DNA of 64,000 nucleotides from Bacillota bacterium (GTDB lineage Bacteria; Bacillota; Clostridia; Christensenellales; Pumilibacteraceae). The translations under genes were made by a program, and so were the position numbers. Below are positions 1-64,000 of this stretch, in pieces (within the stretch, counting starts at the first letter, position 1; each line of letters starts with the position of its first letter). The stretch lies in the NCBI GenBank assembly GCA_009779975.1, contig WRAY01000001.1, positions 1 to 64,000 on the forward strand. Reading direction: 5' to 3'. Under the pieces are notes generated by a model. It saw only the letters and a program-made list of their open reading frames with translations, was not told the origin of the DNA and made no database searches.

Positions 1-161
1 AAATCATAGGTTAGTTTTGAGGGAGTGGCTTTGATATTAATTTCTATTTCTTGTGTTTTTTTATTAAATGTTTCATTTGAAAGAAGTTCGCTGAATGCAG
101 ACAAATATTTTTCAACTGTTTCCAGACAAACACAATGTTTAATATTTATTATTTTTTTCAT
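1..161 (-). CDS. Hypothetical protein, N-terminal part only (cut by window edge)
   Basis: An open frame of 53 codons starts at the ATG at 161 and runs off the left edge. It has a TAAGGAG ribosome binding site a few bases upstream and a consensus promoter further upstream (-35 TTGACA, 17-base spacer, -10 TATAAT). It begins MKKIINIKHCVCLETVEKYL. No domain is recognisable in this fragment. It is transcribed divergently from the small XRE regulator at 291, and the shared gap carries a 13-bp inverted repeat, so it is probably that regulator's target. The expression signals make the gene convincing; the function is unknown. Confidence 0.6.
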   Translation of the reverse strand, partial: MKKIINIKHCVCLETVEKYLSAFSELLSNETFNKKTQEIEINIKATPSKLTYD

Positions 162-175
162 TTTTTTCTCCTTAG

Positions 176-256
176 CATTTGTTTTCTATTAGAAATTATT
201 TATATTATAATAAATATTCTTACTCATGTCAACTGTTTTACATTAGAAAACAAATG
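176..256. promoter_or_regulatory. Paired 13-bp inverted repeat, putative XRE operator
   Basis: CATTTGTTTTCTA (176-188) is the exact reverse complement of TAGAAAACAAATG (244-256). One arm lies in the leader of the leftward gene. The other lies just outside that gene's -35 and just before the putative start region of the XRE gene. The two arms bracket both divergent promoters, which suits looping or double-site repression. That XRE at 291 binds here is inference. Confidence 0.6.
204..232 (-). promoter_or_regulatory. Consensus sigma-A promoter for the leftward gene
   Basis: On the minus strand TTGACA (232-227), a 17-base spacer and TATAAT (209-204) match the housekeeping consensus exactly. The expected start is near 197, giving a leader of about 35 bases that contains the TAAGGAG site before the ATG at 161. 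Confidence 0.8.
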
Positions 257-290
257 TGCGAAAAGAATATTTTTAAACTATACTGTATCT

Positions 291-506
291 ATGAAAACCG
301 CTTTTTCAAAACGAATAAAAGAATTAAGAGAAAATGATGGCTTGTCGTTAAGAGACTTAGCAGAAGATATATCTATTAATCATTCAACTATAGCAAATTG
401 GGAAAGAGGTTTTCGTGAACCTCCTTTTGACACACTCATAAAAATAGCGGATTATTTTGATGTCACCACAGATTATCTTTTGGGCAGAACTGATACATAT
501 GCATAA
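291..506 (+). CDS. Small XRE/Cro-type transcriptional regulator
   Basis: A 71-residue protein made almost entirely of a helix-turn-helix of the XRE family: LSLRDLAEDISINHSTIANW covers the two DNA-binding helices, and the end YFDVTTDYLLGRTD is typical of small phage-type repressors. The frame extends further upstream, but the 52 extra residues are hydrophobic and run through the promoter region, so ATG 291 is preferred. A TATACT -10 box at 279-284 lies only six bases before this ATG, with no ribosome binding site, so the mRNA is probably leaderless. It probably controls itself and the divergent gene through the flanking inverted repeat. Confidence 0.8.
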   Translation: MKTAFSKRIKELRENDGLSLRDLAEDISINHSTIANWERGFREPPFDTLIKIADYFDVTTDYLLGRTDTYA

Positions 507-518
507 AAATTTTATGCA
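500..518. repeat. Small perfect hairpin at the end of the XRE gene
   Basis: TGCATAAAA (500-508) pairs with TTTTATGCA (510-518). It overlaps the stop codon of the XRE gene. It lacks a T-run and may only be a weak terminator. Confidence 0.4.
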
Positions 519-1080
519 GTGCAGGCGGCAGATTGCCGCCCCTACAGTTTTATTGGTTCGTTATTTGATTGGGGGGTTCGTGGTTTTGGTTAGTTATTTT
601 ATGGTGGTTCGTGGATAACGAATAACATTGTGCGGGCGATTAGTCGCAAACCGCGGAACGCCTAATCGCCCCTACAGTTTATTTCACAAGTTCTTTTCAA
701 CAAATAATAATTTATTGCAAAGGCGGTCATTCGCCCCTGCGATATTTTATTATATCGTTTATTGGAGTTAATTCGTGGCTGTCATTTCACATTGTGCGGG
801 CGGCAGATTGCCGCCCCTACGGTTTGTTATGTTGTGTGATATTTCGGGAGACAATTAAATTGTAGGGGCGAGCAACGTAAGCCCGATTAAATTATCATTA
901 TTATGTTGCTCATTATTCGGGCTCGCTTCGCTCACCCCTACAGTTTTGTTGGTTCGTTTAGTTGTGGGTTGATTCGTGGTTGTAGTTTCACATTTGCAGG
1001 ACGCCGAGGGCGGCGTCCCCTACAGTTTTTTGAGGTATGATGAAATATCGTAGGGGCGATTATCAATCGCCCGCACAATG
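519..1080. repeat. Cluster of family A palindromic repeats, no gene
   Basis: This gene-free stretch holds at least six family A hairpins: 519-549 (GGCGGCA/TGCCGCC), 626-676 (GGGCGATTAG/CTAATCGCCC with a CCGCGG centre), 791-832, 860-943 (a long form, outer arms TGTAGGGGCGAGC and GCTCACCCCTACA), 994-1025 and 1049-1080. A degenerate copy lies at 718-742. Each carries TGTAGGGG or its reverse complement at one end and often GCACAATG at the other. The spaces repeat phrases such as GGTTCGTT. Copies of the 626 and 860 forms recur at 5878-6126 in reverse orientation. Their size and dyad structure suggest REP- or MITE-like elements; no transposase is present. Confidence 0.85.
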
Positions 1081-1249
1081 TTAATCGATTATCACGCATA
1101 ACGCATCAAAAGTAAATAAAACCAACTGTTTCCTTAAATTGAATTCCAATAAAAAAATCTTCAGGTCTGCTGATTTTGCTTGACAAGTTTTATTTTTTCG
1201 GCTAAACTCTAATTGATGTTCGAGTTTAACTGAACTTTTGGAGGCTTTT

Positions 1250-2464
1250 ATGTATATAAAAAGACATATGGGAGATGTTTTAAGGAATGTTCTTAAAGAA
1301 TATCCCTGCGTTTTGTTATCAGGTCCTAGGCAAGTTGGGAAAACTACTTTAATTCAAAATCTAAAAGAAAGCATTCATCGAGAATATATTTCTCTTGATG
1401 ATATTTCTTTGCGTGAGCAGGCAAAAAATGACCCTAAACTTTTTTTGCAAACTTACAAGCCGCCAATTTGTATTGATGAAGTGCAATATGCTCCTGAATT
1501 GTTTCCATATATCAAAATGATAGTTGACAAAAATCAGCGTTCCGGTGATTTTATTTTGACAGGCTCTCAAATATATCGCTTGATGAGAGGTGTGTCCGAA
1601 TCACTTGCAGGAAGGATTGGCATTTTAAATATGCAAGGCATATCATTAAGCGAAACAACACTTTTAGAAAATCGACCATTTATGCCAGATTTTGAAATTT
1701 ATCAAAACCGCAAATTGAAAGATATTATGGATGCTCCTAAAATTTTTGAACATATTTTTCGAGGTTCTATGCCTGCGGTTGTCAGCGGAAAGCACTCTAA
1801 TACACAACGCTTCTATGCCTCATATGTCAGCACTTATCTTAATCGTGACATTCGGGATATTGCACAAATAGACGAACCTAAATTCTTTCGCTTTTTAACA
1901 GCATGCGCTGCAAGAAGCGGACAAATTATGAACACAACTGAAATTTCACGAGATGCAGAAATATCACTTCCCACCGCTCAAAACTGGTTAGGTATTTTGG
2001 AAACTCTCGGCATTATTTTTTATTTGCACCCCTTTTCAAACAATCTTTTGAAAAAAACAATCAAAAAACCGAAACTCTATTTCTATGATACCGGTCTTGT
2101 GTGTTATTTGACAAAATGGTCAAATTCTTCTACTCTCATGTCGGGGGCTCAAGCAGGTGCGTTGTTTGAGACTTTTGTTGTGTCCGAAGTTATCAAGACA
2201 TATTACAATGCAGGACTTGAGCCTTTTGTCTATTATTATCGTGATTCCGATATGCGTGAAATAGATTTGATGCTAGAGCAAAATCAAAAACTATATCCTG
2301 TTGAAATAAAAAAATCAGCAACTGCCGATAAAAGAACAGTTAACACATTTCGACTAATAGAAAAATCGGGATTGCAGCAAGGCACAGGCGGAATTATTTG
2401 CCTCAGTGACCGATTTGGCTCACTTGATGAAAATAACCTTGTCATTCCAATTGGCTTGATATAG
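1250..2464 (+). CDS. AAA+ ATPase with DUF4143 domain
   Basis: A 404-residue protein of the common ATP-binding/DUF4143 family. Residues 25-32 (GPRQVGKT) form the Walker A loop and CIDEVQ near 74-79 the Walker B with its Asp-Glu pair. The C-terminal part has the DUF4143 phrases FYDTGLVCYL and GALFETFVVSEV. It ends in a nuclease-like pattern, EIDLML followed by PVEIKKS (Asp, then Glu-x-Lys). Family members are widespread in gut Clostridia and archaea; their role is unproven, though a DNA- or defence-related function is often suggested. The in-frame TTG at 1238 lies inside the TTGGAGG ribosome binding site, so ATG 1250 is the start. It is a single gene ending at a strong terminator. Confidence 0.9.
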   Translation: MYIKRHMGDVLRNVLKEYPCVLLSGPRQVGKTTLIQNLKESIHREYISLDDISLREQAKNDPKLFLQTYKPPICIDEVQYAPELFPYIKMIVDKNQRSGDFILTGSQIYRLMRGVSESLAGRIGILNMQGISLSETTLLENRPFMPDFEIYQNRKLKDIMDAPKIFEHIFRGSMPAVVSGKHSNTQRFYASYVSTYLNRDIRDIAQIDEPKFFRFLTACAARSGQIMNTTEISRDAEISLPTAQNWLGILETLGIIFYLHPFSNNLLKKTIKKPKLYFYDTGLVCYLTKWSNSSTLMSGAQAGALFETFVVSEVIKTYYNAGLEPFVYYYRDSDMREIDLMLEQNQKLYPVEIKKSATADKRTVNTFRLIEKSGLQQGTGGIICLSDRFGSLDENNLVIPIGLI

Positions 2465-2474
2465 CCTTAATTCA

Positions 2475-2503
2475 AAAAAGAGCCTTTTTAAAAGGCTCTT
2501 TTT
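2475..2503. terminator. Rho-independent terminator, probably bidirectional
   Basis: AAAAAGAGCCTTTT and AAAAGGCTCTTTTT pair in a GC-centred stem with T-runs on both strands. It sits between the convergent ATPase gene and the lipoprotein gene at 2528. Confidence 0.85.
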
Positions 2504-2527
2504 CTGTGTTAATAGTTTTGTTTATTT

Positions 2528-3340
2528 TTAATCAGCAATTGTTATATTTACGGTGATTGTTCTTGTTGCTCCGTTGTGACCTTTGAAGTTAAGAGTGAGC
2601 GTTCTTTCGAATGCTCCGACTACCAAGTAGAAATCGTTTCCGAAGTAGCCGTCATAGACAAACATAGCAGCAGTAGGTCTTGTCTGTGACCATTCCCCTT
2701 CTGTTCCATAGCGTCTGAAGTGTCTTTGAGCGTTCATTTCATAGGCATGGATTGTTGTTGTTCCGGAAGTAAGAACGAAATTTTCACCCAGCATACCATC
2801 GATTCTGTTGAAGTTGATAGTGACTTGAGTTGCTTCTTTTGATGCTTCAACATCAAGGGTGTCACCTTTTATGGTGTAGTCAACCACTTCATAGAATTTT
2901 GTTGAAGGCGCACGCTGCTCGACAACAGTGTTTATGAATTGTGCCGGTGTCTTATCAACAGAATCGGCAACAACTTTGACCTCTATGGTCTTTGCTGCGT
3001 TTACCGTCACGGTGTGAGGGCTTTTGGAATCTTTCACAGGAGTGCCGTTTATGTGAAGCACAGCGGAATATCCTTCTGCAACAGAAGTCTCGTTCCAATA
3101 GATACGAACTTGTTCTCCTGCATCAACTGTATGACCAGTTTGTAAGACCTTGGTGTTTTCACCGGCTCCCGTCCGCACATAGAAACCTCCTACTCCCGCT
3201 CCCGGAGTGTGGATTGTTAGTGCATGTCTTTGAGTGGGCGTATAATCATTGTTGCATGCAACCACCCCAAACACAGAAAATACCATAACCAGAACAATCA
3301 AAATTGCCAATGATATTTTCACCTTTTGTATTTTTTTCAT
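2528..3340 (-). CDS. Secreted lipoprotein of unknown function
   Basis: A 270-residue protein with a lipoprotein signal: two Lys, a hydrophobic stretch of about 20 residues and the lipobox GVVAC, with Cys near residue 29. It is therefore predicted to be diacylated and anchored outside the membrane. The mature part is rich in beta-type sequence (for example HTVTVNAAKTIEVKV) and looks like two or three Ig-like or jelly-roll modules, but I recognise no named family. AAGGAG lies seven bases before the ATG. It stands alone, convergent with the ATPase gene and divergent from glmU. A surface carbohydrate or adhesion role would fit but is not shown. Confidence 0.75.
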   Translation of the reverse strand: MKKIQKVKISLAILIVLVMVFSVFGVVACNNDYTPTQRHALTIHTPGAGVGGFYVRTGAGENTKVLQTGHTVDAGEQVRIYWNETSVAEGYSAVLHINGTPVKDSKSPHTVTVNAAKTIEVKVVADSVDKTPAQFINTVVEQRAPSTKFYEVVDYTIKGDTLDVEASKEATQVTINFNRIDGMLGENFVLTSGTTTIHAYEMNAQRHFRRYGTEGEWSQTRPTAAMFVYDGYFGNDFYLVVGAFERTLTLNFKGHNGATRTITVNITIAD

Positions 3341-3518
3341 TTTTTTCTCCTTTTGGTTTCTTTTGAGTCAAAATCTAACATGAGTTAATTAATGCTTTCT
3401 GCTTCATGCTTTAATCAGCACTCCTTAAACCTTTTAAATTTAGATAAAAATAGCATGTGAAAACGGGGCAACAATTATGCAGTGTGAATTTTTAAATTCC
3501 TAAACACTTGAAAAAAAC

Positions 3519-3547
3519 TTGTCAGAACATTTTTTTTGTTGTATAAT
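3519..3547 (+). promoter_or_regulatory. Sigma-A promoter upstream of glmU
   Basis: TTGTCA (3519-3524), a 17-base spacer and TATAAT (3542-3547). This leaves a leader of about 130 bases before the glmU start. The leader contains no riboswitch I recognise. Confidence 0.75.
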
Positions 3548-3681
3548 ATATATTAAAGAGGAAGTAAAAAGCATACTAAAATGTTTTTGACGAAAAAAGG
3601 TGACTTTGCCGCTTTTTTGGAATCATCGTCACATCGCTAAATGACTTCGTCGATTGCTATAAGTTCCTGGATTATAAAAAA

Positions 3682-4755
3682 ATGGATAATTTAATTAATG
3701 GGATAATATTAAGAAGTCATAATAAGGTGATGGGCAATATTTGCGAAGTGGAAATATTGGGCAAGAGTTGTCATGCTTGGGTGAAGGCCGCTTTTGGAAA
3801 TAACAGAGTTGTGACGCTTGAGGCGGACGAAGATAATCTTTTGGAAGAGATTAAAGAGCGTATTAATGAAGATTTGCCTTACACTATTATTCTTCATTCG
3901 GACACTCCTCTTGTCACTAAAAAGACTATATATGATGCCTGTCATGCGTTGAGAATTAATGAAGAAAATGTTGTCAAAATTCCGAGGGGGCTTGTGATAA
4001 GGGGTGAATATCTTGCTCAAATTGAAGAGATTGAGGCGGCTGATGAGACGATAGAAGAAGAGAGTGATTTCATGACAGCACACAACATGAAACAAGTTGC
4101 AAGAATTTGTGAAATTTTGAAAAACAGAATACTTGACTATCACATGGAAAACGGAGTTTATATTGAAGATGTGAAAAGTTCTTTCATTGAGGCTGAAGTT
4201 GTGATTGGGCAAAATGTGAAGATTGGGGCAAATACACGCATTAAGGGAAAAACTATCATCAAAAACGGTGTTCAGATGAGAAATTCGATGATTGATGAGT
4301 GCATAGTTGATGAAGGGACATTGATTGATTCATCACAATTGACAAAAAGTTTTATCGGAAAAGGCGTGATGATGGGACCTTTTTCTACTATTCGACCTCT
4401 CAGCGTTATCGGAGACAATTGCAGAATCGGGAATTTTGTTGAGATAAAAAAGAGTGTTATCGGAAAAGAAACTAAAATCGCTCACTTGGCATATGTCGGG
4501 GATGCTGAAGTTGGCGAGGATTGTAATATTGGCTGCGGAGTTGTTTTTGTCAACTACGACGGAAAAAACAAATTCACAACAAAAGTCGGAAATAAAGCGT
4601 TCATCGGTTCAAATTCAAATTTAGTCGCACCAATCACTATCGGTGACAATGCATTCATAGCGTGCGGCTCAACTGTGACTATTGATGTCCCAAAAAGAGC
4701 AATGGTTATTGCGAGAGAAAGAGAAACGGTGAAGGAAGATTGGGTTAAGAATTAG
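3682..4755 (+). CDS. glmU: GlmU-like N-acetyltransferase with a vestigial uridylyltransferase domain
   Basis: The 357-residue protein carries the GlmU C-terminal acetyltransferase, a left-handed beta-helix of hexapeptide repeats. The catalytic region is intact: STIRPL, NFVEIKKS, AHLAYVGDAE (the catalytic His and Tyr) and NYDGKNKFTT. It should acetylate glucosamine-1-phosphate on the way to UDP-GlcNAc. The N-terminal part is only about 140 residues instead of roughly 230 and lacks the nucleotide-binding loop (LAAGxGTRM type) at its start. Only a fragment such as IILHSDTPLVTKKTI recalls the pyrophosphorylase domain. A separate uridylyltransferase must then act elsewhere. It lies upstream of prs, the usual Firmicutes order. 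No clear ribosome binding site precedes the ATG. Confidence 0.85.
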   Translation: MDNLINGIILRSHNKVMGNICEVEILGKSCHAWVKAAFGNNRVVTLEADEDNLLEEIKERINEDLPYTIILHSDTPLVTKKTIYDACHALRINEENVVKIPRGLVIRGEYLAQIEEIEAADETIEEESDFMTAHNMKQVARICEILKNRILDYHMENGVYIEDVKSSFIEAEVVIGQNVKIGANTRIKGKTIIKNGVQMRNSMIDECIVDEGTLIDSSQLTKSFIGKGVMMGPFSTIRPLSVIGDNCRIGNFVEIKKSVIGKETKIAHLAYVGDAEVGEDCNIGCGVVFVNYDGKNKFTTKVGNKAFIGSNSNLVAPITIGDNAFIACGSTVTIDVPKRAMVIARERETVKEDWVKN

Positions 4756-4839
4756 ATTACATATTACAGTAGACAAAGGACAAATAATTGATAAATTAAT
4801 TAACCTTTTTGTAATATTTAATTTATCCAAAGGAGTATT

Positions 4840-5793
4840 ATGGAAAACAAAAGAATCTTACTGGCAGGAAACTCTAATCTTGAATTGGCACAAGGCATTG
4901 CAAAAGAGTTAAAAGCAAAATTGTGTGATGCGAAAGTGTCACAATTTAGTGACGGCGAATGCTCTGTTCAAATTGATGAGAGCGTTCGAGGTGCGGATGT
5001 TTTCGTTGTTCAGTCAATGTCAATGCCTGTTAACGACAATTTGATGGAATTGCTTGTCATGAATGATGCACTAAAAAGGGCTTCAGCAAAAAGAATAACC
5101 GCTGTTGTCCCCTATTTTGGCTATGCTCGTCAAGACAGAAAGGCTCGAGCAAGAGATCCGATAACTGCGAAACTTGTTGCCGATATTTTAACAAAAAGCG
5201 GTGCGTCAAGACTGCTCACTATGGATTTGCATGCTCCTCAGTTGCAAGGTTTTTTTGATATTCCTGTTGACAGTCTTTTGGGAATTCCGGTTTTGGCAAA
5301 GGCAATGGAAAAGTTGGATTTCATCAAGGATGACAAAAATTTGATTGTCGTTTCCCCTGATGTCGGAAGCGTAACAAGAGCCAGACAAATGGCGGAGATG
5401 CTTCATGTTCCGATTGCCATTGTTGACAAGCGCCGTCCAAAGGCAAATGAAGTTGAAATTATGCACATTGTCGGCGATGTTGAAGGCAAAACATGTCTTT
5501 TAGTCGATGACATGATTGATACTGCCGGAACAATTGTCAACAGTGCAAAAGCCCTTTTGGAAATTGGAAAGGCAAAAAAAGTCTATGTCTGCTGCACTCA
5601 TGCTGTCTTTTCAGGTCCTGCGGTTGAAAGACTAACAAACAGTGTTATTGAAAAAGTTTTTGTCCTAAACACTATCACAGTCCCAAATGACAAAAAATTC
5701 GATAAATTAGTCGAGATTAGCGTTGCCCCAATTTTTGCAAAAGCAATCCAAGCAATCAACACAGGAAGTCCAGTGTCTAAGTTGTATGAATAG
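4840..5793 (+). CDS. prs: Ribose-phosphate pyrophosphokinase
   Basis: PRPP synthetase, converting ribose-5-phosphate and ATP to phosphoribosyl pyrophosphate for nucleotide, His and Trp synthesis in the cytosol. The length, 317 residues, is typical. The flexible loop YFGYARQDRKARARDPIT, the metal site DLHAPQLQGFFDIPVD and the PRPP-binding loop VDDMIDTAGTI are all present and unaltered. AAAGGAG stands just before the ATG. It follows glmU after 84 bp and is probably co-transcribed, as in Bacillus. Confidence 0.97.
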   Translation: MENKRILLAGNSNLELAQGIAKELKAKLCDAKVSQFSDGECSVQIDESVRGADVFVVQSMSMPVNDNLMELLVMNDALKRASAKRITAVVPYFGYARQDRKARARDPITAKLVADILTKSGASRLLTMDLHAPQLQGFFDIPVDSLLGIPVLAKAMEKLDFIKDDKNLIVVSPDVGSVTRARQMAEMLHVPIAIVDKRRPKANEVEIMHIVGDVEGKTCLLVDDMIDTAGTIVNSAKALLEIGKAKKVYVCCTHAVFSGPAVERLTNSVIEKVFVLNTITVPNDKKFDKLVEISVAPIFAKAIQAINTGSPVSKLYE

Positions 5794-5877
5794 CGAGGAA
5801 AAGCGAAAGGCGAAATGTAAAAAATGTTAAACGACAATCAATCATGAACCCCTTAACGAACAACGAACCAACAAAAC

Positions 5878-6126
5878 TGTAGGGGTGAGCAACGCGAACC
5901 CGAATACCGGGCTGCATAATATTAATAATTGAATATAATGATAATTTAAGCGGGCTCGCGTTGCTCGCCCCTACAATTTATTCTAACTCCCGAATATCAC
6001 ACGACATAACAAATCGTAAAGGCGGTCAATGCCCGCCCCAAAAAATTATGTTTTGAAAGAACTTGTGAAATAAACTGTAGGGGCGATTAGGCGTTCCGCG
6101 GTCTGCGACTAATCGCCCGCACAATG
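5878..6126. repeat. Three family A palindromic repeats
   Basis: Long form at 5878-5975 (outer arms TGTAGGGGTGAGCAACGCG and CGCGTTGCTCGCCCCTACA), a degenerate copy near 6020-6042, and a 6075-6126 copy of the CCGCGG-centred form seen at 626-676 in opposite orientation. The flank ACGAACCAACAAAAC at 5858-5877 matches the reverse complement of the flanks at 549 and 943, so the mobile unit may be longer than the palindrome. No gene lies here. Confidence 0.8.
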
Positions 6127-6136
6127 TGAAACTAAC

Positions 6137-6187
6137 AAAAAGGGACAGGTCTGTTTGTTAAAATAACAAACAGACCTGTCCCCTTTT
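6137..6187. terminator. Long near-perfect hairpin, terminator or REP-like sequence
   Basis: AAAAGGGACAGGTCTGTTTG with TTA (left arm 6138-6160) pairs with 6164-6187 except for one extra C; the loop is three bases. On the minus strand the stem is followed by TTTTTG, so it can terminate the membrane-protein gene at 6237. The GGGACAGGTCTG wording resembles sequences found next to REP-associated tyrosine transposases in other genomes; that link is from memory and unproven here. Confidence 0.7.
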
Positions 6188-6236
6188 GCTATGAATAATT
6201 TATTCGTTTTCTGTTACAACTCTTTCTTCTTCAGGT

Positions 6237-7493
6237 TCAACTTCGGCTTTTTTCAAGATTGCATTCCAAATTTTCATTCTCATCTTCCGAAGATGCTTTT
6301 TTGTTCTTGAGGAGAATAAGACCCCCTATTGCCAGCGGCATCATTCCGAAAAGTGACATGTTTGCAACCGAGAAAACCATTGTGTGCCTAAAGCGATAGT
6401 TTGCTGTTGCGATGGCGGACTCAACCACACTCTCTATTGCACCTTCTATTCCGTGACGAACTGCGGGATTAAACCTTCTGACGCTAATGATTAATCTGAT
6501 TTTATCGTCTTCAACATTTTCATCTGTTTCAAAAACATATTCACCGTCTCTATATATTCTGTATCTATATGCACGCTGCCAAAATACTACATCTCTATAT
6601 CCGTCATGTCTATATACTACATACCTGTAATTACCGTCTTCATCCGTTGCATAAACATCGTCATAAATAAAACTTCCATCCTGATTCCTTGGATACATTC
6701 CGACAAGTCTTCCTCTTAGCCTTCCTTCCAGTTGCCCTGAAAACGGACCTATAAACGCTCCTCGTTGAGTGGCTTGCAGACCTCTTGCATCGGCTCTTTG
6801 ATTGGCAATTTGGGCAATCTTTTCTGAAATTGCATCGCTTGTTTCCGGCGGTCTTATTGGCTCTCCCCACTCAGACAGAGGAATATTCACAAAGTGCAAT
6901 AGAATGCCCGCAAACTCCGAGGCTGTGATAGTTTCTGTTACCGGTCCGGGCGTTTGCGGAGATGGCTGTCCTTGGGGTTGCGGCGGCAGGTTTATTGTTA
7001 AAACTATATCATCTTCAAGTATCACACTTCTCGCTTGTGTGCTTAAAATATCTTGCTGCAAAAATATTGCCACATTGTCATTATATTCGCCGCCTCTTAG
7101 GTTTTGAGCGAATGCGAATGTATGCGAGCTAAAAGGAATAATGGTTGCACACGCCATTAAAACAAAGCAAACAAATCCAATCGCAAGCATCTTTAGCCCC
7201 AACACTTTTTTAGATTTTATGAACATTGACATAAAAAGTAATGCCGATATGGCTATAAAGAATATTAGCGCTGAAATGTATGTTAATAACGCACCCGTTG
7301 CGTTATTAGGGTCAGCAACAGGTTCCATATAGCCAAAAATTGGATTTCGAGCAAGTTCATATTGAACCGGGTCAAAACCTAATAGCAATACTATCATGAA
7401 TACTAAGCCCGGCAATGTGACAAACAACAATGCCGCTAATTTGATATAGTTACCTTTAAAACTCGGTTTATTATTTTTTTGAATTTCTTCCAT
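6237..7493 (-). CDS. Membrane protein of unknown function, frameshifted tail
   Basis: 418 residues with hydrophobic segments near 18-40, 68-90, 98-120 and 375-398, and a large loop of about 250 residues between the third and fourth. The loop contains a Pro/Gln-rich stretch and Tyr/Arg-rich repeats (YRYVVYRHDGYRD). No family is recognised. The reading frame ends in NLEKSRS. A one-base shift at the run of six A (minus strand; plus 6248-6253) would instead add an acidic tail ending EERVVTENE with its stop at 6200. The acid-rich sequence before the run matches that tail better, so a frameshift or sequencing slip is likely. AAAGGA precedes the ATG. Confidence 0.65.
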   Translation of the reverse strand: MEEIQKNNKPSFKGNYIKLAALLFVTLPGLVFMIVLLLGFDPVQYELARNPIFGYMEPVADPNNATGALLTYISALIFFIAISALLFMSMFIKSKKVLGLKMLAIGFVCFVLMACATIIPFSSHTFAFAQNLRGGEYNDNVAIFLQQDILSTQARSVILEDDIVLTINLPPQPQGQPSPQTPGPVTETITASEFAGILLHFVNIPLSEWGEPIRPPETSDAISEKIAQIANQRADARGLQATQRGAFIGPFSGQLEGRLRGRLVGMYPRNQDGSFIYDDVYATDEDGNYRYVVYRHDGYRDVVFWQRAYRYRIYRDGEYVFETDENVEDDKIRLIISVRRFNPAVRHGIEGAIESVVESAIATANYRFRHTMVFSVANMSLFGMMPLAIGGLILLKNKKASSEDENENLECNLEKSRS

Positions 7494-7589
7494 TTCGTTT
7501 TTCCTTTTTTCCCCTAAAACTGTCTCAATATCAAGGGAGAGTTGTTTTTTAATTTGCAGGGGAAACCGCCATCGGCATCCCGAATAATT

Positions 7590-7622
7590 CTTTTGCGGGA
7601 CGGCGAGGACGCCGTCCCTTAC
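7590..7622. repeat. Family A palindromic repeat
   Basis: GGGACGGCGAGGACGCCGTCCC followed by TTACA, a GACGG-type member of family A, in the gap between two minus-strand genes. A degenerate half copy lies at 7556-7587. Confidence 0.75.
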
Positions 7623-7658
7623 AATTTTTATTTTTCTAACAAAGCCGTCGAGAACTCT

Positions 7659-9581
7659 TTAAGAATCGTATCCTAGCCACTCTATTCTCTTTTTGAAAAT
7701 CAAACTTAAAATATCAACAATAAAGAAAACAGGGAATGCCGCAATACTTATTATTCCGGACACAAATTGTCGTCTTTTAAATCTTGAAAGTGCGCCCAAT
7801 ATTGTGTTAAAAGGAGGGACAAAAGCCAATATCAGCGATGTTATATAATCTCCGTTTAGGATATCATAGCCTCTAACATGCTTATATTTGTCTGACAACG
7901 CTACCCTTCCGGTAATTTCTATATCCGTCAAATCCTCTTTAGTAGGAACATAGTTTTTGTCGAATAACTTGCCAATGGTCTTTACATCATAACTTTTTGG
8001 CATTAAGAATGTCACGCTAATGGCAATAAGACATAGTGCCGCAACAATGAACGGAGCAATAAACGCTCCCATAGGAACAGCACCGAGTTCTAAAGTTTCT
8101 GTGCCGGGAACATATATTCCGCCTATAATATTTCGCAAAATGAAATCTGCGATAAATCCTGTTGCAAGTGCGCCTGCAATTCCTATTACTATACCTTGTC
8201 CTGCAAAATACATTGCACTGTTTCTTCTTTTTGCAACTTTCAATTCAACGGCTGCAACTTGAGACGGTATCATTAGAAGCATCATAAAGAATGCACCGAT
8301 TGAGAAACTCGATGTTGCCGCCCCTAAAGCGTTAATAATAAGACGAGGACCAATTGAGTAAGGGAAGAAAACAGCGGAACCTAATGAGAAGCAAACAATA
8401 CCAATAGCAAAAGTCAAGAATGACACTTGAAGTGCAAATCTTATCCCTTTTCTTCTCATCAATTTATTATAGAAGTAAAGCATTATAGGCACAGGTCCGA
8501 ATGCCATAGAGTTGAGAAGTGCCGCATGTCCGGCACCAAGTTGCAGCACACTGCTAATCAACTCATTTTGTGTTGATAAGAATAGTTGCAGAGCAGTGAA
8601 GTAGATGAATGCAGCAAGCATCCACGGCCAGTATGCCTTGTTAGTAATAACGAACTTTACGCTCGAGAATATTTCAACTAAAAAATTCTTTTTTTCAGGG
8701 ATTGCTTCGACACTTGCCATGGTCGCTGTGGAGCCGGACACAGCACCAATGGGCACCGTTGTTTCAATACTTTCTGTGGCTGCAGCCATAATCGGTGCCT
8801 CTTCAATCTCTTGTGTTTCACTCTCATTGCTTGTCGTGCCCGCATCGGTTACAATTGGCGTGACATTATCAATATTTGCAAATCCGTCATACCCTTTGTG
8901 TCCTCTTGACATGATAACAGGGATAAGCAAAGTCAACAGTAACGGAGACATCATTAGGATAAGGTGCATAACATTAAGCCCTGTCCCGCGAAAAGCCGTT
9001 AAAATAAGCGGTGTCAAAGCAAAAACCAATGCAAATTGAACAGTGTCAATGAACGACTTAAAATAACTCATTCGGACTCGTTGCTTGCGGTCTTTTGAAA
9101 TATTAGCAATTCCTGCTTGGAATGCTATTTGCGTGAGAGTAAATGATGTGAAGAAGATGATTAAACCAAACACAAACCATATTGTATTGCCAACTTGTCC
9201 GCCAGTGGTAATATCTGCCGGGTTATTTCTAAAAAGCAACGGAAGGCAAAGCATTGCAACACCGATAAACGATGGCACAATTGCAATTAAAATAGGCAAT
9301 CTCAATCGTTTGTATTTGTCGGTCATCTTGTCTAATTTCTTTGCTACCGGAACATCAATGAGTGCATCAAAGACACGACTGATAGTGAACAGTATGCCGA
9401 AAACCGCCGTTACAACCAGAGCATGAGTCGGCCCGGAGCCCCATGACCAAATTTCAATATCAACATTTAAAAAGATTGGGTTGACAGCACTCAAGAAGTA
9501 TGCGAGTATCAAGTTGAAGATTACTCCGGGACCGAAGTAACCCAACATATACAAGAACTCTCTTTTCTTATTTTTTAACAT
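7659..9581 (-). CDS. GPH-family (MelB-like) sugar:cation symporter
   Basis: A 640-residue polytopic membrane protein with about 12 hydrophobic helices. The first half has the family signature around RVFDALIDVPVAKKLDKM and a conserved GYFGPG start. Glycoside-pentoside-hexuronide symporters move sugars with Na+ or H+. It is longer than the usual 450-500 residues. The extra length is a soluble Thr/Ala/Glu-rich loop between the two six-helix halves (about residues 240-300) and a C-terminal extension with a further hydrophobic segment. GGGAGA precedes the ATG. The TetR gene at 9816 is divergent, so it may control this transporter. Substrate unknown. Confidence 0.85.
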   Translation of the reverse strand: MLKNKKREFLYMLGYFGPGVIFNLILAYFLSAVNPIFLNVDIEIWSWGSGPTHALVVTAVFGILFTISRVFDALIDVPVAKKLDKMTDKYKRLRLPILIAIVPSFIGVAMLCLPLLFRNNPADITTGGQVGNTIWFVFGLIIFFTSFTLTQIAFQAGIANISKDRKQRVRMSYFKSFIDTVQFALVFALTPLILTAFRGTGLNVMHLILMMSPLLLTLLIPVIMSRGHKGYDGFANIDNVTPIVTDAGTTSNESETQEIEEAPIMAAATESIETTVPIGAVSGSTATMASVEAIPEKKNFLVEIFSSVKFVITNKAYWPWMLAAFIYFTALQLFLSTQNELISSVLQLGAGHAALLNSMAFGPVPIMLYFYNKLMRRKGIRFALQVSFLTFAIGIVCFSLGSAVFFPYSIGPRLIINALGAATSSFSIGAFFMMLLMIPSQVAAVELKVAKRRNSAMYFAGQGIVIGIAGALATGFIADFILRNIIGGIYVPGTETLELGAVPMGAFIAPFIVAALCLIAISVTFLMPKSYDVKTIGKLFDKNYVPTKEDLTDIEITGRVALSDKYKHVRGYDILNGDYITSLILAFVPPFNTILGALSRFKRRQFVSGIISIAAFPVFFIVDILSLIFKKRIEWLGYDS

Positions 9582-9674
9582 TTGTTTTTTTCTCCCTAAT
9601 TTAAAGTCAACAACAATATTATTCTTTCAAATCACTTTGCAAAAACAATCTGATTTCGACTAAAAAAGAATTGA

Positions 9675-9721
9675 ACAACTGTTGAAAAACAATTGACAGT
9701 TGTCCATGTGTGTATTATAAT
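9675..9721 (+). promoter_or_regulatory. Consensus promoter with overlapping operator for the TetR gene
   Basis: TTGACA (9693-9698), 17 bases, TATAAT (9716-9721): an exact sigma-A consensus. ACAACTGT (9675-9682) and ACAGTTGT (9696-9703) form an inverted pair, and the right arm covers the -35. The left arm is part of CAACTGTTG, itself a dyad. This is the likely autoregulatory TetR site. Confidence 0.7.
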
Positions 9722-9731
9722 AGTTTGTGTG

Positions 9732-9799
9732 GTTTTATGCAACTATATGTGTTGAACAATAATTGCTCATATGTCCAATATTGAACAAATGCATAAAAC
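9732..9799 (+). promoter_or_regulatory. Leader stem-loop before the TetR gene
   Basis: GTTTTATGCA (9732-9741) and TGCATAAAAC (9790-9799) are exact complements in the 90-base leader. TTGAACAAT and TTGAACAA occur inside the loop. It could be an RNA structure or a second operator. Confidence 0.45.
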
Positions 9800-9815
9800 T
9801 GTATGATAGGCTTTT

Positions 9816-10355
9816 ATGACAGATCGCAGGGAGTTAAAAACAAAAAGGATAATAAAGAAAACTTTTTTGGATTTACTTAAAACTAATCCAATTAACAAAA
9901 TTTCAGTTTCAGATATCGCCCGCCTTGCAGACATAGGAAGGGGCACATTTTATTTTCATTATCTTGACATTTACGACTTGCAAGATAAAATTGAAGATGA
10001 AATATGTGATGACCTACTGATGATGTTTGACAAAATTTATAGAACTTCTTCTGATTTTAATATGTTGTTTTTTGCTATCATTGATTATATTTCACAAAAC
10101 AACGAACTATTTTCTTTGCTGGTGGTTAAAGAAGCATCCAGCAGCAATCTAATGCAAAAGATACGGAAAATTTTTGTCAAAAAAATCAACAGTCTTATTC
10201 CGGAAAAATATATGGAAAATTATCATAAAGTCAGAATTTTGTTTATCGTTTCAGGCGTGGTCGGAGTTATTGACGATTTAGTTAGAAAAGATTTCAATGT
10301 GGAAAAAGAAATGATTTCTCATGAGCTTGGCAAGATGATGAGTCTATTGGAATAG
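9816..10355 (+). CDS. TetR/AcrR-family regulator
   Basis: 179 residues. The N-terminal 55 residues are a TetR DNA-binding domain: the stretch ISVSDIARLADIGRGTFYFH ends in the diagnostic GTFYFHY. The C-terminal part is all-helical with no named ligand pocket. Length is typical. It is divergent from the GPH symporter, with a consensus promoter and overlapping inverted repeat between them, so it probably represses itself and possibly the transporter. Ribosome binding is weak (GATAGG). Confidence 0.9.
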   Translation: MTDRRELKTKRIIKKTFLDLLKTNPINKISVSDIARLADIGRGTFYFHYLDIYDLQDKIEDEICDDLLMMFDKIYRTSSDFNMLFFAIIDYISQNNELFSLLVVKEASSSNLMQKIRKIFVKKINSLIPEKYMENYHKVRILFIVSGVVGVIDDLVRKDFNVEKEMISHELGKMMSLLE

Positions 10356-10403
10356 AAAAATCCCCCACTCTTCTAGGCATTGTTCAAACTGTGCGGCAGT
10401 TGC

Positions 10404-10573
10404 AAATCGTGGTTCTCACCGGATTGCTTCGCCGTAAATCAAGCACTTAATAATTGCTTGTCTTACGGCTCGCAAAGACGAAAACCGCTTGTTTCTCGTC
10501 TTTGCGAGCCCTACCTTAGTAAATATTTTTGTTTAGATTGTGGGCAAAGCATTTCCAGTGAAAACCACGATTT
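10404..10573. repeat. 170-bp nested palindromic element
   Basis: Outer arms AAATCGTGGTT (10404-10414) and AACCACGATTT (10563-10573) are exact. The inner arms GGCTCGCAAAGACGA (10467-10481) and TCGTCTTTGCGAGCC (10496-10510) form a perfect 15-bp stem. A further small stem CAAGCA/TGCTTG lies between at 10440-10460. The nesting suggests a MITE-like element of a different family from A. Open frames through it are by-products of the palindrome. Confidence 0.75.
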
Positions 10574-10623
10574 TTCCTGCTTCTTACCATCCACTCTTGC
10601 TGAACAATGCCTCTCTTCTACCC

Positions 10624-10890
10624 CTACTCTGCTGTTTCTATTCCAAGAGTAAAACCAAATTTAAAACCTTCCGCATAGCAAGTTGCTCCGAATTCACTCT
10701 CCTTTCCCTCTTTCAAATCTATTATATTTTGATATAATTTTGATAATTCTGGAAAACAAACAAGTTTTGAAGTCAGTTCATTTTCAACTTCAACAATTTT
10801 TTGCAAGATTTTCAAATATTCTTTTGTCGGCGTTATTTGCTCCGAACTTCCCTTTTCACCATAATACATTTGTCTGATTGCTGATTTCAT
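10624..10890 (-). CDS. Small DUF6809-like protein
   Basis: 88 residues starting MKSAIRQMYYGEKGSSEQI and ending YAEGFKFGFTLGIE. That frame (Met-Tyr-Tyr-Gly at the start, EGFxxGFxLG at the end) is a small family of unknown function common in Clostridia; I recall it as DUF6809. The middle is helical and rich in Glu and Leu. It has an excellent promoter (TTGACA-N17-TACAAT) whose -10 ends six bases before the ATG, so the transcript is probably leaderless. It is divergent from a small XRE gene. The pairing suggests control by that regulator. Confidence 0.75.
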   Translation of the reverse strand: MKSAIRQMYYGEKGSSEQITPTKEYLKILQKIVEVENELTSKLVCFPELSKLYQNIIDLKEGKESEFGATCYAEGFKFGFTLGIETAE

Positions 10891-10896
10891 ATTTTT

Positions 10897-10925
10897 ATTG
10901 TATCACCAGTAATACCATATGTCAA
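10897..10925 (-). promoter_or_regulatory. Leaderless promoter with operator-like dyad
   Basis: Minus strand TTGACA (10925-10920), 17 bases, TACAAT (10902-10897), then six bases and ATG 10890. The spacer holds the imperfect dyad GTATCAC/GTAATAC (10900-10915). A second copy of the whole segment lies at 11255-11300. Confidence 0.7.
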
Positions 10926-10971
10926 GTATTTTTGCACTGTTTTTTAGAAAAATAATGTTATAATATAATAA

Positions 10972-11211
10972 ATGAGTTACGGTGCTGTTATTAAAAAAAT
11001 AAGACAAGAAAAAAATATGAGTTTACGGCAATTTGGCGAACTCGTAGGTCTTGGACATTCAACTATTGATAGAATGGAAAGAGAATATTCCAACAAAGGA
11101 AAAGAAAAATTGCAAGTGTATATTGACACATTAAAGCAAATATGCGACCGCTCAGGATATTGTTTCCGAAAATTTTTGGAAGAAGCAGGATATATTGAAC
11201 CGATAAAATAA
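10972..11211 (+). CDS. Small XRE regulator, copy 1 of a tandem duplication
   Basis: 79 residues: an XRE helix-turn-helix (SLRQFGELVGLGHSTIDRME) plus a short helical tail ending EEAGYIEPIK. TATAAT (10959-10964) lies seven bases before the ATG and there is no ribosome binding site, so it is probably leaderless. Residues 38-79 are identical to copy 2 at 11341, whereas 13 of the first 37 residues differ, mostly in and around the recognition helix. It is divergent from the DUF6809-like gene and likely controls that shared region. Confidence 0.8.
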   Translation: MSYGAVIKKIRQEKNMSLRQFGELVGLGHSTIDRMEREYSNKGKEKLQVYIDTLKQICDRSGYCFRKFLEEAGYIEPIK

Positions 11212-11254
11212 TAGGTATTAAACCGCAGATTGACGCTCCTATCTTTATGTTGAT

Positions 11255-11340
11255 TTCATATTTTTATGGTATCACCAGTAATACCATATGTCAAGTGTTT
11301 TGCACTGTTTTTCTAAAAAAATAATGATATAATGTAATAA
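11255..11340. repeat. Duplicated intergenic region with relic start of the DUF6809-like gene
   Basis: This stretch repeats 10885-10971 closely: the dyad GGTATCACC/AGTAATACC (11268-11285), the TGTCAAG -35, the TTTTGCACTGTTTTT block and the TATAAT seven bases before an ATG. On the minus strand only ATG AAA TCA ACA TAA remains of the DUF6809-like gene, and its -10 is changed to TACCAT. It marks the duplication boundary inside that gene. Confidence 0.75.
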
Positions 11341-11580
11341 ATGGGATACGGTGCTATTGTCAGGAAAATACGAAAAGAAAAAAATATGAGTTTGCGGCAA
11401 TTTGCAGAACTCACAGGTTTTGGGCATACAACCATAGCACATATAGAAAAAGAATATTCCAACAAAGGAAAAGAAAAATTGCAAGTGTATATTGACACAT
11501 TAAAGCAAATATGCGATCGTTCGGGATATTGTTTTCGAAAATTTTTGGAAGAAGCAGGATACATTGAACCGATAAAATAA
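11341..11580 (+). CDS. Small XRE regulator, copy 2 of a tandem duplication
   Basis: 79 residues, same length as copy 1 with an identical last 42 residues. The helix-turn-helix reads SLRQFAELTGFGHTTIAHIE, so the DNA-contact helix differs at several positions. TATAAT (11328-11333) is again exactly seven bases before the ATG: leaderless. The 3' half differs from copy 1 by only a handful of silent bases, and the shared sequence continues past the stop (TAATAGGTATTAAACCGCAG). It has no divergent partner gene left, only the relic described above. Confidence 0.8.
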   Translation: MGYGAIVRKIRKEKNMSLRQFAELTGFGHTTIAHIEKEYSNKGKEKLQVYIDTLKQICDRSGYCFRKFLEEAGYIEPIK

Positions 11581-11607
11581 TAGGTATTAAACCGCAGGTT
11601 GCCGCTC

Positions 11608-12066
11608 TTATCTTCTATCTCGAAAAAACTCTTTCAAAATTTGTCCGCATTCTTTTTCCATTATTCCGCCGATGACTTTTGCCCGATGGTTTAGCCTTTC
11701 ATCTGAGGCTATGTTACCGAGTGAGCCGCAATAACCGTAGCGAGTATCGTGTGCGCCATAATATACGCTATCGATTCGTGCGTTGACTATTGCTCCGGCA
11801 CACATAGCACATGGCTCTAATGTTACTACTAAATCGCAGCCCGAGAGATTCCAACGACCAAGTTTTTTTCCGGCTTCTCTAAGCGCTAAAACTTCTGCAT
11901 GAGCGGTAGGGTCAGATTCATTGAGCCGCATATTGATGGCACTCGACACAATTTCTCCATCGAATATAACCAAAGCCGCAACAGGCACTTCACTTTGTGA
12001 GGCGGCTGTTTTTGCTAGTTCAAGCGCTATATTCATGAATTTCAGTTGCTGTTCAGTTGACAACAT
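11608..12066 (-). CDS. tadA: tRNA-specific adenosine deaminase
   Basis: 152 residues. HAEVLAL gives the zinc His and catalytic Glu, and PCAMCAGAI the two zinc Cys. The family deaminates the wobble adenosine of tRNA-Arg to inosine. Length and the C-terminal KECGQILKEFFRDRR match bacterial TadA. A GTG at 12084 is in frame but lies in the promoter. ATG 12066 follows AGGG and is preferred. TTGACA (12103-12098), 17 bases and TATTAA (12080-12075) put the RNA start within a few bases of the ATG, so the leader is minimal or absent. Confidence 0.92.
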   Translation of the reverse strand: MLSTEQQLKFMNIALELAKTAASQSEVPVAALVIFDGEIVSSAINMRLNESDPTAHAEVLALREAGKKLGRWNLSGCDLVVTLEPCAMCAGAIVNARIDSVYYGAHDTRYGYCGSLGNIASDERLNHRAKVIGGIMEKECGQILKEFFRDRR

Positions 12067-12167
12067 ATCCCTAATTAATAACACTTTAAACGAATAATGT
12101 CAATTATTTTTAGTCAAAAACATAATTTTTTCCTGCCATCTGGACATTGTTATAATAGATATAATCG

Positions 12168-13100
12168 TTATAATAAAATATCTTCCAGCATTTTGATGTG
12201 CAAAGGGAATTCTTTTTCAATGATATTGTAGTTTGTCAGGGGGTGGAGATATTTATCCGGGACTATTTCAATAGTGAAACTTGGAATTTTGAGTTTTTCA
12301 ATACACCAGTCTTTGTAGCCGCCTGCACTTGTTTTTGTGTCGGGAATGAGACGATATTTTAGATGACGGTTTATCTTTTTTGCAAGCGCTTTGTCTTGTT
12401 TTCGGCGTTTGCCGATTTGTCCGAATTCCCAATATAACTCTTGACCTTTCGCATGATAAGACAGCGTCATTGATGGTTTTTTTTGAAGAGTGAAATTTCT
12501 AAGGGCGGCTGTTTCATTTTCAGAAAAGGGATGTTCCCCGATATAATTTTCAGTGTGGGGATAAGTTAGGTTTGATTTTCCGCTCCCCCATCGTGCGTCA
12601 AAGTTGACATTGAGGTCAACGCAGTTTGCATTTGCTTTAAAGAGGGCGAGATCTGGGTTATTCGGGCGATTGGACACTGCAGTTTGCGAGTTTTCAATAT
12701 TCGTTCCTGTAGATTTTTTTGTGACTTGTTCAATCAATGGCTGAAGTTTTTTTGCAGCAGAATTTATTCCGTCTTTTATCAGCATTATGCCATCGGGATT
12801 TAGCATTGGAATAAAATAGACTTTTTGAGAAAAGCGATTTCCCTTCTCAAGAAAATTTTTTATTAGTTTGATGAGAAAATGGCAAGTTATGTGTTCACGA
12901 GCATGAATTCCGCCGGTTATGATTATTGGCGGCTTAGTATTACAGGTTTGTGATTGATGGATTTCAGCCTGAAACCTTGGCTTGAATGCGACATAAAACA
13001 AATTACGGCTACAAATCGTTTTGCCGATTGAACCTGTTTCAAGATTGCATGATGAAAAAAATTTGATGTCTTTTATTAGGTCGTTGTAGGAATAAATCAT
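12168..13100 (-). CDS. M14-family zinc carboxypeptidase
   Basis: 310 residues without a signal peptide. HAREH (66-70) supplies the first zinc His and Glu. LNPDG and DLNVNFDARWG are the substrate-binding phrases, SYHAKGQ holds the third zinc ligand, and FTIEI near 278 contains the catalytic Glu. The wording NPDG, DLNVNFDA and GELYWEFG-like points to the gamma-D-glutamyl-diaminopimelate type that cuts peptidoglycan peptides, here probably recycling peptides in the cytosol or acting in the spore compartment. A polar stretch around 125-150 may be an inserted segment. Its neighbours are an ECF sigma gene and tadA. Confidence 0.85.
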   Translation of the reverse strand: MIYSYNDLIKDIKFFSSCNLETGSIGKTICSRNLFYVAFKPRFQAEIHQSQTCNTKPPIIITGGIHAREHITCHFLIKLIKNFLEKGNRFSQKVYFIPMLNPDGIMLIKDGINSAAKKLQPLIEQVTKKSTGTNIENSQTAVSNRPNNPDLALFKANANCVDLNVNFDARWGSGKSNLTYPHTENYIGEHPFSENETAALRNFTLQKKPSMTLSYHAKGQELYWEFGQIGKRRKQDKALAKKINRHLKYRLIPDTKTSAGGYKDWCIEKLKIPSFTIEIVPDKYLHPLTNYNIIEKEFPLHIKMLEDILL

Positions 13101-13119
13101 AGTTTGTGAAAGTGAAAGA

Positions 13120-13224
13120 TACTATTGAATAAATGAAAAGTGAAAAGTGTTGTTAGAGTTATCTATGCTATCGCCAGATTTTTCGCTTCGATTAAGATGA
13201 CACAAAAACAATTCGACCTGACTT
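13120..13224. repeat. Family B dispersed element
   Basis: Ends AAAAGTGAAAAGTG and ATCTTTCACTTTT face each other. The core ATGCTATCGCCAGATTTTTC continuing to AAGATGACA recurs at 17845-17895 (reverse) and 19450-19490. Element of roughly 110-130 bp with no coding capacity. The right end runs into the sigma gene's last codons. Confidence 0.7.
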
Positions 13225-13776
13225 TCACCATTCATCTTTCACTTTTCTTCTAGCCTCCTCTCTCAGTTTATGTAGTTTCCATTTTATTGTTCCCTCTTTT
13301 AAGTTTAGTTCTTTGGCTATTGTTTTAATTGAGAGGTCATCTTCATAGTGCATTTTGTAGATTTGTTTTGATGAGTGCGAGAGCGAATTGAATAATTTTT
13401 CAAAGTCCCATTTTTTTATTTCGTCATCAAGAATTTGTTTTGTTTCAACTTCCAGTGCCATATCTGAAGCAAATTCCATTTTAGCATCTTTTTTCTTTTT
13501 ATTGAGCGATATATTTTTGACAAGAATTGAAAGATAGGCATCCGGATTTTTTATTATGAACGGATGGGATTTCTCTTTTTCATCTTCCCCTTTTCGGCAA
13601 ACACCTTGAAGAATCTCAATGAGTTTTAGCATTACTTCTTGAGCGATATCCTCAGCCAAAGACCTGCATCTAAAAAATTTTAGCGCACTCAGAACTAATT
13701 TCGGATAATATTCGTGAAAAATCTTGGTAATACCCTTTTCATTTTTTAGGCATTCATTAAATTCTCGTGCATTCAC
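13225..13776 (-). CDS. ECF-type RNA polymerase sigma factor
   Basis: 183 residues. Region 2 covers about residues 25-65 (YPKLVLSALKFF, AEDIAQEVMLKLIE), and region 4 is the C-terminal helix-turn-helix (SIKTIAKELNLKEGTIKWKL). The linker between is long and lysine-rich. No anti-sigma gene lies beside it. Its promoter (TTGACT-N16-TAATAT on the minus strand) is overlapped by a perfect 29-bp palindrome, so it is tightly regulated. The last codons lie in a family B repeat end. Confidence 0.88.
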   Translation of the reverse strand: MNAREFNECLKNEKGITKIFHEYYPKLVLSALKFFRCRSLAEDIAQEVMLKLIEILQGVCRKGEDEKEKSHPFIIKNPDAYLSILVKNISLNKKKKDAKMEFASDMALEVETKQILDDEIKKWDFEKLFNSLSHSSKQIYKMHYEDDLSIKTIAKELNLKEGTIKWKLHKLREEARRKVKDEW

Positions 13777-13814
13777 CGTTTTTTTGCCCCCTATTGTTTG
13801 TTAACAAATTATTA

Positions 13815-13843
13815 ATATTGTGTTAATAATATTAACACAATAT
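13815..13843. promoter_or_regulatory. Perfect 29-bp palindrome over the sigma-factor promoter
   Basis: ATATTGTGTTAATA (13815-13828) and TATTAACACAATAT (13830-13843) are exact complements around one base. The minus-strand -10 (TAATAT, 13834-13829) lies inside it and the -35 TTGACT (13856-13851) just outside. A repressor bound here would block RNA polymerase. The repressor is not known. Confidence 0.75.
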
Positions 13844-13979
13844 GGACAAAAGTCAAGATAAACGACTTGTTTGATGGTTTTCAGAAATTGTTACATTTTG
13901 TTAGAAATCGTTAGAAGTTCAACACACGATAACAAAGGACTATTATTGTTTTGCGTTTTAATTTTGCATTGAAAATGTG

Positions 13980-14009
13980 TTGACAAGTTGCATATTTATG
14001 TGATATAAT
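13980..14009 (+). promoter_or_regulatory. Sigma-A promoter for the zinc-ribbon gene
   Basis: TTGACA (13980-13985), 18 bases, TATAAT (14004-14009), followed by AAGGAG at 14021 and the GTG start at 14036. Confidence 0.8.
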
Positions 14010-14035
14010 GCAATCATACAAAGGAGAGTTTAGAA

Positions 14036-14511
14036 GTGTATTGTCCAAAATGTGGAAAATTATTACCTAATATCGCTCAGTTTTGCGGAGAATGCGGGAT
14101 GTGTTTAAAGCATTTGCACGACCCCTTTTCGGCAACGCATCCCAACCCCAATCCGCCGCCTTCTCGCCCCGCCAATTACGGATACGGATGGTATCCGCCG
14201 CCATATTATCAAAACCCTCAAATGCCCATGCCTAATAAAAGCAATGTGAAAAAATCTAAATTTCCTGCTTTTATCATGACACTTGTCGGAGCATTTTTGG
14301 TTTATAGTTCTTTTCTTTTGTTTCCTATTTTTTCATTTTTGGCTTTTTTGCAGCAACACCTTTGGGAATTATCGGACTTATCCAAGGTTATAAAGGCAGA
14401 AAAGAGAAAGAGCCTTATCATTTAGGTTGCATAATTATGGGAACAATAGTAATTGCGTCAGCGTTTTTGGCTTTTATACTCAGTAATATATTTTGTTTGT
14501 CAATATTATAA
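14036..14511 (+). pseudogene. Zinc-ribbon membrane protein interrupted by a frameshift at a T6 run
   Basis: GTG start nine bases after AAGGAG. The first frame gives a CxxC...CxxC zinc ribbon (CPKCGK, CGECGM), a Pro/Tyr-rich linker, one hydrophobic segment, and ends at 14425 with an unlikely tail. A -1 shift at the six T (14344-14349) continues the protein as AATPLGIIGLIQGYKGRK, then a second hydrophobic segment and a stop at 14511. The continuation is what such small zinc-ribbon/DUF4190-like membrane proteins normally contain. T TTT TTG is a possible slippery site, so programmed shifting, mutation and sequencing slip are all possible. Confidence 0.7.
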
Positions 14512-14568
14512 GGTCGGTAATTTGCCTTTGGCACATTATCATAAAAACATTCATTATTAAACAACTCT

Positions 14569-14595
14569 AAGGGCGGTCACTGACCGCCCTTACAA
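14569..14595. repeat. Family A palindromic repeat
   Basis: AAGGGCGGTCA/TGACCGCCCTT followed by ACAATTTTTTT; because of the T-run it can also work as a terminator for the zinc-ribbon gene. A half copy without a good stem follows at 14620-14645. Confidence 0.75.
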
Positions 14596-14650
14596 TTTTT
14601 TTGAGGCATAATTAAATACGAGCGATTAATAATCTCCCGCACAATGTTAA

Positions 14651-14680
14651 AAAAAACGAGACAAAAATGTCTCGTTTTTT
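14651..14680. terminator. Bidirectional Rho-independent terminator
   Basis: AAAAAACGAGACA (14651-14663) and TGTCTCGTTTTTT (14668-14680) form a perfect stem with T-runs on both strands. It closes the minus-strand ftsH unit and the plus-strand zinc-ribbon gene. Confidence 0.9.
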
Positions 14681-14707
14681 GTTTTGTTAATAATTGATGA
14701 TAAATAA

Positions 14708-15496
14708 TTATCTAATTCCGTTTAACTCCATGATGTCTAAAAGAGCATTAACCAACGGAACCGGAGTTGCTCTCATTTGAACCGGAGTGATTTGATAACC
14801 CTGATGTTCTTGATCAGGTCCTGATTGCCAAACATGGTCATAAAGATAGAAATAGACTGTTTTGATTTCAACGATGTTGTCCGGATCAGCAGAAACACGA
14901 ACTCTGGCTCTGTCAAATTTGATTACTTCATCTTCGCCGGTGATAGTATCACGAACGGTGATTGTTTGATAGTTATAGCCGTCTAGGTTGTCCCATTCAA
15001 AATAAAGAACAAATTCACTCTCATGTCTTGCCACAACATTACCAAGCCTGTTTCTTATTGCCGCTTGAGTTGTCAGTCTGTCTCTTTCAGGTATCATCGG
15101 AGGAATTTCATCATAGATCTCCGGATCCGGAACAAAGTCAGGGTCAATAATATCTCTTGTTGCAAACTCAAAGTTATTTGAAAATCCGCCTTCAAAAATT
15201 CCACGGAGCAACGAAAACTGGGCTCCGCTTAAGCCCTCGTTTAGCATATCCAATTGGTCAAGGTCTGAGTCTCTGTCTGAGTCTGCAAACAAAGTGAAGT
15301 GTTCCGCTCCATATGCATGAATTCGAACTCTGTCAAAGTTTTCAAATTCTCTAAAGCCGTTTGCTGTGATTAGTCCCAAAACAAGACCTGCAATAAACAG
15401 CCCGAGGATTATGACAGCAAGTCCGATTGCTGACCATCTTATCCATCTTTTTCTTCTTTGTTTTTGTTCAGATGCTTTTATTATTCTTGTTGCCAT
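14708..15496 (-). CDS. Single-pass membrane protein downstream of ftsH
   Basis: 262 residues: a basic N-terminus (KQRRKRWIRW), one transmembrane helix at about 22-45, and a large acidic extracellular domain. No family recognised. GGAGAT precedes the ATG. It lies 100 bp after ftsH on the same strand, before a shared terminator, so the two are probably co-transcribed. A role as an FtsH partner or substrate adaptor is only suggested by position. Confidence 0.7.
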   Translation of the reverse strand: MATRIIKASEQKQRRKRWIRWSAIGLAVIILGLFIAGLVLGLITANGFREFENFDRVRIHAYGAEHFTLFADSDRDSDLDQLDMLNEGLSGAQFSLLRGIFEGGFSNNFEFATRDIIDPDFVPDPEIYDEIPPMIPERDRLTTQAAIRNRLGNVVARHESEFVLYFEWDNLDGYNYQTITVRDTITGEDEVIKFDRARVRVSADPDNIVEIKTVYFYLYDHVWQSGPDQEHQGYQITPVQMRATPVPLVNALLDIMELNGIR

Positions 15497-15596
15497 AGTT
15501 TTATAAATCTCCGATTTATTTAAGTGAAAGGTGAAAAATATTGTTAAAAATTTTTTTACTTAAGATATTATTTTTCATATTTAATTTTCACTTTAA

Positions 15597-17636
15597 TTAA
15601 ATTATTTCTCTTTGCGGTGTTTCGTCAATTACCGGTTCCGGCGGCGGTGCGGTGCTTAGGTGAGCATACTTATTTTTTAGCCTTTCAGCGAGTGCCTCTT
15701 TTATTTCGTCGCCGGTTTTGCCGTTCATTATCATTTCAACTTCTTCAGCATAGATTGTTTCGCACTCAATCAATAATCTTACCATGACATCCATTTCTTT
15801 ACGATGTTTTTTGAGAATTTCAAGGGCTTTTTTATAAGAAGTGTCGATGATTTTTGAAACTTCCCTGTCAATTGCTGCTGATGTTTCTTCGGAATAGTTG
15901 CTTTGTGAACCATAGTCACGACCTAAAAATACTTCGCCGCTTGAACCATAGAACACATTTCCGAGTGTTTCACTCATACCCCATTCCATGACCATTTTGC
16001 GAGCAATATTGGTTGCATTTTGGAAATCGCCCACCGCTCCTGCTGAAATGTCTTGAATGACAATTTCTTCTGCGGCTCTTCCTGCCATAGTCATTGCGAG
16101 GTTGTCACGAAGTTTGTTAATAGTGTAGGGAGTGTCATCATTTTCTCTTGTCATGAGGACATAGCCGCCTGCTCTGCCTCTTGGAATGATACTGACTTCT
16201 TGAATAGGGTCACAATATTTATTAACTTTTGCAACGATTGCATGACCTGCTTCATGGTAGGCAACAATGCGTTTGTCAACTTCTGTCACTAGCCTTGATT
16301 TCTTCTGAGGACCAAGCAGCACTTTTGTTATGCCCTCGTCCATATCTTTCATGTTAATCAAAACTCGGTTGTCTCTTGCACAAAGTATTGCCGCCTCATT
16401 TAACAGGTTTGCAATATCCGCTCCTGAAAACCCGCTTGTTCTTCTTGCCAGTGCTTGGAAATCAACCTCAGGAGATATTGGTTTGTTTCTTGCATGGACT
16501 TTAAAAATTGCTTCACGGCCTCTGACATCAGGAACATGAACAGTGATTTGTCTGTCAAATCTTCCGGGACGAAGCAACGCAGGGTCCAAAATATCGGCAC
16601 GGTTTGTTGCTGCCATTACAATTACACCCTCGTTTGTTTCAAAGCCGTCCATTTGAACGAGTAATTGATTGAGTGTTTGTTCTCTTTCATCATGACCGCC
16701 GCCTAAGCCCGCACCTCTTTGACGACCGACTGCGTCAATCTCGTCAATAAATATTATGCACGGCATGCTTCGTTTTGCTTGTTCAAACAAGTCTCTGACA
16801 CGGCTGGCGCCGACACCGACAAACATTTCAACAAAGTCTGAGCCTGAAATGGAAAAGAACGGAACGCCGGCCTCTCCTGCTACTGCTTTTGCAAATAGTG
16901 TTTTACCTGTTCCGGGATGACCGACTAAGAGAACGCCTTTTGGAATTTTTGCTCCGACTTTAGTGAATTTTTCGGGCTGTTTTAGGAATTCGACAATTTC
17001 TTGTAATTCTTGTTTTTCTTCTTCTGCTCCTGCGACATCATTAAATCTCACTTTTGATTGAGACGCTTGATTGGTTTTTGACTTGCCAAAATTCATTGCT
17101 TGTTTGTTTTGCCCTGATATTGAACGGAACAAGAAAATAGCAATGATTACAATAAGAATGATTGAGGCGATTGGCCATATCATGCTCAAAAAACTAACTG
17201 CGTGCCTGTCGTTAAAAGACATGGTGAATAATAACGCTCTGGCTTCTTCCAAGTTTTCAAGAGATTCAGCAATCGCATACTCGTCTCCGCCTGCAACTGC
17301 CAGTGCGTGGATATTCATCAAGCGAACTTCTTCAGCACCTCTAATGGTTTCTGCTTCTATCAATCTCTCGATATGAGGACCTCTTGAAATAAAGTAGAAC
17401 TGCCAGCGATTGCCTTCAATCGCTTGATTTGTTTCAGGGTTTCTCCTGAGCCTGAACTCAACTCTATCGTTGACAACATTGACTGCCGCCACATTATTTT
17501 GTTCAAAGTATCTTATGAAATCTTGACTCTCACGCCTGACTGGACCTGATGAACACGCAATAATAGTCACAGCAATAATTGCGAAAATCGTCAAAAATAA
17601 TATAAGCGTAATCATTCCTTTGGTGCTATTTCTCAA
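15597..17636 (-). CDS. ftsH: ATP-dependent zinc metalloprotease FtsH
   Basis: 679 residues: N-terminal membrane segment (8-27), a small extracellular domain, a second membrane segment near 145-170, an AAA+ domain and the M41 protease. Walker A reads GHPGTGKT (His where most FtsH have Pro), Walker [10 protein letters not shown], and the zinc site HEAGH. It degrades unneeded membrane and cytosolic proteins. The start is a TTG at 17636, nine bases after AGGAG; no ATG fits that site. Odd point: the first segment ends IIACSSG, which satisfies a lipobox, with Cys at residue 28. Confidence 0.96.
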
Positions 17637-17921
17637 TTTTTATATCTCCTGTCTGCAATGCATAATTCATAATTAACAATGCATAATTTGTCTAAGGGCA
17701 TAACTCCTCATTCTACATAGTAGATAGTATATCATATTTTAGGAAGTTATATCAAGCGTTTAATGGGATTTTTTTGAAAATAATTAATTAAGAATTCAAG
17801 TAAGAATTGAAAAGTGAAATGTGAAAAATCGGGTTAGATTGTTTTTACATCATCTTAAGCAAAGCGAAGAATCCGGCGATAGCGTAAAATAATTCTAACA
17901 ACACTTTTCATCTTTCCCTTT
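17637..17921. repeat. Gene-free gap with family D and family B repeats
   Basis: 17650-17710 contains family D wording (GCATAATTCATAATTAACAATGCATAAT). 17805-17921 is a family B element in reverse orientation, with core CATCTTAAGCAAAGCGAAG then AATCCGGCGATAGC. No gene is seen. Confidence 0.65.
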
Positions 17922-19367
17922 TTAATTTTTACCTTTTTTAAATCCTTTGATTTGCCTTATCATTTCATCGTCTTTTTTTATGATGAATGCTATCAGCATA
18001 TTTAGGGCAAAGAAGATTATGCCGGAGATTAGACCCAGTATGACAATGTTCGGAAGAACTCCCAGATTTATGCGAGGGATAATAAAGTGAAGCGATGCTC
18101 CTGTCACTATTCCGACCAGAGCGTATTTGAGATGCTCAAGTCTCAAAAGATTTGGTAGAATTTTTTGTTTTAGTGCGAAAAAAATCATTGTGATTAGCCC
18201 TAAAAATTCACCGACTGTGATTGCCAAACTAGAAATAAAAGCACCATAGCGGCGAACAAGGGCGATATTGAGAGTGAGAACGATAACTGCAACAACTATG
18301 CCTGAAAAAAAGGTGTTTTTCTCTTTGCCTGACGGGACTGCAACGCAGAGGTTGATAAAGACACTTAAAGTTGTGAAAATTAAAAGAGACGAAGTCATTC
18401 TCAAAAGATAAACTGCCCCTAGAAACTCTTCACCACCCATGAATAAAATAAGAGGACGAGAGAGGACAAAGACGGAAACAAATGAAAAAATCAGACCATA
18501 GACTGTCAAGTTGAATGTTTTTTGCAAAAGGGATTTATAGGCGGTTTGGTTAGTTGAATAAAGATAATTCAGCCTTGGCGCAATAGTTCTTGCCAAAACT
18601 AGTGAAGGTATGCAGGCAAGGGTTGAAATAGTCATTGCGAGAGTAAACAATGCCAGTTCATTTGTTGAATAACTGCCTAATATTTGGCGATCAACAAAAG
18701 TGTAGATTGAGGCAATAACGGCAGCAAAAAAGAAAAATTTAGCACTATAGCCCATCTTGAACGGGGACGCTCCTTTGAGAGAAAAGCCGACAAGAGAAAC
18801 ACTTTTTATAAAATTGAGAACATGAACACCGCTGATTGCAATTATGCTGATTATCGCATAGATATAGAGATCATTTTCACTTCTGACGAAAATAAAAAAT
18901 GCGGCAACAGCGAGGGTTCTTAGTATCACACTTCTAATGGCGATATATTTAAATTTTTCTAAGCCCACGAACAACCACTCGGTGTGGAAGGCATGAAGGA
19001 CAATCATTGCGGAAAAAAGAATGAGCAGTCCCCTCACCTTTTGGTATGGCTCAAAAAAAAATGTCATGAGAATAAAGGGCAGCATCACAACAATCATTGC
19101 GATAATACTCATGATGATAGTTGAAGAATATATTTTTTTTAACTCTTCTTTGTTCTCTCTGTTTTTTGCTATTTCTCTCCCGCTATACGCACACAATCCA
19201 ACAGTTGCAAAAACTAAAAAAATGCTGACTGCACTAAACGCAAAGTTGTATAGCCCCATATTTTCAAGCCCTAAAACCCTGTTGACATAAGGCACAACAA
19301 GAAGAGGCATTAAAGCAGCGGATAATATGTGAATAGCGTGAAAGATTGTGTTTTTTCTTAGTGACAT
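17922..19367 (-). CDS. Polysaccharide/lipid-linked oligosaccharide flippase (Wzx-type)
   Basis: 481 residues with about 14 hydrophobic helices and almost no soluble domain. The N-terminal MSLRKNTIFHAIHILSAALM and the phrase PYVNRVLGLENMGLYNFAFS match the O-antigen/teichoic-type flippases of the MOP superfamily (VPYVSRVLGxxGxG). It should flip undecaprenyl-linked glycans across the membrane. It stands alone, with no glycosyltransferases beside it, and is followed by a family B repeat. No clear ribosome binding site. Confidence 0.85.
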   Translation of the reverse strand: MSLRKNTIFHAIHILSAALMPLLVVPYVNRVLGLENMGLYNFAFSAVSIFLVFATVGLCAYSGREIAKNRENKEELKKIYSSTIIMSIIAMIVVMLPFILMTFFFEPYQKVRGLLILFSAMIVLHAFHTEWLFVGLEKFKYIAIRSVILRTLAVAAFFIFVRSENDLYIYAIISIIAISGVHVLNFIKSVSLVGFSLKGASPFKMGYSAKFFFFAAVIASIYTFVDRQILGSYSTNELALFTLAMTISTLACIPSLVLARTIAPRLNYLYSTNQTAYKSLLQKTFNLTVYGLIFSFVSVFVLSRPLILFMGGEEFLGAVYLLRMTSSLLIFTTLSVFINLCVAVPSGKEKNTFFSGIVVAVIVLTLNIALVRRYGAFISSLAITVGEFLGLITMIFFALKQKILPNLLRLEHLKYALVGIVTGASLHFIIPRINLGVLPNIVILGLISGIIFFALNMLIAFIIKKDDEMIRQIKGFKKGKN

Positions 19368-19419
19368 AGTAGGATGACAAAATTAGTTTGTGATGAAAAT
19401 AAGCAAATCATTCTAACAA

Positions 19420-19530
19420 TGTTTTAAGTGAAAAGTGTTGTTATAATTATTTATGCTATCGCCGGATTCTTCGCTTCACTTAAGATGACATGAAAACAAC
19501 CCAACCTGATTTTTCACCTTTCACTTTTAA
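19420..19530. repeat. Family B dispersed element
   Basis: AAGTGAAAAGTGTTGTTA at the left and CACCTTTCACTTTT at the right, core ATGCTATCGCCGGATTCTTC followed by GCTTCACTTAAGATGACA. It is very similar to 13120-13224 and fills most of the gap between the flippase and spoIIID. Confidence 0.75.
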
Positions 19531-19607
19531 CTTACTTAATTTGTCGTTTTTTGTCATAAACATGCGTTTTCGCTCATATATTTTTAAAGCAAAGAGAGGT
19601 GAAAAAG

Positions 19608-19856
19608 ATGAAACAACACATTAAAGACAGAGCCCTTATGCTCGCTGACTACATATTGAAAACACGCCACACAGTTAGAGAAACAAGCAAAATCTACAGT
19701 GTCTCAAAAAGCACAGTCCACAAAGATGTTACTCAAAGACTGCAAATACTAGACAATGAAAAATACGAGTCAGTCAAAGAAATATTGGAACACAACCTCT
19801 CCGTCCGCCATATCCGAGGAGGACAAATGACAAAATTGAAATATGAGAGCAAATAA
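19608..19856 (+). CDS. spoIIID: Stage III sporulation regulator SpoIIID
   Basis: 82 residues. KSTVHKDVTQRL and the C-terminal SVRHIRGGQMTKLKYESK are SpoIIID hallmarks; length is as in other Clostridia. It is a helix-turn-helix regulator that works in the mother cell with sigma-E. An in-frame GTG at 19599 sits on the AGAGAGG ribosome binding site, so ATG 19608 is chosen. It is a solid marker that the organism belongs to a spore-forming lineage. Confidence 0.95.
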   Translation: MKQHIKDRALMLADYILKTRHTVRETSKIYSVSKSTVHKDVTQRLQILDNEKYESVKEILEHNLSVRHIRGGQMTKLKYESK

Positions 19857-19904
19857 AAAGTGAAAGGTAAAATGTAAAAAGTATTGTTAATATAAATTCA
19901 AATC

Positions 19905-19940
19905 AAAAAGACAGCGAGTTGTTAATTTCGCTGTCTTTTT
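19905..19940. terminator. Bidirectional Rho-independent terminator
   Basis: AAAAAGACAGCGA (19905-19917) and TCGCTGTCTTTTT (19928-19940) pair perfectly. It sits between convergent spoIIID and the J-domain gene. Confidence 0.88.
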
Positions 19941-19950
19941 ACTTATATAG

Positions 19951-21021
19951 TTACTTTCGAATTTTTTTAGTTGATTTTTGTTCTGCTTCTTCCTCTTCTT
20001 CTTCCAAATAGTCTTCTTCTGATTCGCCGGTTAAACTGTCGATATAGTCGTCCAGTTCGTCAATATGATTGTTGAGAGTTTCTAATTGTGAGTGCAACTC
20101 TTTCAATTCTTCTTCTTTCTTTGCGTTTTCTTCTTCCAGTTGCTTGACGGTCTCTTTGAATCTGTCTACTCTTGCAGTTAGTATTGTCTGCTCAATTTTG
20201 ATATTTTCAACCTCAACTTCATTCGGGCAATTTTTGACACAGTTTCCGCCGTGACCTACTTGTTCTTCCGCTATTTTTTCAATTTGCTGAATTTGCTCTT
20301 CTAACTCTTCTCTCTCTTTTGATATATCTTGGTTTAGTTTTTCAATTTGAGAAAAATATTGAAGATTTTTTTTGTGAAGTTCTGTGTTTCTTTCAGTCAG
20401 AATTTTTATTTCCAGTTGCAATTGATTAATAGTTATTTTTGATTTGTCCTGAGCCTCTCCGCTGCCTTTTGCAAACCCTTCGCTAAATGCCCTTTTCACT
20501 TCCATTTCCTTTAGGTGCTTTTGAAGAACAGTATCATTTGCACTTGGCGGACGAGGTTGAAATCCGGGAGGCGGTGTTGATGTTTGATGAGCAAAAGTGT
20601 TTGGTCTATTAAACGGCGGAGGTTGAGGAGGCGGTTGAAACGGTCTTGCATACTGAGGGGGCGGAGGGGGTGGATGCGTTCCTGCTCTTGAGTATTGCGA
20701 GGGAGGCGTTTCAGTTTTTGGATATGGCTGCGGTCCTGTTTTTGGATATTGAGGAGGTTGATTGGCATATGAATTTGTTTTTATATTGTGAACAAATTTT
20801 TGCCTATTTTGAAAATCAGCAAACTTTTTATCATAGTCTGCCTTTTTTTTCTCATCGCCAAGCGTGTCATACGCCTCATTAACCTCAACCAGCGTTTCTT
20901 TTGCTCCGACAGCAGTGTTGAGGTCGGGATGATATTTTTTAGCAAGCGCCCGATAAGCATTCTTAATCTCATCTGCATTTGCCGTGTTTTTTACCTTTAG
21001 TATGTCGTAGTAGTTTTTCAT
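19951..21021 (-). CDS. J-domain protein with long coiled coil
   Basis: 356 residues. Residues 1-66 are a J-domain with the HPD tripeptide (KKYHPDLN) and YDTLGD. It therefore stimulates a DnaK-type chaperone. Residues about 85-165 are Pro/Gln/Tyr-rich, and about 190-335 a long Glu/Lys/Leu coiled coil; the tail is very acidic. It lacks the zinc and substrate domains of DnaJ, so it is a specialised co-chaperone, not DnaJ itself. A Cys pair (NCVKNC) lies in the middle of the coil. Neighbours suggest no particular client. Confidence 0.85.
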   Translation of the reverse strand: MKNYYDILKVKNTANADEIKNAYRALAKKYHPDLNTAVGAKETLVEVNEAYDTLGDEKKKADYDKKFADFQNRQKFVHNIKTNSYANQPPQYPKTGPQPYPKTETPPSQYSRAGTHPPPPPPQYARPFQPPPQPPPFNRPNTFAHQTSTPPPGFQPRPPSANDTVLQKHLKEMEVKRAFSEGFAKGSGEAQDKSKITINQLQLEIKILTERNTELHKKNLQYFSQIEKLNQDISKEREELEEQIQQIEKIAEEQVGHGGNCVKNCPNEVEVENIKIEQTILTARVDRFKETVKQLEEENAKKEEELKELHSQLETLNNHIDELDDYIDSLTGESEEDYLEEEEEEAEQKSTKKIRK

Positions 21022-21167
21022 GAGTGTATGTGTTTATTTTGACATATCCTTTTTGTTTTGTCAAGCAAATTGCACGACTTTGTTATCAAAATCTATTACT
21101 AATATTAACTTTGATTGTTTTTGCTATTCATTGATTGCATACCCGAATGGTTCAAAACTGATTTACT

Positions 21168-22541
21168 CTATACCTCGACACTTTCACCGGATTCTGCGTC
21201 TTGGAACATCAGCCAAAAGCCCTCGTCTTCAGGAACTTTGGGATTTAGGGGCATCCACTGGGCAAAGCCGTCCAGTTCTTCGGGAGCATCTTGAGAATAT
21301 TTTGCCGGAACACCATAGCAGATATAGTCAGGTTTTTCGCCGACTAACCCTACAACATAGAATTTGTCTTTGTCATCGTATTCAATTCTTACCCATTTTG
21401 TTTGCGGCATGAGAGCGGCCAATGGTTCGTATGGCGGATTGTTTTTAAACATTTCATCCAATTGATCTTTTATCATTTCATAGAATATTGTTTTTGTTTG
21501 GGAGTTGTTAACTGCATTTTCAACTGTGAATGAAGAGAGCGGCGGGATTGTTGCAAAAGATTGATGATTAGCGGTTAGTGATTGAATTGTGGGGTTGAGT
21601 TTGGAGTCTGAAGTTTGGAGTTTGGAGTTGTCCATGATGAATTCGTCCTTAATTCCGCTTTCCACTCCACACTCTCTACTCTCCATCTGCGGAATATCGC
21701 CTCTGGATTGATATATGCTGCTGGTTGAGGCGGCTTCGTTGTGTGTGGAATTAGAAGCATCAAATGAGGAATTGTTGTTATAATCATTTTTTTTGTCGTC
21801 TATTAAGAGAGTTTGACTCATCAATGTTTGATTCGGAACGATAAGGGTATCATCACCTACACTATTTTCACCATAATTCTGAATTAAATTCTCATCTTCA
21901 TTATGCGTCGTGCATTGTGAGTTGCGGGCTGAATCCCTGTTCCCTATTCCCCATTCCCCATTCCCTGCCATCTCGTCAAGCGGATTTAGCACAACTTTTT
22001 CTGCACTTCTTGGTGAATATGAAACATCTATTTTCATGTCATCCGGATAATAGTTGACTTGAGCCACGACATTGTCGGAATAATCAGCATGGTCTTTTGG
22101 AAGAATGTCGAGAAAAAAATTTTCAATATTTGCTTCTTCACGAGACGAATACTCCAAATCTTCACTTTTTGTGCCTATTATTTCACCTCGTTTTATCTTG
22201 CGAAGTCCATCCATCATGTTTGCATGCCAAAGTCTGTCGCTTGCTATTGTTCCATAAAGCAGCGGCACTTCTTCAACTGAGGAAAAAATAATGCAGTGAA
22301 CTTTATCAAACTCCACCTCATCAATTTTGAATCTGAGCAAAATTCGACCTAAGCCGCCAAGTTCTCGTCTCAAAATACTTTTTGTCCCTTTTAATCCAAA
22401 AATATATTCCCCATAAGTTAGGTCGGGAATATTATAGATATTTACTGTTGCAAATGTGCCATAAGCATTCCGCTCTAGTGTCAGCGTTCCTTTTGCATTA
22501 AAATCACCTGTTAATATGATTAGTTTTTTTTCGAAATTCAT
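21168..22541 (-). CDS. Conserved hypothetical protein with repeat-derived linker
   Basis: 457 residues in three parts. The first 170 look like a compact domain (RNAYGTFATVNIYNIPDLTY). The last 110 end in a module I remember from many Clostridia proteins (KPDYICYGVPAKYS, FAQWMPLNP, FWLMFQDAESGE), of unknown function. Between them about 180 residues are low-complexity and largely encoded by dispersed repeats: GEWGIGNRDSA from a GGGAATGGGGAATAGGGA repeat, NSQCTTHNED from family D, DNSKLQTSDSKLNP from a TTTGGAGTTTGGAG repeat. Each keeps the frame open. The two end domains look real. Confidence 0.75.
   Translation of the reverse strand: MNFEKKLIILTGDFNAKGTLTLERNAYGTFATVNIYNIPDLTYGEYIFGLKGTKSILRRELGGLGRILLRFKIDEVEFDKVHCIIFSSVEEVPLLYGTIASDRLWHANMMDGLRKIKRGEIIGTKSEDLEYSSREEANIENFFLDILPKDHADYSDNVVAQVNYYPDDMKIDVSYSPRSAEKVVLNPLDEMAGNGEWGIGNRDSARNSQCTTHNEDENLIQNYGENSVGDDTLIVPNQTLMSQTLLIDDKKNDYNNNSSFDASNSTHNEAASTSSIYQSRGDIPQMESRECGVESGIKDEFIMDNSKLQTSDSKLNPTIQSLTANHQSFATIPPLSSFTVENAVNNSQTKTIFYEMIKDQLDEMFKNNPPYEPLAALMPQTKWVRIEYDDKDKFYVVGLVGEKPDYICYGVPAKYSQDAPEELDGFAQWMPLNPKVPEDEGFWLMFQDAESGESVEV
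21587..21970. repeat. Repeat tracts inside the 457-aa gene
   Basis: 21590-21640 (TTTGGAGTTTGGAG words) and 21655-21685 (CCACTCCACACTCTC) appear as a pair. 21900-21965 combines a family D unit (CGTGCATTGTGAG) with a CCCTATTCCCCATTCCCC tract. The same words occur within ddl at 34576-35040. Confidence 0.65.
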
Positions 22542-22557
22542 TTTAAATTAAATAAAA

Positions 22558-22786
22558 ATTAAAAAGTGAAAAGTGAAAAATATGGTTGGATTATTTTAAA
22601 TTAATTCTAACAATACTTTGCATCTTTCACTTTTCAATTTTTATTTTTCTCCTATTCTATATTCTACTATATATATCTATGTCAAAAATCCGCTCATATT
22701 GTCAAAATGCAAAAAAAAATGTCAGGCGCTTTTTTCGACTGACACTTTCTAGTAATGAATTATTTAATTTTTTTAGATATTATTGA
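22558..22786. repeat. Gap with a family B repeat
   Basis: AAAAAGTGAAAAGTGAAAAA and CATCTTTCACTTTTC ends at 22559-22640 without the GCTATCGCC core. The rest of the gap to cvpA is AT-rich with no visible gene. Confidence 0.6.
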
Positions 22787-23599
22787 TTACTTAGATAGAT
22801 AATGAACTATTGATTGCAGACTATAAACTGCTGCTTGATAGTAACCGTTTCCGTTGTAGTAACCATTGCCATTATAGCCATTTCCGTTTGTAATGCTTCC
22901 TCCGTTTCCGTAAAGCCTAAATACTTCGGCGATTTTTATGCTGACATAATAGTTATTTGAAGTTAACATCCAGTCTGAGGCGTATCCTGTCCATGAGAGA
23001 AGATATGGGGCGAGAAAACCTCTTTGAATATCGGTGTAGACTGACTCCATGAACGGAAAATGAATCGCATAAGACATAATCATCATGATAAAACAAGCAT
23101 ACAAAAAGCCTCTCACAAAACCAACCAACATTCCTAATATACGGGACAATGGATTCGGACCTTCGTCACTTCTTTTTAGTTTTTTGATAAAGAATGTTAA
23201 AAGCATCATGACAAGCCTTATGAGTATAAAGAGAGCAACAAACACAATTGCACACAGTATGAAATACGCAAATAATGCCGCTGCCATGTTGCCGTCAAAG
23301 AGTAAGATTGCTGACGGACTTGCTCCATAGGTTAGTCTTGAAATTAAGAATGTGTTGTCATTGACCCAACCGGAAGTCCAACTATAGATTGAATTATCGC
23401 TCAACAGCACAAAACTAGTAACAAAACTCACATCCAATAGAGCATATGCTATTGTTCCTGTTATGAAAAATGCTATAATAAGAGTGACGAACCAGCCGAA
23501 AAAGCCAACCACCATCTTGAAAAAGCCTTTGAAAATACCAAAAAGTCCGACTAATAACATCAGGACTATGATACCTATGTCAAAAAATGATATTGCCAT
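22787..23599 (-). CDS. CvpA-family membrane protein
   Basis: Using ATG 23599, eight bases after AAGGAGG, the protein has 270 residues. It starts FFDIGIIVLMLLVGLFGIFKG, the characteristic CvpA start, and has four hydrophobic segments with SRILGMLVGFVRGFLYA in the last. CvpA proteins are tied to envelope stability and colicin V production; the mechanism is unsettled. The C-terminus carries a Tyr/Asn/Gly repeat (NGNGYYNGNGYY), unusual for the family. The 14 upstream codons come from a family D repeat and are excluded. Confidence 0.82.
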   Translation of the reverse strand: MAISFFDIGIIVLMLLVGLFGIFKGFFKMVVGFFGWFVTLIIAFFITGTIAYALLDVSFVTSFVLLSDNSIYSWTSGWVNDNTFLISRLTYGASPSAILLFDGNMAAALFAYFILCAIVFVALFILIRLVMMLLTFFIKKLKRSDEGPNPLSRILGMLVGFVRGFLYACFIMMIMSYAIHFPFMESVYTDIQRGFLAPYLLSWTGYASDWMLTSNNYYVSIKIAEVFRLYGNGGSITNGNGYNGNGYYNGNGYYQAAVYSLQSIVHYLSK

Positions 23600-23641
23600 G
23601 TGACCTCCTTGTTTCATTGAACAATCCATAATGCACAACAC

Positions 23642-24173
23642 ACAATGATTGTTAGAATTTATTTTAACTTATATTTTGATTTCCGTCAACTGATATGCTT
23701 AGGAAATTTAATTAAAATATGATTAAAGTTTCTTTTTCGTTTAGAGTTGCTAATGCACTATTTTTATTATTAACCATTAAGCAGCACTAAATTGTGATGA
23801 TAAAAAAGTTTTTCTGTTTTTTCGTCAATAAACTTAACTTACGAAATATAGCGAGTGCAACTTACCAATTTCGAAACAAGTCTAATGCGAGAATTTGCGA
23901 AGATATTAATTTAAGAGGCGAGGAGTGTTGCCGTAAATATGATGCAATCCAATAATGAGAGTTGTTTGATGAATTTATTCTCTCCTTTGTATAAACTGGA
24001 TTTGTGGAAATACTACATCTCCTCTTCTCATCTGATATCTCCACAAAATCTCGCAATAGGGCTGCTGCAAAATATTGGAATATGGCATGAAATGCTTGGG
24101 TAAAAGTTTGTTTGCATGAAATATTAAAACATAGCATCCTCAATCATTAATTCCGCTCTCCAACCTCATCACT
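23642..24173. other. 532-bp gap without a convincing gene
   Basis: The ends are family D repeats (CATAATGCACAACACACAATG at 23629-23650 and ATGCACTGTGCATTGTGCG near 24176). The middle has a small stem TTTGTGGA/TCCACAAA (near 24000-24052). A 93-codon open frame on the minus strand has no ribosome binding site and no family look. Confidence 0.5.
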
Positions 24174-24689
24174 CTATGCACTGTGCATTGTGCGTGATGA
24201 ACTGTGTGCTGAAATTGCACTACTAATGACACTTGCTATTTGTCTCGCTAGTTGATAAATGAAACCGAGTGACACACACCCTAATGCACTGCTAGAAGAA
24301 CAAACTGTTGCGGTTATTGAAATATCACCAACTTTCGGCAAATTTTTGTTTGATGCTGCCCCGGGATATATTCCATCGTTTTTGATTGATATTTTTCCTA
24401 AGTCCTCTTTTCTTCCAACTGATGAATCAATGACCAAAATTTTTTTGTCCCGATGCTTGTGTTTGATGAACGCTATTGTTTCAAGTAAGTTGAGAGCATT
24501 AACAGGACGAGAGAGAGAGCCATAGACAAACGCCGAAACATTCATCTCCCTTGTTAAAATATGTCCGACAACAGGCCCCAGTGCATCCCCTGTCACCTTA
24601 TCCGAGCCTATGCACAAAATAACAGGCGACTCACATACTTTAAGCGCCTCATGAGTTGATGTCAAAAATTTCAAAAAATCCGTTTGCAC
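24174..24689 (-). CDS. yyaC: YyaC-type sporulation protein (GPR-like, DUF1256)
   Basis: 171 residues from a GTG start. The phrases LCIGSDKVTGDALGPVVG, VYGSLSRPVNALNL and VIDSSVGRKEDLGKISI are those of the YyaC/DUF1256 family, which shares its fold with the germination protease GPR and is made in sporulating cells. ISITATVCSSS near 130 and LGCVSLGFIY follow as expected. The C-terminal HSSSRTMHSA is encoded by a family D repeat (reverse complement of ATGCACTGTGCATTGTGCG), so the original end has been replaced. Confidence 0.88.
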   Translation of the reverse strand: MQTDFLKFLTSTHEALKVCESPVILCIGSDKVTGDALGPVVGHILTREMNVSAFVYGSLSRPVNALNLLETIAFIKHKHRDKKILVIDSSVGRKEDLGKISIKNDGIYPGAASNKNLPKVGDISITATVCSSSSALGCVSLGFIYQLARQIASVISSAISAHSSSRTMHSA

Positions 24690-24727
24690 GAATAAAGATT
24701 ATTGACAAACAATTATTTTTTAAACAC

Positions 24728-24762
24728 AAAAAAAACACTCGCCTAATAAAGTAAGTGTTTTT
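24728..24762 (-). terminator. Rho-independent terminator
   Basis: On the minus strand AAAAACACT, a 14-base loop, then AGTGTTTTTTTT. It would end transcripts arriving from the phage-like region on the right before yyaC. Confidence 0.7.
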
Positions 24763-24783
24763 AAAAATGTAAATTATTTTATT

Positions 24784-24970
24784 TCAAAAATTTAATTTTA
24801 GCAATTTATCATATGCATCTGTTATTTCATTATCAGGAAAATTCGGTTTAATTTCTTTAACATTGAATTCTTTCAAAATAAGATCTATGTCAATGCTTTA
24901 TTAGCCAATTTTAGAAAAAAGAGACAGTCCATAAATTTATTTCCTCATCAACTAAAAAACTCACTATAAT
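24784..24970 (-). pseudogene. Decayed gene remnant
   Basis: Reading the minus strand, SFLVDEEINLWTVSFF is followed by a stop and a frame change, then DIDLILKEFNVKEIKPNF and EITDAYDKLLKLNF before the stop at 24784. Both pieces have normal coding character but no start codon or ribosome binding site links them. It looks like the tail of a degraded gene. No family recognised. The rest of the gap to 25250 shows only the direct repeat TCACCGATGA (24995-25004 and 25011-25020). Confidence 0.45.
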
Positions 24971-25250
24971 TTAGCCCTTATTTTATACAAAATCCTCACC
25001 GATGAAAATGTCACCGATGAGGACAGAGTTTTAATGATTAGGAAAGTTTTTTGTTGATTTTATTAGTTTTTGTAGAATTTTGATTATTATTTGTTTTAGT
25101 TTTTTTAATATTTTCATGATGTTATTCCTTATTTATTTTTAAAGTGCTGGCGGATGAGGGTGTTCTCCCTTATAGTTATTGTGATGAGTTTTTTTCAATA
25201 CAGAATTATTTATAGGAGCGACTATTCGAAAAACCACTAATCATCAATCC

Positions 25251-26159
25251 CTATCTTGCGAATTCGGCATAGAGTCTGTAGAAGAAGTAGGAGTTTAGGT
25301 GCATTCTGAAGAGGGGGTCGTTGGCTAGGGCGTCTCTTGCGTCTCTTCTTGACATGCCGGCGAGATATTGACGGATTTTGAGGTAGTTTTCTCTGAAATT
25401 TGTTTGCATGTTGAGGTCGGCTTCTTGCTGCATGTGAGATAATCTTTCACCGTGCAGCCTGCTTTCATTCATTATGTTTTGCATTTGGTTGTCTCGCTCT
25501 TGCTGTGACATTTGGTTGTTAAAGCGGATTGCATCACGGTTAAATGCGTCTCTCTCCCCTTTAAGGCGGTTTAATTCTTTGGTTATTCGAGCAGCAAAGG
25601 CGATGTTGAAATTGTCGACTGCGGATTGTCTCATTCCCTCAAGGCTGTGAATTTCCGCATCAAGTCCGGCAAGGCGTTCAATCAGTTCATTTGAAATGCC
25701 TGTTCTTTGTTCTGCTGCTGCATTTGAGAGAGCGGCTTGTTGGTTGACGGCAATTGACGAGCGAGCGAGCCCTCGCCTTAAACTGTCGTTTGCAACATTT
25801 TCTCTTGCTATGCCATACTCATGCTCTACCGCTGCTCTTCTTTCGTCCGCACTTCTCTGAGCCAAAGTTTGGTCGTTTCTAAACTGATTGTAGAGATTGT
25901 TGATGTTGTTTTCAATCGCAACTATATTGTGATTGAAGTAGCCTGCCCACTCGTCATTTACTCTTTGACGAAGTTGATCGTCTGTTTGTTCGTTCAAACT
26001 CCATCTTTCAAAAGATGAGCTTTGCGGCAACACCGGTCGTTCAATTTGGTTTTGCCTCATCAAAAAAGTTTCTAAATCCCGCCTGTCACTTTTTGACGAA
26101 TTTTGATTGCTGCCTGAGTTGTTAAGATTTCTTAGGTGTATTTGAAATGCTGATGCCAT
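25251..26159 (-). CDS. Phage-region coiled-coil protein
   Basis: 302 residues from ATG 26159. Almost entirely helical, Gln/Arg/Asn/Glu-rich (LNRLKGERDAFNRD, QQERDNQMQNIMNE), with no membrane segment. The Gln/Asn-rich helical composition is like internal virion or tail-chamber proteins of podovirus-type phages, and it follows the portal cluster on the same strand. The 13 in-frame codons upstream come from a family D repeat. The start has no ribosome binding site; a strong AGGAGG lies 70 bp upstream, beyond the repeat. Confidence 0.65.
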   Translation of the reverse strand: MASAFQIHLRNLNNSGSNQNSSKSDRRDLETFLMRQNQIERPVLPQSSSFERWSLNEQTDDQLRQRVNDEWAGYFNHNIVAIENNINNLYNQFRNDQTLAQRSADERRAAVEHEYGIARENVANDSLRRGLARSSIAVNQQAALSNAAAEQRTGISNELIERLAGLDAEIHSLEGMRQSAVDNFNIAFAARITKELNRLKGERDAFNRDAIRFNNQMSQQERDNQMQNIMNESRLHGERLSHMQQEADLNMQTNFRENYLKIRQYLAGMSRRDARDALANDPLFRMHLNSYFFYRLYAEFAR

Positions 26160-26395
26160 TTTGTTTGAAATGCATGACGCATAATGCATAATGCACAATG
26201 ATTGTTAAATTATTTTTTTACAATCATTTTTCCTCCTTTTTCTTTTTGGTGTTTTATTTTTCTGTAAGTTGATATTGTTCTTTTGATTTCTTTGGTAGTT
26301 TTTATCATAGTTTTTTAATGCATAACTCATAACGCACAACGAAGGGAGATTGTTTTTTTATTATTCTAACAATCATTGTGCATTGTGCGTTGAAA
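26160..26395. repeat. Two family D repeats around a short spacer
   Basis: 26170-26208 (GCATGACGCATAATGCATAA and ATGCACAATGATTGTTA) and 26318-26392 (CATAACTCATAACGCACAAC, then TCTAACAATCATTGTGCATT). Each unit has the TAACAATCATTGTGCATT word; they point in opposite directions and flank a 100-bp spacer holding a strong ribosome binding site. Confidence 0.7.
26210..26308 (-). CDS. Possible 32-aa basic peptide
   Basis: ATG 26308 opens 32 codons beginning MIKTTKEIKRTISTYRKIKH, highly basic. No ribosome binding site precedes it. Inside it, AGGAGG stands four bases before an ATG that is followed by only four more codons, so the segment may instead be the original translation start of the coiled-coil gene cut off by a repeat insertion. 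Confidence 0.3.
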   Translation of the reverse strand: MIKTTKEIKRTISTYRKIKHQKEKGGKMIVKK

Positions 26396-26706
26396 TAATT
26401 ATCTCATTGCCAACTCTTTCAATAAGCCGTGTGCCGACAATATCAGCGTCGTCGGCAAAACTTAATAGGGTTGCTCTGCTTGTTCTGCGAGTTTTAACTT
26501 GCCGTGAGTAAACCGTTTGTGACATTTGCATTGATACTCTCCAGCGTTGACGGAGTTGAAAAAGTTCTTCCGCCGCCTCTTAAGAATATGTTTTGTCCAT
26601 ATGCCTCTCCGCCGGTGATTGCTGAAAATACATCTAAAACAGTGTTAGAAACTGTTTGAGTAATTCTTCCGTGTTTTATTGTTATGTTGTTTTTTAATTT
26701 GAGCAT
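26373..26706 (-). pseudogene. Frameshifted phage-region protein
   Basis: The first frame (ATG 26706, 70 residues) reads KHGRITQTVSNTVLDVFSAI and VFSAITGGEAYGQNIFLRGG and stops at 26494. A second frame continues as YSRQVKTRRTSRATLLSFAD and ADIVGTRLIERVGNEII to a stop at 26373 that lies in a family D repeat. The two frames overlap near 26510, so one base was gained or lost there. No family recognised. The gene was probably about 110 residues. Confidence 0.55.
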
Positions 26707-26773
26707 AGTTTACAGCAGATAAAAAACAGTTTACAAATATTGATAATTAATTATCTTATTTGTAATATGTAGT
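26707..26773. repeat. Family C repeat between phage-region genes
   Basis: GTTTACAGCAGATAAAAAAC with CAGTTTACAAATATTGATAA, then ATTTGTAATATGTAGTTTAT: a degenerate inverted pair. Confidence 0.55.
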
Positions 26774-27310
26774 TTATAGAATATTCACAGTCACATTAAT
26801 TCTCACTGCTCCTCGTCCCTCTTCTGCATCTTCAGTGGTTCTTAGAAAACTTCGATTTGAATTGGCGAGAATTAACATTGGACGAGGGGCGTTTTTTATG
26901 AATGTGGCGCTTGTTATTGTTTCGGGGTTTTGAAAGTGTGTGTCGAAAGTTTGTGAACTTAGGTCATGACTGACAGTGAAAAAACCTGTTTGCACGGTAT
27001 TTGATGATTGATTGATATTTCGGACAAATGCTATGATGAGGTTGTTTTTGTGTGAAGTGATTGCGACACTTTGACAGCCTTTTCCCAAAAATCTTCTTTG
27101 AAAATCAAAGTTTGAGTTTTGCCTTGCTGCTTTCACTATAAATAAATTGTTATAGATGTCGCTATAGACTATATAGGTAGTTTCGGCATTGTGCTGCAAA
27201 ACATCAAAAATTTGACCGACACCGACAATCGTTCCTGCGACCGCCTCTCTGATTTGTCTCACCTCATCAGTTTGAAAAAATAATCTGTTGTTCCAACTTG
27301 AAACACACAT
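26774..27310 (-). CDS. Phage-region protein of unknown function
   Basis: 178 residues from ATG 27310 (an in-frame TTG lies at 27337). The sequence alternates short beta-type runs with loops (TYIVYSDIYNNLFIVKAARQ, SVAITSHKNNLIIAFVRNIN), suggesting a beta-propeller or beta-sandwich structural protein. No named family. Its start overlaps the end of the preceding gene by 44 bp in another frame, typical of packed phage genes. Confidence 0.6.
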   Translation of the reverse strand: MCVSSWNNRLFFQTDEVRQIREAVAGTIVGVGQIFDVLQHNAETTYIVYSDIYNNLFIVKAARQNSNFDFQRRFLGKGCQSVAITSHKNNLIIAFVRNINQSSNTVQTGFFTVSHDLSSQTFDTHFQNPETITSATFIKNAPRPMLILANSNRSFLRTTEDAEEGRGAVRINVTVNIL

Positions 27311-27593
27311 TGTGAACGCCTTGCCTAACTGAAACAATCGCTGATACCCTTTCTTCTAATGATGAAATTCTTATTCTGCGATTTTCACTTGCAGCCTCTT
27401 CCTCACGAGTTAACGGAATATAGTCCGATGCTATTTCAATAGCGGTCATTTTGGCACAATCAGCCAGTCGTTCAATTTCACTCAAAACATCCGCTGTCGG
27501 CAACTCAGTGCTGTCTAATGCCGCTATGACATCGTCAAGTTGCAAATTTATTGCCGCTTGTTTTATGCAGTCTTTGTAGGTAATTCTGTTCAA
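27267..27593 (-). CDS. Phage-region helical protein
   Basis: 108 residues from a TTG start eight bases after AAGGAG. The N-terminal part reads MNRITYKDCIKQAAINLQLD and is helical and acidic (VLSEIERLADCAKMTAIEIA). Its position after the portal suggests a head-completion or connector role, but no family is recognised. It overlaps the next gene. Confidence 0.6.
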   Translation of the reverse strand: MNRITYKDCIKQAAINLQLDDVIAALDSTELPTADVLSEIERLADCAKMTAIEIASDYIPLTREEEAASENRRIRISSLEERVSAIVSVRQGVHNVCFKLEQQIIFSN

Positions 27594-27604
27594 TGTGGTT
27601 CTCC

Positions 27605-27690
27605 TTGTTTTTAAATTACAAATTACAGTTTACAAATTACAAATGATGTCTAATTAATTTTTTAATTATTTGTAATTTCTAATTTGTAAT
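27605..27690. repeat. Family C hairpin between phage-region genes
   Basis: TAAATTACAAATTACAGTTT then ACAAATTACAAAT (27612-27644), facing ATTTGTAATTTCTAATTTG then TAATTTG. It supplies the last codons and stop of the gene at 27679. Confidence 0.7.
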
Positions 27691-28101
27691 TTGTCTAAAT
27701 GCTTTCTCCGTTTCCTTCTCCGCATTTTTTGATATTTTTTCAATTCTTGCTTTTTCTAATTTTTCGTTTTCTCTTTCCATTTCATCTAAAAACTGTCGTC
27801 TGTTTTCACTTTGAGTTTTTTTAACATGCAAAAGAGTCCTCTCATCAAGCGAGGAATACGGCAAAATTAAACACAACGAACTCCCTCTTTGCTCATATGA
27901 GTGAACTTCAAACTTTCCCGTCTTGTAGTTAAAGACGAGAAAGTAAGAAGAATCAAAACCGCAAATAACACAACGATTGATTGCCTTTTCATAGCACTTT
28001 TGACGCAAAATGTCCCAATCCTTTTTCGGAAGTATTTTCGAAAGATTATTTCCCCACGCTCCTTTTGGAAGAAGGTCGATTGTTAAGATTAGATTTTTCA
28101 T
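27679..28101 (-). CDS. Phage-region protein with a single Cys-x2-Cys knuckle
   Basis: 140 residues. Starts MKNLILTIDLLPKGAWGNNL, followed by LPKKDWDILRQKCYEKAINR and CVICGF: the layout recalls small HNH-like proteins, but the second Cys pair and clear HNH residues are missing. The C-terminal third is a charged helix, and its end QITN plus stop comes from the family C repeat. AAGGA precedes the ATG. Confidence 0.6.
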   Translation of the reverse strand: MKNLILTIDLLPKGAWGNNLSKILPKKDWDILRQKCYEKAINRCVICGFDSSYFLVFNYKTGKFEVHSYEQRGSSLCLILPYSSLDERTLLHVKKTQSENRRQFLDEMERENEKLEKARIEKISKNAEKETEKAFRQITN

Positions 28102-28117
28102 CGCTGCGTCCTTTTTT

Positions 28118-28181
28118 AAATTACAGTTTACAAATTACAAATATTGATAAAACCTTATTTGTAATTTGTAAACTGTAATTT
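28118..28181. repeat. Perfect 25-bp family C hairpin
   Basis: 28118-28142 (AAATTACAGTTTACAAATTA then CAAAT) and 28157-28181 are exact reverse complements with a 14-base loop. It fills the gap between the portal stop and the next ribosome binding site. Confidence 0.85.
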
Positions 28182-28190
28182 GTAATTTAT

Positions 28191-30182
28191 TTATGTAACT
28201 ACTCCCACCTCCGCAACCTCTTCAATCCTCTCAAAAACCTTATGTTCTCTTATGTGCTCAAGCATCTTCTCTTTTAATTCAGGGAGCGATTGGGCTAAAG
28301 AGTTAAATTCATTTGTCAGCATGAATTTGGTGTGTATTGAAATATGCCATGTGTGGTCATCAACTTCGAGAACTTGCAGCGGTTCTTTCATAAAGTTTAA
28401 ATTTTCTTTTTCGGCTCTGTTTATGTGAAGTGCTTCGACATCTTTACTAAACTCCCAGTCGCCATAACCTAAGGACTGCAATATTTTGAACCTTGTTGTG
28501 TCAGAGAGTTTGCCTTGTTCATCATGAAAAACGCCCATGCGGAGAAGTTCAAACATCATGTTTTGTCTTGCCGCCGGAGTGTTTGACAACTCGTTTTCGG
28601 TCAAGAATATAACATCGTCGCTGACAATATCATGAGAATTAAATGTCAGCACTTCTGTTTCACCATTTGGTCCTGCGACACGAAGCAATCTTCCGTTCGT
28701 TGCAAATTGTTTGTAAAGCCTCAAAAGATGCTTTGAAAGTTTCCTTGCTGCGTGTTTTATTTGCTCGGCACTTACCATTAGTCTTGTGTCGTCTTGCTCA
28801 ATGAGTAGTTGAAGAGCAATTCCTGAGTTAACAGAATTCGGTGCATTCGAACTTCTCATAATTTCCGAAACGCCTGTTGTCGTTATGAACTCATGAAGCA
28901 GCCTATCTTCTTCGGCATTAAATTCAGGCGGCACTCGTCCGATGTCAAGCATTCTCGGCATAACCGAGCCTTGCCGATATGATAAGATTTTTCCGGGCGC
29001 TAAGCCTTCTTCCTGCAAATTGTCAATATCCACCGACCCGTCTTCCACCGCAAGAACTCCCGTTGCTATGCGGTTCAAAAATTCGTGCTTGCGGTTTTTT
29101 ACGGCGTTGTAGGCTCTTTGAATTGGAATACATCTTTCTATCATGCTTGTCCCGAAAAAACATCCGGGGCGGGTAAGGGCAACTTGACGAATAAAAGGAA
29201 GGTCTCTTTTTCCGTCCTCGCCATTAATGTATGGCAATGGTCCGTAGTGAAGTAAAACATCTCCTACAACTATTGCCAATTCACCCTCGGGCATTTCAGA
29301 TGTCGGTCTTGTGTATCTTTCAATGACTAAACAATAATCCTCGCTTTTCTCTCGGTTAATGGCAAGTTGTGAACTTGCGCCTCTTGCCCCGCCCATAAAT
29401 GAAACGCTTGCTTGAGAAAGAACATCCATAGCAGTCGGCTTAACTTTTGCCTTCCAAATTCTTTCAACTTGACTGACTTCAACCGCTTTGGCATGAATAA
29501 TACTTTGACACTCATCTATATTTGAGGCTAAAATTGAATTGGGAAATATTTCATAAGGCGGACAGATGTCAATGCGGAGTTCACCCTCGAAAACAGGCTT
29601 TTGGTGGTCAGTGGTCGGTGATCTGTTGTCGGTGACGGATAAATTATTTTTATCTTCCCATTGATTACCGACCACCGACCCCACCTTTCCAATTTCCCTT
29701 CCTCCCGCATTATCCCAACTCACTTTGTAAAACGCAGACCCTGTCAACTCCGACCAATAAGTTGCATCTAATATTTTTTCTTCGAGTTCCAGTTTTTGAT
29801 ATGCTCCGTCAATTATTTTTGTTGATAGCCTTGCCAATCGAACAGCAGCGTCATCAGAGGATCTTGCTCTCACTGCCATTCTAGGTCTAACTCTGGATAA
29901 CCTTGCTTGACGGGATTCAATAATAGGCGCAATATGGTTAAAAACTTCCCGTTCCTGCCAAAAAAAATCTCTTGACAAATCCTCAATTTCGCCGCCTGCA
30001 TTAATTAAACAATGCTGACGGCCAATAACAAAATTAGCATTAAGTTGCCACTGTGCCTCAAACTGAGATCGTTCCCTTGCCCTTTCGTTATAATCCCGAG
30101 TCACACTGTCAACAATGTCTTCTTTGAAATGAACAACCTTTTTCGTTAATTGTCTCTCTTGTAGTTTTTTTGAGTTTTTCAT
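28191..30182 (-). CDS. Phage portal protein (P22-like head-tail connector)
   Basis: 663 residues, portal-sized. The start (MKNSKKLQERQL), the early DYNERARERSQFEAQW and VFNHIAPIIESRQARLSRVR, the core PFIRQVALTRPGCFFGTSMI, ERCIPIQRAYNAVKNRKHEF and VNSGIALQLLIEQDDTRLMV are those of the large podovirus-type portals. It would form the dodecameric ring through which DNA is packaged. About residues 160-195 (VGSVVGNQWEDKNNLSVTD) are encoded by an inserted repeat, 29606-29681. It lies downstream of the terminase genes. AAAGGA precedes the ATG. Confidence 0.85.
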   Translation of the reverse strand: MKNSKKLQERQLTKKVVHFKEDIVDSVTRDYNERARERSQFEAQWQLNANFVIGRQHCLINAGGEIEDLSRDFFWQEREVFNHIAPIIESRQARLSRVRPRMAVRARSSDDAAVRLARLSTKIIDGAYQKLELEEKILDATYWSELTGSAFYKVSWDNAGGREIGKVGSVVGNQWEDKNNLSVTDNRSPTTDHQKPVFEGELRIDICPPYEIFPNSILASNIDECQSIIHAKAVEVSQVERIWKAKVKPTAMDVLSQASVSFMGGARGASSQLAINREKSEDYCLVIERYTRPTSEMPEGELAIVVGDVLLHYGPLPYINGEDGKRDLPFIRQVALTRPGCFFGTSMIERCIPIQRAYNAVKNRKHEFLNRIATGVLAVEDGSVDIDNLQEEGLAPGKILSYRQGSVMPRMLDIGRVPPEFNAEEDRLLHEFITTTGVSEIMRSSNAPNSVNSGIALQLLIEQDDTRLMVSAEQIKHAARKLSKHLLRLYKQFATNGRLLRVAGPNGETEVLTFNSHDIVSDDVIFLTENELSNTPAARQNMMFELLRMGVFHDEQGKLSDTTRFKILQSLGYGDWEFSKDVEALHINRAEKENLNFMKEPLQVLEVDDHTWHISIHTKFMLTNEFNSLAQSLPELKEKMLEHIREHKVFERIEEVAEVGVVT
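29606..29681. repeat. Inverted repeat inserted in the portal gene
   Basis: GGTCAGTGGTCGGTGATC (29606-29623) and GATTACCGACCACCGACC (29664-29681) pair at 16 of 18 positions around a 40-base centre. The frame stays open through it. Confidence 0.75.
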
Positions 30183-30194
30183 AAATTCCTTTTA

Positions 30195-30258
30195 ATAAAT
30201 TACAAATTACAGTTTATAAATTACAAATGTTGATAAATTAATTTAACCTAATTTGTAA
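30195..30258. repeat. Family C repeat between phage-region genes
   Basis: TAAATTACAAATTACAGTTT with ATAAATTACAAAT, facing CTAATTTGTAATTTAC. Same words as 28118-28181. Confidence 0.65.
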
Positions 30259-30259
30259 T

Positions 30260-30508
30260 TTACTTTATGTTTTTTTCTTTCTTCGCCGCCTTCACCTTCT
30301 CTTCCTCTTTAACTTCTTTCGACATATCCTCTTTCTTCACTGCTTTAAATTCTTTCTTCAAGAGTTCAAACAATTCTTTCAAGCACTCGGTGCAAATATT
30401 TAACGCACCCCCGATGCCAAGCCTTGAGTGCTTAATGGTTGAGTCTGCAAAGTTCTTACAAACTCCTGTTTCACACCTTATCCGATATTTTGGTTTTATT
30501 AATTCCAT
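30260..30508 (-). CDS. Small zinc-finger-like protein in the phage region
   Basis: 82 residues. Cys pairs CETGVC and CTEC (about residues 12-17 and 39-42) suggest one zinc site. The C-terminal 30 residues are Lys/Glu-rich (KKEDMSKEVKEEEKVKAAKK). It lies between portal and the terminase genes. Function unknown. Confidence 0.6.
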   Translation of the reverse strand: MELIKPKYRIRCETGVCKNFADSTIKHSRLGIGGALNICTECLKELFELLKKEFKAVKKEDMSKEVKEEEKVKAAKKEKNIK

Positions 30509-30534
30509 TTATTATTAATGGGCAATTCGCCCAT

Positions 30535-30720
30535 CCTCCTTTTTTTAAATTATATTTAAATAATGTGCAGGCGGCAAAGTGCCGCCCCCCTATTATTTCA
30601 ACAGCACACCTAGTTTTAATTCTTCCTGCTGACTTCTTAGGTGTGCCTGTTAATTAATAAGCCCCCTACAGTTTTTCATCGGTTTATATGATGGGCGGCA
30701 TCCTGCCGCCCACACTTTAT
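30535..30720. repeat. Palindromic repeats in the phage region
   Basis: Family A hairpins at 30563-30590 (GGCGGCA/TGCCGCC) and 30686-30715 (GGGCGGCA/TGCCGCCC). Between them, AACAGCACACCTA and TAGGTGTGCCTGTT (30599-30652) form a different stem. Confidence 0.7.
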
Positions 30721-30722
30721 AA

Positions 30723-31034
30723 TTAATCAAAAAAACTGACTTGTCCGTCTTTTTTATTTTTCATTTCAAATTCGATTAGTTCCTTTATTAGTCGCATTTT
30801 TTCTTTTTTCATTTCTTCTTCTGTTAATGGTTCAGTCTTATCGCTTTCTAATTCAAGCAGCATTTTGATAGCGGTTAAATCGGGGGCAATATGTTTTGTT
30901 GTTTCTTTTCTTTTAACTTCTTTTTCTTCTTCATTTCCTTCACTATCTTTTACTAGAGCATATTCTTTCGTCTCTTCTGTCACTTTATATCCAAGAGCCC
31001 GTTTTCGCAATGCCTCTTTTATTTCTGATTCCAT
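30723..31034 (-). CDS. Putative terminase small subunit / packaging accessory
   Basis: 103 residues from ATG 31034, preceded by AGAGGA. EALRKRALGYKVTEETKEYA and TTKHIAPDLTAIKMLLELES recall small proteins upstream of terminase large subunits in Firmicutes phages, where KKALGY and PDxxAxxxxL phrases occur. I call it terS-like by wording and position. The in-frame extension to 31088 (KIQHGRSGTPAPTRG) is read from a family A repeat and excluded. Confidence 0.6.
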   Translation of the reverse strand: MESEIKEALRKRALGYKVTEETKEYALVKDSEGNEEEKEVKRKETTKHIAPDLTAIKMLLELESDKTEPLTEEEMKKEKMRLIKELIEFEMKNKKDGQVSFFD

Positions 31035-31042
31035 AATTCCTC

Positions 31043-31125
31043 TTGTAGGGGCGGGCGTCCCCGACCGCCCGTGCTGAATTTTGAACAAAGCAACGGGCGG
31101 GCGAGGACGCCCGCCCTTACAAATT
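31043..31125. repeat. Two family A palindromic repeats
   Basis: TGTAGGGGCGGGCGTCCCCG with ACCGCCCGTGCTGAAT, then CGGGCGGGCGAGGACGCCCG with CCCTTACA. They fill most of the gap between the terminase subunit genes. Confidence 0.8.
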
Positions 31126-31133
31126 GTTTCACA

Positions 31134-32573
31134 CTAAAATTTAGTCCTTCTCATCTTCCTTATCAGCCTCTCCTTATGCAACTGTATATCACTTTTTACA
31201 TTCTCTCCCATATCCTTATCAACCCTCGAACAAAGATAATATCTTAGTTCGTCCAAAGCATGGTCGTCCTTTTTTTTCGGCACATCATCACTAGCCCAAA
31301 AGTATTGTTTAATTTCACGAATTAGATTTTTGCAAGTGTTGAATATATAGAGTGCGGGCGGCAGGTTGCCGCCCCTACATAAATAACTTTTCACCTTGTT
31401 TATTCCATAAAAAAGGTCTTTGTTGACGGACGAATTTGTGACAATTCCCTCGTCATAAAACAACTCTTTCACGCTTTTAACATTCGATAATGTCCTTTGC
31501 CCTGCGGCACTGTCAATTAGTGCCGAATATCTTCCTTTGCCGTCAGTGTGCCACTCCAGCCCCTCTGAAAAGCTTTTAATAACTAGTGCATGCTCTTTGA
31601 CCGTCTTTCTCGCCTCGTAATGCTCCGCAATGACATAGACCTTCCCGTCAAAATCCGCTGCATACCAATGAACACTCGTCGGGTTATTCAACCCAGGGTC
31701 AATTGAAATATTGTCAAACCATTCTTTGGGAACATCAAACGGTTCAATCACATGAATTCTTTCGTTGAACTCAGAATACACCAATCCCTTTGAATGCGAA
31801 AAATTCCCGTAACGCCTTGTCTCAAGTTCTTCACCGGACATTGCGGAGGTAATTTTTTCCACCTCTGTTTTATCAAGATACGGATTATCCGCCCACTCCA
31901 TGTGAATATGCCAAGCATCTTCGTCACCATCCTCGTTTAGGTAAATTTTGCTATAGATAAAAGTCAGTCCCAATAGAGGCGTCATTGTTCCGAAAATATC
32001 GCCGCACCTATCCAAAACCCTCATTTTACACTCGTCATAAATATCTTTTGGCGGCTCTTCATCAAACCAGACAAAGTCAAGCGAAGTTCCTGCGAACTTG
32101 TCCCTATCCATCTCGCACGACTTAAAACCGATTTTGCTAGTTCCTCCGAAAACATTTTTCACAAGTATATAATCAATCACTCCGCCTTTAGGTGAAGATG
32201 CCCGCCCGCTGGACATAACAACATCCTCAATCCACTCTGGATTAAGGTAGTGTAATATCTTTGCTTGAGCAACATCTCTTTGAACTTGTGTTGACAAGGA
32301 AACAACCCAGCATGAAATGTTGTCTTTGTTTTCCCGATATGGGTGAATTCCTCTTGCTCGATAAACTGTCTCTGCCGCACCGCACTCAGTTTTTCCGCTT
32401 CTGTTACCCCCGAACACCCAGCGATTTCGTTTTTGACTTTTGTGAAACTCAATCTGCTTAAAATGAATTTTTTCTGGGTCAGTGTTATAGTAGAGTAAAT
32501 TATTATTTAACTTAAACTTTTTTATATTTTTTTCTAAGATAAGGATTTTTTGAATTAATTCGCTATCTTCCAT
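31134..32573 (-). CDS. terL: Phage terminase large subunit, with an in-frame palindromic insert
   Basis: 479 residues. Walker A GGNRSGKTE near 56-64, Walker B DFVWFDEEP near 165-173, and the nuclease acids SIDPGL, LIDSAAG and DDHALDELRY. It is the DNA-packaging motor and headful or cos nuclease. Near residue 400 the protein reads LCRGGNLPPALYIFN, where LCRGGNLPPAL is encoded by a family A palindrome (31346-31378) identical in type to intergenic copies. The frame is intact on both sides, so the protein may still fold. The start lacks a ribosome binding site. Confidence 0.93.
   Translation of the reverse strand: MEDSELIQKILILEKNIKKFKLNNNLLYYNTDPEKIHFKQIEFHKSQKRNRWVFGGNRSGKTECGAAETVYRARGIHPYRENKDNISCWVVSLSTQVQRDVAQAKILHYLNPEWIEDVVMSSGRASSPKGGVIDYILVKNVFGGTSKIGFKSCEMDRDKFAGTSLDFVWFDEEPPKDIYDECKMRVLDRCGDIFGTMTPLLGLTFIYSKIYLNEDGDEDAWHIHMEWADNPYLDKTEVEKITSAMSGEELETRRYGNFSHSKGLVYSEFNERIHVIEPFDVPKEWFDNISIDPGLNNPTSVHWYAADFDGKVYVIAEHYEARKTVKEHALVIKSFSEGLEWHTDGKGRYSALIDSAAGQRTLSNVKSVKELFYDEGIVTNSSVNKDLFYGINKVKSYLCRGGNLPPALYIFNTCKNLIREIKQYFWASDDVPKKKDDHALDELRYYLCSRVDKDMGENVKSDIQLHKERLIRKMRRTKF
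31346..31378. repeat. Family A palindrome inserted in the terminase gene
   Basis: GAGTGCGGGCGGCAGGTTGC then CGCCCCTACAT: GGGCGGCA/TGCCGCCC stem with the usual CCCCTACA end. Matches intergenic copies at 519-549 and 795-830 apart from a few bases. Confidence 0.9.
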
Positions 32574-32727
32574 AATAAATTATTTTTCGCCAATTTAGTT
32601 TGAATTTTTTGTCTAGGGTTATAATATAATGTAGGTGTGCATGGTCTAATTTATTTATATGGGATACCATTCCCTTACAAACTTATATCGTTTATAAATA
32701 TTTTAGATGTTTAGTTCCTATAATTAA

Positions 32728-33459
32728 ATGAAAAAACTTCTTTATTTATTTTTTTTAATTATTTTTTTGTTATCGGTTGTTGGCTTTTCTTCAACATCAG
32801 TTTCCGCAAATACTTTAACTTTTGCTCGCCTTACAACAAATGCTTCTATGTTTAGTGAGCAAAATGAAACATCAAAAATCGTCACATTACCCGAAACTTA
32901 TTTTGTCATCGTTTTGGGAGATGCGACTGAGAGTGGATTTATTAGAGTCAGTTATCTTGACCTTGTCGGCTATGTTCGCTTTAGTGATGTTGAGGTTGTC
33001 GGATTTGAGCCAAGACCCCGCCATCACACTGCAACTTTCACAACAACTCAATTTTATGATTCTGAATATGTTAATTTAAGAATTTCCCCAAATCAAAACA
33101 GTCAAAGCGTTGCCCAAATTGCAACAGGAGAAGAGTTGTTTTTCTATGGAACTATTGAAGGCTCATCACTCTTTGGAAATAATCAATGGTTTAAAGTTCG
33201 CTATGAAAATAATGACGGAGCAATGTTTCGAGGCTATTTGAATTATCATCACGGAACACCGAGTGAAATTGTGCCAAACAACTATGAAATTGTCCCCCCT
33301 CCGCAAATTCCAAATCCTCCGGTTATACCGGGGGAAGAATTTTATACAAACCTCTTTATCGCAATATTCATCATCGCCCTGTCTATCCCTGCTGTCTTTA
33401 TTATGTTCTTGCTATTCAAAAAAAAGCAGCCGGTCTCAAGAGAACCGAGAAGTTTTTAA
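32728..33459 (+). CDS. Exported SH3-domain protein with C-terminal membrane anchor
   Basis: 243 residues. Signal peptide (about 1-28, ending SVSANT), two SH3b-like modules (TTNASMFSEQNETSKIV; YVNLRISPNQNSQSVAQIAT), a Pro-rich linker, then a transmembrane helix and KKKQP at the end. Bacterial SH3 modules bind cell-wall peptides, so this likely sits on the outer face of the membrane touching the wall. It is divergent from the terminase. No ribosome binding site; a TATAAT lies three bases before the ATG. Confidence 0.75.
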   Translation: MKKLLYLFFLIIFLLSVVGFSSTSVSANTLTFARLTTNASMFSEQNETSKIVTLPETYFVIVLGDATESGFIRVSYLDLVGYVRFSDVEVVGFEPRPRHHTATFTTTQFYDSEYVNLRISPNQNSQSVAQIATGEELFFYGTIEGSSLFGNNQWFKVRYENNDGAMFRGYLNYHHGTPSEIVPNNYEIVPPPQIPNPPVIPGEEFYTNLFIAIFIIALSIPAVFIMFLLFKKKQPVSREPRSF

Positions 33460-33755
33460 TTTTTCAGTTGTAATAATCCTTTATATTCCCTCTCTAGTCT
33501 GTCTTCGTCAAATCTTAATTCTATCAGGACGCAAGATGCTTTTAAAATAAGTTTGTCAAACCGCCTTAGCATTGAACTTTTGTTTATGCCTTTTTCTCTT
33601 GCAATATCGCTCAAAAATTGACGCTTGTCCAAAACAATTTGAAACAATTCTTTTTCGTCCTCGTCAAAACAATTCATTATTTCATTGAACATTACTTTTA
33701 AGTTGCAAAGTCTTACTTTTTTATTAAGAAGGTCAAGAATTTTTTCACACACCAA
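33456..33755 (-). CDS. Small sigma-factor-like HTH protein
   Basis: 99 residues from a TTG. FDEDEKELFQIVLDKRQFLS and DIAREKGINKSSMLRRFDKL resemble sigma-70 region 4 (helix-turn-helix). No region 2. It could be a phage late-gene activator for the downstream packaging genes, which are on the same strand. It overlaps the SH3 gene end by four bases and follows a 33-residue frame. Confidence 0.6.
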   Translation of the reverse strand: MVCEKILDLLNKKVRLCNLKVMFNEIMNCFDEDEKELFQIVLDKRQFLSDIAREKGINKSSMLRRFDKLILKASCVLIELRFDEDRLEREYKGLLQLKN

Positions 33756-33766
33756 TTGAGTCTCAC

Positions 33767-33868
33767 TTACATATCTTTAGTGTGAGTTTCAATTTTGTAA
33801 CGAAGTGCTTTCTCTGCATCTTCAAGTGATGATTGAATTTTATATATTGCAATGACCCAATGTTTCAT
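33767..33868 (-). CDS. Possible 33-aa phage-region peptide
   Basis: ATG 33868 opens MKHWVIAIYKIQSSLEDAEK and ends KIETHTKDM at TAA. The sequence is helical and has ordinary codon use. The stop lies 12 bases before the sigma-like gene, suggesting an operon. No ribosome binding site. Too short for family recognition. Confidence 0.4.
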   Translation of the reverse strand: MKHWVIAIYKIQSSLEDAEKALRYKIETHTKDM

Positions 33869-33994
33869 AATTTTTAACACATAACAATAGCTAAAATTAA
33901 TTTTTAAAAATTGACATTCGTTATGCACTCTACATTAATATTATACCATATTAATAGAGACACCTGTATGTCACATTTAAAAAAAGTTGCACGC

Positions 33995-34085
33995 TATAAC
34001 GGGACAGTTTTTTAAAAAAATTTAACAACTTTTGGTGACTTAAACTAATTTGTGGTAAAATTTAATAAGAAACTGTCTCGTTATA
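33995..34085. repeat. 91-bp MITE-like element
   Basis: TATAACGGGACAGTTTTTTA (33995-34014) and TAAGAAACTGTCTCGTTATA (34066-34085) are inverted at 18 of 20 positions. The interior is AT-rich, with no frame. A family A stem, GGCGGTCA/TGACCGCC, follows at 34096-34112. Nothing else is visible in 33869-34166. Confidence 0.7.
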
Positions 34086-34166
34086 AAAACAAATAGGCGG
34101 TCACTGACCGCCCAAGAAAATTTAAAAAAAATATCTATCCCTCACTTTTAGTCTTTCATTCACTTT

Positions 34167-35492
34167 TTACTTATTTTTACTTCCCTTTCCGCTTTTTAGT
34201 TCATATTTTCCAATGTCAACAATGAATATTTTTTCATCCTTTTTCTTTTTTTCTTCAATTGCTATTTCAAATAGTTTTTCCAAAATATCTTGATAAGTCA
34301 TGTTTGGAAAAAGATAGTTTGAAAATGAGCCGGGGATTGTGTTTATTTCGTTGACAAAAATTTCACCGTCTTTGGATTTTAAAAAATCAACTCTTGCAAT
34401 GCCGCTGCAATCGAGAGCAGCAAATGCTTTTTTTGCCATGTCTTTTATTTGTTGAGTTTCTTCTTCACTGATTTTTGCCGGAAACTCTCTCTTTGAGCCT
34501 GCGTTTTTTGAATTATATTTATCATCAAAAGTCAGAAACTCATTCCATGATATTGGCTTTTCTATTTCACTTACAATTAAGTGGGGAACGGGGTCGGTCG
34601 AATTTGTTTGATTTTTTGCGGTAGTACTTGTAGGGGACGGCGCCCTCGCCGTCCCGCTGTCGTTCCCCGAGCCACTCTCATTCGGGACGGCGAGGGCGCC
34701 GTCCCCTACAATCTGCCCGTCAAAACCACTCTCACAATCCCGATTCTCGACATCCGATTCCCCATCACCCAGTCCCCAATCCCTAGTCCCCAAAACAGCA
34801 CAATTATATTCCGAAAAATTAGTCAATGCCCTTTCAACCAAGACCCTATCGTCGAATGCATATGCAACTTCTAGGGCAGTTTTTAACTCCTCTTCATTTT
34901 TAGCAATACTTATTCCGATAGAAGAGCCAAGGTTTGAGGGTTTTATTATTAGGGGAAATTTGATTGAGTTTGGAGTTGTTGAGGAGTTGTTTTTCTCACC
35001 CTCAACTTCACACTTCACACTCCACACTCCACACTCCACGCAGTTAAGCCCTGCCTCTTTAAACAGTTTTTTCATCGTTATTTTGTCCATTGAGTTTGCA
35101 CTTGCTCGAACTTTACTCCCTGTATAGGCAATACCTGACATTTCCAATAATCCTTGCAAAGTGCCGTCCTCACCGAAAGTGCCGTGAGTTGCCAGTAGTG
35201 CGACATCAATTTTGTTGATTTTTCTCCCATATTTTGAAAATAAAAAAGGACTGGATGGGCGAAAATGCACCTCTTTCCCTCTCACTTTTTTCTTGTTTTT
35301 AAAAACATTGATATTGTCAAATTTTTTGCTGACAAGAAATTTTCCGCTTTGGGTTATGTAGATTGGCACAACTTTGTGAGAAGTTTTTTTCAGAGCATTT
35401 AATGCTTCAAATGCCGTGATGATGCTAATATTATGTTCAGGGCTTTTTGAGCCGAAGAGAAGAGCAATATTTAGAGAAGTAGTTCTATTCAT
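34167..35492 (-). CDS. ddl: D-alanine--D-alanine ligase with repeat insertions
   Basis: 441 residues from ATG 35492; the in-frame TTG further up lies in a family B repeat. Signature phrases: LLFGSKSPEHNIS, THGTFGEDGTLQGLLEMSGI (peptide-binding loop), PLIIKPSNLGSSIGISIA (ATP grasp) and FVNEINTIPGSFSNYLFP (metal and ligase site). It joins two D-Ala for peptidoglycan. Normal Ddl proteins are about 350-370 residues; the excess is two repeat-encoded inserts, one of about 20 residues after NCVEC and one of about 70 after CAVLGT. The catalytic parts flank them intact. Confidence 0.9.
   Translation of the reverse strand: MNRTTSLNIALLFGSKSPEHNISIITAFEALNALKKTSHKVVPIYITQSGKFLVSKKFDNINVFKNKKKVRGKEVHFRPSSPFLFSKYGRKINKIDVALLATHGTFGEDGTLQGLLEMSGIAYTGSKVRASANSMDKITMKKLFKEAGLNCVECGVWSVKCEVEGEKNNSSTTPNSIKFPLIIKPSNLGSSIGISIAKNEEELKTALEVAYAFDDRVLVERALTNFSEYNCAVLGTRDWGLGDGESDVENRDCESGFDGQIVGDGALAVPNESGSGNDSGTARAPSPTSTTAKNQTNSTDPVPHLIVSEIEKPISWNEFLTFDDKYNSKNAGSKREFPAKISEEETQQIKDMAKKAFAALDCSGIARVDFLKSKDGEIFVNEINTIPGSFSNYLFPNMTYQDILEKLFEIAIEEKKKKDEKIFIVDIGKYELKSGKGSKNK
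34576..34800. repeat. Nested palindromic insert within ddl
   Basis: Core: TGTAGGGGACGGCGCCCTCG to 34655 and its exact reverse complement at 34684-34710 (27-bp arms, a family A pair). Outside it, GTGGGGAACGGGG (34579-34591) faces TCCCCAATCCCTAGTCCCCA (34773-34794). So a family A element sits within a GGGGA/TCCCC element, all read in frame. A second insert, CACTTCACACTCCACACTCC, lies near 35010-35040. Confidence 0.85.
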
Positions 35493-35541
35493 AATACTAC
35501 TTATATATGCTTTTGCTCGGCGAAAAGTGAGAAAATAAGTG

Positions 35542-35573
35542 AAAAGTGAGGACAAGTATTTTTCCTCACTTTT
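35542..35573. repeat. Family B hairpin between dehydrogenase gene and ddl
   Basis: AAAAGTGAGGA (35542-35552) and TCCTCACTTTT (35563-35573) are exact complements. May act as a terminator after the dehydrogenase gene. Confidence 0.6.
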
Positions 35574-35597
35574 TACTTTTCACCTATTACTTTTTAT

Positions 35598-36626
35598 CTA
35601 AAATTTAACAATTGCTCCGACAAACCTATCTTGAGTTTTTTTCAACTCCGCAATCACTTTATCAACTTCCGAAAATCCAACTTCTTTTGTTATTAGGTTT
35701 TTTATCTTCACGCTTTTGTTTGCCAAAAGATTTATCGCACTAACTAAATGACGAAAGCCGTCAGGCACTCCATAGACGCTGAGTGATTTTTCAATGATTA
35801 CATTAAAATTTTTGAGCGGCACACTGACATCAATTGCTGCTTCATTTTTTCCGAGCATCCCGAAAACGCATCTGGCATTCTTTTGGACAAATTTCAAAAC
35901 TCTCAAAAAATGAGCATCGTGATAAGAAGTAATAATTGCCTTTTCAGCCATTCTTCCGCCGGTTGCTTTCAATATCTTTGAACTTATGTCATCTTCAGCA
36001 CTGTTTATCGCATAGTAAACCCCATCTTCGCTCGCTTTTTGAAGCCTGTCTGCTCTTGTGTCAATCAAAATCGGCACTGCCTGATAGTAGAGTGCGAGAT
36101 GAGCGCACAACATCCCTTCGCAGTTTGCTCCGACAATAACAACATGCTCGCCCTTTTGAACTTTCAGTTTTGAAAAAATATTCAAAGCATGAGCAACATA
36201 CTCAATAAAAACCGCATCGTTATCTGAAACATTTTCAGGTAACTTTATAAGTTGTCTTTCCGTTATGTTGACAAAATCGCTTAAAACTCCATCTGTGTTT
36301 TCCGACAATATTTTCAAATTTGAACACAAATGCTCATTGTCGTTTTCGCATTCAAAACACTCTTTGCAAACAAAATACGGACTAACCAAAACTCTGTCAC
36401 CACGAACAAAATTAGTGACACTCTCATGAGTCTCGCTTACCATTCCAACGCCAAGCCTTCCAATAATTTTTGGCTCTGGCTGTATGTTTGATTCAAAAGC
36501 CAAAATATCACTATGCGTTATCAAAGAGTAGTTAAGTTTCACTTTGACCTGCCCTTCTGAAAGTGCTTTTGGCTTCATTTCCTCAAGAACTATTTCCTCA
36601 TGCGAGATAACTTTCCATGCTCTCAT
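35598..36626 (-). CDS. MDR-family (zinc alcohol dehydrogenase-like) protein
   Basis: 342 residues, normal MDR length. The structural zinc site is present (CKECFECENDNEHLC) and the NAD-binding fold follows (VVIVGANCEGMLCAHLAL). The catalytic zinc ligands are missing: the usual ICG(S/T)D motif reads LITHSD and the usual GHE reads GRL. It therefore probably does not act as a classical zinc alcohol dehydrogenase, and may be a zinc-independent oxidoreductase or inactive. Position between ddl and pflA suggests no pathway. Confidence 0.8.
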   Translation of the reverse strand: MRAWKVISHEEIVLEEMKPKALSEGQVKVKLNYSLITHSDILAFESNIQPEPKIIGRLGVGMVSETHESVTNFVRGDRVLVSPYFVCKECFECENDNEHLCSNLKILSENTDGVLSDFVNITERQLIKLPENVSDNDAVFIEYVAHALNIFSKLKVQKGEHVVIVGANCEGMLCAHLALYYQAVPILIDTRADRLQKASEDGVYYAINSAEDDISSKILKATGGRMAEKAIITSYHDAHFLRVLKFVQKNARCVFGMLGKNEAAIDVSVPLKNFNVIIEKSLSVYGVPDGFRHLVSAINLLANKSVKIKNLITKEVGFSEVDKVIAELKKTQDRFVGAIVKF

Positions 36627-36659
36627 AGTAATATTATATTACAAAATAATAAGGATGTC

Positions 36660-36754
36660 AAACATTTCAACGCACAATGTGTAGCACCTAAGCATAATGA
36701 TTGAAAAGAATATTTTAACATTAATTCTAACAATCAATGTGTGTTATGCGTTGA
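36660..36754. repeat. Family D inverted pair
   Basis: TTTCAACGCACAATGTGTAG on the left faces ATCAATGTGTGTTATGCGTT on the right, around an AT-rich centre with AATTCTAACAAT. It lies between the dehydrogenase and pflA genes. Confidence 0.65.
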
Positions 36755-37444
36755 TTAAATACTATTCAATCTTTTCATCACATCTTCACTAGGAGGACTA
36801 ATTCCTTTTAACTTATATTCCATCCCTAGTTTTTTCCACTTTTCCGCACCCAGTGTGTGATATGGCAGCAGTTCAACTTTTTTTGCACCTTCTGCTAATT
36901 TTTTGAGTTTTTTAATTTGTTTTTCATCATCAGTGAGGTTTGGAACAATAACCTGTCTGACATAAAATGTTTTTGAAATAGTTTTTATGTAGTCAAGCAT
37001 TTTGAGCATATTTTCAATCGGCTGCCCTGTTATTTCAAAATATTTGTCAGCATCGGTGTGTTTTATGTCAAAAAGCACAATATCTATTTCATTTAGCACT
37101 CTTTTAACAGCATCAGTCAAAAGAACTGCACCTGATGTGTCAAGACAAACATTAAAACCCTCTTTTTTCAGACCTCGAATTAAGTCAAGCGCCCCCTCTG
37201 CTTGCATAAGCGGCTCTCCGCCCGAAAGCGTTACACCGCCTTTTTCGCCATGATACAACTTATATTTTTTACAAAAAGCAACTATCTCTTGAACGGAATA
37301 ATCTATTCCGCCCTTTGTTGCAATCATGTCAGGGTTGTGACAATAAAAACATTTAATAGGACAACCTTGAAAAAAAACAACTGTCCTGAGTCCCGGCCCG
37401 TCATGAGCACCTAATGTTTCGAATGAGTGAATACGCAACTTCAT
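36755..37444 (-). CDS. pflA: Pyruvate formate-lyase activating enzyme
   Basis: 229 residues, radical SAM. CPIKCFYC is the CxxxCxxC cluster site, followed by the SAM-contact GGEPL (VTLSGGEPLMQ). SFETLGAHDGPGLRTVVFFQ is the family N-terminus. It installs the glycyl radical on PflB. Starts at ATG with GAGG seven bases before. Gene order is pflB then pflA, same strand, 82 bp apart. Confidence 0.95.
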   Translation of the reverse strand: MKLRIHSFETLGAHDGPGLRTVVFFQGCPIKCFYCHNPDMIATKGGIDYSVQEIVAFCKKYKLYHGEKGGVTLSGGEPLMQAEGALDLIRGLKKEGFNVCLDTSGAVLLTDAVKRVLNEIDIVLFDIKHTDADKYFEITGQPIENMLKMLDYIKTISKTFYVRQVIVPNLTDDEKQIKKLKKLAEGAKKVELLPYHTLGAEKWKKLGMEYKLKGISPPSEDVMKRLNSI

Positions 37445-37526
37445 GTTAATACCTCAAAAATCAAAATTACAAATAAGGTCAAATTAATTAATCATCATTT
37501 GTCCTTTGTCCACTGTCCTTTGTAAT
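37445..37526. repeat. Family C-like repeat between pflB and pflA
   Basis: AAAATTACAAATAAGG faces CATTTGTCCTTTGTCCACTG and CCTTTGTAATTT. It fills most of the 82-bp spacer. Confidence 0.5.
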
Positions 37527-39773
37527 TTAAAAAAATGTTCTGTCAAGAACTTCTTGCCTGTGCTTTGTGCTTAAAACTCCGAATCTGACTGCGTATCCGG
37601 ACACTCTAACTGTCAAATTCGGATACTCTTTCGGGGCTTCGTGGGCTTTTTGCAAATCTTCTTTTTTGTGCATATTGACATTAAGATGAAAACCGCCGCT
37701 TTTAAAATAGCCGTCTAAAAGTGCCGAGATATTTTCAAAAATCATTTTTTCATTCTTGCCAAGACTTTTTGGAGCAATCGAAAAAGTGTTTGAAATTCCG
37801 TCTTTGCAGTAGTCATAACTTAGTTTTGCAACCGAGTTGAGTGACGCAAGCGCACCATGTTTTTCTCTGTTGTGATATGGATTTGCCCCGGGAGCAAAAG
37901 GTTCGCCTTCTTTTCTTCCGCAAGGAGTGTTTCCTGTCAATTTTCCATAAACAACATTTGAAGTGATTGTGAGAAGACTTAAAGTATGAATTGCATCACG
38001 ATAGCATGGTGTTTTTTTGAGTGAAGAATAGAAATACTCAACAACTTCTTTTGCAATATCATCAACCCCCTCCTCGTCATTTCCAAAAGTCGGAAACTCA
38101 CCTTCAACAAGATAATCAACGACTATCCCTCTTTCATCAGTTATCGGAGTTACTTTAGCATATTTTATTGCACTAAGACTGTCCGCCAAAACTGAAATTC
38201 CTGCAATTCCGAATGCCATCAGCCTTTCCACTTTTGTGTCGTGAAGTGCCATTTGGACTTTTTCATAGGCATATTTGTCATGCATAAAGTGAATTATATT
38301 CATTGTGTTGACATACTGTTCACACAAATAATCAACACTTTCTAAAAATCTTTTTTTGACTTTTTTATAATCAAGCACTCCCCCGTCTTTTAGCATTTCT
38401 TTGTAATTTGGAGATTCCGGCAAAATTTGGTCGCCTGTCATTTCATCTTTTCCGCCGTTCAAGCACAGCAAAAGAAGTTTAACAATGTTGCATCTTGCCC
38501 CAAAATACTGCATTTGCTTTCCAAGTGTCATAGCAGAAACACAACATGCTATCCCATAATCATCACCAAAAGGCTCTCTCATCAAATCATCATTTTCATA
38601 TTGAACGCTTGAAGTGTCATGAGACACTTTTGCACAATACAATTTGAATTTTTCAGGCAAATCTTTGCTCCAAAGAACCGTCATATTAGGCTCCGGAGCA
38701 GTTTCCAAATTATATAGGGTGTGTAGAAATCTAAACGAAGTTTTTGTAACCATTGTTCGGCCGTCTTCACACATTCCGCCAATTGCCTCAGTAACCCAAG
38801 TCGGGTCTCCGACAAACAAGTCATTATATTCAGGCGTTCTTAAATGTCTTGCCATTCTTAATTTTAGAACGAATTGGTCAATTAACTCTTGTGCTTCGGT
38901 TTCAGTCAAAATTCCGTCTGCAATATCTTTTTCAATGTAGATATCAAAAAATGTTGAAACTCTTCCCAAACTCATCGCAGCACCGTTTGCTTCTTTTATT
39001 GCGCCCAAATAAGCATAGTAAGTCCACTGAACTGCTTCTTTTGCATTTTTGGCAGGATTTGAAATATCATGTCCATACAAAAGCGCCATATCTTTGAGTT
39101 TCCACAAAAACTCTCTTTGGCGATACAACTCCTCTCTCAGCCTAATTCTCTCATCCGACATATACCCATTTCCCATCTCAACAAAATCATTCATTTTTTC
39201 TTCAATAAGTTTATCAACACCATAAAGAGCAACACGCCTATAGTCTCCGATTATTCTCCCTCTTCCATAAGCATCGGGAAGTCCGGTGATAACCCCGTTG
39301 TTTCTAAATTTTTTCATTTCGGGGGTGTAGACTCTATAGACCCCGTCATTGTGAGTGGTTTTGTATTTAAATTGTTCTTCAACCAAATCACTCACTTTGT
39401 GACCATATGCTATCGCACTGGTTCTTGCCATTCTTATTCCGCCGAACGGATTGAGACCCCTTTTTAGCGGCTCATCAGTTTGAAGTCCAACTATAACTTC
39501 ATTTTCTTTGTCCAAATATCCTGCATCATGAGAAAGGACACTAATGACTTTTTCCGAATCAATTTTATAGACTCCTCCTCTCTTCTTTTCCTCATTTAAC
39601 AATTCAAGATACTTGTCCCGAAGAACCGCCGTCTTAGCACTTGCTCCAACCAAAAAATCATGACCGCCTTTATAGGGCGTAAAGTTTTTCACGATAAAAT
39701 GACGAACATCAATTTTGTTCTTCCACTTAGTGCCTTTGAAATTGTCCCAACCTTGGTTTTTATTTTCTTGCAT
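37527..39773 (-). CDS. pflB: Pyruvate formate-lyase
   Basis: 748 residues, standard length. The catalytic Cys pair is in [20 protein letters not shown]. The glycyl-radical loop [13 protein letters not shown] lies near the C-terminus. It converts pyruvate and CoA to acetyl-CoA and formate in anaerobic fermentation. AAGGAG stands before the ATG. With pflA downstream it forms an operon. Confidence 0.97.
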
Positions 39774-39787
39774 AAAACTCCTTGTTT

Positions 39788-39878
39788 AAGTAAAAAGTAA
39801 GTGTTAGATTGAAAAGTATAGGTGAATTTTTTAAATTAATTCTAACAATATTTTTCACATTTCATCTTTCACTTTTAC
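39788..39878. repeat. Family B element
   Basis: AAGTAAAAAGTAAGTG wording at the left and TTCATCTTTCACTTTTACTT at the right, with AATTCTAACAATA between, no GCTATCGCC core. Separates pflB from the ATPase gene. Confidence 0.55.
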
Positions 39879-42806
39879 TTAATAATTCAATATTTTCAAC
39901 CCTTTCATCACCCTTACCAAAAAACTTGCGACAAAGTATGAGCCTAAAACTACTGCCATTAGAAAGAAGAAGTGATTTAGGGCAAAGTGCTCTGTGTTGA
40001 CACCAAACATTGTCGGCAAAACTGACGCACCAAATAATATCAACAATCCGCATCCAACAATAAGAATGCTTCTCCAAATATCAAACGGCTCGCAAACTTT
40101 AACAAGCATCATAAAGCCTGCAAATGTCATGGCAAGAACCATCATTGTTGAATACAAAGCATTTGAGGCAGCAATTAATGCGTAAGGATGCATTGCTTGT
40201 TGTGCAATAGATAATTCATAAGCATTCATGTATTGAGGATTTTCTATAAAACGCATTGGCACTTCATAATAAGGGAAATAAATGTCTCCTGCTCCGCCAA
40301 GCGAGAAAAAGACGAATGTCACCATAACCGCAAAAACTATCGTTATTCCGCCCGGCACGCTTCGCCCGATAACATTCGAGAGGAAGTTGCCTTTGATTAG
40401 ATTGTGGTTTGGCTGAAGCGCTAAGACAAAACTTGGTATTCCTATTATAAAAAATTCTAAAAGGAGCATTTGATTTGTTCTGAACGGATATTCTCTCAAA
40501 TAATCCGCAACAACATTTCCGTCAAGTATTGTCGGCACAATCAAGAAAATAATTGAAAGCAGTATTGCCATCAAAGTTTTCATCAAAAACAGCGATGATG
40601 CTTTTTGAATGTTGTTGACAACTCTTCTTCCCTCTTTGACAACATCCGGCATTGACGCAAACGAACTATCTCTCAGCACCAAGTGGGCAACATTCCTTGC
40701 TGCATCCGCACCGGACGCTAATGCAACCGAACAATCCGCTTCACGCATTGCGAGTATGTCATTAACACCGTCTCCGGTCATAGCAACTGTTCTTCCTTGT
40801 GCTTTTAAGGAGCGGACTATTACTTCTTTTTGTTCAGGGGAAACTCTTCCAAAAACGGTGTATTTTTTTGCCGCTTCTAAAACTTCCTGCTGAGACAGAC
40901 CATGACATGAAATATATAACTCTGCTCTTGGAACCCCGACTCTTTTTGCAACTTCACTGACGGTTATGGGGTTATCACCGGAGATAACTTTTATTTCAAC
41001 ATCGTTTTCCTTAAACCATTTGATAGTGTCATAGGCTGTGTCTCTAATGTGATCTTCAATAACAATAACATATAGCGGACGCCTGATAGAAGGCAATTTG
41101 TCTCCGCTAATATTAGCAGGTGAATGTGCAAGAACCAAGACTCTGTGTCCGTCACTTGCCGCTTCTCCAACTATTTTTTCAATCCTCACTCCCATGTCCT
41201 TTAAGACAAATTCAGGAGCCCCGAACATAAAAGTTCCCTTGCCCTCAAATGATACCGCTGTCATTTTTCTTTGCGAAGAAAAAGGCAAAACATTCTCGGG
41301 TCTTAAGGTTTTTGAGTATCCAAAATAATTGGCAAGAGCCATTGCCGTTTGATTGTTGTCCCCTGTCGCTGTCAGCATTGAACCTATGATTTCAGCAGCA
41401 GAGTAGTCAAGTTTTTCACTTCCTTTTATGTCAATAACCTTTTTGACATTCATTGTGCCATCGGTTATTGTTCCTGTTTTATCGAGGCAAAGAGTGTCAA
41501 CACGAGCCAGCATTTCAATGCAATACAAATCTTGAACGGTTGTTTTTTTCTTTGAAAGGCGAATAACGGAAACTGAAAGCGCAATACTTGTTAAAAGAAA
41601 CATTCCGGCAGGAAGCATTCCGATGACCGCCCCCGACACTTGGAAAATATTCCGCCCCCATGCCTCCCATGTTGTTCCCATGTTGACTGCATTAATCCAA
41701 ATCATAATGACAGTTATCGGAACAATAAATATTGAGATTATCCGAATGAGAAAACGAACCGAATGCATAAGTTGTGATTTTGGCTTTTTGTAACGCTTTG
41801 CGTGAGAAGAAAGCGTTTCAACATAGTTCGCAGCCCCAACCTTTGTCACCCTCATGTAACAACTTCCGCTTGTCACAAAACTTCCGGAGTATAACTCGCT
41901 TTTTGCAATTTTTTTAACAGTTTCGCTCTCACCTGTGAGTAATGCCTCATTAACTTCAACCTCGCCGCCGATAACTTCACCATCAGACGGAATTTGTTTC
42001 CCCATCTCCAAAACCAAAATATCATCAAGGACAACTTCTCCAACAGGAATAACAACTCTTTCCCCATTCCTTATCGCAATAGCAGTCGGAGCAGTGACCA
42101 ATTTTAATTTCTCAACCGTCATCTTTGACTTAATTTCAGTAACTATTCCGACAGTTATATTTGCAAGAATTATTATAAGAAATACTAACTGCGTGAATTC
42201 AAAATCATCATGATTCGCAAAAACAATGAGCGCCGCTGCAACCGCAAAAACCATGAGATTGAAAAATGTGAAAATATTTGAAAAAAATATTGAGCCGTAT
42301 GACTTTCCATGCTTTGCCTTGTTGACATTGACAAACCCCTCTCTTTGTCTTTGTTCAACTTGCATTTCATTCAGTCCCATTGACTCAGATGCCTCGAATC
42401 TTTCTGCGTTTGTAAAATCAATGCTAATACCTTTTTTCTTTTTCTTCCTCCCTAGTCTCATCATAAACTTTGGGAGCAGTGAGCCGTCAATAGTTCTGGA
42501 ATTAGAAAAAATATCTTTCTCAAATGATTTTTCCTCTTCTCTCTCTTCAAAAATCTCTTCATCAAAATGTATTGCATCATTAGAAATATTAGTGTCTTTT
42601 GTCGTCACCTTCGGCAATTTTTTCAACCTTTGAGCCGTTCGCTTTAATGCTATTTCCTCTTTTTCTCCGGTATTTTTTTCATACCACAACGCATCTTTCG
42701 CAACAGGAGGAATTGGCACAGATTCTATGTTCTCAAGAATCTGCGCCTGAAGTTGCGCCTTTTGCTCACGCCCTTTTCTAATCTTTTCCTTAGTCTCCCT
42801 ATCCAT
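39879..42806 (-). CDS. P-type cation ATPase, CtpE-like
   Basis: 975 residues. CLDKTGTITDGTMNV holds the phosphorylated Asp, LLTGES the actuator loop, and MTGDGVNDILAMREADCSVA the hinge. The helix-4 stretch GMLPAGMFLLTSIALSVSVI continuing into KKTTVQDLYCIEMLARVD resembles CtpE-type pumps, which in mycobacteria take part in calcium handling; here the usual Glu of PEGL is Ala. A cytosolic N-terminal extension of about 150 residues is rich in Lys and Glu and has a Lys patch (GRKKKKKG). Transcribed from its own promoter. Confidence 0.88.
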   Translation of the reverse strand: MDRETKEKIRKGREQKAQLQAQILENIESVPIPPVAKDALWYEKNTGEKEEIALKRTAQRLKKLPKVTTKDTNISNDAIHFDEEIFEEREEEKSFEKDIFSNSRTIDGSLLPKFMMRLGRKKKKKGISIDFTNAERFEASESMGLNEMQVEQRQREGFVNVNKAKHGKSYGSIFFSNIFTFFNLMVFAVAAALIVFANHDDFEFTQLVFLIIILANITVGIVTEIKSKMTVEKLKLVTAPTAIAIRNGERVVIPVGEVVLDDILVLEMGKQIPSDGEVIGGEVEVNEALLTGESETVKKIAKSELYSGSFVTSGSCYMRVTKVGAANYVETLSSHAKRYKKPKSQLMHSVRFLIRIISIFIVPITVIMIWINAVNMGTTWEAWGRNIFQVSGAVIGMLPAGMFLLTSIALSVSVIRLSKKKTTVQDLYCIEMLARVDTLCLDKTGTITDGTMNVKKVIDIKGSEKLDYSAAEIIGSMLTATGDNNQTAMALANYFGYSKTLRPENVLPFSSQRKMTAVSFEGKGTFMFGAPEFVLKDMGVRIEKIVGEAASDGHRVLVLAHSPANISGDKLPSIRRPLYVIVIEDHIRDTAYDTIKWFKENDVEIKVISGDNPITVSEVAKRVGVPRAELYISCHGLSQQEVLEAAKKYTVFGRVSPEQKEVIVRSLKAQGRTVAMTGDGVNDILAMREADCSVALASGADAARNVAHLVLRDSSFASMPDVVKEGRRVVNNIQKASSLFLMKTLMAILLSIIFLIVPTILDGNVVADYLREYPFRTNQMLLLEFFIIGIPSFVLALQPNHNLIKGNFLSNVIGRSVPGGITIVFAVMVTFVFFSLGGAGDIYFPYYEVPMRFIENPQYMNAYELSIAQQAMHPYALIAASNALYSTMMVLAMTFAGFMMLVKVCEPFDIWRSILIVGCGLLILFGASVLPTMFGVNTEHFALNHFFFLMAVVLGSYFVASFLVRVMKGLKILNY

Positions 42807-42883
42807 ACCGCTAACAACTTTTATCTTATTTATGTCTCATTATGAAAACATTATTCCAACACAAGACAAAAGCGTGTCCAAAC

Positions 42884-42912
42884 AATATACCACAATTAAT
42901 CCCCCCTGTCAA
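42884..42912 (-). promoter_or_regulatory. Sigma-A promoter for the P-type ATPase
   Basis: Minus strand TTGACA (42912-42907), a 17-base spacer with a GGGGGG run, and TATATT (42889-42884). The leader is about 70 bases. Confidence 0.8.
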
Positions 42913-42949
42913 GCATTTTCAACACTTTTGTTTGTTGGTTTTAATAATA

Positions 42950-44023
42950 CTAGCATTCTCCGTCAAGAATGTTAAAAACACTTGTGATATCTTCTTTTTT
43001 TAGATTTGAATTTTTTAGAAGTTGTTGTTCATTTTCTAAGTTGGTTGAGCGGGCTATGATTAGATTATTGTCGTCTATTATGCAGTTGTCTTTCTGAGTT
43101 TGTTTAATATAGTATTTGACTGATTTTGATATGATGATTTTGCATTTGCCTGTGATAAAAATATCTTGATTTGCAGGGACAAAAAATGTGCCGCCTAAAA
43201 TAAGAGAAGTTTTTTTGTTTTTTAGTTCAATTGTCGCACTTCCCTCAATCAATGTCAAGACTGCAAAAGTTTTTTCACTTCCTTTTAGAAACTGTTCGCC
43301 GTCAATTTCCAGTTCATATGCAGTGAAACTTTTGCAGCCGCCAAGCCTTGTTAATCCGTCATTTGTTTTTATTTTTTTGTCCAGTTTTTCATATTTTGAA
43401 TATGTCGAAACATTGAGAGCATCTTCAATATGTAATTCTCTTGGTTGACCGTCAGTTCCTACTCTTTTAAAATCATAGAGCCTGTAGGTTAAGTTACTGC
43501 TTTGCTGAACTTCATAGAGCGTGACACCTTTGCCTATTGCGTGAATAGTCCCTGCTTCAATAAAAAAACAATCGCCTTGTTTAACGGGAAAAAAGTTGAG
43601 TTTTTCAAGTATTGTTCCGTTTTTTAAATCATTTTCCAAATCATCTCTAGTCATGTCATGTTTAAAGCCGCAATATATCCCCGCATTTTTTTCAGCATCA
43701 ATTATATACCACATTTCCCTTTTTCCGAAACTGTTAACTTTTTTAGCGTATTCGTCATTCGGGTGAACTTGCACTGATAAATTATCTTCAGCATCAATAA
43801 GTTTTATTAAAAACTCCAATCCGTCTTTTGAATTCTCGCCCAAATTTTCGCTCGTCAAAACATCAGCCAAAGGTTTTCCTTCTTCGGTCAATGACATTCC
43901 ATCGGGATGAACGGAAAACTCCCAACTTTCGGCAATTGTTTTTTCGTCTGATACTTTGCCGAATTTTGACTTCAATTTTGTTCCGCCCCATATATAACTT
44001 TTTAACGCCGGTGTTATCTTCAT
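42950..44023 (-). CDS. manA: Mannose-6-phosphate isomerase, class I
   Basis: 357 residues with zinc-cupin motifs: LSVQVHPND (His and Asn-Asp), EMWYIID, FIEAGTIHAIGKG and NLTYRLYDF. Converts mannose-6-phosphate to fructose-6-phosphate for glycolysis. It begins six bases after the upstream cytosolic GxGYxYP gene, with AAGG inside that gene's last codons, so it is translated from the same message. Being last in this operon is the main reason to suspect a mannoside as the substrate. Confidence 0.92.
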   Translation of the reverse strand: MKITPALKSYIWGGTKLKSKFGKVSDEKTIAESWEFSVHPDGMSLTEEGKPLADVLTSENLGENSKDGLEFLIKLIDAEDNLSVQVHPNDEYAKKVNSFGKREMWYIIDAEKNAGIYCGFKHDMTRDDLENDLKNGTILEKLNFFPVKQGDCFFIEAGTIHAIGKGVTLYEVQQSSNLTYRLYDFKRVGTDGQPRELHIEDALNVSTYSKYEKLDKKIKTNDGLTRLGGCKSFTAYELEIDGEQFLKGSEKTFAVLTLIEGSATIELKNKKTSLILGGTFFVPANQDIFITGKCKIIISKSVKYYIKQTQKDNCIIDDNNLIIARSTNLENEQQLLKNSNLKKEDITSVFNILDGEC

Positions 44024-44029
44024 AATCTT

Positions 44030-45586
44030 TTACCTTTTTAGAGGTAGCCTTATATTTTGCTTTGCTATCTCAACTATTTCATCAACCGAGACTATTTCGA
44101 CATGTTTTTTTAGTTTTGAAACAATATATTCAACATGTTCCATTTCAACTGTCCAAGGGTGAATATTTAGAACAGTGTAGCCGCTCGCACTTGTCGGGTC
44201 GGCTTCAAAGTTGTTAATGGCATCAATATAACCATCCAGCCATTCCTTTGTTATTTGACCTGTTTGATTGCTTGGATGCCACAGCGACAAACGAACGCTT
44301 AAAAACGGCTTTCCTTCACTCCAGAAAATTTCGCCTTTTCCGCTTTCGTATCTATCGGGGTCAATTTCCCAAACTCCGCCCGATATGTTTTTTTGCTTCG
44401 CATAGTGTCTTAATCTTTCTTCTGCAATAAATTTGCCATCAAACTTGACATGTTTTAAGTTGTCTAAAAGAACTACTGCCGTCATGTCTGACTCAGTCAT
44501 TAACTGGCTTGTCAGGTTTGTGAATGCGTCAAGCCTTTCAATCGGATAAGTTGTTGAATTGATATAGCCTGCTCCTGACACTCCTGCAATAAAACTGTCA
44601 AACTCATTTGCTAAGTCAAAGGTGTAGTCAGTAACAACTGCCCCAAGCCTTGCCATATATGGCGGGAAAGTCCATGAAACTTTGTAGTCTCTTTTTCCTC
44701 TTAATCGCTGCCCAAAAGTTGAAGTGGTTGCAAAATTTCTTGAACACCATTGAATATTGTCACCGTCAGAGACGCAAATTGCAAGATAGTGCTTTCCTTT
44801 TTCTGCTTTAATTTTATTAGGTTTGGTTTTTTGTTTTAGTTTTTTGTCAATTCTTACACCTGCTAAAAAACTGGTGTTTGATGACCAGTCCATTGGTATG
44901 ACAAATTTTCCGAACTCTGAGCATTCGGCAACAAACTTTATCTCATCATCAGTCCAACCCATGACAGGAATATTATCGTCTGCCCATTTGAATATTTCAT
45001 TTCTGAATTCAACATCTTCGGCATTATGCTCGTCTGTGTAGAAACAAAACAATTTCAGTGCAACGGCAAAATCTCTTAGTTGCGGCATAAATAACGGTTG
45101 ATGAATAAGAGCACCTTTGTTTAGGCGGTCTTTGTATAGTTCAAAAATTTTGCGTTTTCTTTGCGTTTCATTTCCCTCAATATCCGCAAAATCAAACTTT
45201 TTGACAAAGTTTAATTTTATTGCTTTTTCTTCGCATGAAACAGGAACTGCCAAAAATCTTTCGACTCCTGAAACAACCATAGACGAATTAATGTCACCGC
45301 CTCTTGTTGAGTCAAATAAAACATAGCCTGCCTCAAAAACAGCACTTTTAAATTCGCTGACAATATCCCAAACTGATTTATATTCTTTTGAGGTATACTC
45401 ACCGGTTGCAACAAGATAGTCGACATATGCTTGATAATTATCGGTTATTATCACAATGCGTGCCTCATCTTGTGCGACAATGCCTTGAAGGGAGGACAGC
45501 ATCAAATACTCGTCCTTAGTCATATTGTCTAAGTTAATAGTGACAATATTTTTTCCTGATTTTAAAATTGAAAAAATGTCTTTCAT
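44030..45586 (-). CDS. Cytoplasmic GxGYxYP-family putative glycoside hydrolase
   Basis: 518 residues, no signal peptide. It has the family motif in GVSGAGYINSTTYPIERLDA, with VSDGDNIQWC, VIPMDWSSNTSFLAG, IPVMGWTDDE and LNIHPWTVEMEH as further landmarks shared with two secreted paralogues in this window (57039 and 60272). The family is annotated as putative glycoside hydrolase on structural grounds; the reaction is unproven. The Asp-rich SDGDN and the WEIDPDRY loop are candidates for catalysis. In a tight operon between a substrate-binding protein and manA, so it should act on an imported sugar. Confidence 0.85.
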   Translation of the reverse strand: MKDIFSILKSGKNIVTINLDNMTKDEYLMLSSLQGIVAQDEARIVIITDNYQAYVDYLVATGEYTSKEYKSVWDIVSEFKSAVFEAGYVLFDSTRGGDINSSMVVSGVERFLAVPVSCEEKAIKLNFVKKFDFADIEGNETQRKRKIFELYKDRLNKGALIHQPLFMPQLRDFAVALKLFCFYTDEHNAEDVEFRNEIFKWADDNIPVMGWTDDEIKFVAECSEFGKFVIPMDWSSNTSFLAGVRIDKKLKQKTKPNKIKAEKGKHYLAICVSDGDNIQWCSRNFATTSTFGQRLRGKRDYKVSWTFPPYMARLGAVVTDYTFDLANEFDSFIAGVSGAGYINSTTYPIERLDAFTNLTSQLMTESDMTAVVLLDNLKHVKFDGKFIAEERLRHYAKQKNISGGVWEIDPDRYESGKGEIFWSEGKPFLSVRLSLWHPSNQTGQITKEWLDGYIDAINNFEADPTSASGYTVLNIHPWTVEMEHVEYIVSKLKKHVEIVSVDEIVEIAKQNIRLPLKR

Positions 45587-45612
45587 AATATAGTGTTTCC
45601 TTTTTTATTTAG

Positions 45613-47196
45613 TTATATTGAAAAGTGGAAATGCAAGTCAAACAAATCAGCAGGTCTGCGTGTTCCACTTAGCAGTCTTGTGATAAAATCACCTAATTCA
45701 TGCTCCAATACTGCCCATCTATAAGTTGCCGGGACACTAATAACATGGTTAAGTTGTTCCATAAACACAGGCCAAGCGTTGCCTTGAGTGAAGTGTTCAT
45801 TTTCTATTGTTGAATAAGTCACAGGAATAAAATTTTGGGGAGCATTGTGAAGCAGCATTACTTCATCATTTGTCAAAAAGAATTTCATGAAATCAACAGC
45901 AAGTTCTTCGTTGATAGTTCCCGACGATGATGCCATTGAAAATAATCCTAAAACACTTTCGCGAGAACCACCTTCATAAAGACTAACGAGTGGTGCAAAA
46001 CGAAGATCATGTCCCATGACTTCATAAATCAATTGATACTGCTCTATTTTCCATGGTCCCATTTCCATAAAAGCAACTCTTCCGCCTTCAAATGCTCCTT
46101 CTTGAAAAGTTGCAGGAGCAAAATTATTTCTGCCCAAGTCATAAATCTTTTGTGCTGCTGCAACATTTTGAGATGAATAAAGCCTGATTTCTTCAAGATT
46201 TTCACACATTATTTCCCCGCCCATTCTCGCTGACATTGAAGTAAAATACATCGCCGCCATACTGTGATGTGCTGCTCCTGCAGGAATTGTGTATGGGACT
46301 AATGCATTTCCGCCTGTCAATCCTTGAAGTCTGTTATACTCCAAAACATCCGCACAAATTGCCATTTTTTCTTCCCATGTCGACGGAACATCAGCATCAG
46401 CAAACGCTCTTCCATGCACTCTTTGAAAAACTCTGTTTAAAAGAGTGTGGTTATAAGCAAGTGTCAAAACATTCGCAGAAACAGGAAGTGCAAACGCATC
46501 ACCTAAAAAAGTATTCGCCGGCCAAATGCTTTCAACAACTTGCGGACGAATGACAGTTTCAATTGCGGGGTCAAATTCATTTAAATTAGTAATGAATCCC
46601 ATGTTTGCAAGTTGTGGAACATAAACTGAGTCCAAAAACACTATGTCGGGATAATTAAAACCTTGTCTTGCAATCATATATTGCATGAAAAAATTAGTTG
46701 ATGCTTGCGGCACAACTCTGAATGTCACATTAGGATTAATTGCTTGATACAATTCAATCGCTCTGTTTAGTGAAGCAATCTCAACAGGAGCCCCGGGCCA
46801 CCAAATCAATAACTCACCCTCTCTGTCCGGAGGTGTTATCCCGCCATTGGGTGGCGCTGGCGGTCGTGGATTAGGGGTTGGATTAGGTGTAAATCTTCCG
46901 TAAAGAGGAATGTTTGATTGAGGTCTTGGATTTAGTGGTATTTCTATCACTCTATTTCCTCCAACCTCTGCATCAAACCAACCGTCAAATGTGTGCCCAA
47001 AAAGAGTGGCATCAGTTAGTGTCAAGGGCAAATCATCACGAGTAATTGTCGTTGGATTAATATGAAATACGCCTGACGGCAAATTAGCATAAAAATTATA
47101 TGTTATATTAAAGGTAATATCTTGATTACAGCCAAAACCAAATGACATGACAAATGCCGTTATTAGAATAAAAAATATTTTGGATATTTTTTTCAT
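45613..47196 (-). CDS. Sugar-type ABC substrate-binding lipoprotein with an N-terminal B-repeat
   Basis: 527 residues. Lipobox FGFGC (Cys near 23). Residues about 28-105 are one InlB/Listeria-Bacteroides type B-repeat (DDLPLTLTDATLFGHTFDGW), then a Pro/Asn hinge, then a family 1 solute-binding protein (ELLIWWPGAPVEIASLNRAI, PDIVFLDSVYVPQLANMGFI, VAFMEMGPWKIEQYQLIYEV). No ABC permease or ATPase gene is near. Its ATG lies one base after the aldo/keto reductase stop and its GGGGAGAG site is inside that gene. The fusion is unusual. Confidence 0.85.
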   Translation of the reverse strand: MKKISKIFFILITAFVMSFGFGCNQDITFNITYNFYANLPSGVFHINPTTITRDDLPLTLTDATLFGHTFDGWFDAEVGGNRVIEIPLNPRPQSNIPLYGRFTPNPTPNPRPPAPPNGGITPPDREGELLIWWPGAPVEIASLNRAIELYQAINPNVTFRVVPQASTNFFMQYMIARQGFNYPDIVFLDSVYVPQLANMGFITNLNEFDPAIETVIRPQVVESIWPANTFLGDAFALPVSANVLTLAYNHTLLNRVFQRVHGRAFADADVPSTWEEKMAICADVLEYNRLQGLTGGNALVPYTIPAGAAHHSMAAMYFTSMSARMGGEIMCENLEEIRLYSSQNVAAAQKIYDLGRNNFAPATFQEGAFEGGRVAFMEMGPWKIEQYQLIYEVMGHDLRFAPLVSLYEGGSRESVLGLFSMASSSGTINEELAVDFMKFFLTNDEVMLLHNAPQNFIPVTYSTIENEHFTQGNAWPVFMEQLNHVISVPATYRWAVLEHELGDFITRLLSGTRRPADLFDLHFHFSI

Positions 47197-47197
47197 T

Positions 47198-48112
47198 TTA
47201 TTTCTCTCCCCTCACTATCTCCTCAACCTTTTCCCACATTTCTTTGTTAATCTCTTTGTTTAAAAAGTTAAGATTATTTTTTAGGTGTTCAATCTTTTTT
47301 GTTCCCATTAGGACTGAGGAGATGTTTTCGTTTTTGAAAAGAAATTGAAGAGCAAGTTGCGTTAGCATTTCGGCATTGTTATTTGTTATTTCGAGTAGTT
47401 TTTTTATGCGAATTTTGTCCGGTTCATTCAAACTGTCCAAATTATCCAAAACTCTTTTAGTAAACATTCCGTTCCCCATTCCGCTTCTGATAAAAACTGC
47501 GATACCTTTTTCGGCACACAGTTTTATGTTTTCTTCATTGTCACGATAAAACAAATGATGTCCCATTTGCATCATGTCAAAGTCGCCGCTTTCAATACAC
47601 CTTTTGGCAAGCGGTCCGCAAATTGATGCTCCGAGAAATTTGATTTTGCCTTCTTTTCGCGCATCTTTCATTGCTCCGACTGTCTCACCTCTATCCAGAG
47701 TTTCCTCCGGATTTGATCCAAAATGGATTGCCATTATGTCAATGACATCTGTTTTTAAAAGGCGTAAACTTTTTTCGATTGATTCTTTTATTGCCTTATA
47801 GGAAAAGTCATAGTATGTTCCGTCATACCCTAGATTGTGTTCTCCGCATTTTGATGCCAGAATAAATTCCTTTCTCCTGTGAGAGAGAAACTTTCCAATC
47901 CTCTCTTCACTTTTGTGATAGGCACTTGCAGTGTCAATCAAATTAATCCCCAAATCCAAAACACTGTTTAAAACTCTTTCAGACTCTTTTTCACTAGGGA
48001 TATCCCTGTCCGCTCCCATCCCCCAAACTCTGCCAATCTCCAAACTGCCAAAGCCCGCAAAGGTGACTTCAGTGTTCATTCTTTTGATTTTTCTCTTAGT
48101 TAATCCTGTCAT
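47198..48112 (-). CDS. Aldo/keto reductase
   Basis: 304 residues. The catalytic set is visible: Asp and Tyr in NLIDTASAYHKSEERIG, Lys in LASKCGEH, His in IMAIHFG. SVLMGTKKIEHLKNNL is the C-terminal NADP-binding end. The start overlaps the MFS gene stop by 17 bp. In this operon it may reduce or oxidise an imported sugar or sugar derivative. A downstream ATG at 48079 is possible but less well placed. Confidence 0.88.
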   Translation of the reverse strand: MTGLTKRKIKRMNTEVTFAGFGSLEIGRVWGMGADRDIPSEKESERVLNSVLDLGINLIDTASAYHKSEERIGKFLSHRRKEFILASKCGEHNLGYDGTYYDFSYKAIKESIEKSLRLLKTDVIDIMAIHFGSNPEETLDRGETVGAMKDARKEGKIKFLGASICGPLAKRCIESGDFDMMQMGHHLFYRDNEENIKLCAEKGIAVFIRSGMGNGMFTKRVLDNLDSLNEPDKIRIKKLLEITNNNAEMLTQLALQFLFKNENISSVLMGTKKIEHLKNNLNFLNKEINKEMWEKVEEIVRGEK

Positions 48113-49349
48113 TTAAAATTATGTCTCCTTGTTTGTTATTATTTTGCATTTTTTCATTTTTGCTAACCTTTGAGTGCCAAGCTCTAAGAAGAATTCCGTG
48201 AAGAGCAAAAAAGATTAGCATTATTGCCATACCGATAACGACAAGCAATTCAGTTACTCCTATTAATGCTATGATGATGACAATAACACATGATAATGCC
48301 CGCCCCACAAAAAATGCGCTTTCAAAAAATAAATGACTTTCTGCAATATATTTTTCTGTGCCGAATTTTTTTGGGAAGTTTAGCCGCGCTGTTGATTCTT
48401 CAAGCGTCACAACCGTCCTGAAAATTATTCCAAACTGAAATATAACAAGAGTTGTGAAACCAACATTAAAAAATAACGGAATTAGAGTGAGAAGCGGCAC
48501 AATTCCAAGTGCCCAATAAATTTTTTTGTTTAGTTTTTTATAAATAATTAGAACTACAACTCCCACAACAGCCGCAATTGATGAAAATGCTCCAAGTGAT
48601 ATATTTGAGCCGAACACTAAAACAACAAGAAGAACCAGTCCGAAACTTACTGCCCTGAGCATTCCGCTGAGCGCTTCAACTCCCCAAAAGGCAAATGTTA
48701 ATTTAAGACGCTTTTTTTCTTTTAGTGTTTTAAAAAATTCCCTTATTTTAAAACTATCCTTTTCTCTTTTCGGCGAAGAAAAAATAAATGTTGAAATGAG
48801 TTGAATGGCACCGATTACCAGGACGATAATACTTGTTAAATAAAATGAGCCAAAATCAATTAACAGTCCGAATGTGAATGGGAAAATTATGCTTGCGGCA
48901 ATTTCAAGACCAAAAAACCATGTCATATAATTTTTTGTTTTTTCTCCTTCAAAAGTGTTTGTGACAAGATAGTTCATCGCTCCCCAATGCAATCCGCCGA
49001 CAGCACCCCAAATAAAGCCAAATAATATATAGAAGTTTCTTAGTCCGTCGCTCCAAAAAATAAGCGTTACCAAAAAAGCACAAGCAAGAGCTACGGAGGC
49101 TCTTGTTATCCAAATGGGTCTTATTTTTTTGCATAGGTAAGAGGCTAGAAAATAGAAAATAAATAATGCAGCACAATCCAAAAGAACAAAAAGTGCCACC
49201 GCCATGAAACTATAGTCAGTGAGTGAAAAAACTTGTGCCACCAAAAAGACACTAACAAACAACGCAAGGACAGAAAAAGCAATATTAGTTGTCAGCATCG
49301 CTATTTTGTTTGTTTTTATTTTTGTCTCTGTTTTTTTACTTTCTTCCAT
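48096..49349 (-). CDS. Major facilitator superfamily transporter
   Basis: 417 residues with 12 hydrophobic helices in two groups separated by a charged loop (SSPKREKDSFKIREFFKTLK). GFIWGAVGGLHWGAMNYLVT resembles sugar-related MFS members. Overlaps the genes on both sides (14 and 17 bp), so it is translated in the same operon as the HAD protein and the aldo/keto reductase. Substrate unknown; a glycoside is inferred from context. Confidence 0.85.
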   Translation of the reverse strand: MEESKKTETKIKTNKIAMLTTNIAFSVLALFVSVFLVAQVFSLTDYSFMAVALFVLLDCAALFIFYFLASYLCKKIRPIWITRASVALACAFLVTLIFWSDGLRNFYILFGFIWGAVGGLHWGAMNYLVTNTFEGEKTKNYMTWFFGLEIAASIIFPFTFGLLIDFGSFYLTSIIVLVIGAIQLISTFIFSSPKREKDSFKIREFFKTLKEKKRLKLTFAFWGVEALSGMLRAVSFGLVLLVVLVFGSNISLGAFSSIAAVVGVVVLIIYKKLNKKIYWALGIVPLLTLIPLFFNVGFTTLVIFQFGIIFRTVVTLEESTARLNFPKKFGTEKYIAESHLFFESAFFVGRALSCVIVIIIALIGVTELLVVIGMAIMLIFFALHGILLRAWHSKVSKNEKMQNNNKQGDIILNDRIN

Positions 49350-50331
49350 CGATATAATCTAAAATCTGTTGAAAATTTTCAAAGAATTCGTCGCACAGAG
49401 GCAATGTTCCGCTTTCTTTGATGTTTCCGCCTCCGATACCTATTGTTGTGAATCCTGCAAGTTTCACAGCACAAACGCCTGCTCCGCTGTCCTCAATTCC
49501 CAAAACATGGTCTCTTTCTTCAAAAGGAATGTTGAGTCCAACAACGCATGTTTCAGCATAAAGCCATGGATGCGGTTTTGGAGACAACTCACCCAAAGTT
49601 CCTGCCTCGCCTTTGCGAAGAGGAAAACCTGCTGTGATTGCTGCGTCATAGAAATCTTTAGGGTCACCCATTTTCAGAGTTTTAAACGCATCCAAAATTT
49701 CCGGCCATGCTTTTTCATAGAGACCGCTTGTGACAAGTCCTACTTTTATTTTTCGCTCTTTTAAAGCATATAGAAAATCTTTAAGACCGGGAGTCGGAGT
49801 AAACGCTCCTTCCTTTCCACGACCCGCTAAAATTTCGCTCATTTCTCTGTGAGTGTGTTCAAAATAAAATTTTCTTGCCTCTGCTATATCTTTTTTCGGG
49901 CAATATTTTTGAATGCAATAGTTCAAATGCTCCGAGACACTGTGTCCTGAAACATAGGGAATGTCATCTTTACTCAATCGGAAATTGTCGTCACCAAGCA
50001 ATGATGCCGTTGTTCTCTCAATTATCCAAATCCAAAACTCTTCAGAGTGAACACTTGTTCCGTCCAAATCCATAAGGACTGCTTTCACAGGTCTTTTTAG
50101 TGACACTTTATGAACAGGATAGAATGCCGGATAGCCCAAAGCAGAGTCAACAAATGCCAAAGTTCTGTCTTTAAAAGCAATAAATTCTACTTTCTTATCG
50201 CCTGTTGCAGTGATTGATTGAACTCCGCCAATACCAACAGCAAACATTCCGCCTCCGCCCTTTTTCAGTTCAATAAAACCGCAATCAGCATCAAATTCCC
50301 CTAAGTTGGGGATAACAAATTTTTTCTTCAT
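49336..50331 (-). CDS. HAD-superfamily phosphatase/phosphoglucomutase-like protein
   Basis: 331 residues. Residues about 83-325 are a HAD hydrolase: nucleophile loop VLMDLDGTSVHSEEF, VTSG, SPKPHPWLY and GIEDSGAGV, as in the beta-phosphoglucomutase group. The first 80 residues (FVIPNLGEFDADCGFIELKK) are an extra domain I do not recognise. AAGGA before the ATG; first gene of the tight operon with the MFS transporter. It could convert or dephosphorylate a sugar phosphate. Confidence 0.85.
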   Translation of the reverse strand: MKKKFVIPNLGEFDADCGFIELKKGGGGMFAVGIGGVQSITATGDKKVEFIAFKDRTLAFVDSALGYPAFYPVHKVSLKRPVKAVLMDLDGTSVHSEEFWIWIIERTTASLLGDDNFRLSKDDIPYVSGHSVSEHLNYCIQKYCPKKDIAEARKFYFEHTHREMSEILAGRGKEGAFTPTPGLKDFLYALKERKIKVGLVTSGLYEKAWPEILDAFKTLKMGDPKDFYDAAITAGFPLRKGEAGTLGELSPKPHPWLYAETCVVGLNIPFEERDHVLGIEDSGAGVCAVKLAGFTTIGIGGGNIKESGTLPLCDEFFENFQQILDYIDGRK

Positions 50332-50351
50332 TTTTTAGTATTCCTTTATGT

Positions 50352-50385
50352 AGTGCAGGGCACAGCAAATGCAGCCCCTGCCAAT
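50352..50385. repeat. Degenerate family A repeat
   Basis: GTGCAGGGCACAGCAAATGC then AGCCCCTGCCAAT keeps only part of the palindrome; in the 68-bp gap before the CotH gene stop. Confidence 0.4.
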
Positions 50386-50399
50386 TTATTTCTTCTCTT

Positions 50400-52949
50400 T
50401 TATAACCAACTTGTTAAAAAGTCACGGCGTTCACATAACCAATTAATAAGATGGTCAACATGTTCTCTATGGGTTCTTAGTGCTGCTATGTCTTGAGGAT
50501 TCGGCCACACATAAATATCCATGATTTGCCACCTTGTGAAATTGCGATTAAATGCATTGGCGTGGAATGCTGCCATATGGTCAACATGCTCAAGCATGTC
50601 CTGCACTTCATTGTCTTTGATTTGTGCCCAACGCTCACGAACAAGATTTCTGAACTGAGGTGTCAGCATTAGTTCTCTGAACCACGGATGAACTTCGGCA
50701 GCCCACGCTCCTTGCGGAGAATAACCGCCATGGTCAAAAACATAAGCATTTCCTTCCCTTCTTCTTCCTTGATAGTAAGCATTACCTGCGGCAATATCAA
50801 AATCCCAAAGCGGTCCGGCGTGAAGTCTCCTTTCTGTTCCAAGCCCTCTCATTGTGAATCTTAAACTTGAGGTGTTGACATCAATATTTTTATATAACTC
50901 TTGAACCAAATATTCATTAATAAAACTGTCAATATCAATCCATCTTTCAATCCAATTCATATCACGGCTGTTTATTGCATTGTTAACATTATTTAAAAAT
51001 ATTTCAACATACTCAGCGGTTAGAGGAAAATCAACATGGTCATCATCTCTTCCTCCGGCGTCAACCATAAAAGGCATATTGCCGGTGAAAGCATGCGGAC
51101 GAGGTCCTCCATGATGAAGATAACGATACTCTTCATGTCGACACATTTGAAGCAAAAATTCACTTCGTGCAGGATCGTTATGTGTTGTTATGTCAACTCT
51201 TCCGGGCTGCGGCTGGTTAAGTTGGTCACTCATTTGATAGACCCCTTGATAAACTCCTTCCATATAAACATGAACAAACCTTGCATTCGGAGAGAATGCA
51301 ACCCCCATAATCCGCCCTAAATGATACGCACTGTAATTACGCATTAAGGTTTTATCAGATTGATTGGCAATAAAAGTCCATTCACGAGCAGCAAAGTTGC
51401 TGTCAAAAACAGTTTGAATATTATTCGTTGCAAATCTCATTCTAAAAGGTCTTTTTCCGCTATACGGAGCAGTGCCGACCCCCATTCTCCATGAGGACTG
51501 ACCTCTCCCCCTAATTTGCATTCTTTCTGTCCTTTCAAAATGCTCTCTGAACTCAGGACATTCAATGCCTGTGAATTCAACTCTTACCCAATGTCTTTCA
51601 TCTCGGTCAATATCAGTCATTGCTCCGCCTCTCGGCTGACCCTCTTCACCATAAATGCGAATGACCGGAAAATCTGCTTGGGAGAAAACTCTTGTGTGCC
51701 TGAATATTAAATTGCGTCCGTCTTTTGTAAACTCAATTTCTTCAATCTTCCTGTTTGGAAACATTTCAAGAATTTCTTTGTGCCAAGCGGCAACATTTGC
51801 TGTTGCTAAATCATCGTTAACAAATTGAATAACAACCTTCCAACTGACATTTCTGTTTGCTTTTAACATTTGATAATTAGTGCCGGAAGTTATCTCGGTT
51901 GAATAAAATTCTCTTTCTAACTCTTGTTGAAATTCACCGAGTTCTTTTCCGGTTATTGATGATGTCAAATGAAATCTTGCCCAAAGAGAAACATGTCCTG
52001 TTTCAGTAATTGTGAAAACTGACTCTCCGTTATCCGGTGCATTAAACCAACCGGTAAAAGAATATCCTATATTAGAGGTTGTTGCAGGGTATAAAATCAC
52101 AGGCAAATCCTCGGCAGTAAATGTTACCGGGTTATGCTCATGATTTTGAGAATTAGGGGGCAAATGATAAATAATATCATAAACTTTTAGAGAAAAATTT
52201 GCAAAAAGCGAGGCGTTGCCAACTTCAGTGATTTGAGTTATAGCCGTTCCGCTAAAGTAGGCATTATCAAACCAGCCGTCAAAAGTATAGCCTGAACGGG
52301 TTGCAGGCATTAGTATTATGGGCAATTCCTCAGATGTAAATGTTGCGGGATTATCCTCATGATTTGCAGCATTGCTTGGCAAAGAGTAAGTGATAGTGTA
52401 TGTATTTGGAGGAATTTCACTAAATCTTGCATAGAGAGTGATATTTCCTAATTCAGTGATTTGCGTCACTTGAATACCGCCTTGTGCTTGAGTGAACCAG
52501 CCATCAAAAATATAACCATAACGAGAAGCCGAAAGTAGTGTTAAAGGTAGATTGATAGCAGTAAATATTGAAAGATTACCCGAGTTGTTTGAAGCATTTA
52601 GAGGCAAATTATAAGTGATTGTATACTCAGAAGCCGTGCCCAGAGCAGGAGAAAATCTTGCAAAAAGAGTTATATTGCCTAATTCAGTAATTTGTGTTAT
52701 TCGATTTCCACCTTGTGCTTGGGTGAACCATCCGTCAAAAGAATAGTTATCCCGAGTTGCGGGCAATAAATTCAAAGGCAAATCATTTTTAGTAAATGTT
52801 GTCGGATTTGTATGCTCAGTTGAATTTGCATCATTAAAAGTTATGGCATATCTCACCAATTCGTTTTCTCCGCCATTATCATAACCATTGCATGCAATAG
52901 CAAAAAGCATAACAAACACTATTAATAGAGGAATAATTTTCTTCTTCAT
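50400..52949 (-). CDS. CotH-kinase lipoprotein with four B-repeats
   Basis: 849 residues. Lipobox FAIAC near residue 20. About residues 30-335 hold four tandem B-repeats (each with DLPLxLxPAT, GYxFDGWF, ITQITE, ARF). The rest is a CotH-type secreted kinase: MQIRGRGQSSWRM and KRPFRMRF, REWTFIANQSDKTLMRNYSA, YMEGVYQGVYQMSDQLNQPQ, LVQELYKNIDVNTSSLRF and GPLWDFDIAAGNAYYQG. CotH phosphorylates spore-coat and other secreted proteins; here it is outside the cell and next to glycan genes. AAGGAG before the ATG. Confidence 0.9.
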   Translation of the reverse strand: MKKKIIPLLIVFVMLFAIACNGYDNGGENELVRYAITFNDANSTEHTNPTTFTKNDLPLNLLPATRDNYSFDGWFTQAQGGNRITQITELGNITLFARFSPALGTASEYTITYNLPLNASNNSGNLSIFTAINLPLTLLSASRYGYIFDGWFTQAQGGIQVTQITELGNITLYARFSEIPPNTYTITYSLPSNAANHEDNPATFTSEELPIILMPATRSGYTFDGWFDNAYFSGTAITQITEVGNASLFANFSLKVYDIIYHLPPNSQNHEHNPVTFTAEDLPVILYPATTSNIGYSFTGWFNAPDNGESVFTITETGHVSLWARFHLTSSITGKELGEFQQELEREFYSTEITSGTNYQMLKANRNVSWKVVIQFVNDDLATANVAAWHKEILEMFPNRKIEEIEFTKDGRNLIFRHTRVFSQADFPVIRIYGEEGQPRGGAMTDIDRDERHWVRVEFTGIECPEFREHFERTERMQIRGRGQSSWRMGVGTAPYSGKRPFRMRFATNNIQTVFDSNFAAREWTFIANQSDKTLMRNYSAYHLGRIMGVAFSPNARFVHVYMEGVYQGVYQMSDQLNQPQPGRVDITTHNDPARSEFLLQMCRHEEYRYLHHGGPRPHAFTGNMPFMVDAGGRDDDHVDFPLTAEYVEIFLNNVNNAINSRDMNWIERWIDIDSFINEYLVQELYKNIDVNTSSLRFTMRGLGTERRLHAGPLWDFDIAAGNAYYQGRRREGNAYVFDHGGYSPQGAWAAEVHPWFRELMLTPQFRNLVRERWAQIKDNEVQDMLEHVDHMAAFHANAFNRNFTRWQIMDIYVWPNPQDIAALRTHREHVDHLINWLCERRDFLTSWL

Positions 52950-52987
52950 TTTTTTCTCCTTGTTTATGATTTTAATAAAATATACTA

Positions 52988-53051
52988 TAGGGGCGATCGT
53001 TCGTCCGCTGCTTGGAGATGTTTCCTAGCAACGGACGAACGATCGCCCCTA
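52988..53051. repeat. Family A palindrome with perfect 20-bp arms
   Basis: TAGGGGCGATCGTTCGTCCG (52988-53007) and its exact reverse complement (53032-53051). In the 144-bp gap between CotH and mannosidase genes; a possible attenuator or terminator. Confidence 0.85.
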
Positions 53052-53093
53052 CAATATTTTTTTATTGCACTAACTACGATAGTTCAAAAAGCA

Positions 53094-55943
53094 TTATTTC
53101 TTTTTCAATAAGAAACTTTCAACCTTGTGAGGACCAATTTTATGAGTAAAACTATTGTTTGACACTTTCAATTCTTCCAAAACGCTTTCATCCATTTTAA
53201 TTCGTTGTGCTTTTGCGAATTTTAAAATACTTGATACTTTCAATTCTTGTTCTTTGTTCGTTGCATTCCAAACCCTTAAGACAATGCCGGAACCGTCTTC
53301 TGAAAGTTTCAAACCGGATAGCATGATTTTTTCAGGCGGAGTTATTGTTATGAATGACGCAGTATGAGGCAATTCACCTTTGACCGGCACTCCTAAAACT
53401 GCTTTGATGTCAGTTTTGTATTCATAGGCAGTTTGTAAAACCCGGCCTTTTTCCCAATCTCCTTGGTGAGGATAAAGTGCAAAGTTGTATTCTAAATCGC
53501 CTATTGAATGCTGACCTGTGTATTTATCCAATTCCTCTCTTATCATTGAGGCATTTGCAGTCATGTAGGCTCTTTGAGTTCTTAAAAGAGTTATTTTAAT
53601 AGTGCGTTCAGTATCGTCTGCTATTTCATACTCTCTCAAACCTTTGTTCAAAACAGCAAGCCCCCACTTTCCGTCGGACACATCAACAAAATTCTGCATA
53701 GGGCGGCATGCCGGAAACGGCTCATAATTGTCTTTATGGTCTGCCCAGTTGATAGGTCTTTTTTCAACAGCCCATGCACTCTCAGAGTGAACATCTTTTG
53801 CATTTGTTAATCCTGACGGGAAATTAATAACAAGTTTGTGGTCACGAGATTGATTGTTCAGTTTGAGGTTAACCTTTAGAAGCGGGCTTCCCTTTTCAAC
53901 AGTCAGCGTAAAAACAATAGGCAATTTTTTGGTTTCTCTCAATCTTTCGGTTGCATCAATGGTTGCCGCAGCCGGAATATCCATCTCAGTTTCAATTTTG
54001 AAAATACCTCTCAACTCGTTACTTTCAAGCATTGTTACCAATGCCTTACAGCCATGACTGGTGATTATAGGATTACGCCTTGGAACATTGCTGATATGAG
54101 CACTTCCGGTTTCTCCGCTGTCGGTTAAGTAGCCAAGATTTTCCATCAATCTTCCGCTTGCTTTGTCTAAAAGACTGTAAGTTCCATTACAATTGATAGT
54201 AACCTTTATAAACTCGTTTTCAAGTGTTCCGTTGTCACGAGCGATTAATTTCCGATTTTCTCCCGGTTGCGGGTCAATATTAAATTCAGGTTCTCTGAAT
54301 CTCATCGCATAGGTTGCAGCACCTAATGCAGGAACTTCCGCCTCGACCAAAACTCTTCTTCTTTTTGTTGCAAATTTAATGGCTTTTGTGTCCAGATCTC
54401 TTTCAACTCCGACATTTGCATCATCACAACTTATTTCATAAACAGGCAATTTGTTTCCTTTTGCATCAACAATATCATAGAACTCATCACCTGCCGCACT
54501 GCCGTCAACTCCGATGTCTTGTTTTTTGGAAACGCCTTTTGGGGTGTCCAGAACCAGAGGAATAATTGCTTTTCTTGCATATGGCAAAGTATTAAACAAA
54601 GTTATTGTGTTGTCATCTTTTTTAAATTCTTTTTCGGTGTTGATGTTTCCAAATAACTTAATCGCACTTCTGTTTCCGACTTCTTCCGCAACAGTTTGTG
54701 AAATTGAAAAGTTATACATCATATCCTCATGCGCTCTGTCTACTGCCGCACCGCAAATGCTGTCATGAGCATGATTTTTCAATAAACTCTCCCAAGAACG
54801 GTCAAGCATTGTTTTTGGATATTCTGCACCTGTTGCAAAAAACGCAAGTGCTGCAAGCGGCTCTGCTCCGTAAATTAGGTCAGTTTCCACCGCTTCGTTA
54901 TAAAGTTTGATTTTAACTCTTGAAGAATGAGTTGCTGAAAGCAAAGCGTTAAAGTTATTATACTCCATTGTGGTGTATCTTAACTCGCCTTTGTGAACAG
55001 CAGACTTTTCGCGAGTTTTATCGTTGATAATTGCGTCCATATACTCATCAAGAGTGCTTTGAACAATCTCAACATCAGAACTAATTTTGTTCATCTCAGC
55101 GATTAGTTCAGGCAAATAATAGTATGGCTCGTCATTATCTTCCATGTTGAGTGCTAATATATGATTGCCGATTTTATAAGGCATTGCTTGAGCCAATAAA
55201 TCATCTAATGCTTTTTTCAAAACGACAGGTTTGTTTATAAAGTTTTTGCACTCTTTTAAAAGTGTGAATGCTTTTTCATAGGACTTCATGTCAACAGTGT
55301 GGACAGGAATTTGCTCACGGTCATAAGTGTAGGACAAGTCTTTAATGCCTTTTCCTAAAACCGCCGGTCCATGAACATAGAAGAACCAATTTGTGCGGGT
55401 AACCTCGTCAAAGGTTCTCAAAGTGTTTAACTTTGAGCCGTCCATTCCTTCCCAAGTGAACAATGGAGTTTCAGGCTTGTGCTTGTTTGTCCCACGATAG
55501 AATATCGCCGTGTCAATGCCAAAGCCTTGATAAAGTTGAGGAAATTGTGAAGGCTGACCATATGCAGTTGCAGTGTAGCCTGATTTCATACTGCCGCCAA
55601 CTTCATCGCTCATTCTTTTTCCGACGAGTAGATTTCTTACCAGCGACTCACCTGCAACAGTGTTTGTTTCAGGCAGAGTGTACCATTTGACAATATTCAT
55701 CTTGCCGTCTTTGATGAGTTTTTTCACTCGTTCTTTGTTTTCGGGACGGACTGTGAAATAATCCTCCAAAACAATAGTTCCGCCGTCAACACAAAAGAAC
55801 TTATATTCAGGCTTGTTTTCTAAAACCTCAATAATATTATCCATCAAATCGCTTAGCCGCAATTTGGACTGCTCAGCAGTGTGTCTCCATTCTCTGTCCC
55901 AATGAGTTCCATTGATAACATGCAGTGTCATTTTCTTTTTCAT
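53094..55943 (-). CDS. GH38 alpha-mannosidase-like protein with altered nucleophile region
   Basis: 949 residues, no signal peptide. NGTHWDREWRHT is the GH38 N-terminal zinc motif, and NHAHDSICGAAVDRAHEDM (with further zinc His) is intact. Middle and C-terminal beta domains match the family in length. Where GH38 enzymes have G-Y-x-P-D-S-F-G-Q/H with the nucleophile Asp, this protein has GYTATAYGQPSQFPQLYQGF, so the Asp looks replaced by Thr. It may cleave by a different residue, act on an unusual substrate, or be inactive. Follows lacI by 31 bp on the same strand, so probably regulated with it. Confidence 0.85.
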   Translation of the reverse strand: MKKKMTLHVINGTHWDREWRHTAEQSKLRLSDLMDNIIEVLENKPEYKFFCVDGGTIVLEDYFTVRPENKERVKKLIKDGKMNIVKWYTLPETNTVAGESLVRNLLVGKRMSDEVGGSMKSGYTATAYGQPSQFPQLYQGFGIDTAIFYRGTNKHKPETPLFTWEGMDGSKLNTLRTFDEVTRTNWFFYVHGPAVLGKGIKDLSYTYDREQIPVHTVDMKSYEKAFTLLKECKNFINKPVVLKKALDDLLAQAMPYKIGNHILALNMEDNDEPYYYLPELIAEMNKISSDVEIVQSTLDEYMDAIINDKTREKSAVHKGELRYTTMEYNNFNALLSATHSSRVKIKLYNEAVETDLIYGAEPLAALAFFATGAEYPKTMLDRSWESLLKNHAHDSICGAAVDRAHEDMMYNFSISQTVAEEVGNRSAIKLFGNINTEKEFKKDDNTITLFNTLPYARKAIIPLVLDTPKGVSKKQDIGVDGSAAGDEFYDIVDAKGNKLPVYEISCDDANVGVERDLDTKAIKFATKRRRVLVEAEVPALGAATYAMRFREPEFNIDPQPGENRKLIARDNGTLENEFIKVTINCNGTYSLLDKASGRLMENLGYLTDSGETGSAHISNVPRRNPIITSHGCKALVTMLESNELRGIFKIETEMDIPAAATIDATERLRETKKLPIVFTLTVEKGSPLLKVNLKLNNQSRDHKLVINFPSGLTNAKDVHSESAWAVEKRPINWADHKDNYEPFPACRPMQNFVDVSDGKWGLAVLNKGLREYEIADDTERTIKITLLRTQRAYMTANASMIREELDKYTGQHSIGDLEYNFALYPHQGDWEKGRVLQTAYEYKTDIKAVLGVPVKGELPHTASFITITPPEKIMLSGLKLSEDGSGIVLRVWNATNKEQELKVSSILKFAKAQRIKMDESVLEELKVSNNSFTHKIGPHKVESFLLKKK

Positions 55944-55974
55944 AATGTTTATTTTTTTCTCCTTGTGGGGTTTT

Positions 55975-56961
55975 TTACTTCTTCACCGACTCTCCTTCTA
56001 TAAAGTCGCTTTCAATTAGGATTTGTTCGCCGTAGTTTTGAGGTTGTCCTTCAATTAATTTTAAAAGTAATCCTACTGCTTTTTTTCCGATTTTGAAATA
56101 GTCTTGTTTTGCTCCTGTCAGTGCCGGAGAAAAACCATAGAAATTGTCGCCGCCCAGTGTTATGACTGAAATATCTTTTCCTATTTCAATGTTTTTTTGG
56201 TTGCAAAATTCATAGACATATCTGGCTTTTGTTGAACTTGAAACTACTATGCAGTCAAATTGGTCATCTTTGAAATCTTCCTCCAAAACTTTAAAAACTG
56301 AGTCTTTAGTGCTTTTTATGTGCCTTATAGTTATTTTTAGATCTTTGCAATTCAAACTCTCCAGTGCGTTTAGCCGCTGTTTTGAAATCATTAACTCTTT
56401 GGTTGAGTTTAAAAACAATATCTTTCTGTGCCCGGTGTCAAATGCATGATTGAATATTTTTTGAGTCAACTCATGATTGTCAATATCAACATTGAAAAGT
56501 TTTTCCGGTCTTTTTTCCGGCTCACCAATGAGAACAAAAGGCAACTTCTCTTTTCCAAACAATTGCATACGATTATCAATTATTTTCGGAGTTACGATAA
56601 TCGCACCCATTATCGGAGCGGCCGCCGTTTTGAGAAGTTTTTCAATTTCACTGCTTGTTAGACCAAAATAAGGAATGACATACATTTTTCGTTTTGCTAA
56701 CTCCAACATACAAGTTTCAATGAGGTCATTATAGAATGAATGAAAGCGGTTGTTCTCGGGTTCAAAAAAAAGTCCTATGATGTTTGTGTTATTTGACAAT
56801 ATATTGGACGCAAAGAAACTTGCCGTGTAGTCAATCTCATCACAGACTTTTTTCACCCTTTCTTTAATTTCCGGACTGACATATTTTTTACCGCTGAGAG
56901 CATAAGACACCGTTGATTTTGACACTCCCGCTATTTTTGCAACATCATTAATATTTGCCAT
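55975..56961 (-). CDS. LacI-family regulator
   Basis: 328 residues. N-terminal LacI helix-turn-helix (INDVAKIAGVSKSTVSYALS) with the hinge helix following, then a periplasmic-binding-like sugar-sensing domain (VITLGGDNFYGFSPALTGAK). Located inside the glycan gene run, directly upstream of the mannosidase, so it most likely controls this locus. A dyad AAAAGG-N8-CCTTTT lies at 57018-57037 and a 10-bp stem in its leader. No ribosome binding site before the ATG. Confidence 0.92.
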   Translation of the reverse strand: MANINDVAKIAGVSKSTVSYALSGKKYVSPEIKERVKKVCDEIDYTASFFASNILSNNTNIIGLFFEPENNRFHSFYNDLIETCMLELAKRKMYVIPYFGLTSSEIEKLLKTAAAPIMGAIIVTPKIIDNRMQLFGKEKLPFVLIGEPEKRPEKLFNVDIDNHELTQKIFNHAFDTGHRKILFLNSTKELMISKQRLNALESLNCKDLKITIRHIKSTKDSVFKVLEEDFKDDQFDCIVVSSSTKARYVYEFCNQKNIEIGKDISVITLGGDNFYGFSPALTGAKQDYFKIGKKAVGLLLKLIEGQPQNYGEQILIESDFIEGESVKK

Positions 56962-56980
56962 GATTTACTTAATTCAAGGA

Positions 56981-57008
56981 GTATTTTTGCTTACAAGGGC
57001 AAAAATAC
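56981..57008. promoter_or_regulatory. Perfect 10-bp stem-loop in the lacI leader
   Basis: GTATTTTTGC (56981-56990) and GCAAAAATAC (56999-57008) are exact complements with an 8-base loop, about 20 bp before the lacI ATG. Could be an operator or RNA hairpin. Confidence 0.5.
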
Positions 57009-57017
57009 GACGACAAC

Positions 57018-57037
57018 AAAAGGTTTTAATACCTTTT
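57018..57037. promoter_or_regulatory. Putative LacI-type operator
   Basis: AAAAGGTTTTAATACCTTTT: arms AAAAGG and CCTTTT around an AT centre, just downstream of the secreted GxGYxYP gene and upstream of lacI. Spacing and symmetry suit a LacI dimer; binding is inferred. Confidence 0.5.
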
Positions 57038-57038
57038 A

Positions 57039-60000
57039 TTACCAAGGAATAGGTCCTCCGTTACCGGGGTTTCGATAAACTTGAGGGACATAACGAGTGA
57101 CCATGCAGATGAGTTCTCCGGCAGAAATTATTTGAACATGCGGAGCAAGATACGACACCAAAATATCTAAATGCTCTCTTTCCATTCTCACTGTCCAAGG
57201 ATGTATATTAATCATGCTGTAACCGTCGATAGTTCGATAGTTTGTGCTAAAACTGTTTATTCTCTCAGCATAAGCCCTTAACCACTCACGATTGACTAAA
57301 TCTCTATTGTTGCTTGGATGCCAAACCGACAGTCTCATACTAATAAAAGGCTTTCCGTTTGACCAAAACACTCTGCCTGTTCCGCCTTCATAGCGAGACG
57401 GATCCATCATCCAAATTCCGCCTCTGATTTGATCATGCATTGTGAAATAGTTAAGCCTTGACGCTGCAAAATCATGCATTGACATTCCGGCTGCTGCCGC
57501 ATCTTGTTGAAGATGATTGATGTTATCAAGCAAAGTCAGAACTTCTAGTCCTGCGTTTTCCATATGTCTTGCAGTAGATTCCGCAAACGCCGGCAGATGC
57601 TGGATTGGGAAACGCATTGGATTTCCATACCCTACTCCTGAAACTCCTGCAACAAAACTATCCAAATAATATGGAGCGGTTGTTTTTGCCATGTTGTAGA
57701 TATTTCTTATAACCGGTTCTTTGAACTCACCGATACTTGGGGCAAAAGTCCAGTTTATTATGAAATCCATCGGATTATTTGAATTATGCCTGCGATACCT
57801 GTAGCCAAAATTTTGATTAGCATCCATCGCAAAATCCCGTGCCATCCATTGAACATTGTCGCCGTCACTGATGACAAGGGCAATGTAGTGATTGCCTTGC
57901 TGACCTTGAATAACTCTGTCTTGTCTTGGTTGTTCAAAAGGTCCGCCTTCTCTAACACCTGCTAAAAATGAAACATTGCTTGACCAGTCAGACGGAAGAA
58001 CAAAATTTCCGTGCATCGACATATCAAAAACAAAATTAATTTCTTCCGGTGCCCAACCCCAAACAGGAGAGTTTGGCTCCATCCACTCAAAAACCTCTCG
58101 TCTAAACTGCCTATCTTCCGGTGATTCTCTGGTGTAGAAAGTGAACGCACCAAGCGCTATGCTCAAATCTCTCATATTCCTTCCCATAGAGTTATTAATT
58201 GGATTTTGATGAAGAACATGGCGTCTGTTAAGTCTTGATTTGTATTCGTTGAACAAATCTCTCATTTGATAATATGTGTTGATATCTGTTGCATCTCTTT
58301 TTTGGACAAGACCTAACTCTTCTGCTCTTGCTATATCATTTGGATGAGATGCCACCATTAGCCAACCCTCAACCCCCGAAATAGTTGCCGCAGCATTCAC
58401 TGAATTTTGCAAACTTGGCAGTCCTTGCGTAGTTTCATTATATCTTACAAAACCGTTATCGGTGATGTGGTCACGAAACATGTCAACCAACTCCCACGGA
58501 CAATCAACTCTGGTGTAGGAAAAGCCTTCATAGTTTTCAATAATAAATCTCAAATGAGGCATATAAAAAGTCGTATCAATAAAAATTTGAGGAGCCGTTT
58601 GTGCGACAAGTCCTTGAATTGATGTCACCATGATAAACTCCGAACGAGTAAGTCCGGCCGCACTAATAACAACAACTTCTCTTGAAGCATTCGGAAACCC
58701 TTCAAAAAACTCACTCATCAAAGGTTCAAATTTAGCATAAAACTCGTGATTACTAAGTGTTGAAACCTGAGTTATTGATGTTCCCAAAAACTCATCATTA
58801 TCAAACCATCCGACAAAACTATATCCGACAAGCGCATGTCTTGCAGGCAGCAATTTTAAAGGAAGTTCATCATGAGCAAAAGTTTCCTGATTATAGTGTG
58901 CTGCCCCATCAGGAACATTAAAGGTTAATGTGTAGAGAGGAGTCCATTTTGCAAAAAGAATTGTGTTATCTGCTTGTGTTATTTCTTCTATTAAATAACC
59001 GTCTGTTTCAGCATCAAACCAGCCATCAAAACGAAAACCTTTGCGATATGCTGAAAGTAATGTTAAAGGCAAATCTTCAACAGTAAAAATATTTTGGTTT
59101 TCATGCTCAGATTCCGTCACTCCATTAAAAATAGCAGTGAACTTAATCAAGGTGAATTTGCCATACAGCGTGATATTTCCTGACTCGGTTATAGATGTTA
59201 TTTCGTCTCTCTCAAATTCAGGGTTGTCAAACCATCCGTCAAAATCATGTCCAAAAAGATATGCTCCTTCTAATTCAAGCGGAAAATCGGTTTCAACAAA
59301 TGTCAAAGGATTGTAATGAACAGCGTTTATCGGAATGATGAATGTTATTGAATAAACAGGAACAGGAGTCCATTTTGCAAAAAGATAATGATTAGACAGC
59401 GTTGTTATTTGAGTTATCGGATTTCCGATAAAACCGGCATTGTCAAACCAACCTTGAAAAATATAGCCTTCTCTTGTTGCATTCATCAGGTTTATAGGTC
59501 TGTCATTTATATTAAAAGATGTTGGGTTTTCCGAGTGATTAGTTCCGCCGTTCAAAGTGTAGGTTATATTAAAACTGTTGAGGTTAAATCTTGCATAAAC
59601 TGCGGTGTTTCTCAGTTGGGTTATTTGAGAAATTTCTTCCCCGTTTGACGGAGCATTAAACCAACCGACAAACGAATACCCTTCCCTTGTTGCCGGCAGC
59701 AGATTGAGCGGCAAACTTCCTATGTTGAAAGAGACAGCGTTGCCGTGTTCGCTCGCCAAAACATTATTAAATGTTATAGAGTAATCAGTGAGAACAAATC
59801 TTCCCCAAAGAGAAACATTCCCTGTCTGAGTTATCTCTTCAACTTGACTTCCGCCGGTTGCAGCATCAAACCAACCTGTAAAAGTAAAACCTTCTCTGGT
59901 TGCAGGCAGTAAAACAAGCGGCAAATCGTCATTTGTGAATGTCGTTTCATTTGGGTTTGCCGCCGCTGAATGCAGAGAAAAAGTAATGTTATAGGTAGTT

Positions 60001-60101
60001 GAGCCATTGTTACCTCCATTTTCAGGAACAACACAAGCAACCACAAAAAACGCAGTGAACAGCACCGCTAAAATAAGCACAGTTATTTTTTTTATTTTCA
60101 T
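57039..60101 (-). CDS. Secreted GxGYxYP putative glycoside hydrolase with six B-repeats
   Basis: 1020 residues from ATG 60101, seven bases after GGAGG. Lipobox FFVVAC near residue 23. Six tandem B-repeats of about 68 residues follow (DDLPLVLLPATREGFTFTGW; six copies of GWF), then a GxGYxYP catalytic region: LPSDWSSNVSFLAG, VISDGDNVQWMARD, GVSGVGYGNPMRFP, GIWMMDPSRYEG and INIHPWTVRMEREH. Homologous to the cytosolic protein at 44030. Outside the cell, it may bind and cut a glycan whose pieces are imported. The 20-codon in-frame extension upstream has no ribosome binding site. Confidence 0.88.
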   Translation of the reverse strand: MKIKKITVLILAVLFTAFFVVACVVPENGGNNGSTTYNITFSLHSAAANPNETTFTNDDLPLVLLPATREGFTFTGWFDAATGGSQVEEITQTGNVSLWGRFVLTDYSITFNNVLASEHGNAVSFNIGSLPLNLLPATREGYSFVGWFNAPSNGEEISQITQLRNTAVYARFNLNSFNITYTLNGGTNHSENPTSFNINDRPINLMNATREGYIFQGWFDNAGFIGNPITQITTLSNHYLFAKWTPVPVYSITFIIPINAVHYNPLTFVETDFPLELEGAYLFGHDFDGWFDNPEFERDEITSITESGNITLYGKFTLIKFTAIFNGVTESEHENQNIFTVEDLPLTLLSAYRKGFRFDGWFDAETDGYLIEEITQADNTILFAKWTPLYTLTFNVPDGAAHYNQETFAHDELPLKLLPARHALVGYSFVGWFDNDEFLGTSITQVSTLSNHEFYAKFEPLMSEFFEGFPNASREVVVISAAGLTRSEFIMVTSIQGLVAQTAPQIFIDTTFYMPHLRFIIENYEGFSYTRVDCPWELVDMFRDHITDNGFVRYNETTQGLPSLQNSVNAAATISGVEGWLMVASHPNDIARAEELGLVQKRDATDINTYYQMRDLFNEYKSRLNRRHVLHQNPINNSMGRNMRDLSIALGAFTFYTRESPEDRQFRREVFEWMEPNSPVWGWAPEEINFVFDMSMHGNFVLPSDWSSNVSFLAGVREGGPFEQPRQDRVIQGQQGNHYIALVISDGDNVQWMARDFAMDANQNFGYRYRRHNSNNPMDFIINWTFAPSIGEFKEPVIRNIYNMAKTTAPYYLDSFVAGVSGVGYGNPMRFPIQHLPAFAESTARHMENAGLEVLTLLDNINHLQQDAAAAGMSMHDFAASRLNYFTMHDQIRGGIWMMDPSRYEGGTGRVFWSNGKPFISMRLSVWHPSNNRDLVNREWLRAYAERINSFSTNYRTIDGYSMINIHPWTVRMEREHLDILVSYLAPHVQIISAGELICMVTRYVPQVYRNPGNGGPIPW

Positions 60102-60182
60102 GACAAACCTCCGTTTTTTTAATAATTTCTTGTTCAAATAGGTTAAATTATTTGAACTCAAGTAATTTTTGAAAAAGATAAC

Positions 60183-60227
60183 CTGTAGGGCGGCGTTTTA
60201 CCGTCCTTAGAAGCCGCCGCCCCTACA
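60183..60227. repeat. Family A palindromic repeat
   Basis: CTGTAGGGCGGCGTTTTACC and GCCGCCGCCCCTACAAAT: arms TGTAGGG(G)CGGCG/CCGCCCCTACA. It lies between the two secreted GxGYxYP genes and could separate their expression. Confidence 0.75.
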
Positions 60228-60271
60228 AATTAATCTTTTAAAAAATTAGTTTGAAATACAAGCAGATTTTT

Positions 60272-63200
60272 TTATGCAACATTAGTTATCCAATGTCTAA
60301 AGAACATTTTTTCACCGGCACCGTTTGCAACTCTGTCGCCGGAATCACGAGCCTGAAGCATGACTGTCACAGGAGTGTTTTCAGTTATTGTGATACCAAA
60401 CTCAGAAAGGTTGCGAGTTATTTGCCATAAAGGATTTTCATATTCAGCGTTTCCAAATGTTTTAGTCCAATCTTGAATTACTACCATTCTGTTATTAATA
60501 TAAAGTGTAATTTTATATTTGCAACCCCATGCAGCAACATCTCCGCCGTCAACATTCCAAGTAAAGCCGGTTGTTCCTGCCGGAATAGTGTAGTGCTTAA
60601 ATATGAACATAGCACTATTTGTTCCTCTCATTTCTTGTCCGCCGCCGTTTGAAACATCAATTCTTAGTGAACCGTAAGGGAAAGCCGCTTGTGCTCCTCT
60701 TTCAGTCCATGTCGCACCAAATGACATAAATTGAGTGTTTAACCACATATGCCCTAATGCCCAGTCCTCAGTGTTGTGATTGAGAAACTGATTGTTCAAT
60801 GGGTCATATTGTCCGTTTGGAGTTGCGACTATTGACTGAATTCTGAAGAATGTCATCCTGACCGCATTTGCTCCGCTCATAAGAGCAGTAACTTCCGCAT
60901 GAGCCGGCTGACCTTGATAATTCTCAAAATATTGCCTTAGAGGGAAGCCGAAATATTGCCATCCGTCACCGGCAATAGCAGCAGTTGCACTAAATGAATG
61001 ATTGCTGGTCGCCCTTAGAAGAGAATCCTCAAAAATTCTCACTCTCTGTCCGCCAACAGTAAAATAGAAACTCATTCGTGCCGCATTTGCATTTGCCGCC
61101 TCAGGAGTAGTTGCTGTTGCTGCACCCCGTGCCATAAACCAAACAAATAAGTTATCCTCATTAGGCAAATAGAATGTAGGCTGTATTGCAGTTACCCCTC
61201 TGGGGATTTGTATGCTGGTCGCCAATCTCGTGAATCCTTCTTGTCTTGACGGGTCGCCGCCGGCAGTTGCTACAAAATGACTTATATTTCCGCCAGTTGA
61301 AGTCCAGCCTTCAGTTGTAAACAAGAATTCATGGAAAAGCGGATTAACAGGAACTAAGTCAGCGCGTTCAGCAAGCCAATCACGAGTCATATTTGCTCCA
61401 TCCATCGCCGGACGAGTTTCAGTTCCTCTTGCACCCCAATTGTTAGCAGTATTATCAACTCCTGTTGGGGTTATATTTTCAATCACCATGTCAATCATTT
61501 GGTCGACAGAAATAAATCTGATATTAGAATCGGTTAGTTCAGCGATAGCACGCATATCTTGATAATTGTGTGACCAAGGGTGAACATTGATTAGCGAAAA
61601 TGAATCAATACTGTTGGTTAAATATCTCTCATTTGTTGCATTACGAGTTGCAGGATTTGCCGCAGCCGCAGCGTGTCTTGCAAAATAATTTAGTCTCCCT
61701 GCGATAAAAGCCGGGTTAGTGTTCCACAAACTGTCACGAGGTCCCAAGAATGGTTTATATACCGTATCACCTTCAATATTCAGTCCTGTTGTCCAGTAAA
61801 CAGAGCCTGTAACTGACCCGAAATAACTACCCCCTTCATACATTATCCCGCCTCTAAGCGACGGAACTTGAGCCAAGTATCTCATGGTTTGTTTGCGGAC
61901 TGTTGTGTTAATGGCTCCGCCTGGTCCTGCATAACCATCACTCATCGCAGTAACCAATGAAATACCGCTTCTTCTCAAATAAACATCCATTGCATCAAGA
62001 TATGATAAGAATCCGTCACGATTGTCTAACATGAATCTTCCCAAGTTAGCGTAGCCTTGCCCTGTTACAGGAGCAATAAACGAGTCATACGAAGTTGCAA
62101 GATCTTGTTGAATATTTCTATACACACTCGGCATCATGTCGACAATAGACGGAGAAACTCCCCATGTCACAGAGAAACTGTCGTGTTCGCGTCCTGCAGC
62201 ACCCATCAAATTTCTTCCGAAAGGATAAGTCATTTGCCATTGTCCGACATTGTCGCCGTCACTGACAATAAAAGCAACATAGTGATATCCGTCAACTGCT
62301 TCGACTCTTTCAGTTTGAGATTCAGGATTTCCAAATTCCCACAAATAACCTGTTGCAGGGTCGTTCCTGAATTCACGGGCAGCAAAGAAAGACAAATTTT
62401 GAGCAAAGTCTGTCGGAACAAAAAATTGTCCGTTTCTTGAAAAGAATGCAACATCTCGTCCCTCTAAGAAAGTGTAGCCATAAATAGGCGCATTATCATC
62501 AACAAAATCCGTTACTCTTTGTTTAAGTGTTAATTCAGGACTAGTATTGCCGGTAGGAGGGTGAGCAAAGTCAGCATAGTAATGCAAGAACCTGAACGCA
62601 ACACCAATATCTCTTGCGTGATGTTCAACAACATCATTTTCTGTGTGTCTTTGATGAACAAGCGCTGAACTGTTTAGTTCGCCGCTAACAATATCAAGCA
62701 TCCAATTATAACCAAAAGCAAGCAAATCCACATCAAGCATAACTTCTAATCCAAAATCAGAAGACAGTGAATTTATCCATGCTTGCTGTGCATCATATCC
62801 GGCACCGGGCTCCGGGTGAGCCACCGGCAAAAATCCGGTTATTCCGGCAAGTGTTGCTGCAATATTGGTTTGCAAAGTTCCTTCCCTGTAGAGAATTAGT
62901 CCGGGATTTGCATATCCGCTGTTATTGTTACGAAATTCCAAACTAGAAGCATATCTTCTCAAAACACCTTGAACAACAACAAAATTGCTAGCCGGAATAT
63001 TAGAACCCCACATAGGAAGCGTCGTTCCATTAACATCAACATTTCTTGCTCTCATTGCAGCCCAACTGTCAACATACATTTCAATCATGCGCTCTAGTGA
63101 AATATTCACAAAATCAATTCCATACGCCTCTGAATGAAAATCAAGATGATAATCATTTGCAACACCGCCTCCTGCATCAACAAAGAAGCGAACATTGTCA

Positions 63201-64000
63201 CGGGCAAATAATCCTTGGATAACATTTGCAGTAAGCAAGTTTCTCGCAGAAAGTGCAGTATGAGTTGCACCGTCGTCATCATTCAACTCTCTTCCGCGAT
63301 TAAGAACATAGATTGTCGGAGCGTTATTTCTGTCGAAAACATTGCTGTCTTGAAGTCTTGTTTGAGGAAAATGTGAAAACTCTAGACCTGTTGGCAAATC
63401 TTCCAAAACAACACCGCTGGTAAATCTTGCAAATAAGACAACATGACCAATTTCAGTAATTTGAGTTATTGCATCGCCTGTGAACTCAGGATTGTCAAAC
63501 CAGCCATGAAAAGTTGCCGCCTCTCTTGTGGCATTAAGTAATGTTAGCGGCAAATTGTTAATCGTGAAAGTTGCAGGATTGTTATGCTCTGATGCAATGA
63601 CTCCATTAAAAGTAAGATTGAAAGGAGTTGGATTAAACAGTCCAAAAACCTCAAAATGGTCAGCCACCGTAATTTGAGTTACAGGAGTGCCTGTGAACTC
63701 AGGATTGTCAAACCAACCAATAAAATCATGACCGTGAAGATATGCAGGATTTAAATAAAACGGCACATCATCTTCGGTGAATTGTTCATTATTATTAGGA
63801 TTTAAAGCACCACCCGGCATTGAAAACAGAGCAGTATAATTATCGGCTTGTTCAAATCTTGCATAGAGAGTACGATTTCCTAATGCAGTGATTTGAGTTA
63901 TCGGAGTTCCTGAAAACTGAGCATTATCAAACCAACCACGGAACAAATATCCCAAACGAGTCGGATTAGCCAAATTAAACGGCAAATTGTTAATATTAAA
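60272..64000 (-). CDS. Large secreted GxGYxYP protein, N-terminus beyond the window
   Basis: At least 1242 residues; the frame is open to the right edge, so signal and first repeats are not seen. At least three B-repeats (GYLFRGWFDNAQFSGTPITQ), then a divergent GxGYxYP region: FVPTDFAQNLSFFAA, FIVSDGDNVGQWQM, TGQGYANLGRFMLDN (motif without YP), GGIMYEGGSYFG and LINVHPWSHNYQD. After it comes about 350 residues of beta-rich sequence with Trp/Phe repeats, resembling two carbohydrate-binding or discoidin-like modules (FTWNVDGGDVAAWGCKYKIT). The largest of three paralogues here. Confidence 0.85.
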   Translation of the reverse strand, partial: FNINNLPFNLANPTRLGYLFRGWFDNAQFSGTPITQITALGNRTLYARFEQADNYTALFSMPGGALNPNNNEQFTEDDVPFYLNPAYLHGHDFIGWFDNPEFTGTPVTQITVADHFEVFGLFNPTPFNLTFNGVIASEHNNPATFTINNLPLTLLNATREAATFHGWFDNPEFTGDAITQITEIGHVVLFARFTSGVVLEDLPTGLEFSHFPQTRLQDSNVFDRNNAPTIYVLNRGRELNDDDGATHTALSARNLLTANVIQGLFARDNVRFFVDAGGGVANDYHLDFHSEAYGIDFVNISLERMIEMYVDSWAAMRARNVDVNGTTLPMWGSNIPASNFVVVQGVLRRYASSLEFRNNNSGYANPGLILYREGTLQTNIAATLAGITGFLPVAHPEPGAGYDAQQAWINSLSSDFGLEVMLDVDLLAFGYNWMLDIVSGELNSSALVHQRHTENDVVEHHARDIGVAFRFLHYYADFAHPPTGNTSPELTLKQRVTDFVDDNAPIYGYTFLEGRDVAFFSRNGQFFVPTDFAQNLSFFAAREFRNDPATGYLWEFGNPESQTERVEAVDGYHYVAFIVSDGDNVGQWQMTYPFGRNLMGAAGREHDSFSVTWGVSPSIVDMMPSVYRNIQQDLATSYDSFIAPVTGQGYANLGRFMLDNRDGFLSYLDAMDVYLRRSGISLVTAMSDGYAGPGGAINTTVRKQTMRYLAQVPSLRGGIMYEGGSYFGSVTGSVYWTTGLNIEGDTVYKPFLGPRDSLWNTNPAFIAGRLNYFARHAAAAANPATRNATNERYLTNSIDSFSLINVHPWSHNYQDMRAIAELTDSNIRFISVDQMIDMVIENITPTGVDNTANNWGARGTETRPAMDGANMTRDWLAERADLVPVNPLFHEFLFTTEGWTSTGGNISHFVATAGGDPSRQEGFTRLATSIQIPRGVTAIQPTFYLPNEDNLFVWFMARGAATATTPEAANANAARMSFYFTVGGQRVRIFEDSLLRATSNHSFSATAAIAGDGWQYFGFPLRQYFENYQGQPAHAEVTALMSGANAVRMTFFRIQSIVATPNGQYDPLNNQFLNHNTEDWALGHMWLNTQFMSFGATWTERGAQAAFPYGSLRIDVSNGGGQEMRGTNSAMFIFKHYTIPAGTTGFTWNVDGGDVAAWGCKYKITLYINNRMVVIQDWTKTFGNAEYENPLWQITRNLSEFGITITENTPVTVMLQARDSGDRVANGAGEKMFFRHWITNVA

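Follow-up and report, generated by a model that had tools for sequence, protein, structure and literature searches.

What does a bacterium do with three copies of a protein family whose structure has been available since 2011 and whose reaction is still to be established? The GxGYxYP family was published in 2014 together with its fold, predicted triad, multi-copy clusters with mannosidase genes, undetected activity and over-representation in human gut metagenomes (PMC4071793). We found no report of a GxGYxYP reaction in the open literature (subscription papers and CAZy lying outside this scope), in agreement with an earlier reading of this DNA (the initial annotation). Here, we analyzed a 64,000-nucleotide stretch from a gut-type Bacillota bacterium (the window; contig WRAY01000001.1, positions 1 to 64,000) in which three GxGYxYP genes stand within one run of genes, and asked what these proteins and their neighbors may do.

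Gene content of the locus

Eleven minus-strand genes occupy the last 21 kb of the window (42950-64000; ORF list), and open reading frames and Pfam matches bore out the order and spacing that the initial annotation had given. In the six-gene core (50331-42950), neighboring genes are separated by 6, 26 and 1 bp or overlap by 17 and 14 bp, within the 26 bp limit first described. This core comprises manA (42950-44023), a class I mannose-6-phosphate isomerase by Pfam and by NCBIfam TIGR00218 (141 bits against a cut-off of 116); GxG1 (44030-45586), a leaderless, cytosolic GxGYxYP protein of 518 residues; SBP1 (45613-47196), a lipoprotein ABC solute-binding protein (Pfam SBP_bac_8) with an added N-terminal B-repeat; an aldo/keto reductase (AKR, 47198-48112) recognized by Pfam, with every NCBIfam model far under its cut-off; an MFS transporter (48096-49349); and a HAD phosphatase or mutase (49336-50331, Pfam HAD_2). 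The same strand then carries a CotH-like kinase lipoprotein with B-repeats (50400-52949, Pfam CotH 5.7e-33), a GH38-like protein in which no signal peptide was seen (53094-55943), a LacI-family regulator (55975-56961, Pfam LacI and Peripla_BP_3), and two secreted GxGYxYP lipoproteins, GxG2 (57039-60161) and GxG3 (60272-64000, running beyond the window). Pfam scored ManA, SBP, AKR, MFS_1, HAD, CotH, LacI and GH38 (four of four domains) over cut-off, and GxGYxYP_C in 44030-45586, 57039-60161 and 60272-63985, confirming three GxGYxYP proteins. GxG2 has a VVAC lipobox at its N-terminus and six readable B-repeats, the number originally claimed, although Pfam scores only four singly.

The window's contig (C1) measures 185,580 bp in a genome of 2.03 Mb and 45 contigs. 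GxG3, truncated by the end of the window, is complete on C1 at about C1:64669 as a 1465-residue lipoprotein, and all three GxGYxYP copies are intact. Beyond it lie two MalG/MalF-type ABC permeases, a second binding protein (SBP2) and a B-repeat lipoprotein of 1863 residues, after which housekeeping genes start, so that the locus reaches about C1:73781, outside the window. The whole genome holds exactly three GxGYxYP genes and one GH38 gene, all at this locus, and a whole-genome search returned no GH92, GH76, GH125 or GH130. LacI-type CG-centred palindromes were absent from the window's intergenic gaps. SBP1 and SBP2 (L021:8695-9993) share 83% protein identity and 85% DNA identity, SBP1 having an InlB-type B-repeat that SBP2 lacks, and the two appear to stem from a duplication, after which a domain was gained or lost. 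The 1863-residue lipoprotein (L021:10190-15781; C1 68190-73781) combines many B-repeats with an unannotated domain, about 165 residues long and present three times, and is probably a surface glycan binder.

GxGYxYP proteins inside and outside the cell

GxG1 aligned to BT2193 (PDB 3sgg) with an E value of 2e-37. The acidic triad proposed for BT2193 in 2014 (E272/D331/D333; PMC4071793) corresponds to a predicted triad of E215/D274/D276 in GxG1, and each of the three window copies has it. Across 103 sequences, D172, E215, D233, D274, D276, N277 and Y341 (GxG1 numbering) were invariant and H476 was found in 101; the invariance of D274-N277 is partly by construction, because the motif holding them served to collect most loci (peptide patterns SDGDN[VIL]QW or D[SY]F[IV][AS]GVSG), and E215, D172, D233 and H476 lie outside that motif. 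The family's Pfam domains (PF16216/PF20957/PF20958/PF14323) passed curated cut-offs, with no hit for the second N-terminal subdomain model and none in GxG3 for the first.

Structure prediction, a check suggested in the initial annotation, gave a GxG1 model (AlphaFold, pLDDT 94.4) that superposed on 3sgg with a Z score of 43.2 and an rmsd of 2.4 over 489 residues, reproducing its two-domain fold of a three-repeat N domain and a 7-stranded barrel. The barrel also matched CE4 (NodB) deacetylases, ArnD, GH57 and, less well, GH38, a likeness to NodB/CE4 and GH38 already noted in 2014 (PMC4071793). A Foldseek search with the model returned nothing better than 3sgg. The three-repeat domain (residues 1-228, window 44900-45586) superposed weakly on Clostridium difficile Cwp6 and Cwp8 (5j72, 5j6q; Z 9.1 and 8.9, rmsd about 5), proteins with a triple CWB2 wall-binding repeat; the 2014 paper saw no relative of this domain (PMC4071793).

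One explanation of these proteins is that they are carbohydrate-binding, non-catalytic helpers resembling SusD, with catalysis residing elsewhere. The lack of any activity found to date (PMC4071793) and the many ancillary domains on secreted copies are consistent with such a role, but polar cleft residues invariant in 103 sequences are typical of an active site, and a purely binding role makes little sense for single-domain copies in the cytosol. We therefore consider helpers quite unlikely and infer that GxGYxYP proteins are catalytic.

The finding that the same fold occurs on both sides of the membrane, claimed in the initial annotation, proved real, with an arrangement conserved in 10 other loci by tree and synteny. 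On a tree of 93 GxGYxYP domains, the leaderless state required 4 changes compared to 17.5 when shuffled, and 18 of 19 leaderless copies fell inside or adjoining one group with GxG1. GxG2 lies beside GxG1 and is an extra secreted copy. GxG3 clades with secreted copies of five other loci (L069, L071, L076, L085 and L086; support 100, subject to a long-branch warning), and, independently of the tree, the order SBP, permease, permease, GxG3 in the window's genome is identical to that of the module described below. GxG1 and GxG3 are the module's inside/outside pair, GxG3 being the equivalent of its conserved secreted partner. An Oscillospiraceae locus (L142) has a leaderless copy elsewhere on the tree, again accompanied by HAD, permeases and a GH38 of that type; it seems that the cytosolic form arose here a second time alongside the same neighbors, the copy's place being unsure on long branches.

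A conserved module in other genomes

We compared 71 non-redundant neighborhoods with a readable GxGYxYP copy, collapsed from 79 GTDB loci and drawn mostly from metagenome-assembled genomes (MAGs). A contig search with a four-sequence alignment found loci, while GxG1 alone found none and a nine-sequence alignment was too diverse. Seventeen loci had a leaderless copy and 54 had secreted copies only (tblastn; an ORF-based count was similar), with L076, which has an ambiguous start codon and a placement among cytosolic copies, counted as cytosolic. The cytosolic-type loci were set apart by a LacI-like regulator (15/17 versus 0/54), a binding protein (12/17 versus 0/54), a HAD protein (10/17 versus 0/54), manA (7/17 versus 0/54) and hexokinase (4/17 versus 0/54), as well as by higher counts for a second permease (13/17 versus 5/54) and GH38 (10/17 versus 7/54).

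These counts describe a recurrent module in which a HAD protein and a GH38-like protein accompany a cytosolic GxGYxYP protein, LacI, a binding protein, two permeases and a secreted GxGYxYP protein, often joined by manA and hexokinase. Ten further non-redundant loci carry all or a large part of it. L069, L085 and L086 show the module's order (HAD and GH38 divergent from GxGYxYP, LacI, a large secreted protein in some, SBP, two permeases, secreted GxGYxYP), and L071, L076, L078, L080, L109 and L114 show it partly. L078 is the same contig as that of G044, a genome of the family to which the window belongs. We searched the 71 related loci for window-type AKR, MFS and CotH genes with tblastn and found none, and these three were rejected as module members and are local additions. 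The initial reading of a glycan locus is supported, as a carbohydrate-catabolic locus, by LacI, the ABC importer, the secreted binding proteins and manA.

Parts of this arrangement have known counterparts. GxGYxYP genes in mannoside-gene clusters, with multiple copies per locus, were described in 2014, but here one cytosolic copy is paired with HAD and a GH38-like protein that lacks its nucleophile, and an ABC importer takes the place of SusCD (PMC4071793). The Caldithrix abyssi cluster likewise has GH38 and an MFS transporter alongside several GxGYxYP genes, but it has GH92 and ROK where the window's locus has LacI, HAD, an ABC importer and manA (PMC4071793). The Streptococcus pneumoniae N-glycan locus (GH38-GH125-GH92-ROK with NgtS-P1-P2; PMC5215778) shares an importer with cytosolic mannoside breakdown in a Gram-positive bacterium, but is without GxGYxYP, and no GH92, GH125 or GlcNAc-releasing gene was seen in the window's locus. 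The locus is only partly new, the link between GxGYxYP and mannosidases having been made by Rigden in 2014 (PMC4071793). Neither the conserved Gram-positive module nor the cytosolic lineage with its strict partners, nor a nucleophile-less GH38 subfamily paired with one HAD subfamily, was found in the open literature.

Other GxGYxYP contexts differ. The initial annotation had tied its reading to GxGYxYP genes keeping to sugar genes in related genomes, and they do so in the module but not among phytase-fused copies, which in Clostridium-like genomes sit among unrelated genes. Long GxGYxYP proteins (about 630-825 residues) amid non-sugar genes were seen at L051, L055, L058, L061 and L062, with a PTP-like phytase domain on both that were tested (L058 and L061); we set the phytase-fused copies aside as a guide to function, their architecture and context being different. 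Secreted GxGYxYP genes at L094, L095, L105 and L108 adjoin uxuA/uxuB/kdgA-like hexuronate genes (assigned by eye). In Paenibacillus and Bacillus loci (L131, L132, L133, L136 and L137), a Pfam-less protein of about 728 residues (cluster c22) is encoded near GxGYxYP, directly upstream in four, and is possibly a new carbohydrate enzyme. In G044, the C-terminal region of a secreted GxGYxYP protein is repeated in the next lipoprotein as three matching stretches (L022:13242-17937), a common region that is likely a shared unannotated sugar-binding domain.

The GH38-like and HAD partners and the sugar

The designation "GH38-like" held for the domains of the 53094-55943 protein, with the Pfam N, middle and C domains present, and failed for its catalytic nucleophile. 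In SpGH38, His13, Asp15 and His351 bind zinc, Asp232 is the general acid and Asp125 serves as nucleophile and zinc ligand (PMC2815779). Aligned with solved bacterial GH38 structures (3lvt, 5kbp and 2wyh), the window protein keeps the equivalents H14, D16, H393 and D269, and has Thr126 where SpGH38 has Asp125. The same threonine occurs in all 11 module loci (the window and 10 others), and SGYTAT[AS]YGQ is fixed in the module homologues of 10 of 10 other non-redundant loci, at 56-64% identity with the window protein; each of these loci carries HAD. The Asp is retained by GH38 proteins encoded next to secreted-only GxGYxYP genes and by those of relatives. Similarity to SpGH38/EfGH38 and MngB extends over the overall sequence, the H/D/H zinc ligands and the general acid, but the NCBIfam model of the mannosylglycerate hydrolase MngB (NF007331) gave 427 bits against an equivalog cut-off of 1138. 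Because the nucleophile is replaced in all 11 loci, the protein is predicted not to be a canonical alpha-mannosidase, and mannoside hydrolysis by it cannot be assumed. Annotation pipelines may call T126-type genes alpha-mannosidase despite the missing catalytic residue. GH38-like proteins of a different type, with Phe at the nucleophile position, were seen in two relatives without GxGYxYP (G084 and G104). At L187:9862-12567 and L189:7733-10528, GH38-like proteins with this Phe (GY[NE]SFGWGQ) are encoded beside PfkB-like kinases and form another nucleophile-less subfamily.

This substitution bears on the most conventional account, in which GxGYxYP glycosidases inside and outside the cell and a normal retaining GH38 alpha-mannosidase degrade alpha-mannan or N-glycans and feed ManA. 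GH38 Pfam domains over cut-off, the Asp-bearing GH38, GH92 and GH125 that neighbor GxGYxYP genes elsewhere, and the Bacteroides and Caldithrix clusters (PMC4071793) are in keeping with ordinary degradation; with Asp replaced by Thr in 11 of 11 module proteins and a genome without GH92, GH125, GH76 and GH130, however, we regard it as unlikely. Strong overall conservation argues against decay of the GH38-like protein. Since its zinc ligands and acid are also kept and its nucleophile is gone, it most likely still uses zinc to act on a sugar, though not via the classical covalent intermediate, probably with water or phosphate as its nucleophile or in a reaction other than classical GH38 hydrolysis. 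Reports of a nucleophile-less GH38 were not found in the open literature (again with subscription papers and CAZy outside scope).

The HAD protein, found with a T126-type GH38-like protein in every module locus, has a C1-cap HAD body preceded by an N-terminal beta domain of 80 residues that no Pfam model matches. Its DxDGT motif, MDLDGT, is invariant in 10 homologues, its fold matches the superfamily, and it is among the most conserved module parts (59-68% identity among 10 module homologues). In an order-level survey of 396 genomes, close HAD copies (at least 66% identity) occurred in 4, all among the 18 with GxGYxYP (P 3e-6); two less similar copies (56 and 41% identity) were seen in genomes without GxGYxYP. 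The fold fits sugar phosphatases about equally as well as beta-phosphoglucomutases, with mannitol-1-phosphate phosphatase among the best matches, but TIGR01990 gave 27 bits against a cut-off of 189, PDB profile matches were partial only, and an invariant Trp100 occupies the position of the beta-phosphoglucomutase hallmark His. At L188:9867-13264, a distant homologue (41%) adjoins a GH2-like gene, assigned by eye and possibly encoding a beta-mannosidase, together with ABC genes.

Two explanations give this partner a phosphate-related task. Under phosphorolysis, the GH38-like protein would be an inverting alpha-mannoside phosphorylase, phosphate replacing the lost nucleophile with acid D269 kept; a beta-phosphoglucomutase-like HAD would convert the resulting beta-mannose 1-phosphate to mannose 6-phosphate for ManA, and GxGYxYP would prepare the substrate. 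The missing nucleophile beside kept acid and zinc ligands, the invariable one-to-one pairing with a HAD protein that comes closest to beta-phosphoglucomutase and sugar phosphatase models, and the presence of manA where no hexokinase was seen in the window's locus are all consistent with it, and a GH130 study describes phosphorylase/hydrolase switches through active-site residue changes (PMC4599007). But the HAD score lies far under the mutase cut-off, the Trp100 replacement favors a phosphatase, 4 of 17 loci encode a hexokinase, which implies free mannose, and a phosphate site in the GH38-like protein is hypothetical; we give phosphorolysis a slender chance. Alternatively, the target could be a phosphoglycan such as fungal phosphomannan, with HAD as phosphatase, the GH38-like protein handling phosphate-linked or phosphorylated mannose and GxGYxYP opening the chain. 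In yeast-mannan breakdown, GH38 removes phosphate-linked mannose and phosphatases then act (PMC10154615), and the HAD-GH38 gene pair in every module, the phytase-like phosphatase fused to GxGYxYP in other loci and the mannitol-1-phosphate phosphatase match agree with such a target. Yet the GH38 of that pathway is a canonical enzyme, the phytase-fused copies are a distant branch in another context, and the locus has no direct sign of a phosphate substrate, leaving the phosphoglycan a small chance. We likewise consider it doubtful that the module encodes a cytosolic alpha-mannoside pathway in which a nucleophile-less GH38-fold inverting phosphorylase or other non-classical enzyme, with its obligate HAD partner, is fed by a GxGYxYP pair of new activity.

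With the GH38-like protein lacking its nucleophile, the case for mannose is mainly based on manA in the window's operon, hexokinase beside manA in relatives, and, next to other GxGYxYP members, GH92 (5 loci), GH125 (5 loci) and Asp-bearing GH38. GH38 occurred in 6 of 6 GxGYxYP-bearing genomes compared to 44 of 151 relatives overall (P 0.0005), and Rigden described GxGYxYP clusters with GH92, GH38 and MFS and in a mannan PUL in 2014 (PMC4071793). Against this, the GH38 lacks its nucleophile, uronate genes lie beside some secreted copies, phytase-fused copies sit among unrelated genes, no alpha-mannosidase was found within 10 kb in 41 of 54 secreted-only loci, and activity on mannans was not found for the Bacteroides thetaiotaomicron mannan-PUL members (H. 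J. Gilbert, personal communication in PMC4071793). On balance, we think mannose a rather probable sugar, a view confined to this module and not meant for the family at large.

Our preferred reading, held with moderate confidence, is a LacI-controlled locus for uptake and catabolism of a glycan most likely containing mannose. Secreted GxG3 and GxG2 would act on the glycan at the cell surface, a step attributable to no known alpha-mannan enzyme of GH92, GH76, GH125 or GH130 because the window's genome has none; the binding protein and two permeases would import the product; GxG1, the GH38-like protein and HAD would finish it in the cytosol; and ManA would last convert mannose 6-phosphate to fructose 6-phosphate. 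The initial annotation is therefore partly supported: the locus is a carbohydrate-catabolic one, and, given the missing GH38 nucleophile, the proposed stepwise breakdown of a mannose-containing glycan is no more than plausible. A GH38 subfamily that keeps its zinc ligands and acid, lacks the nucleophile and is invariably accompanied by one HAD subfamily points to mannoside chemistry that has escaped recognition, and GxG1, being small, soluble, cytosolic and single-domain, is a practical assay target whose importer, regulator and two dedicated partners can now be named.

Some kb from the glycan locus, the minus strand also encodes a phage-type large terminase (31134-32573) and a portal protein (28191-30182), with PHROG matches of 5.8e-25 and 2e-24, respectively, marking a prophage or remnant that probably spans 24-33 kb of the window.
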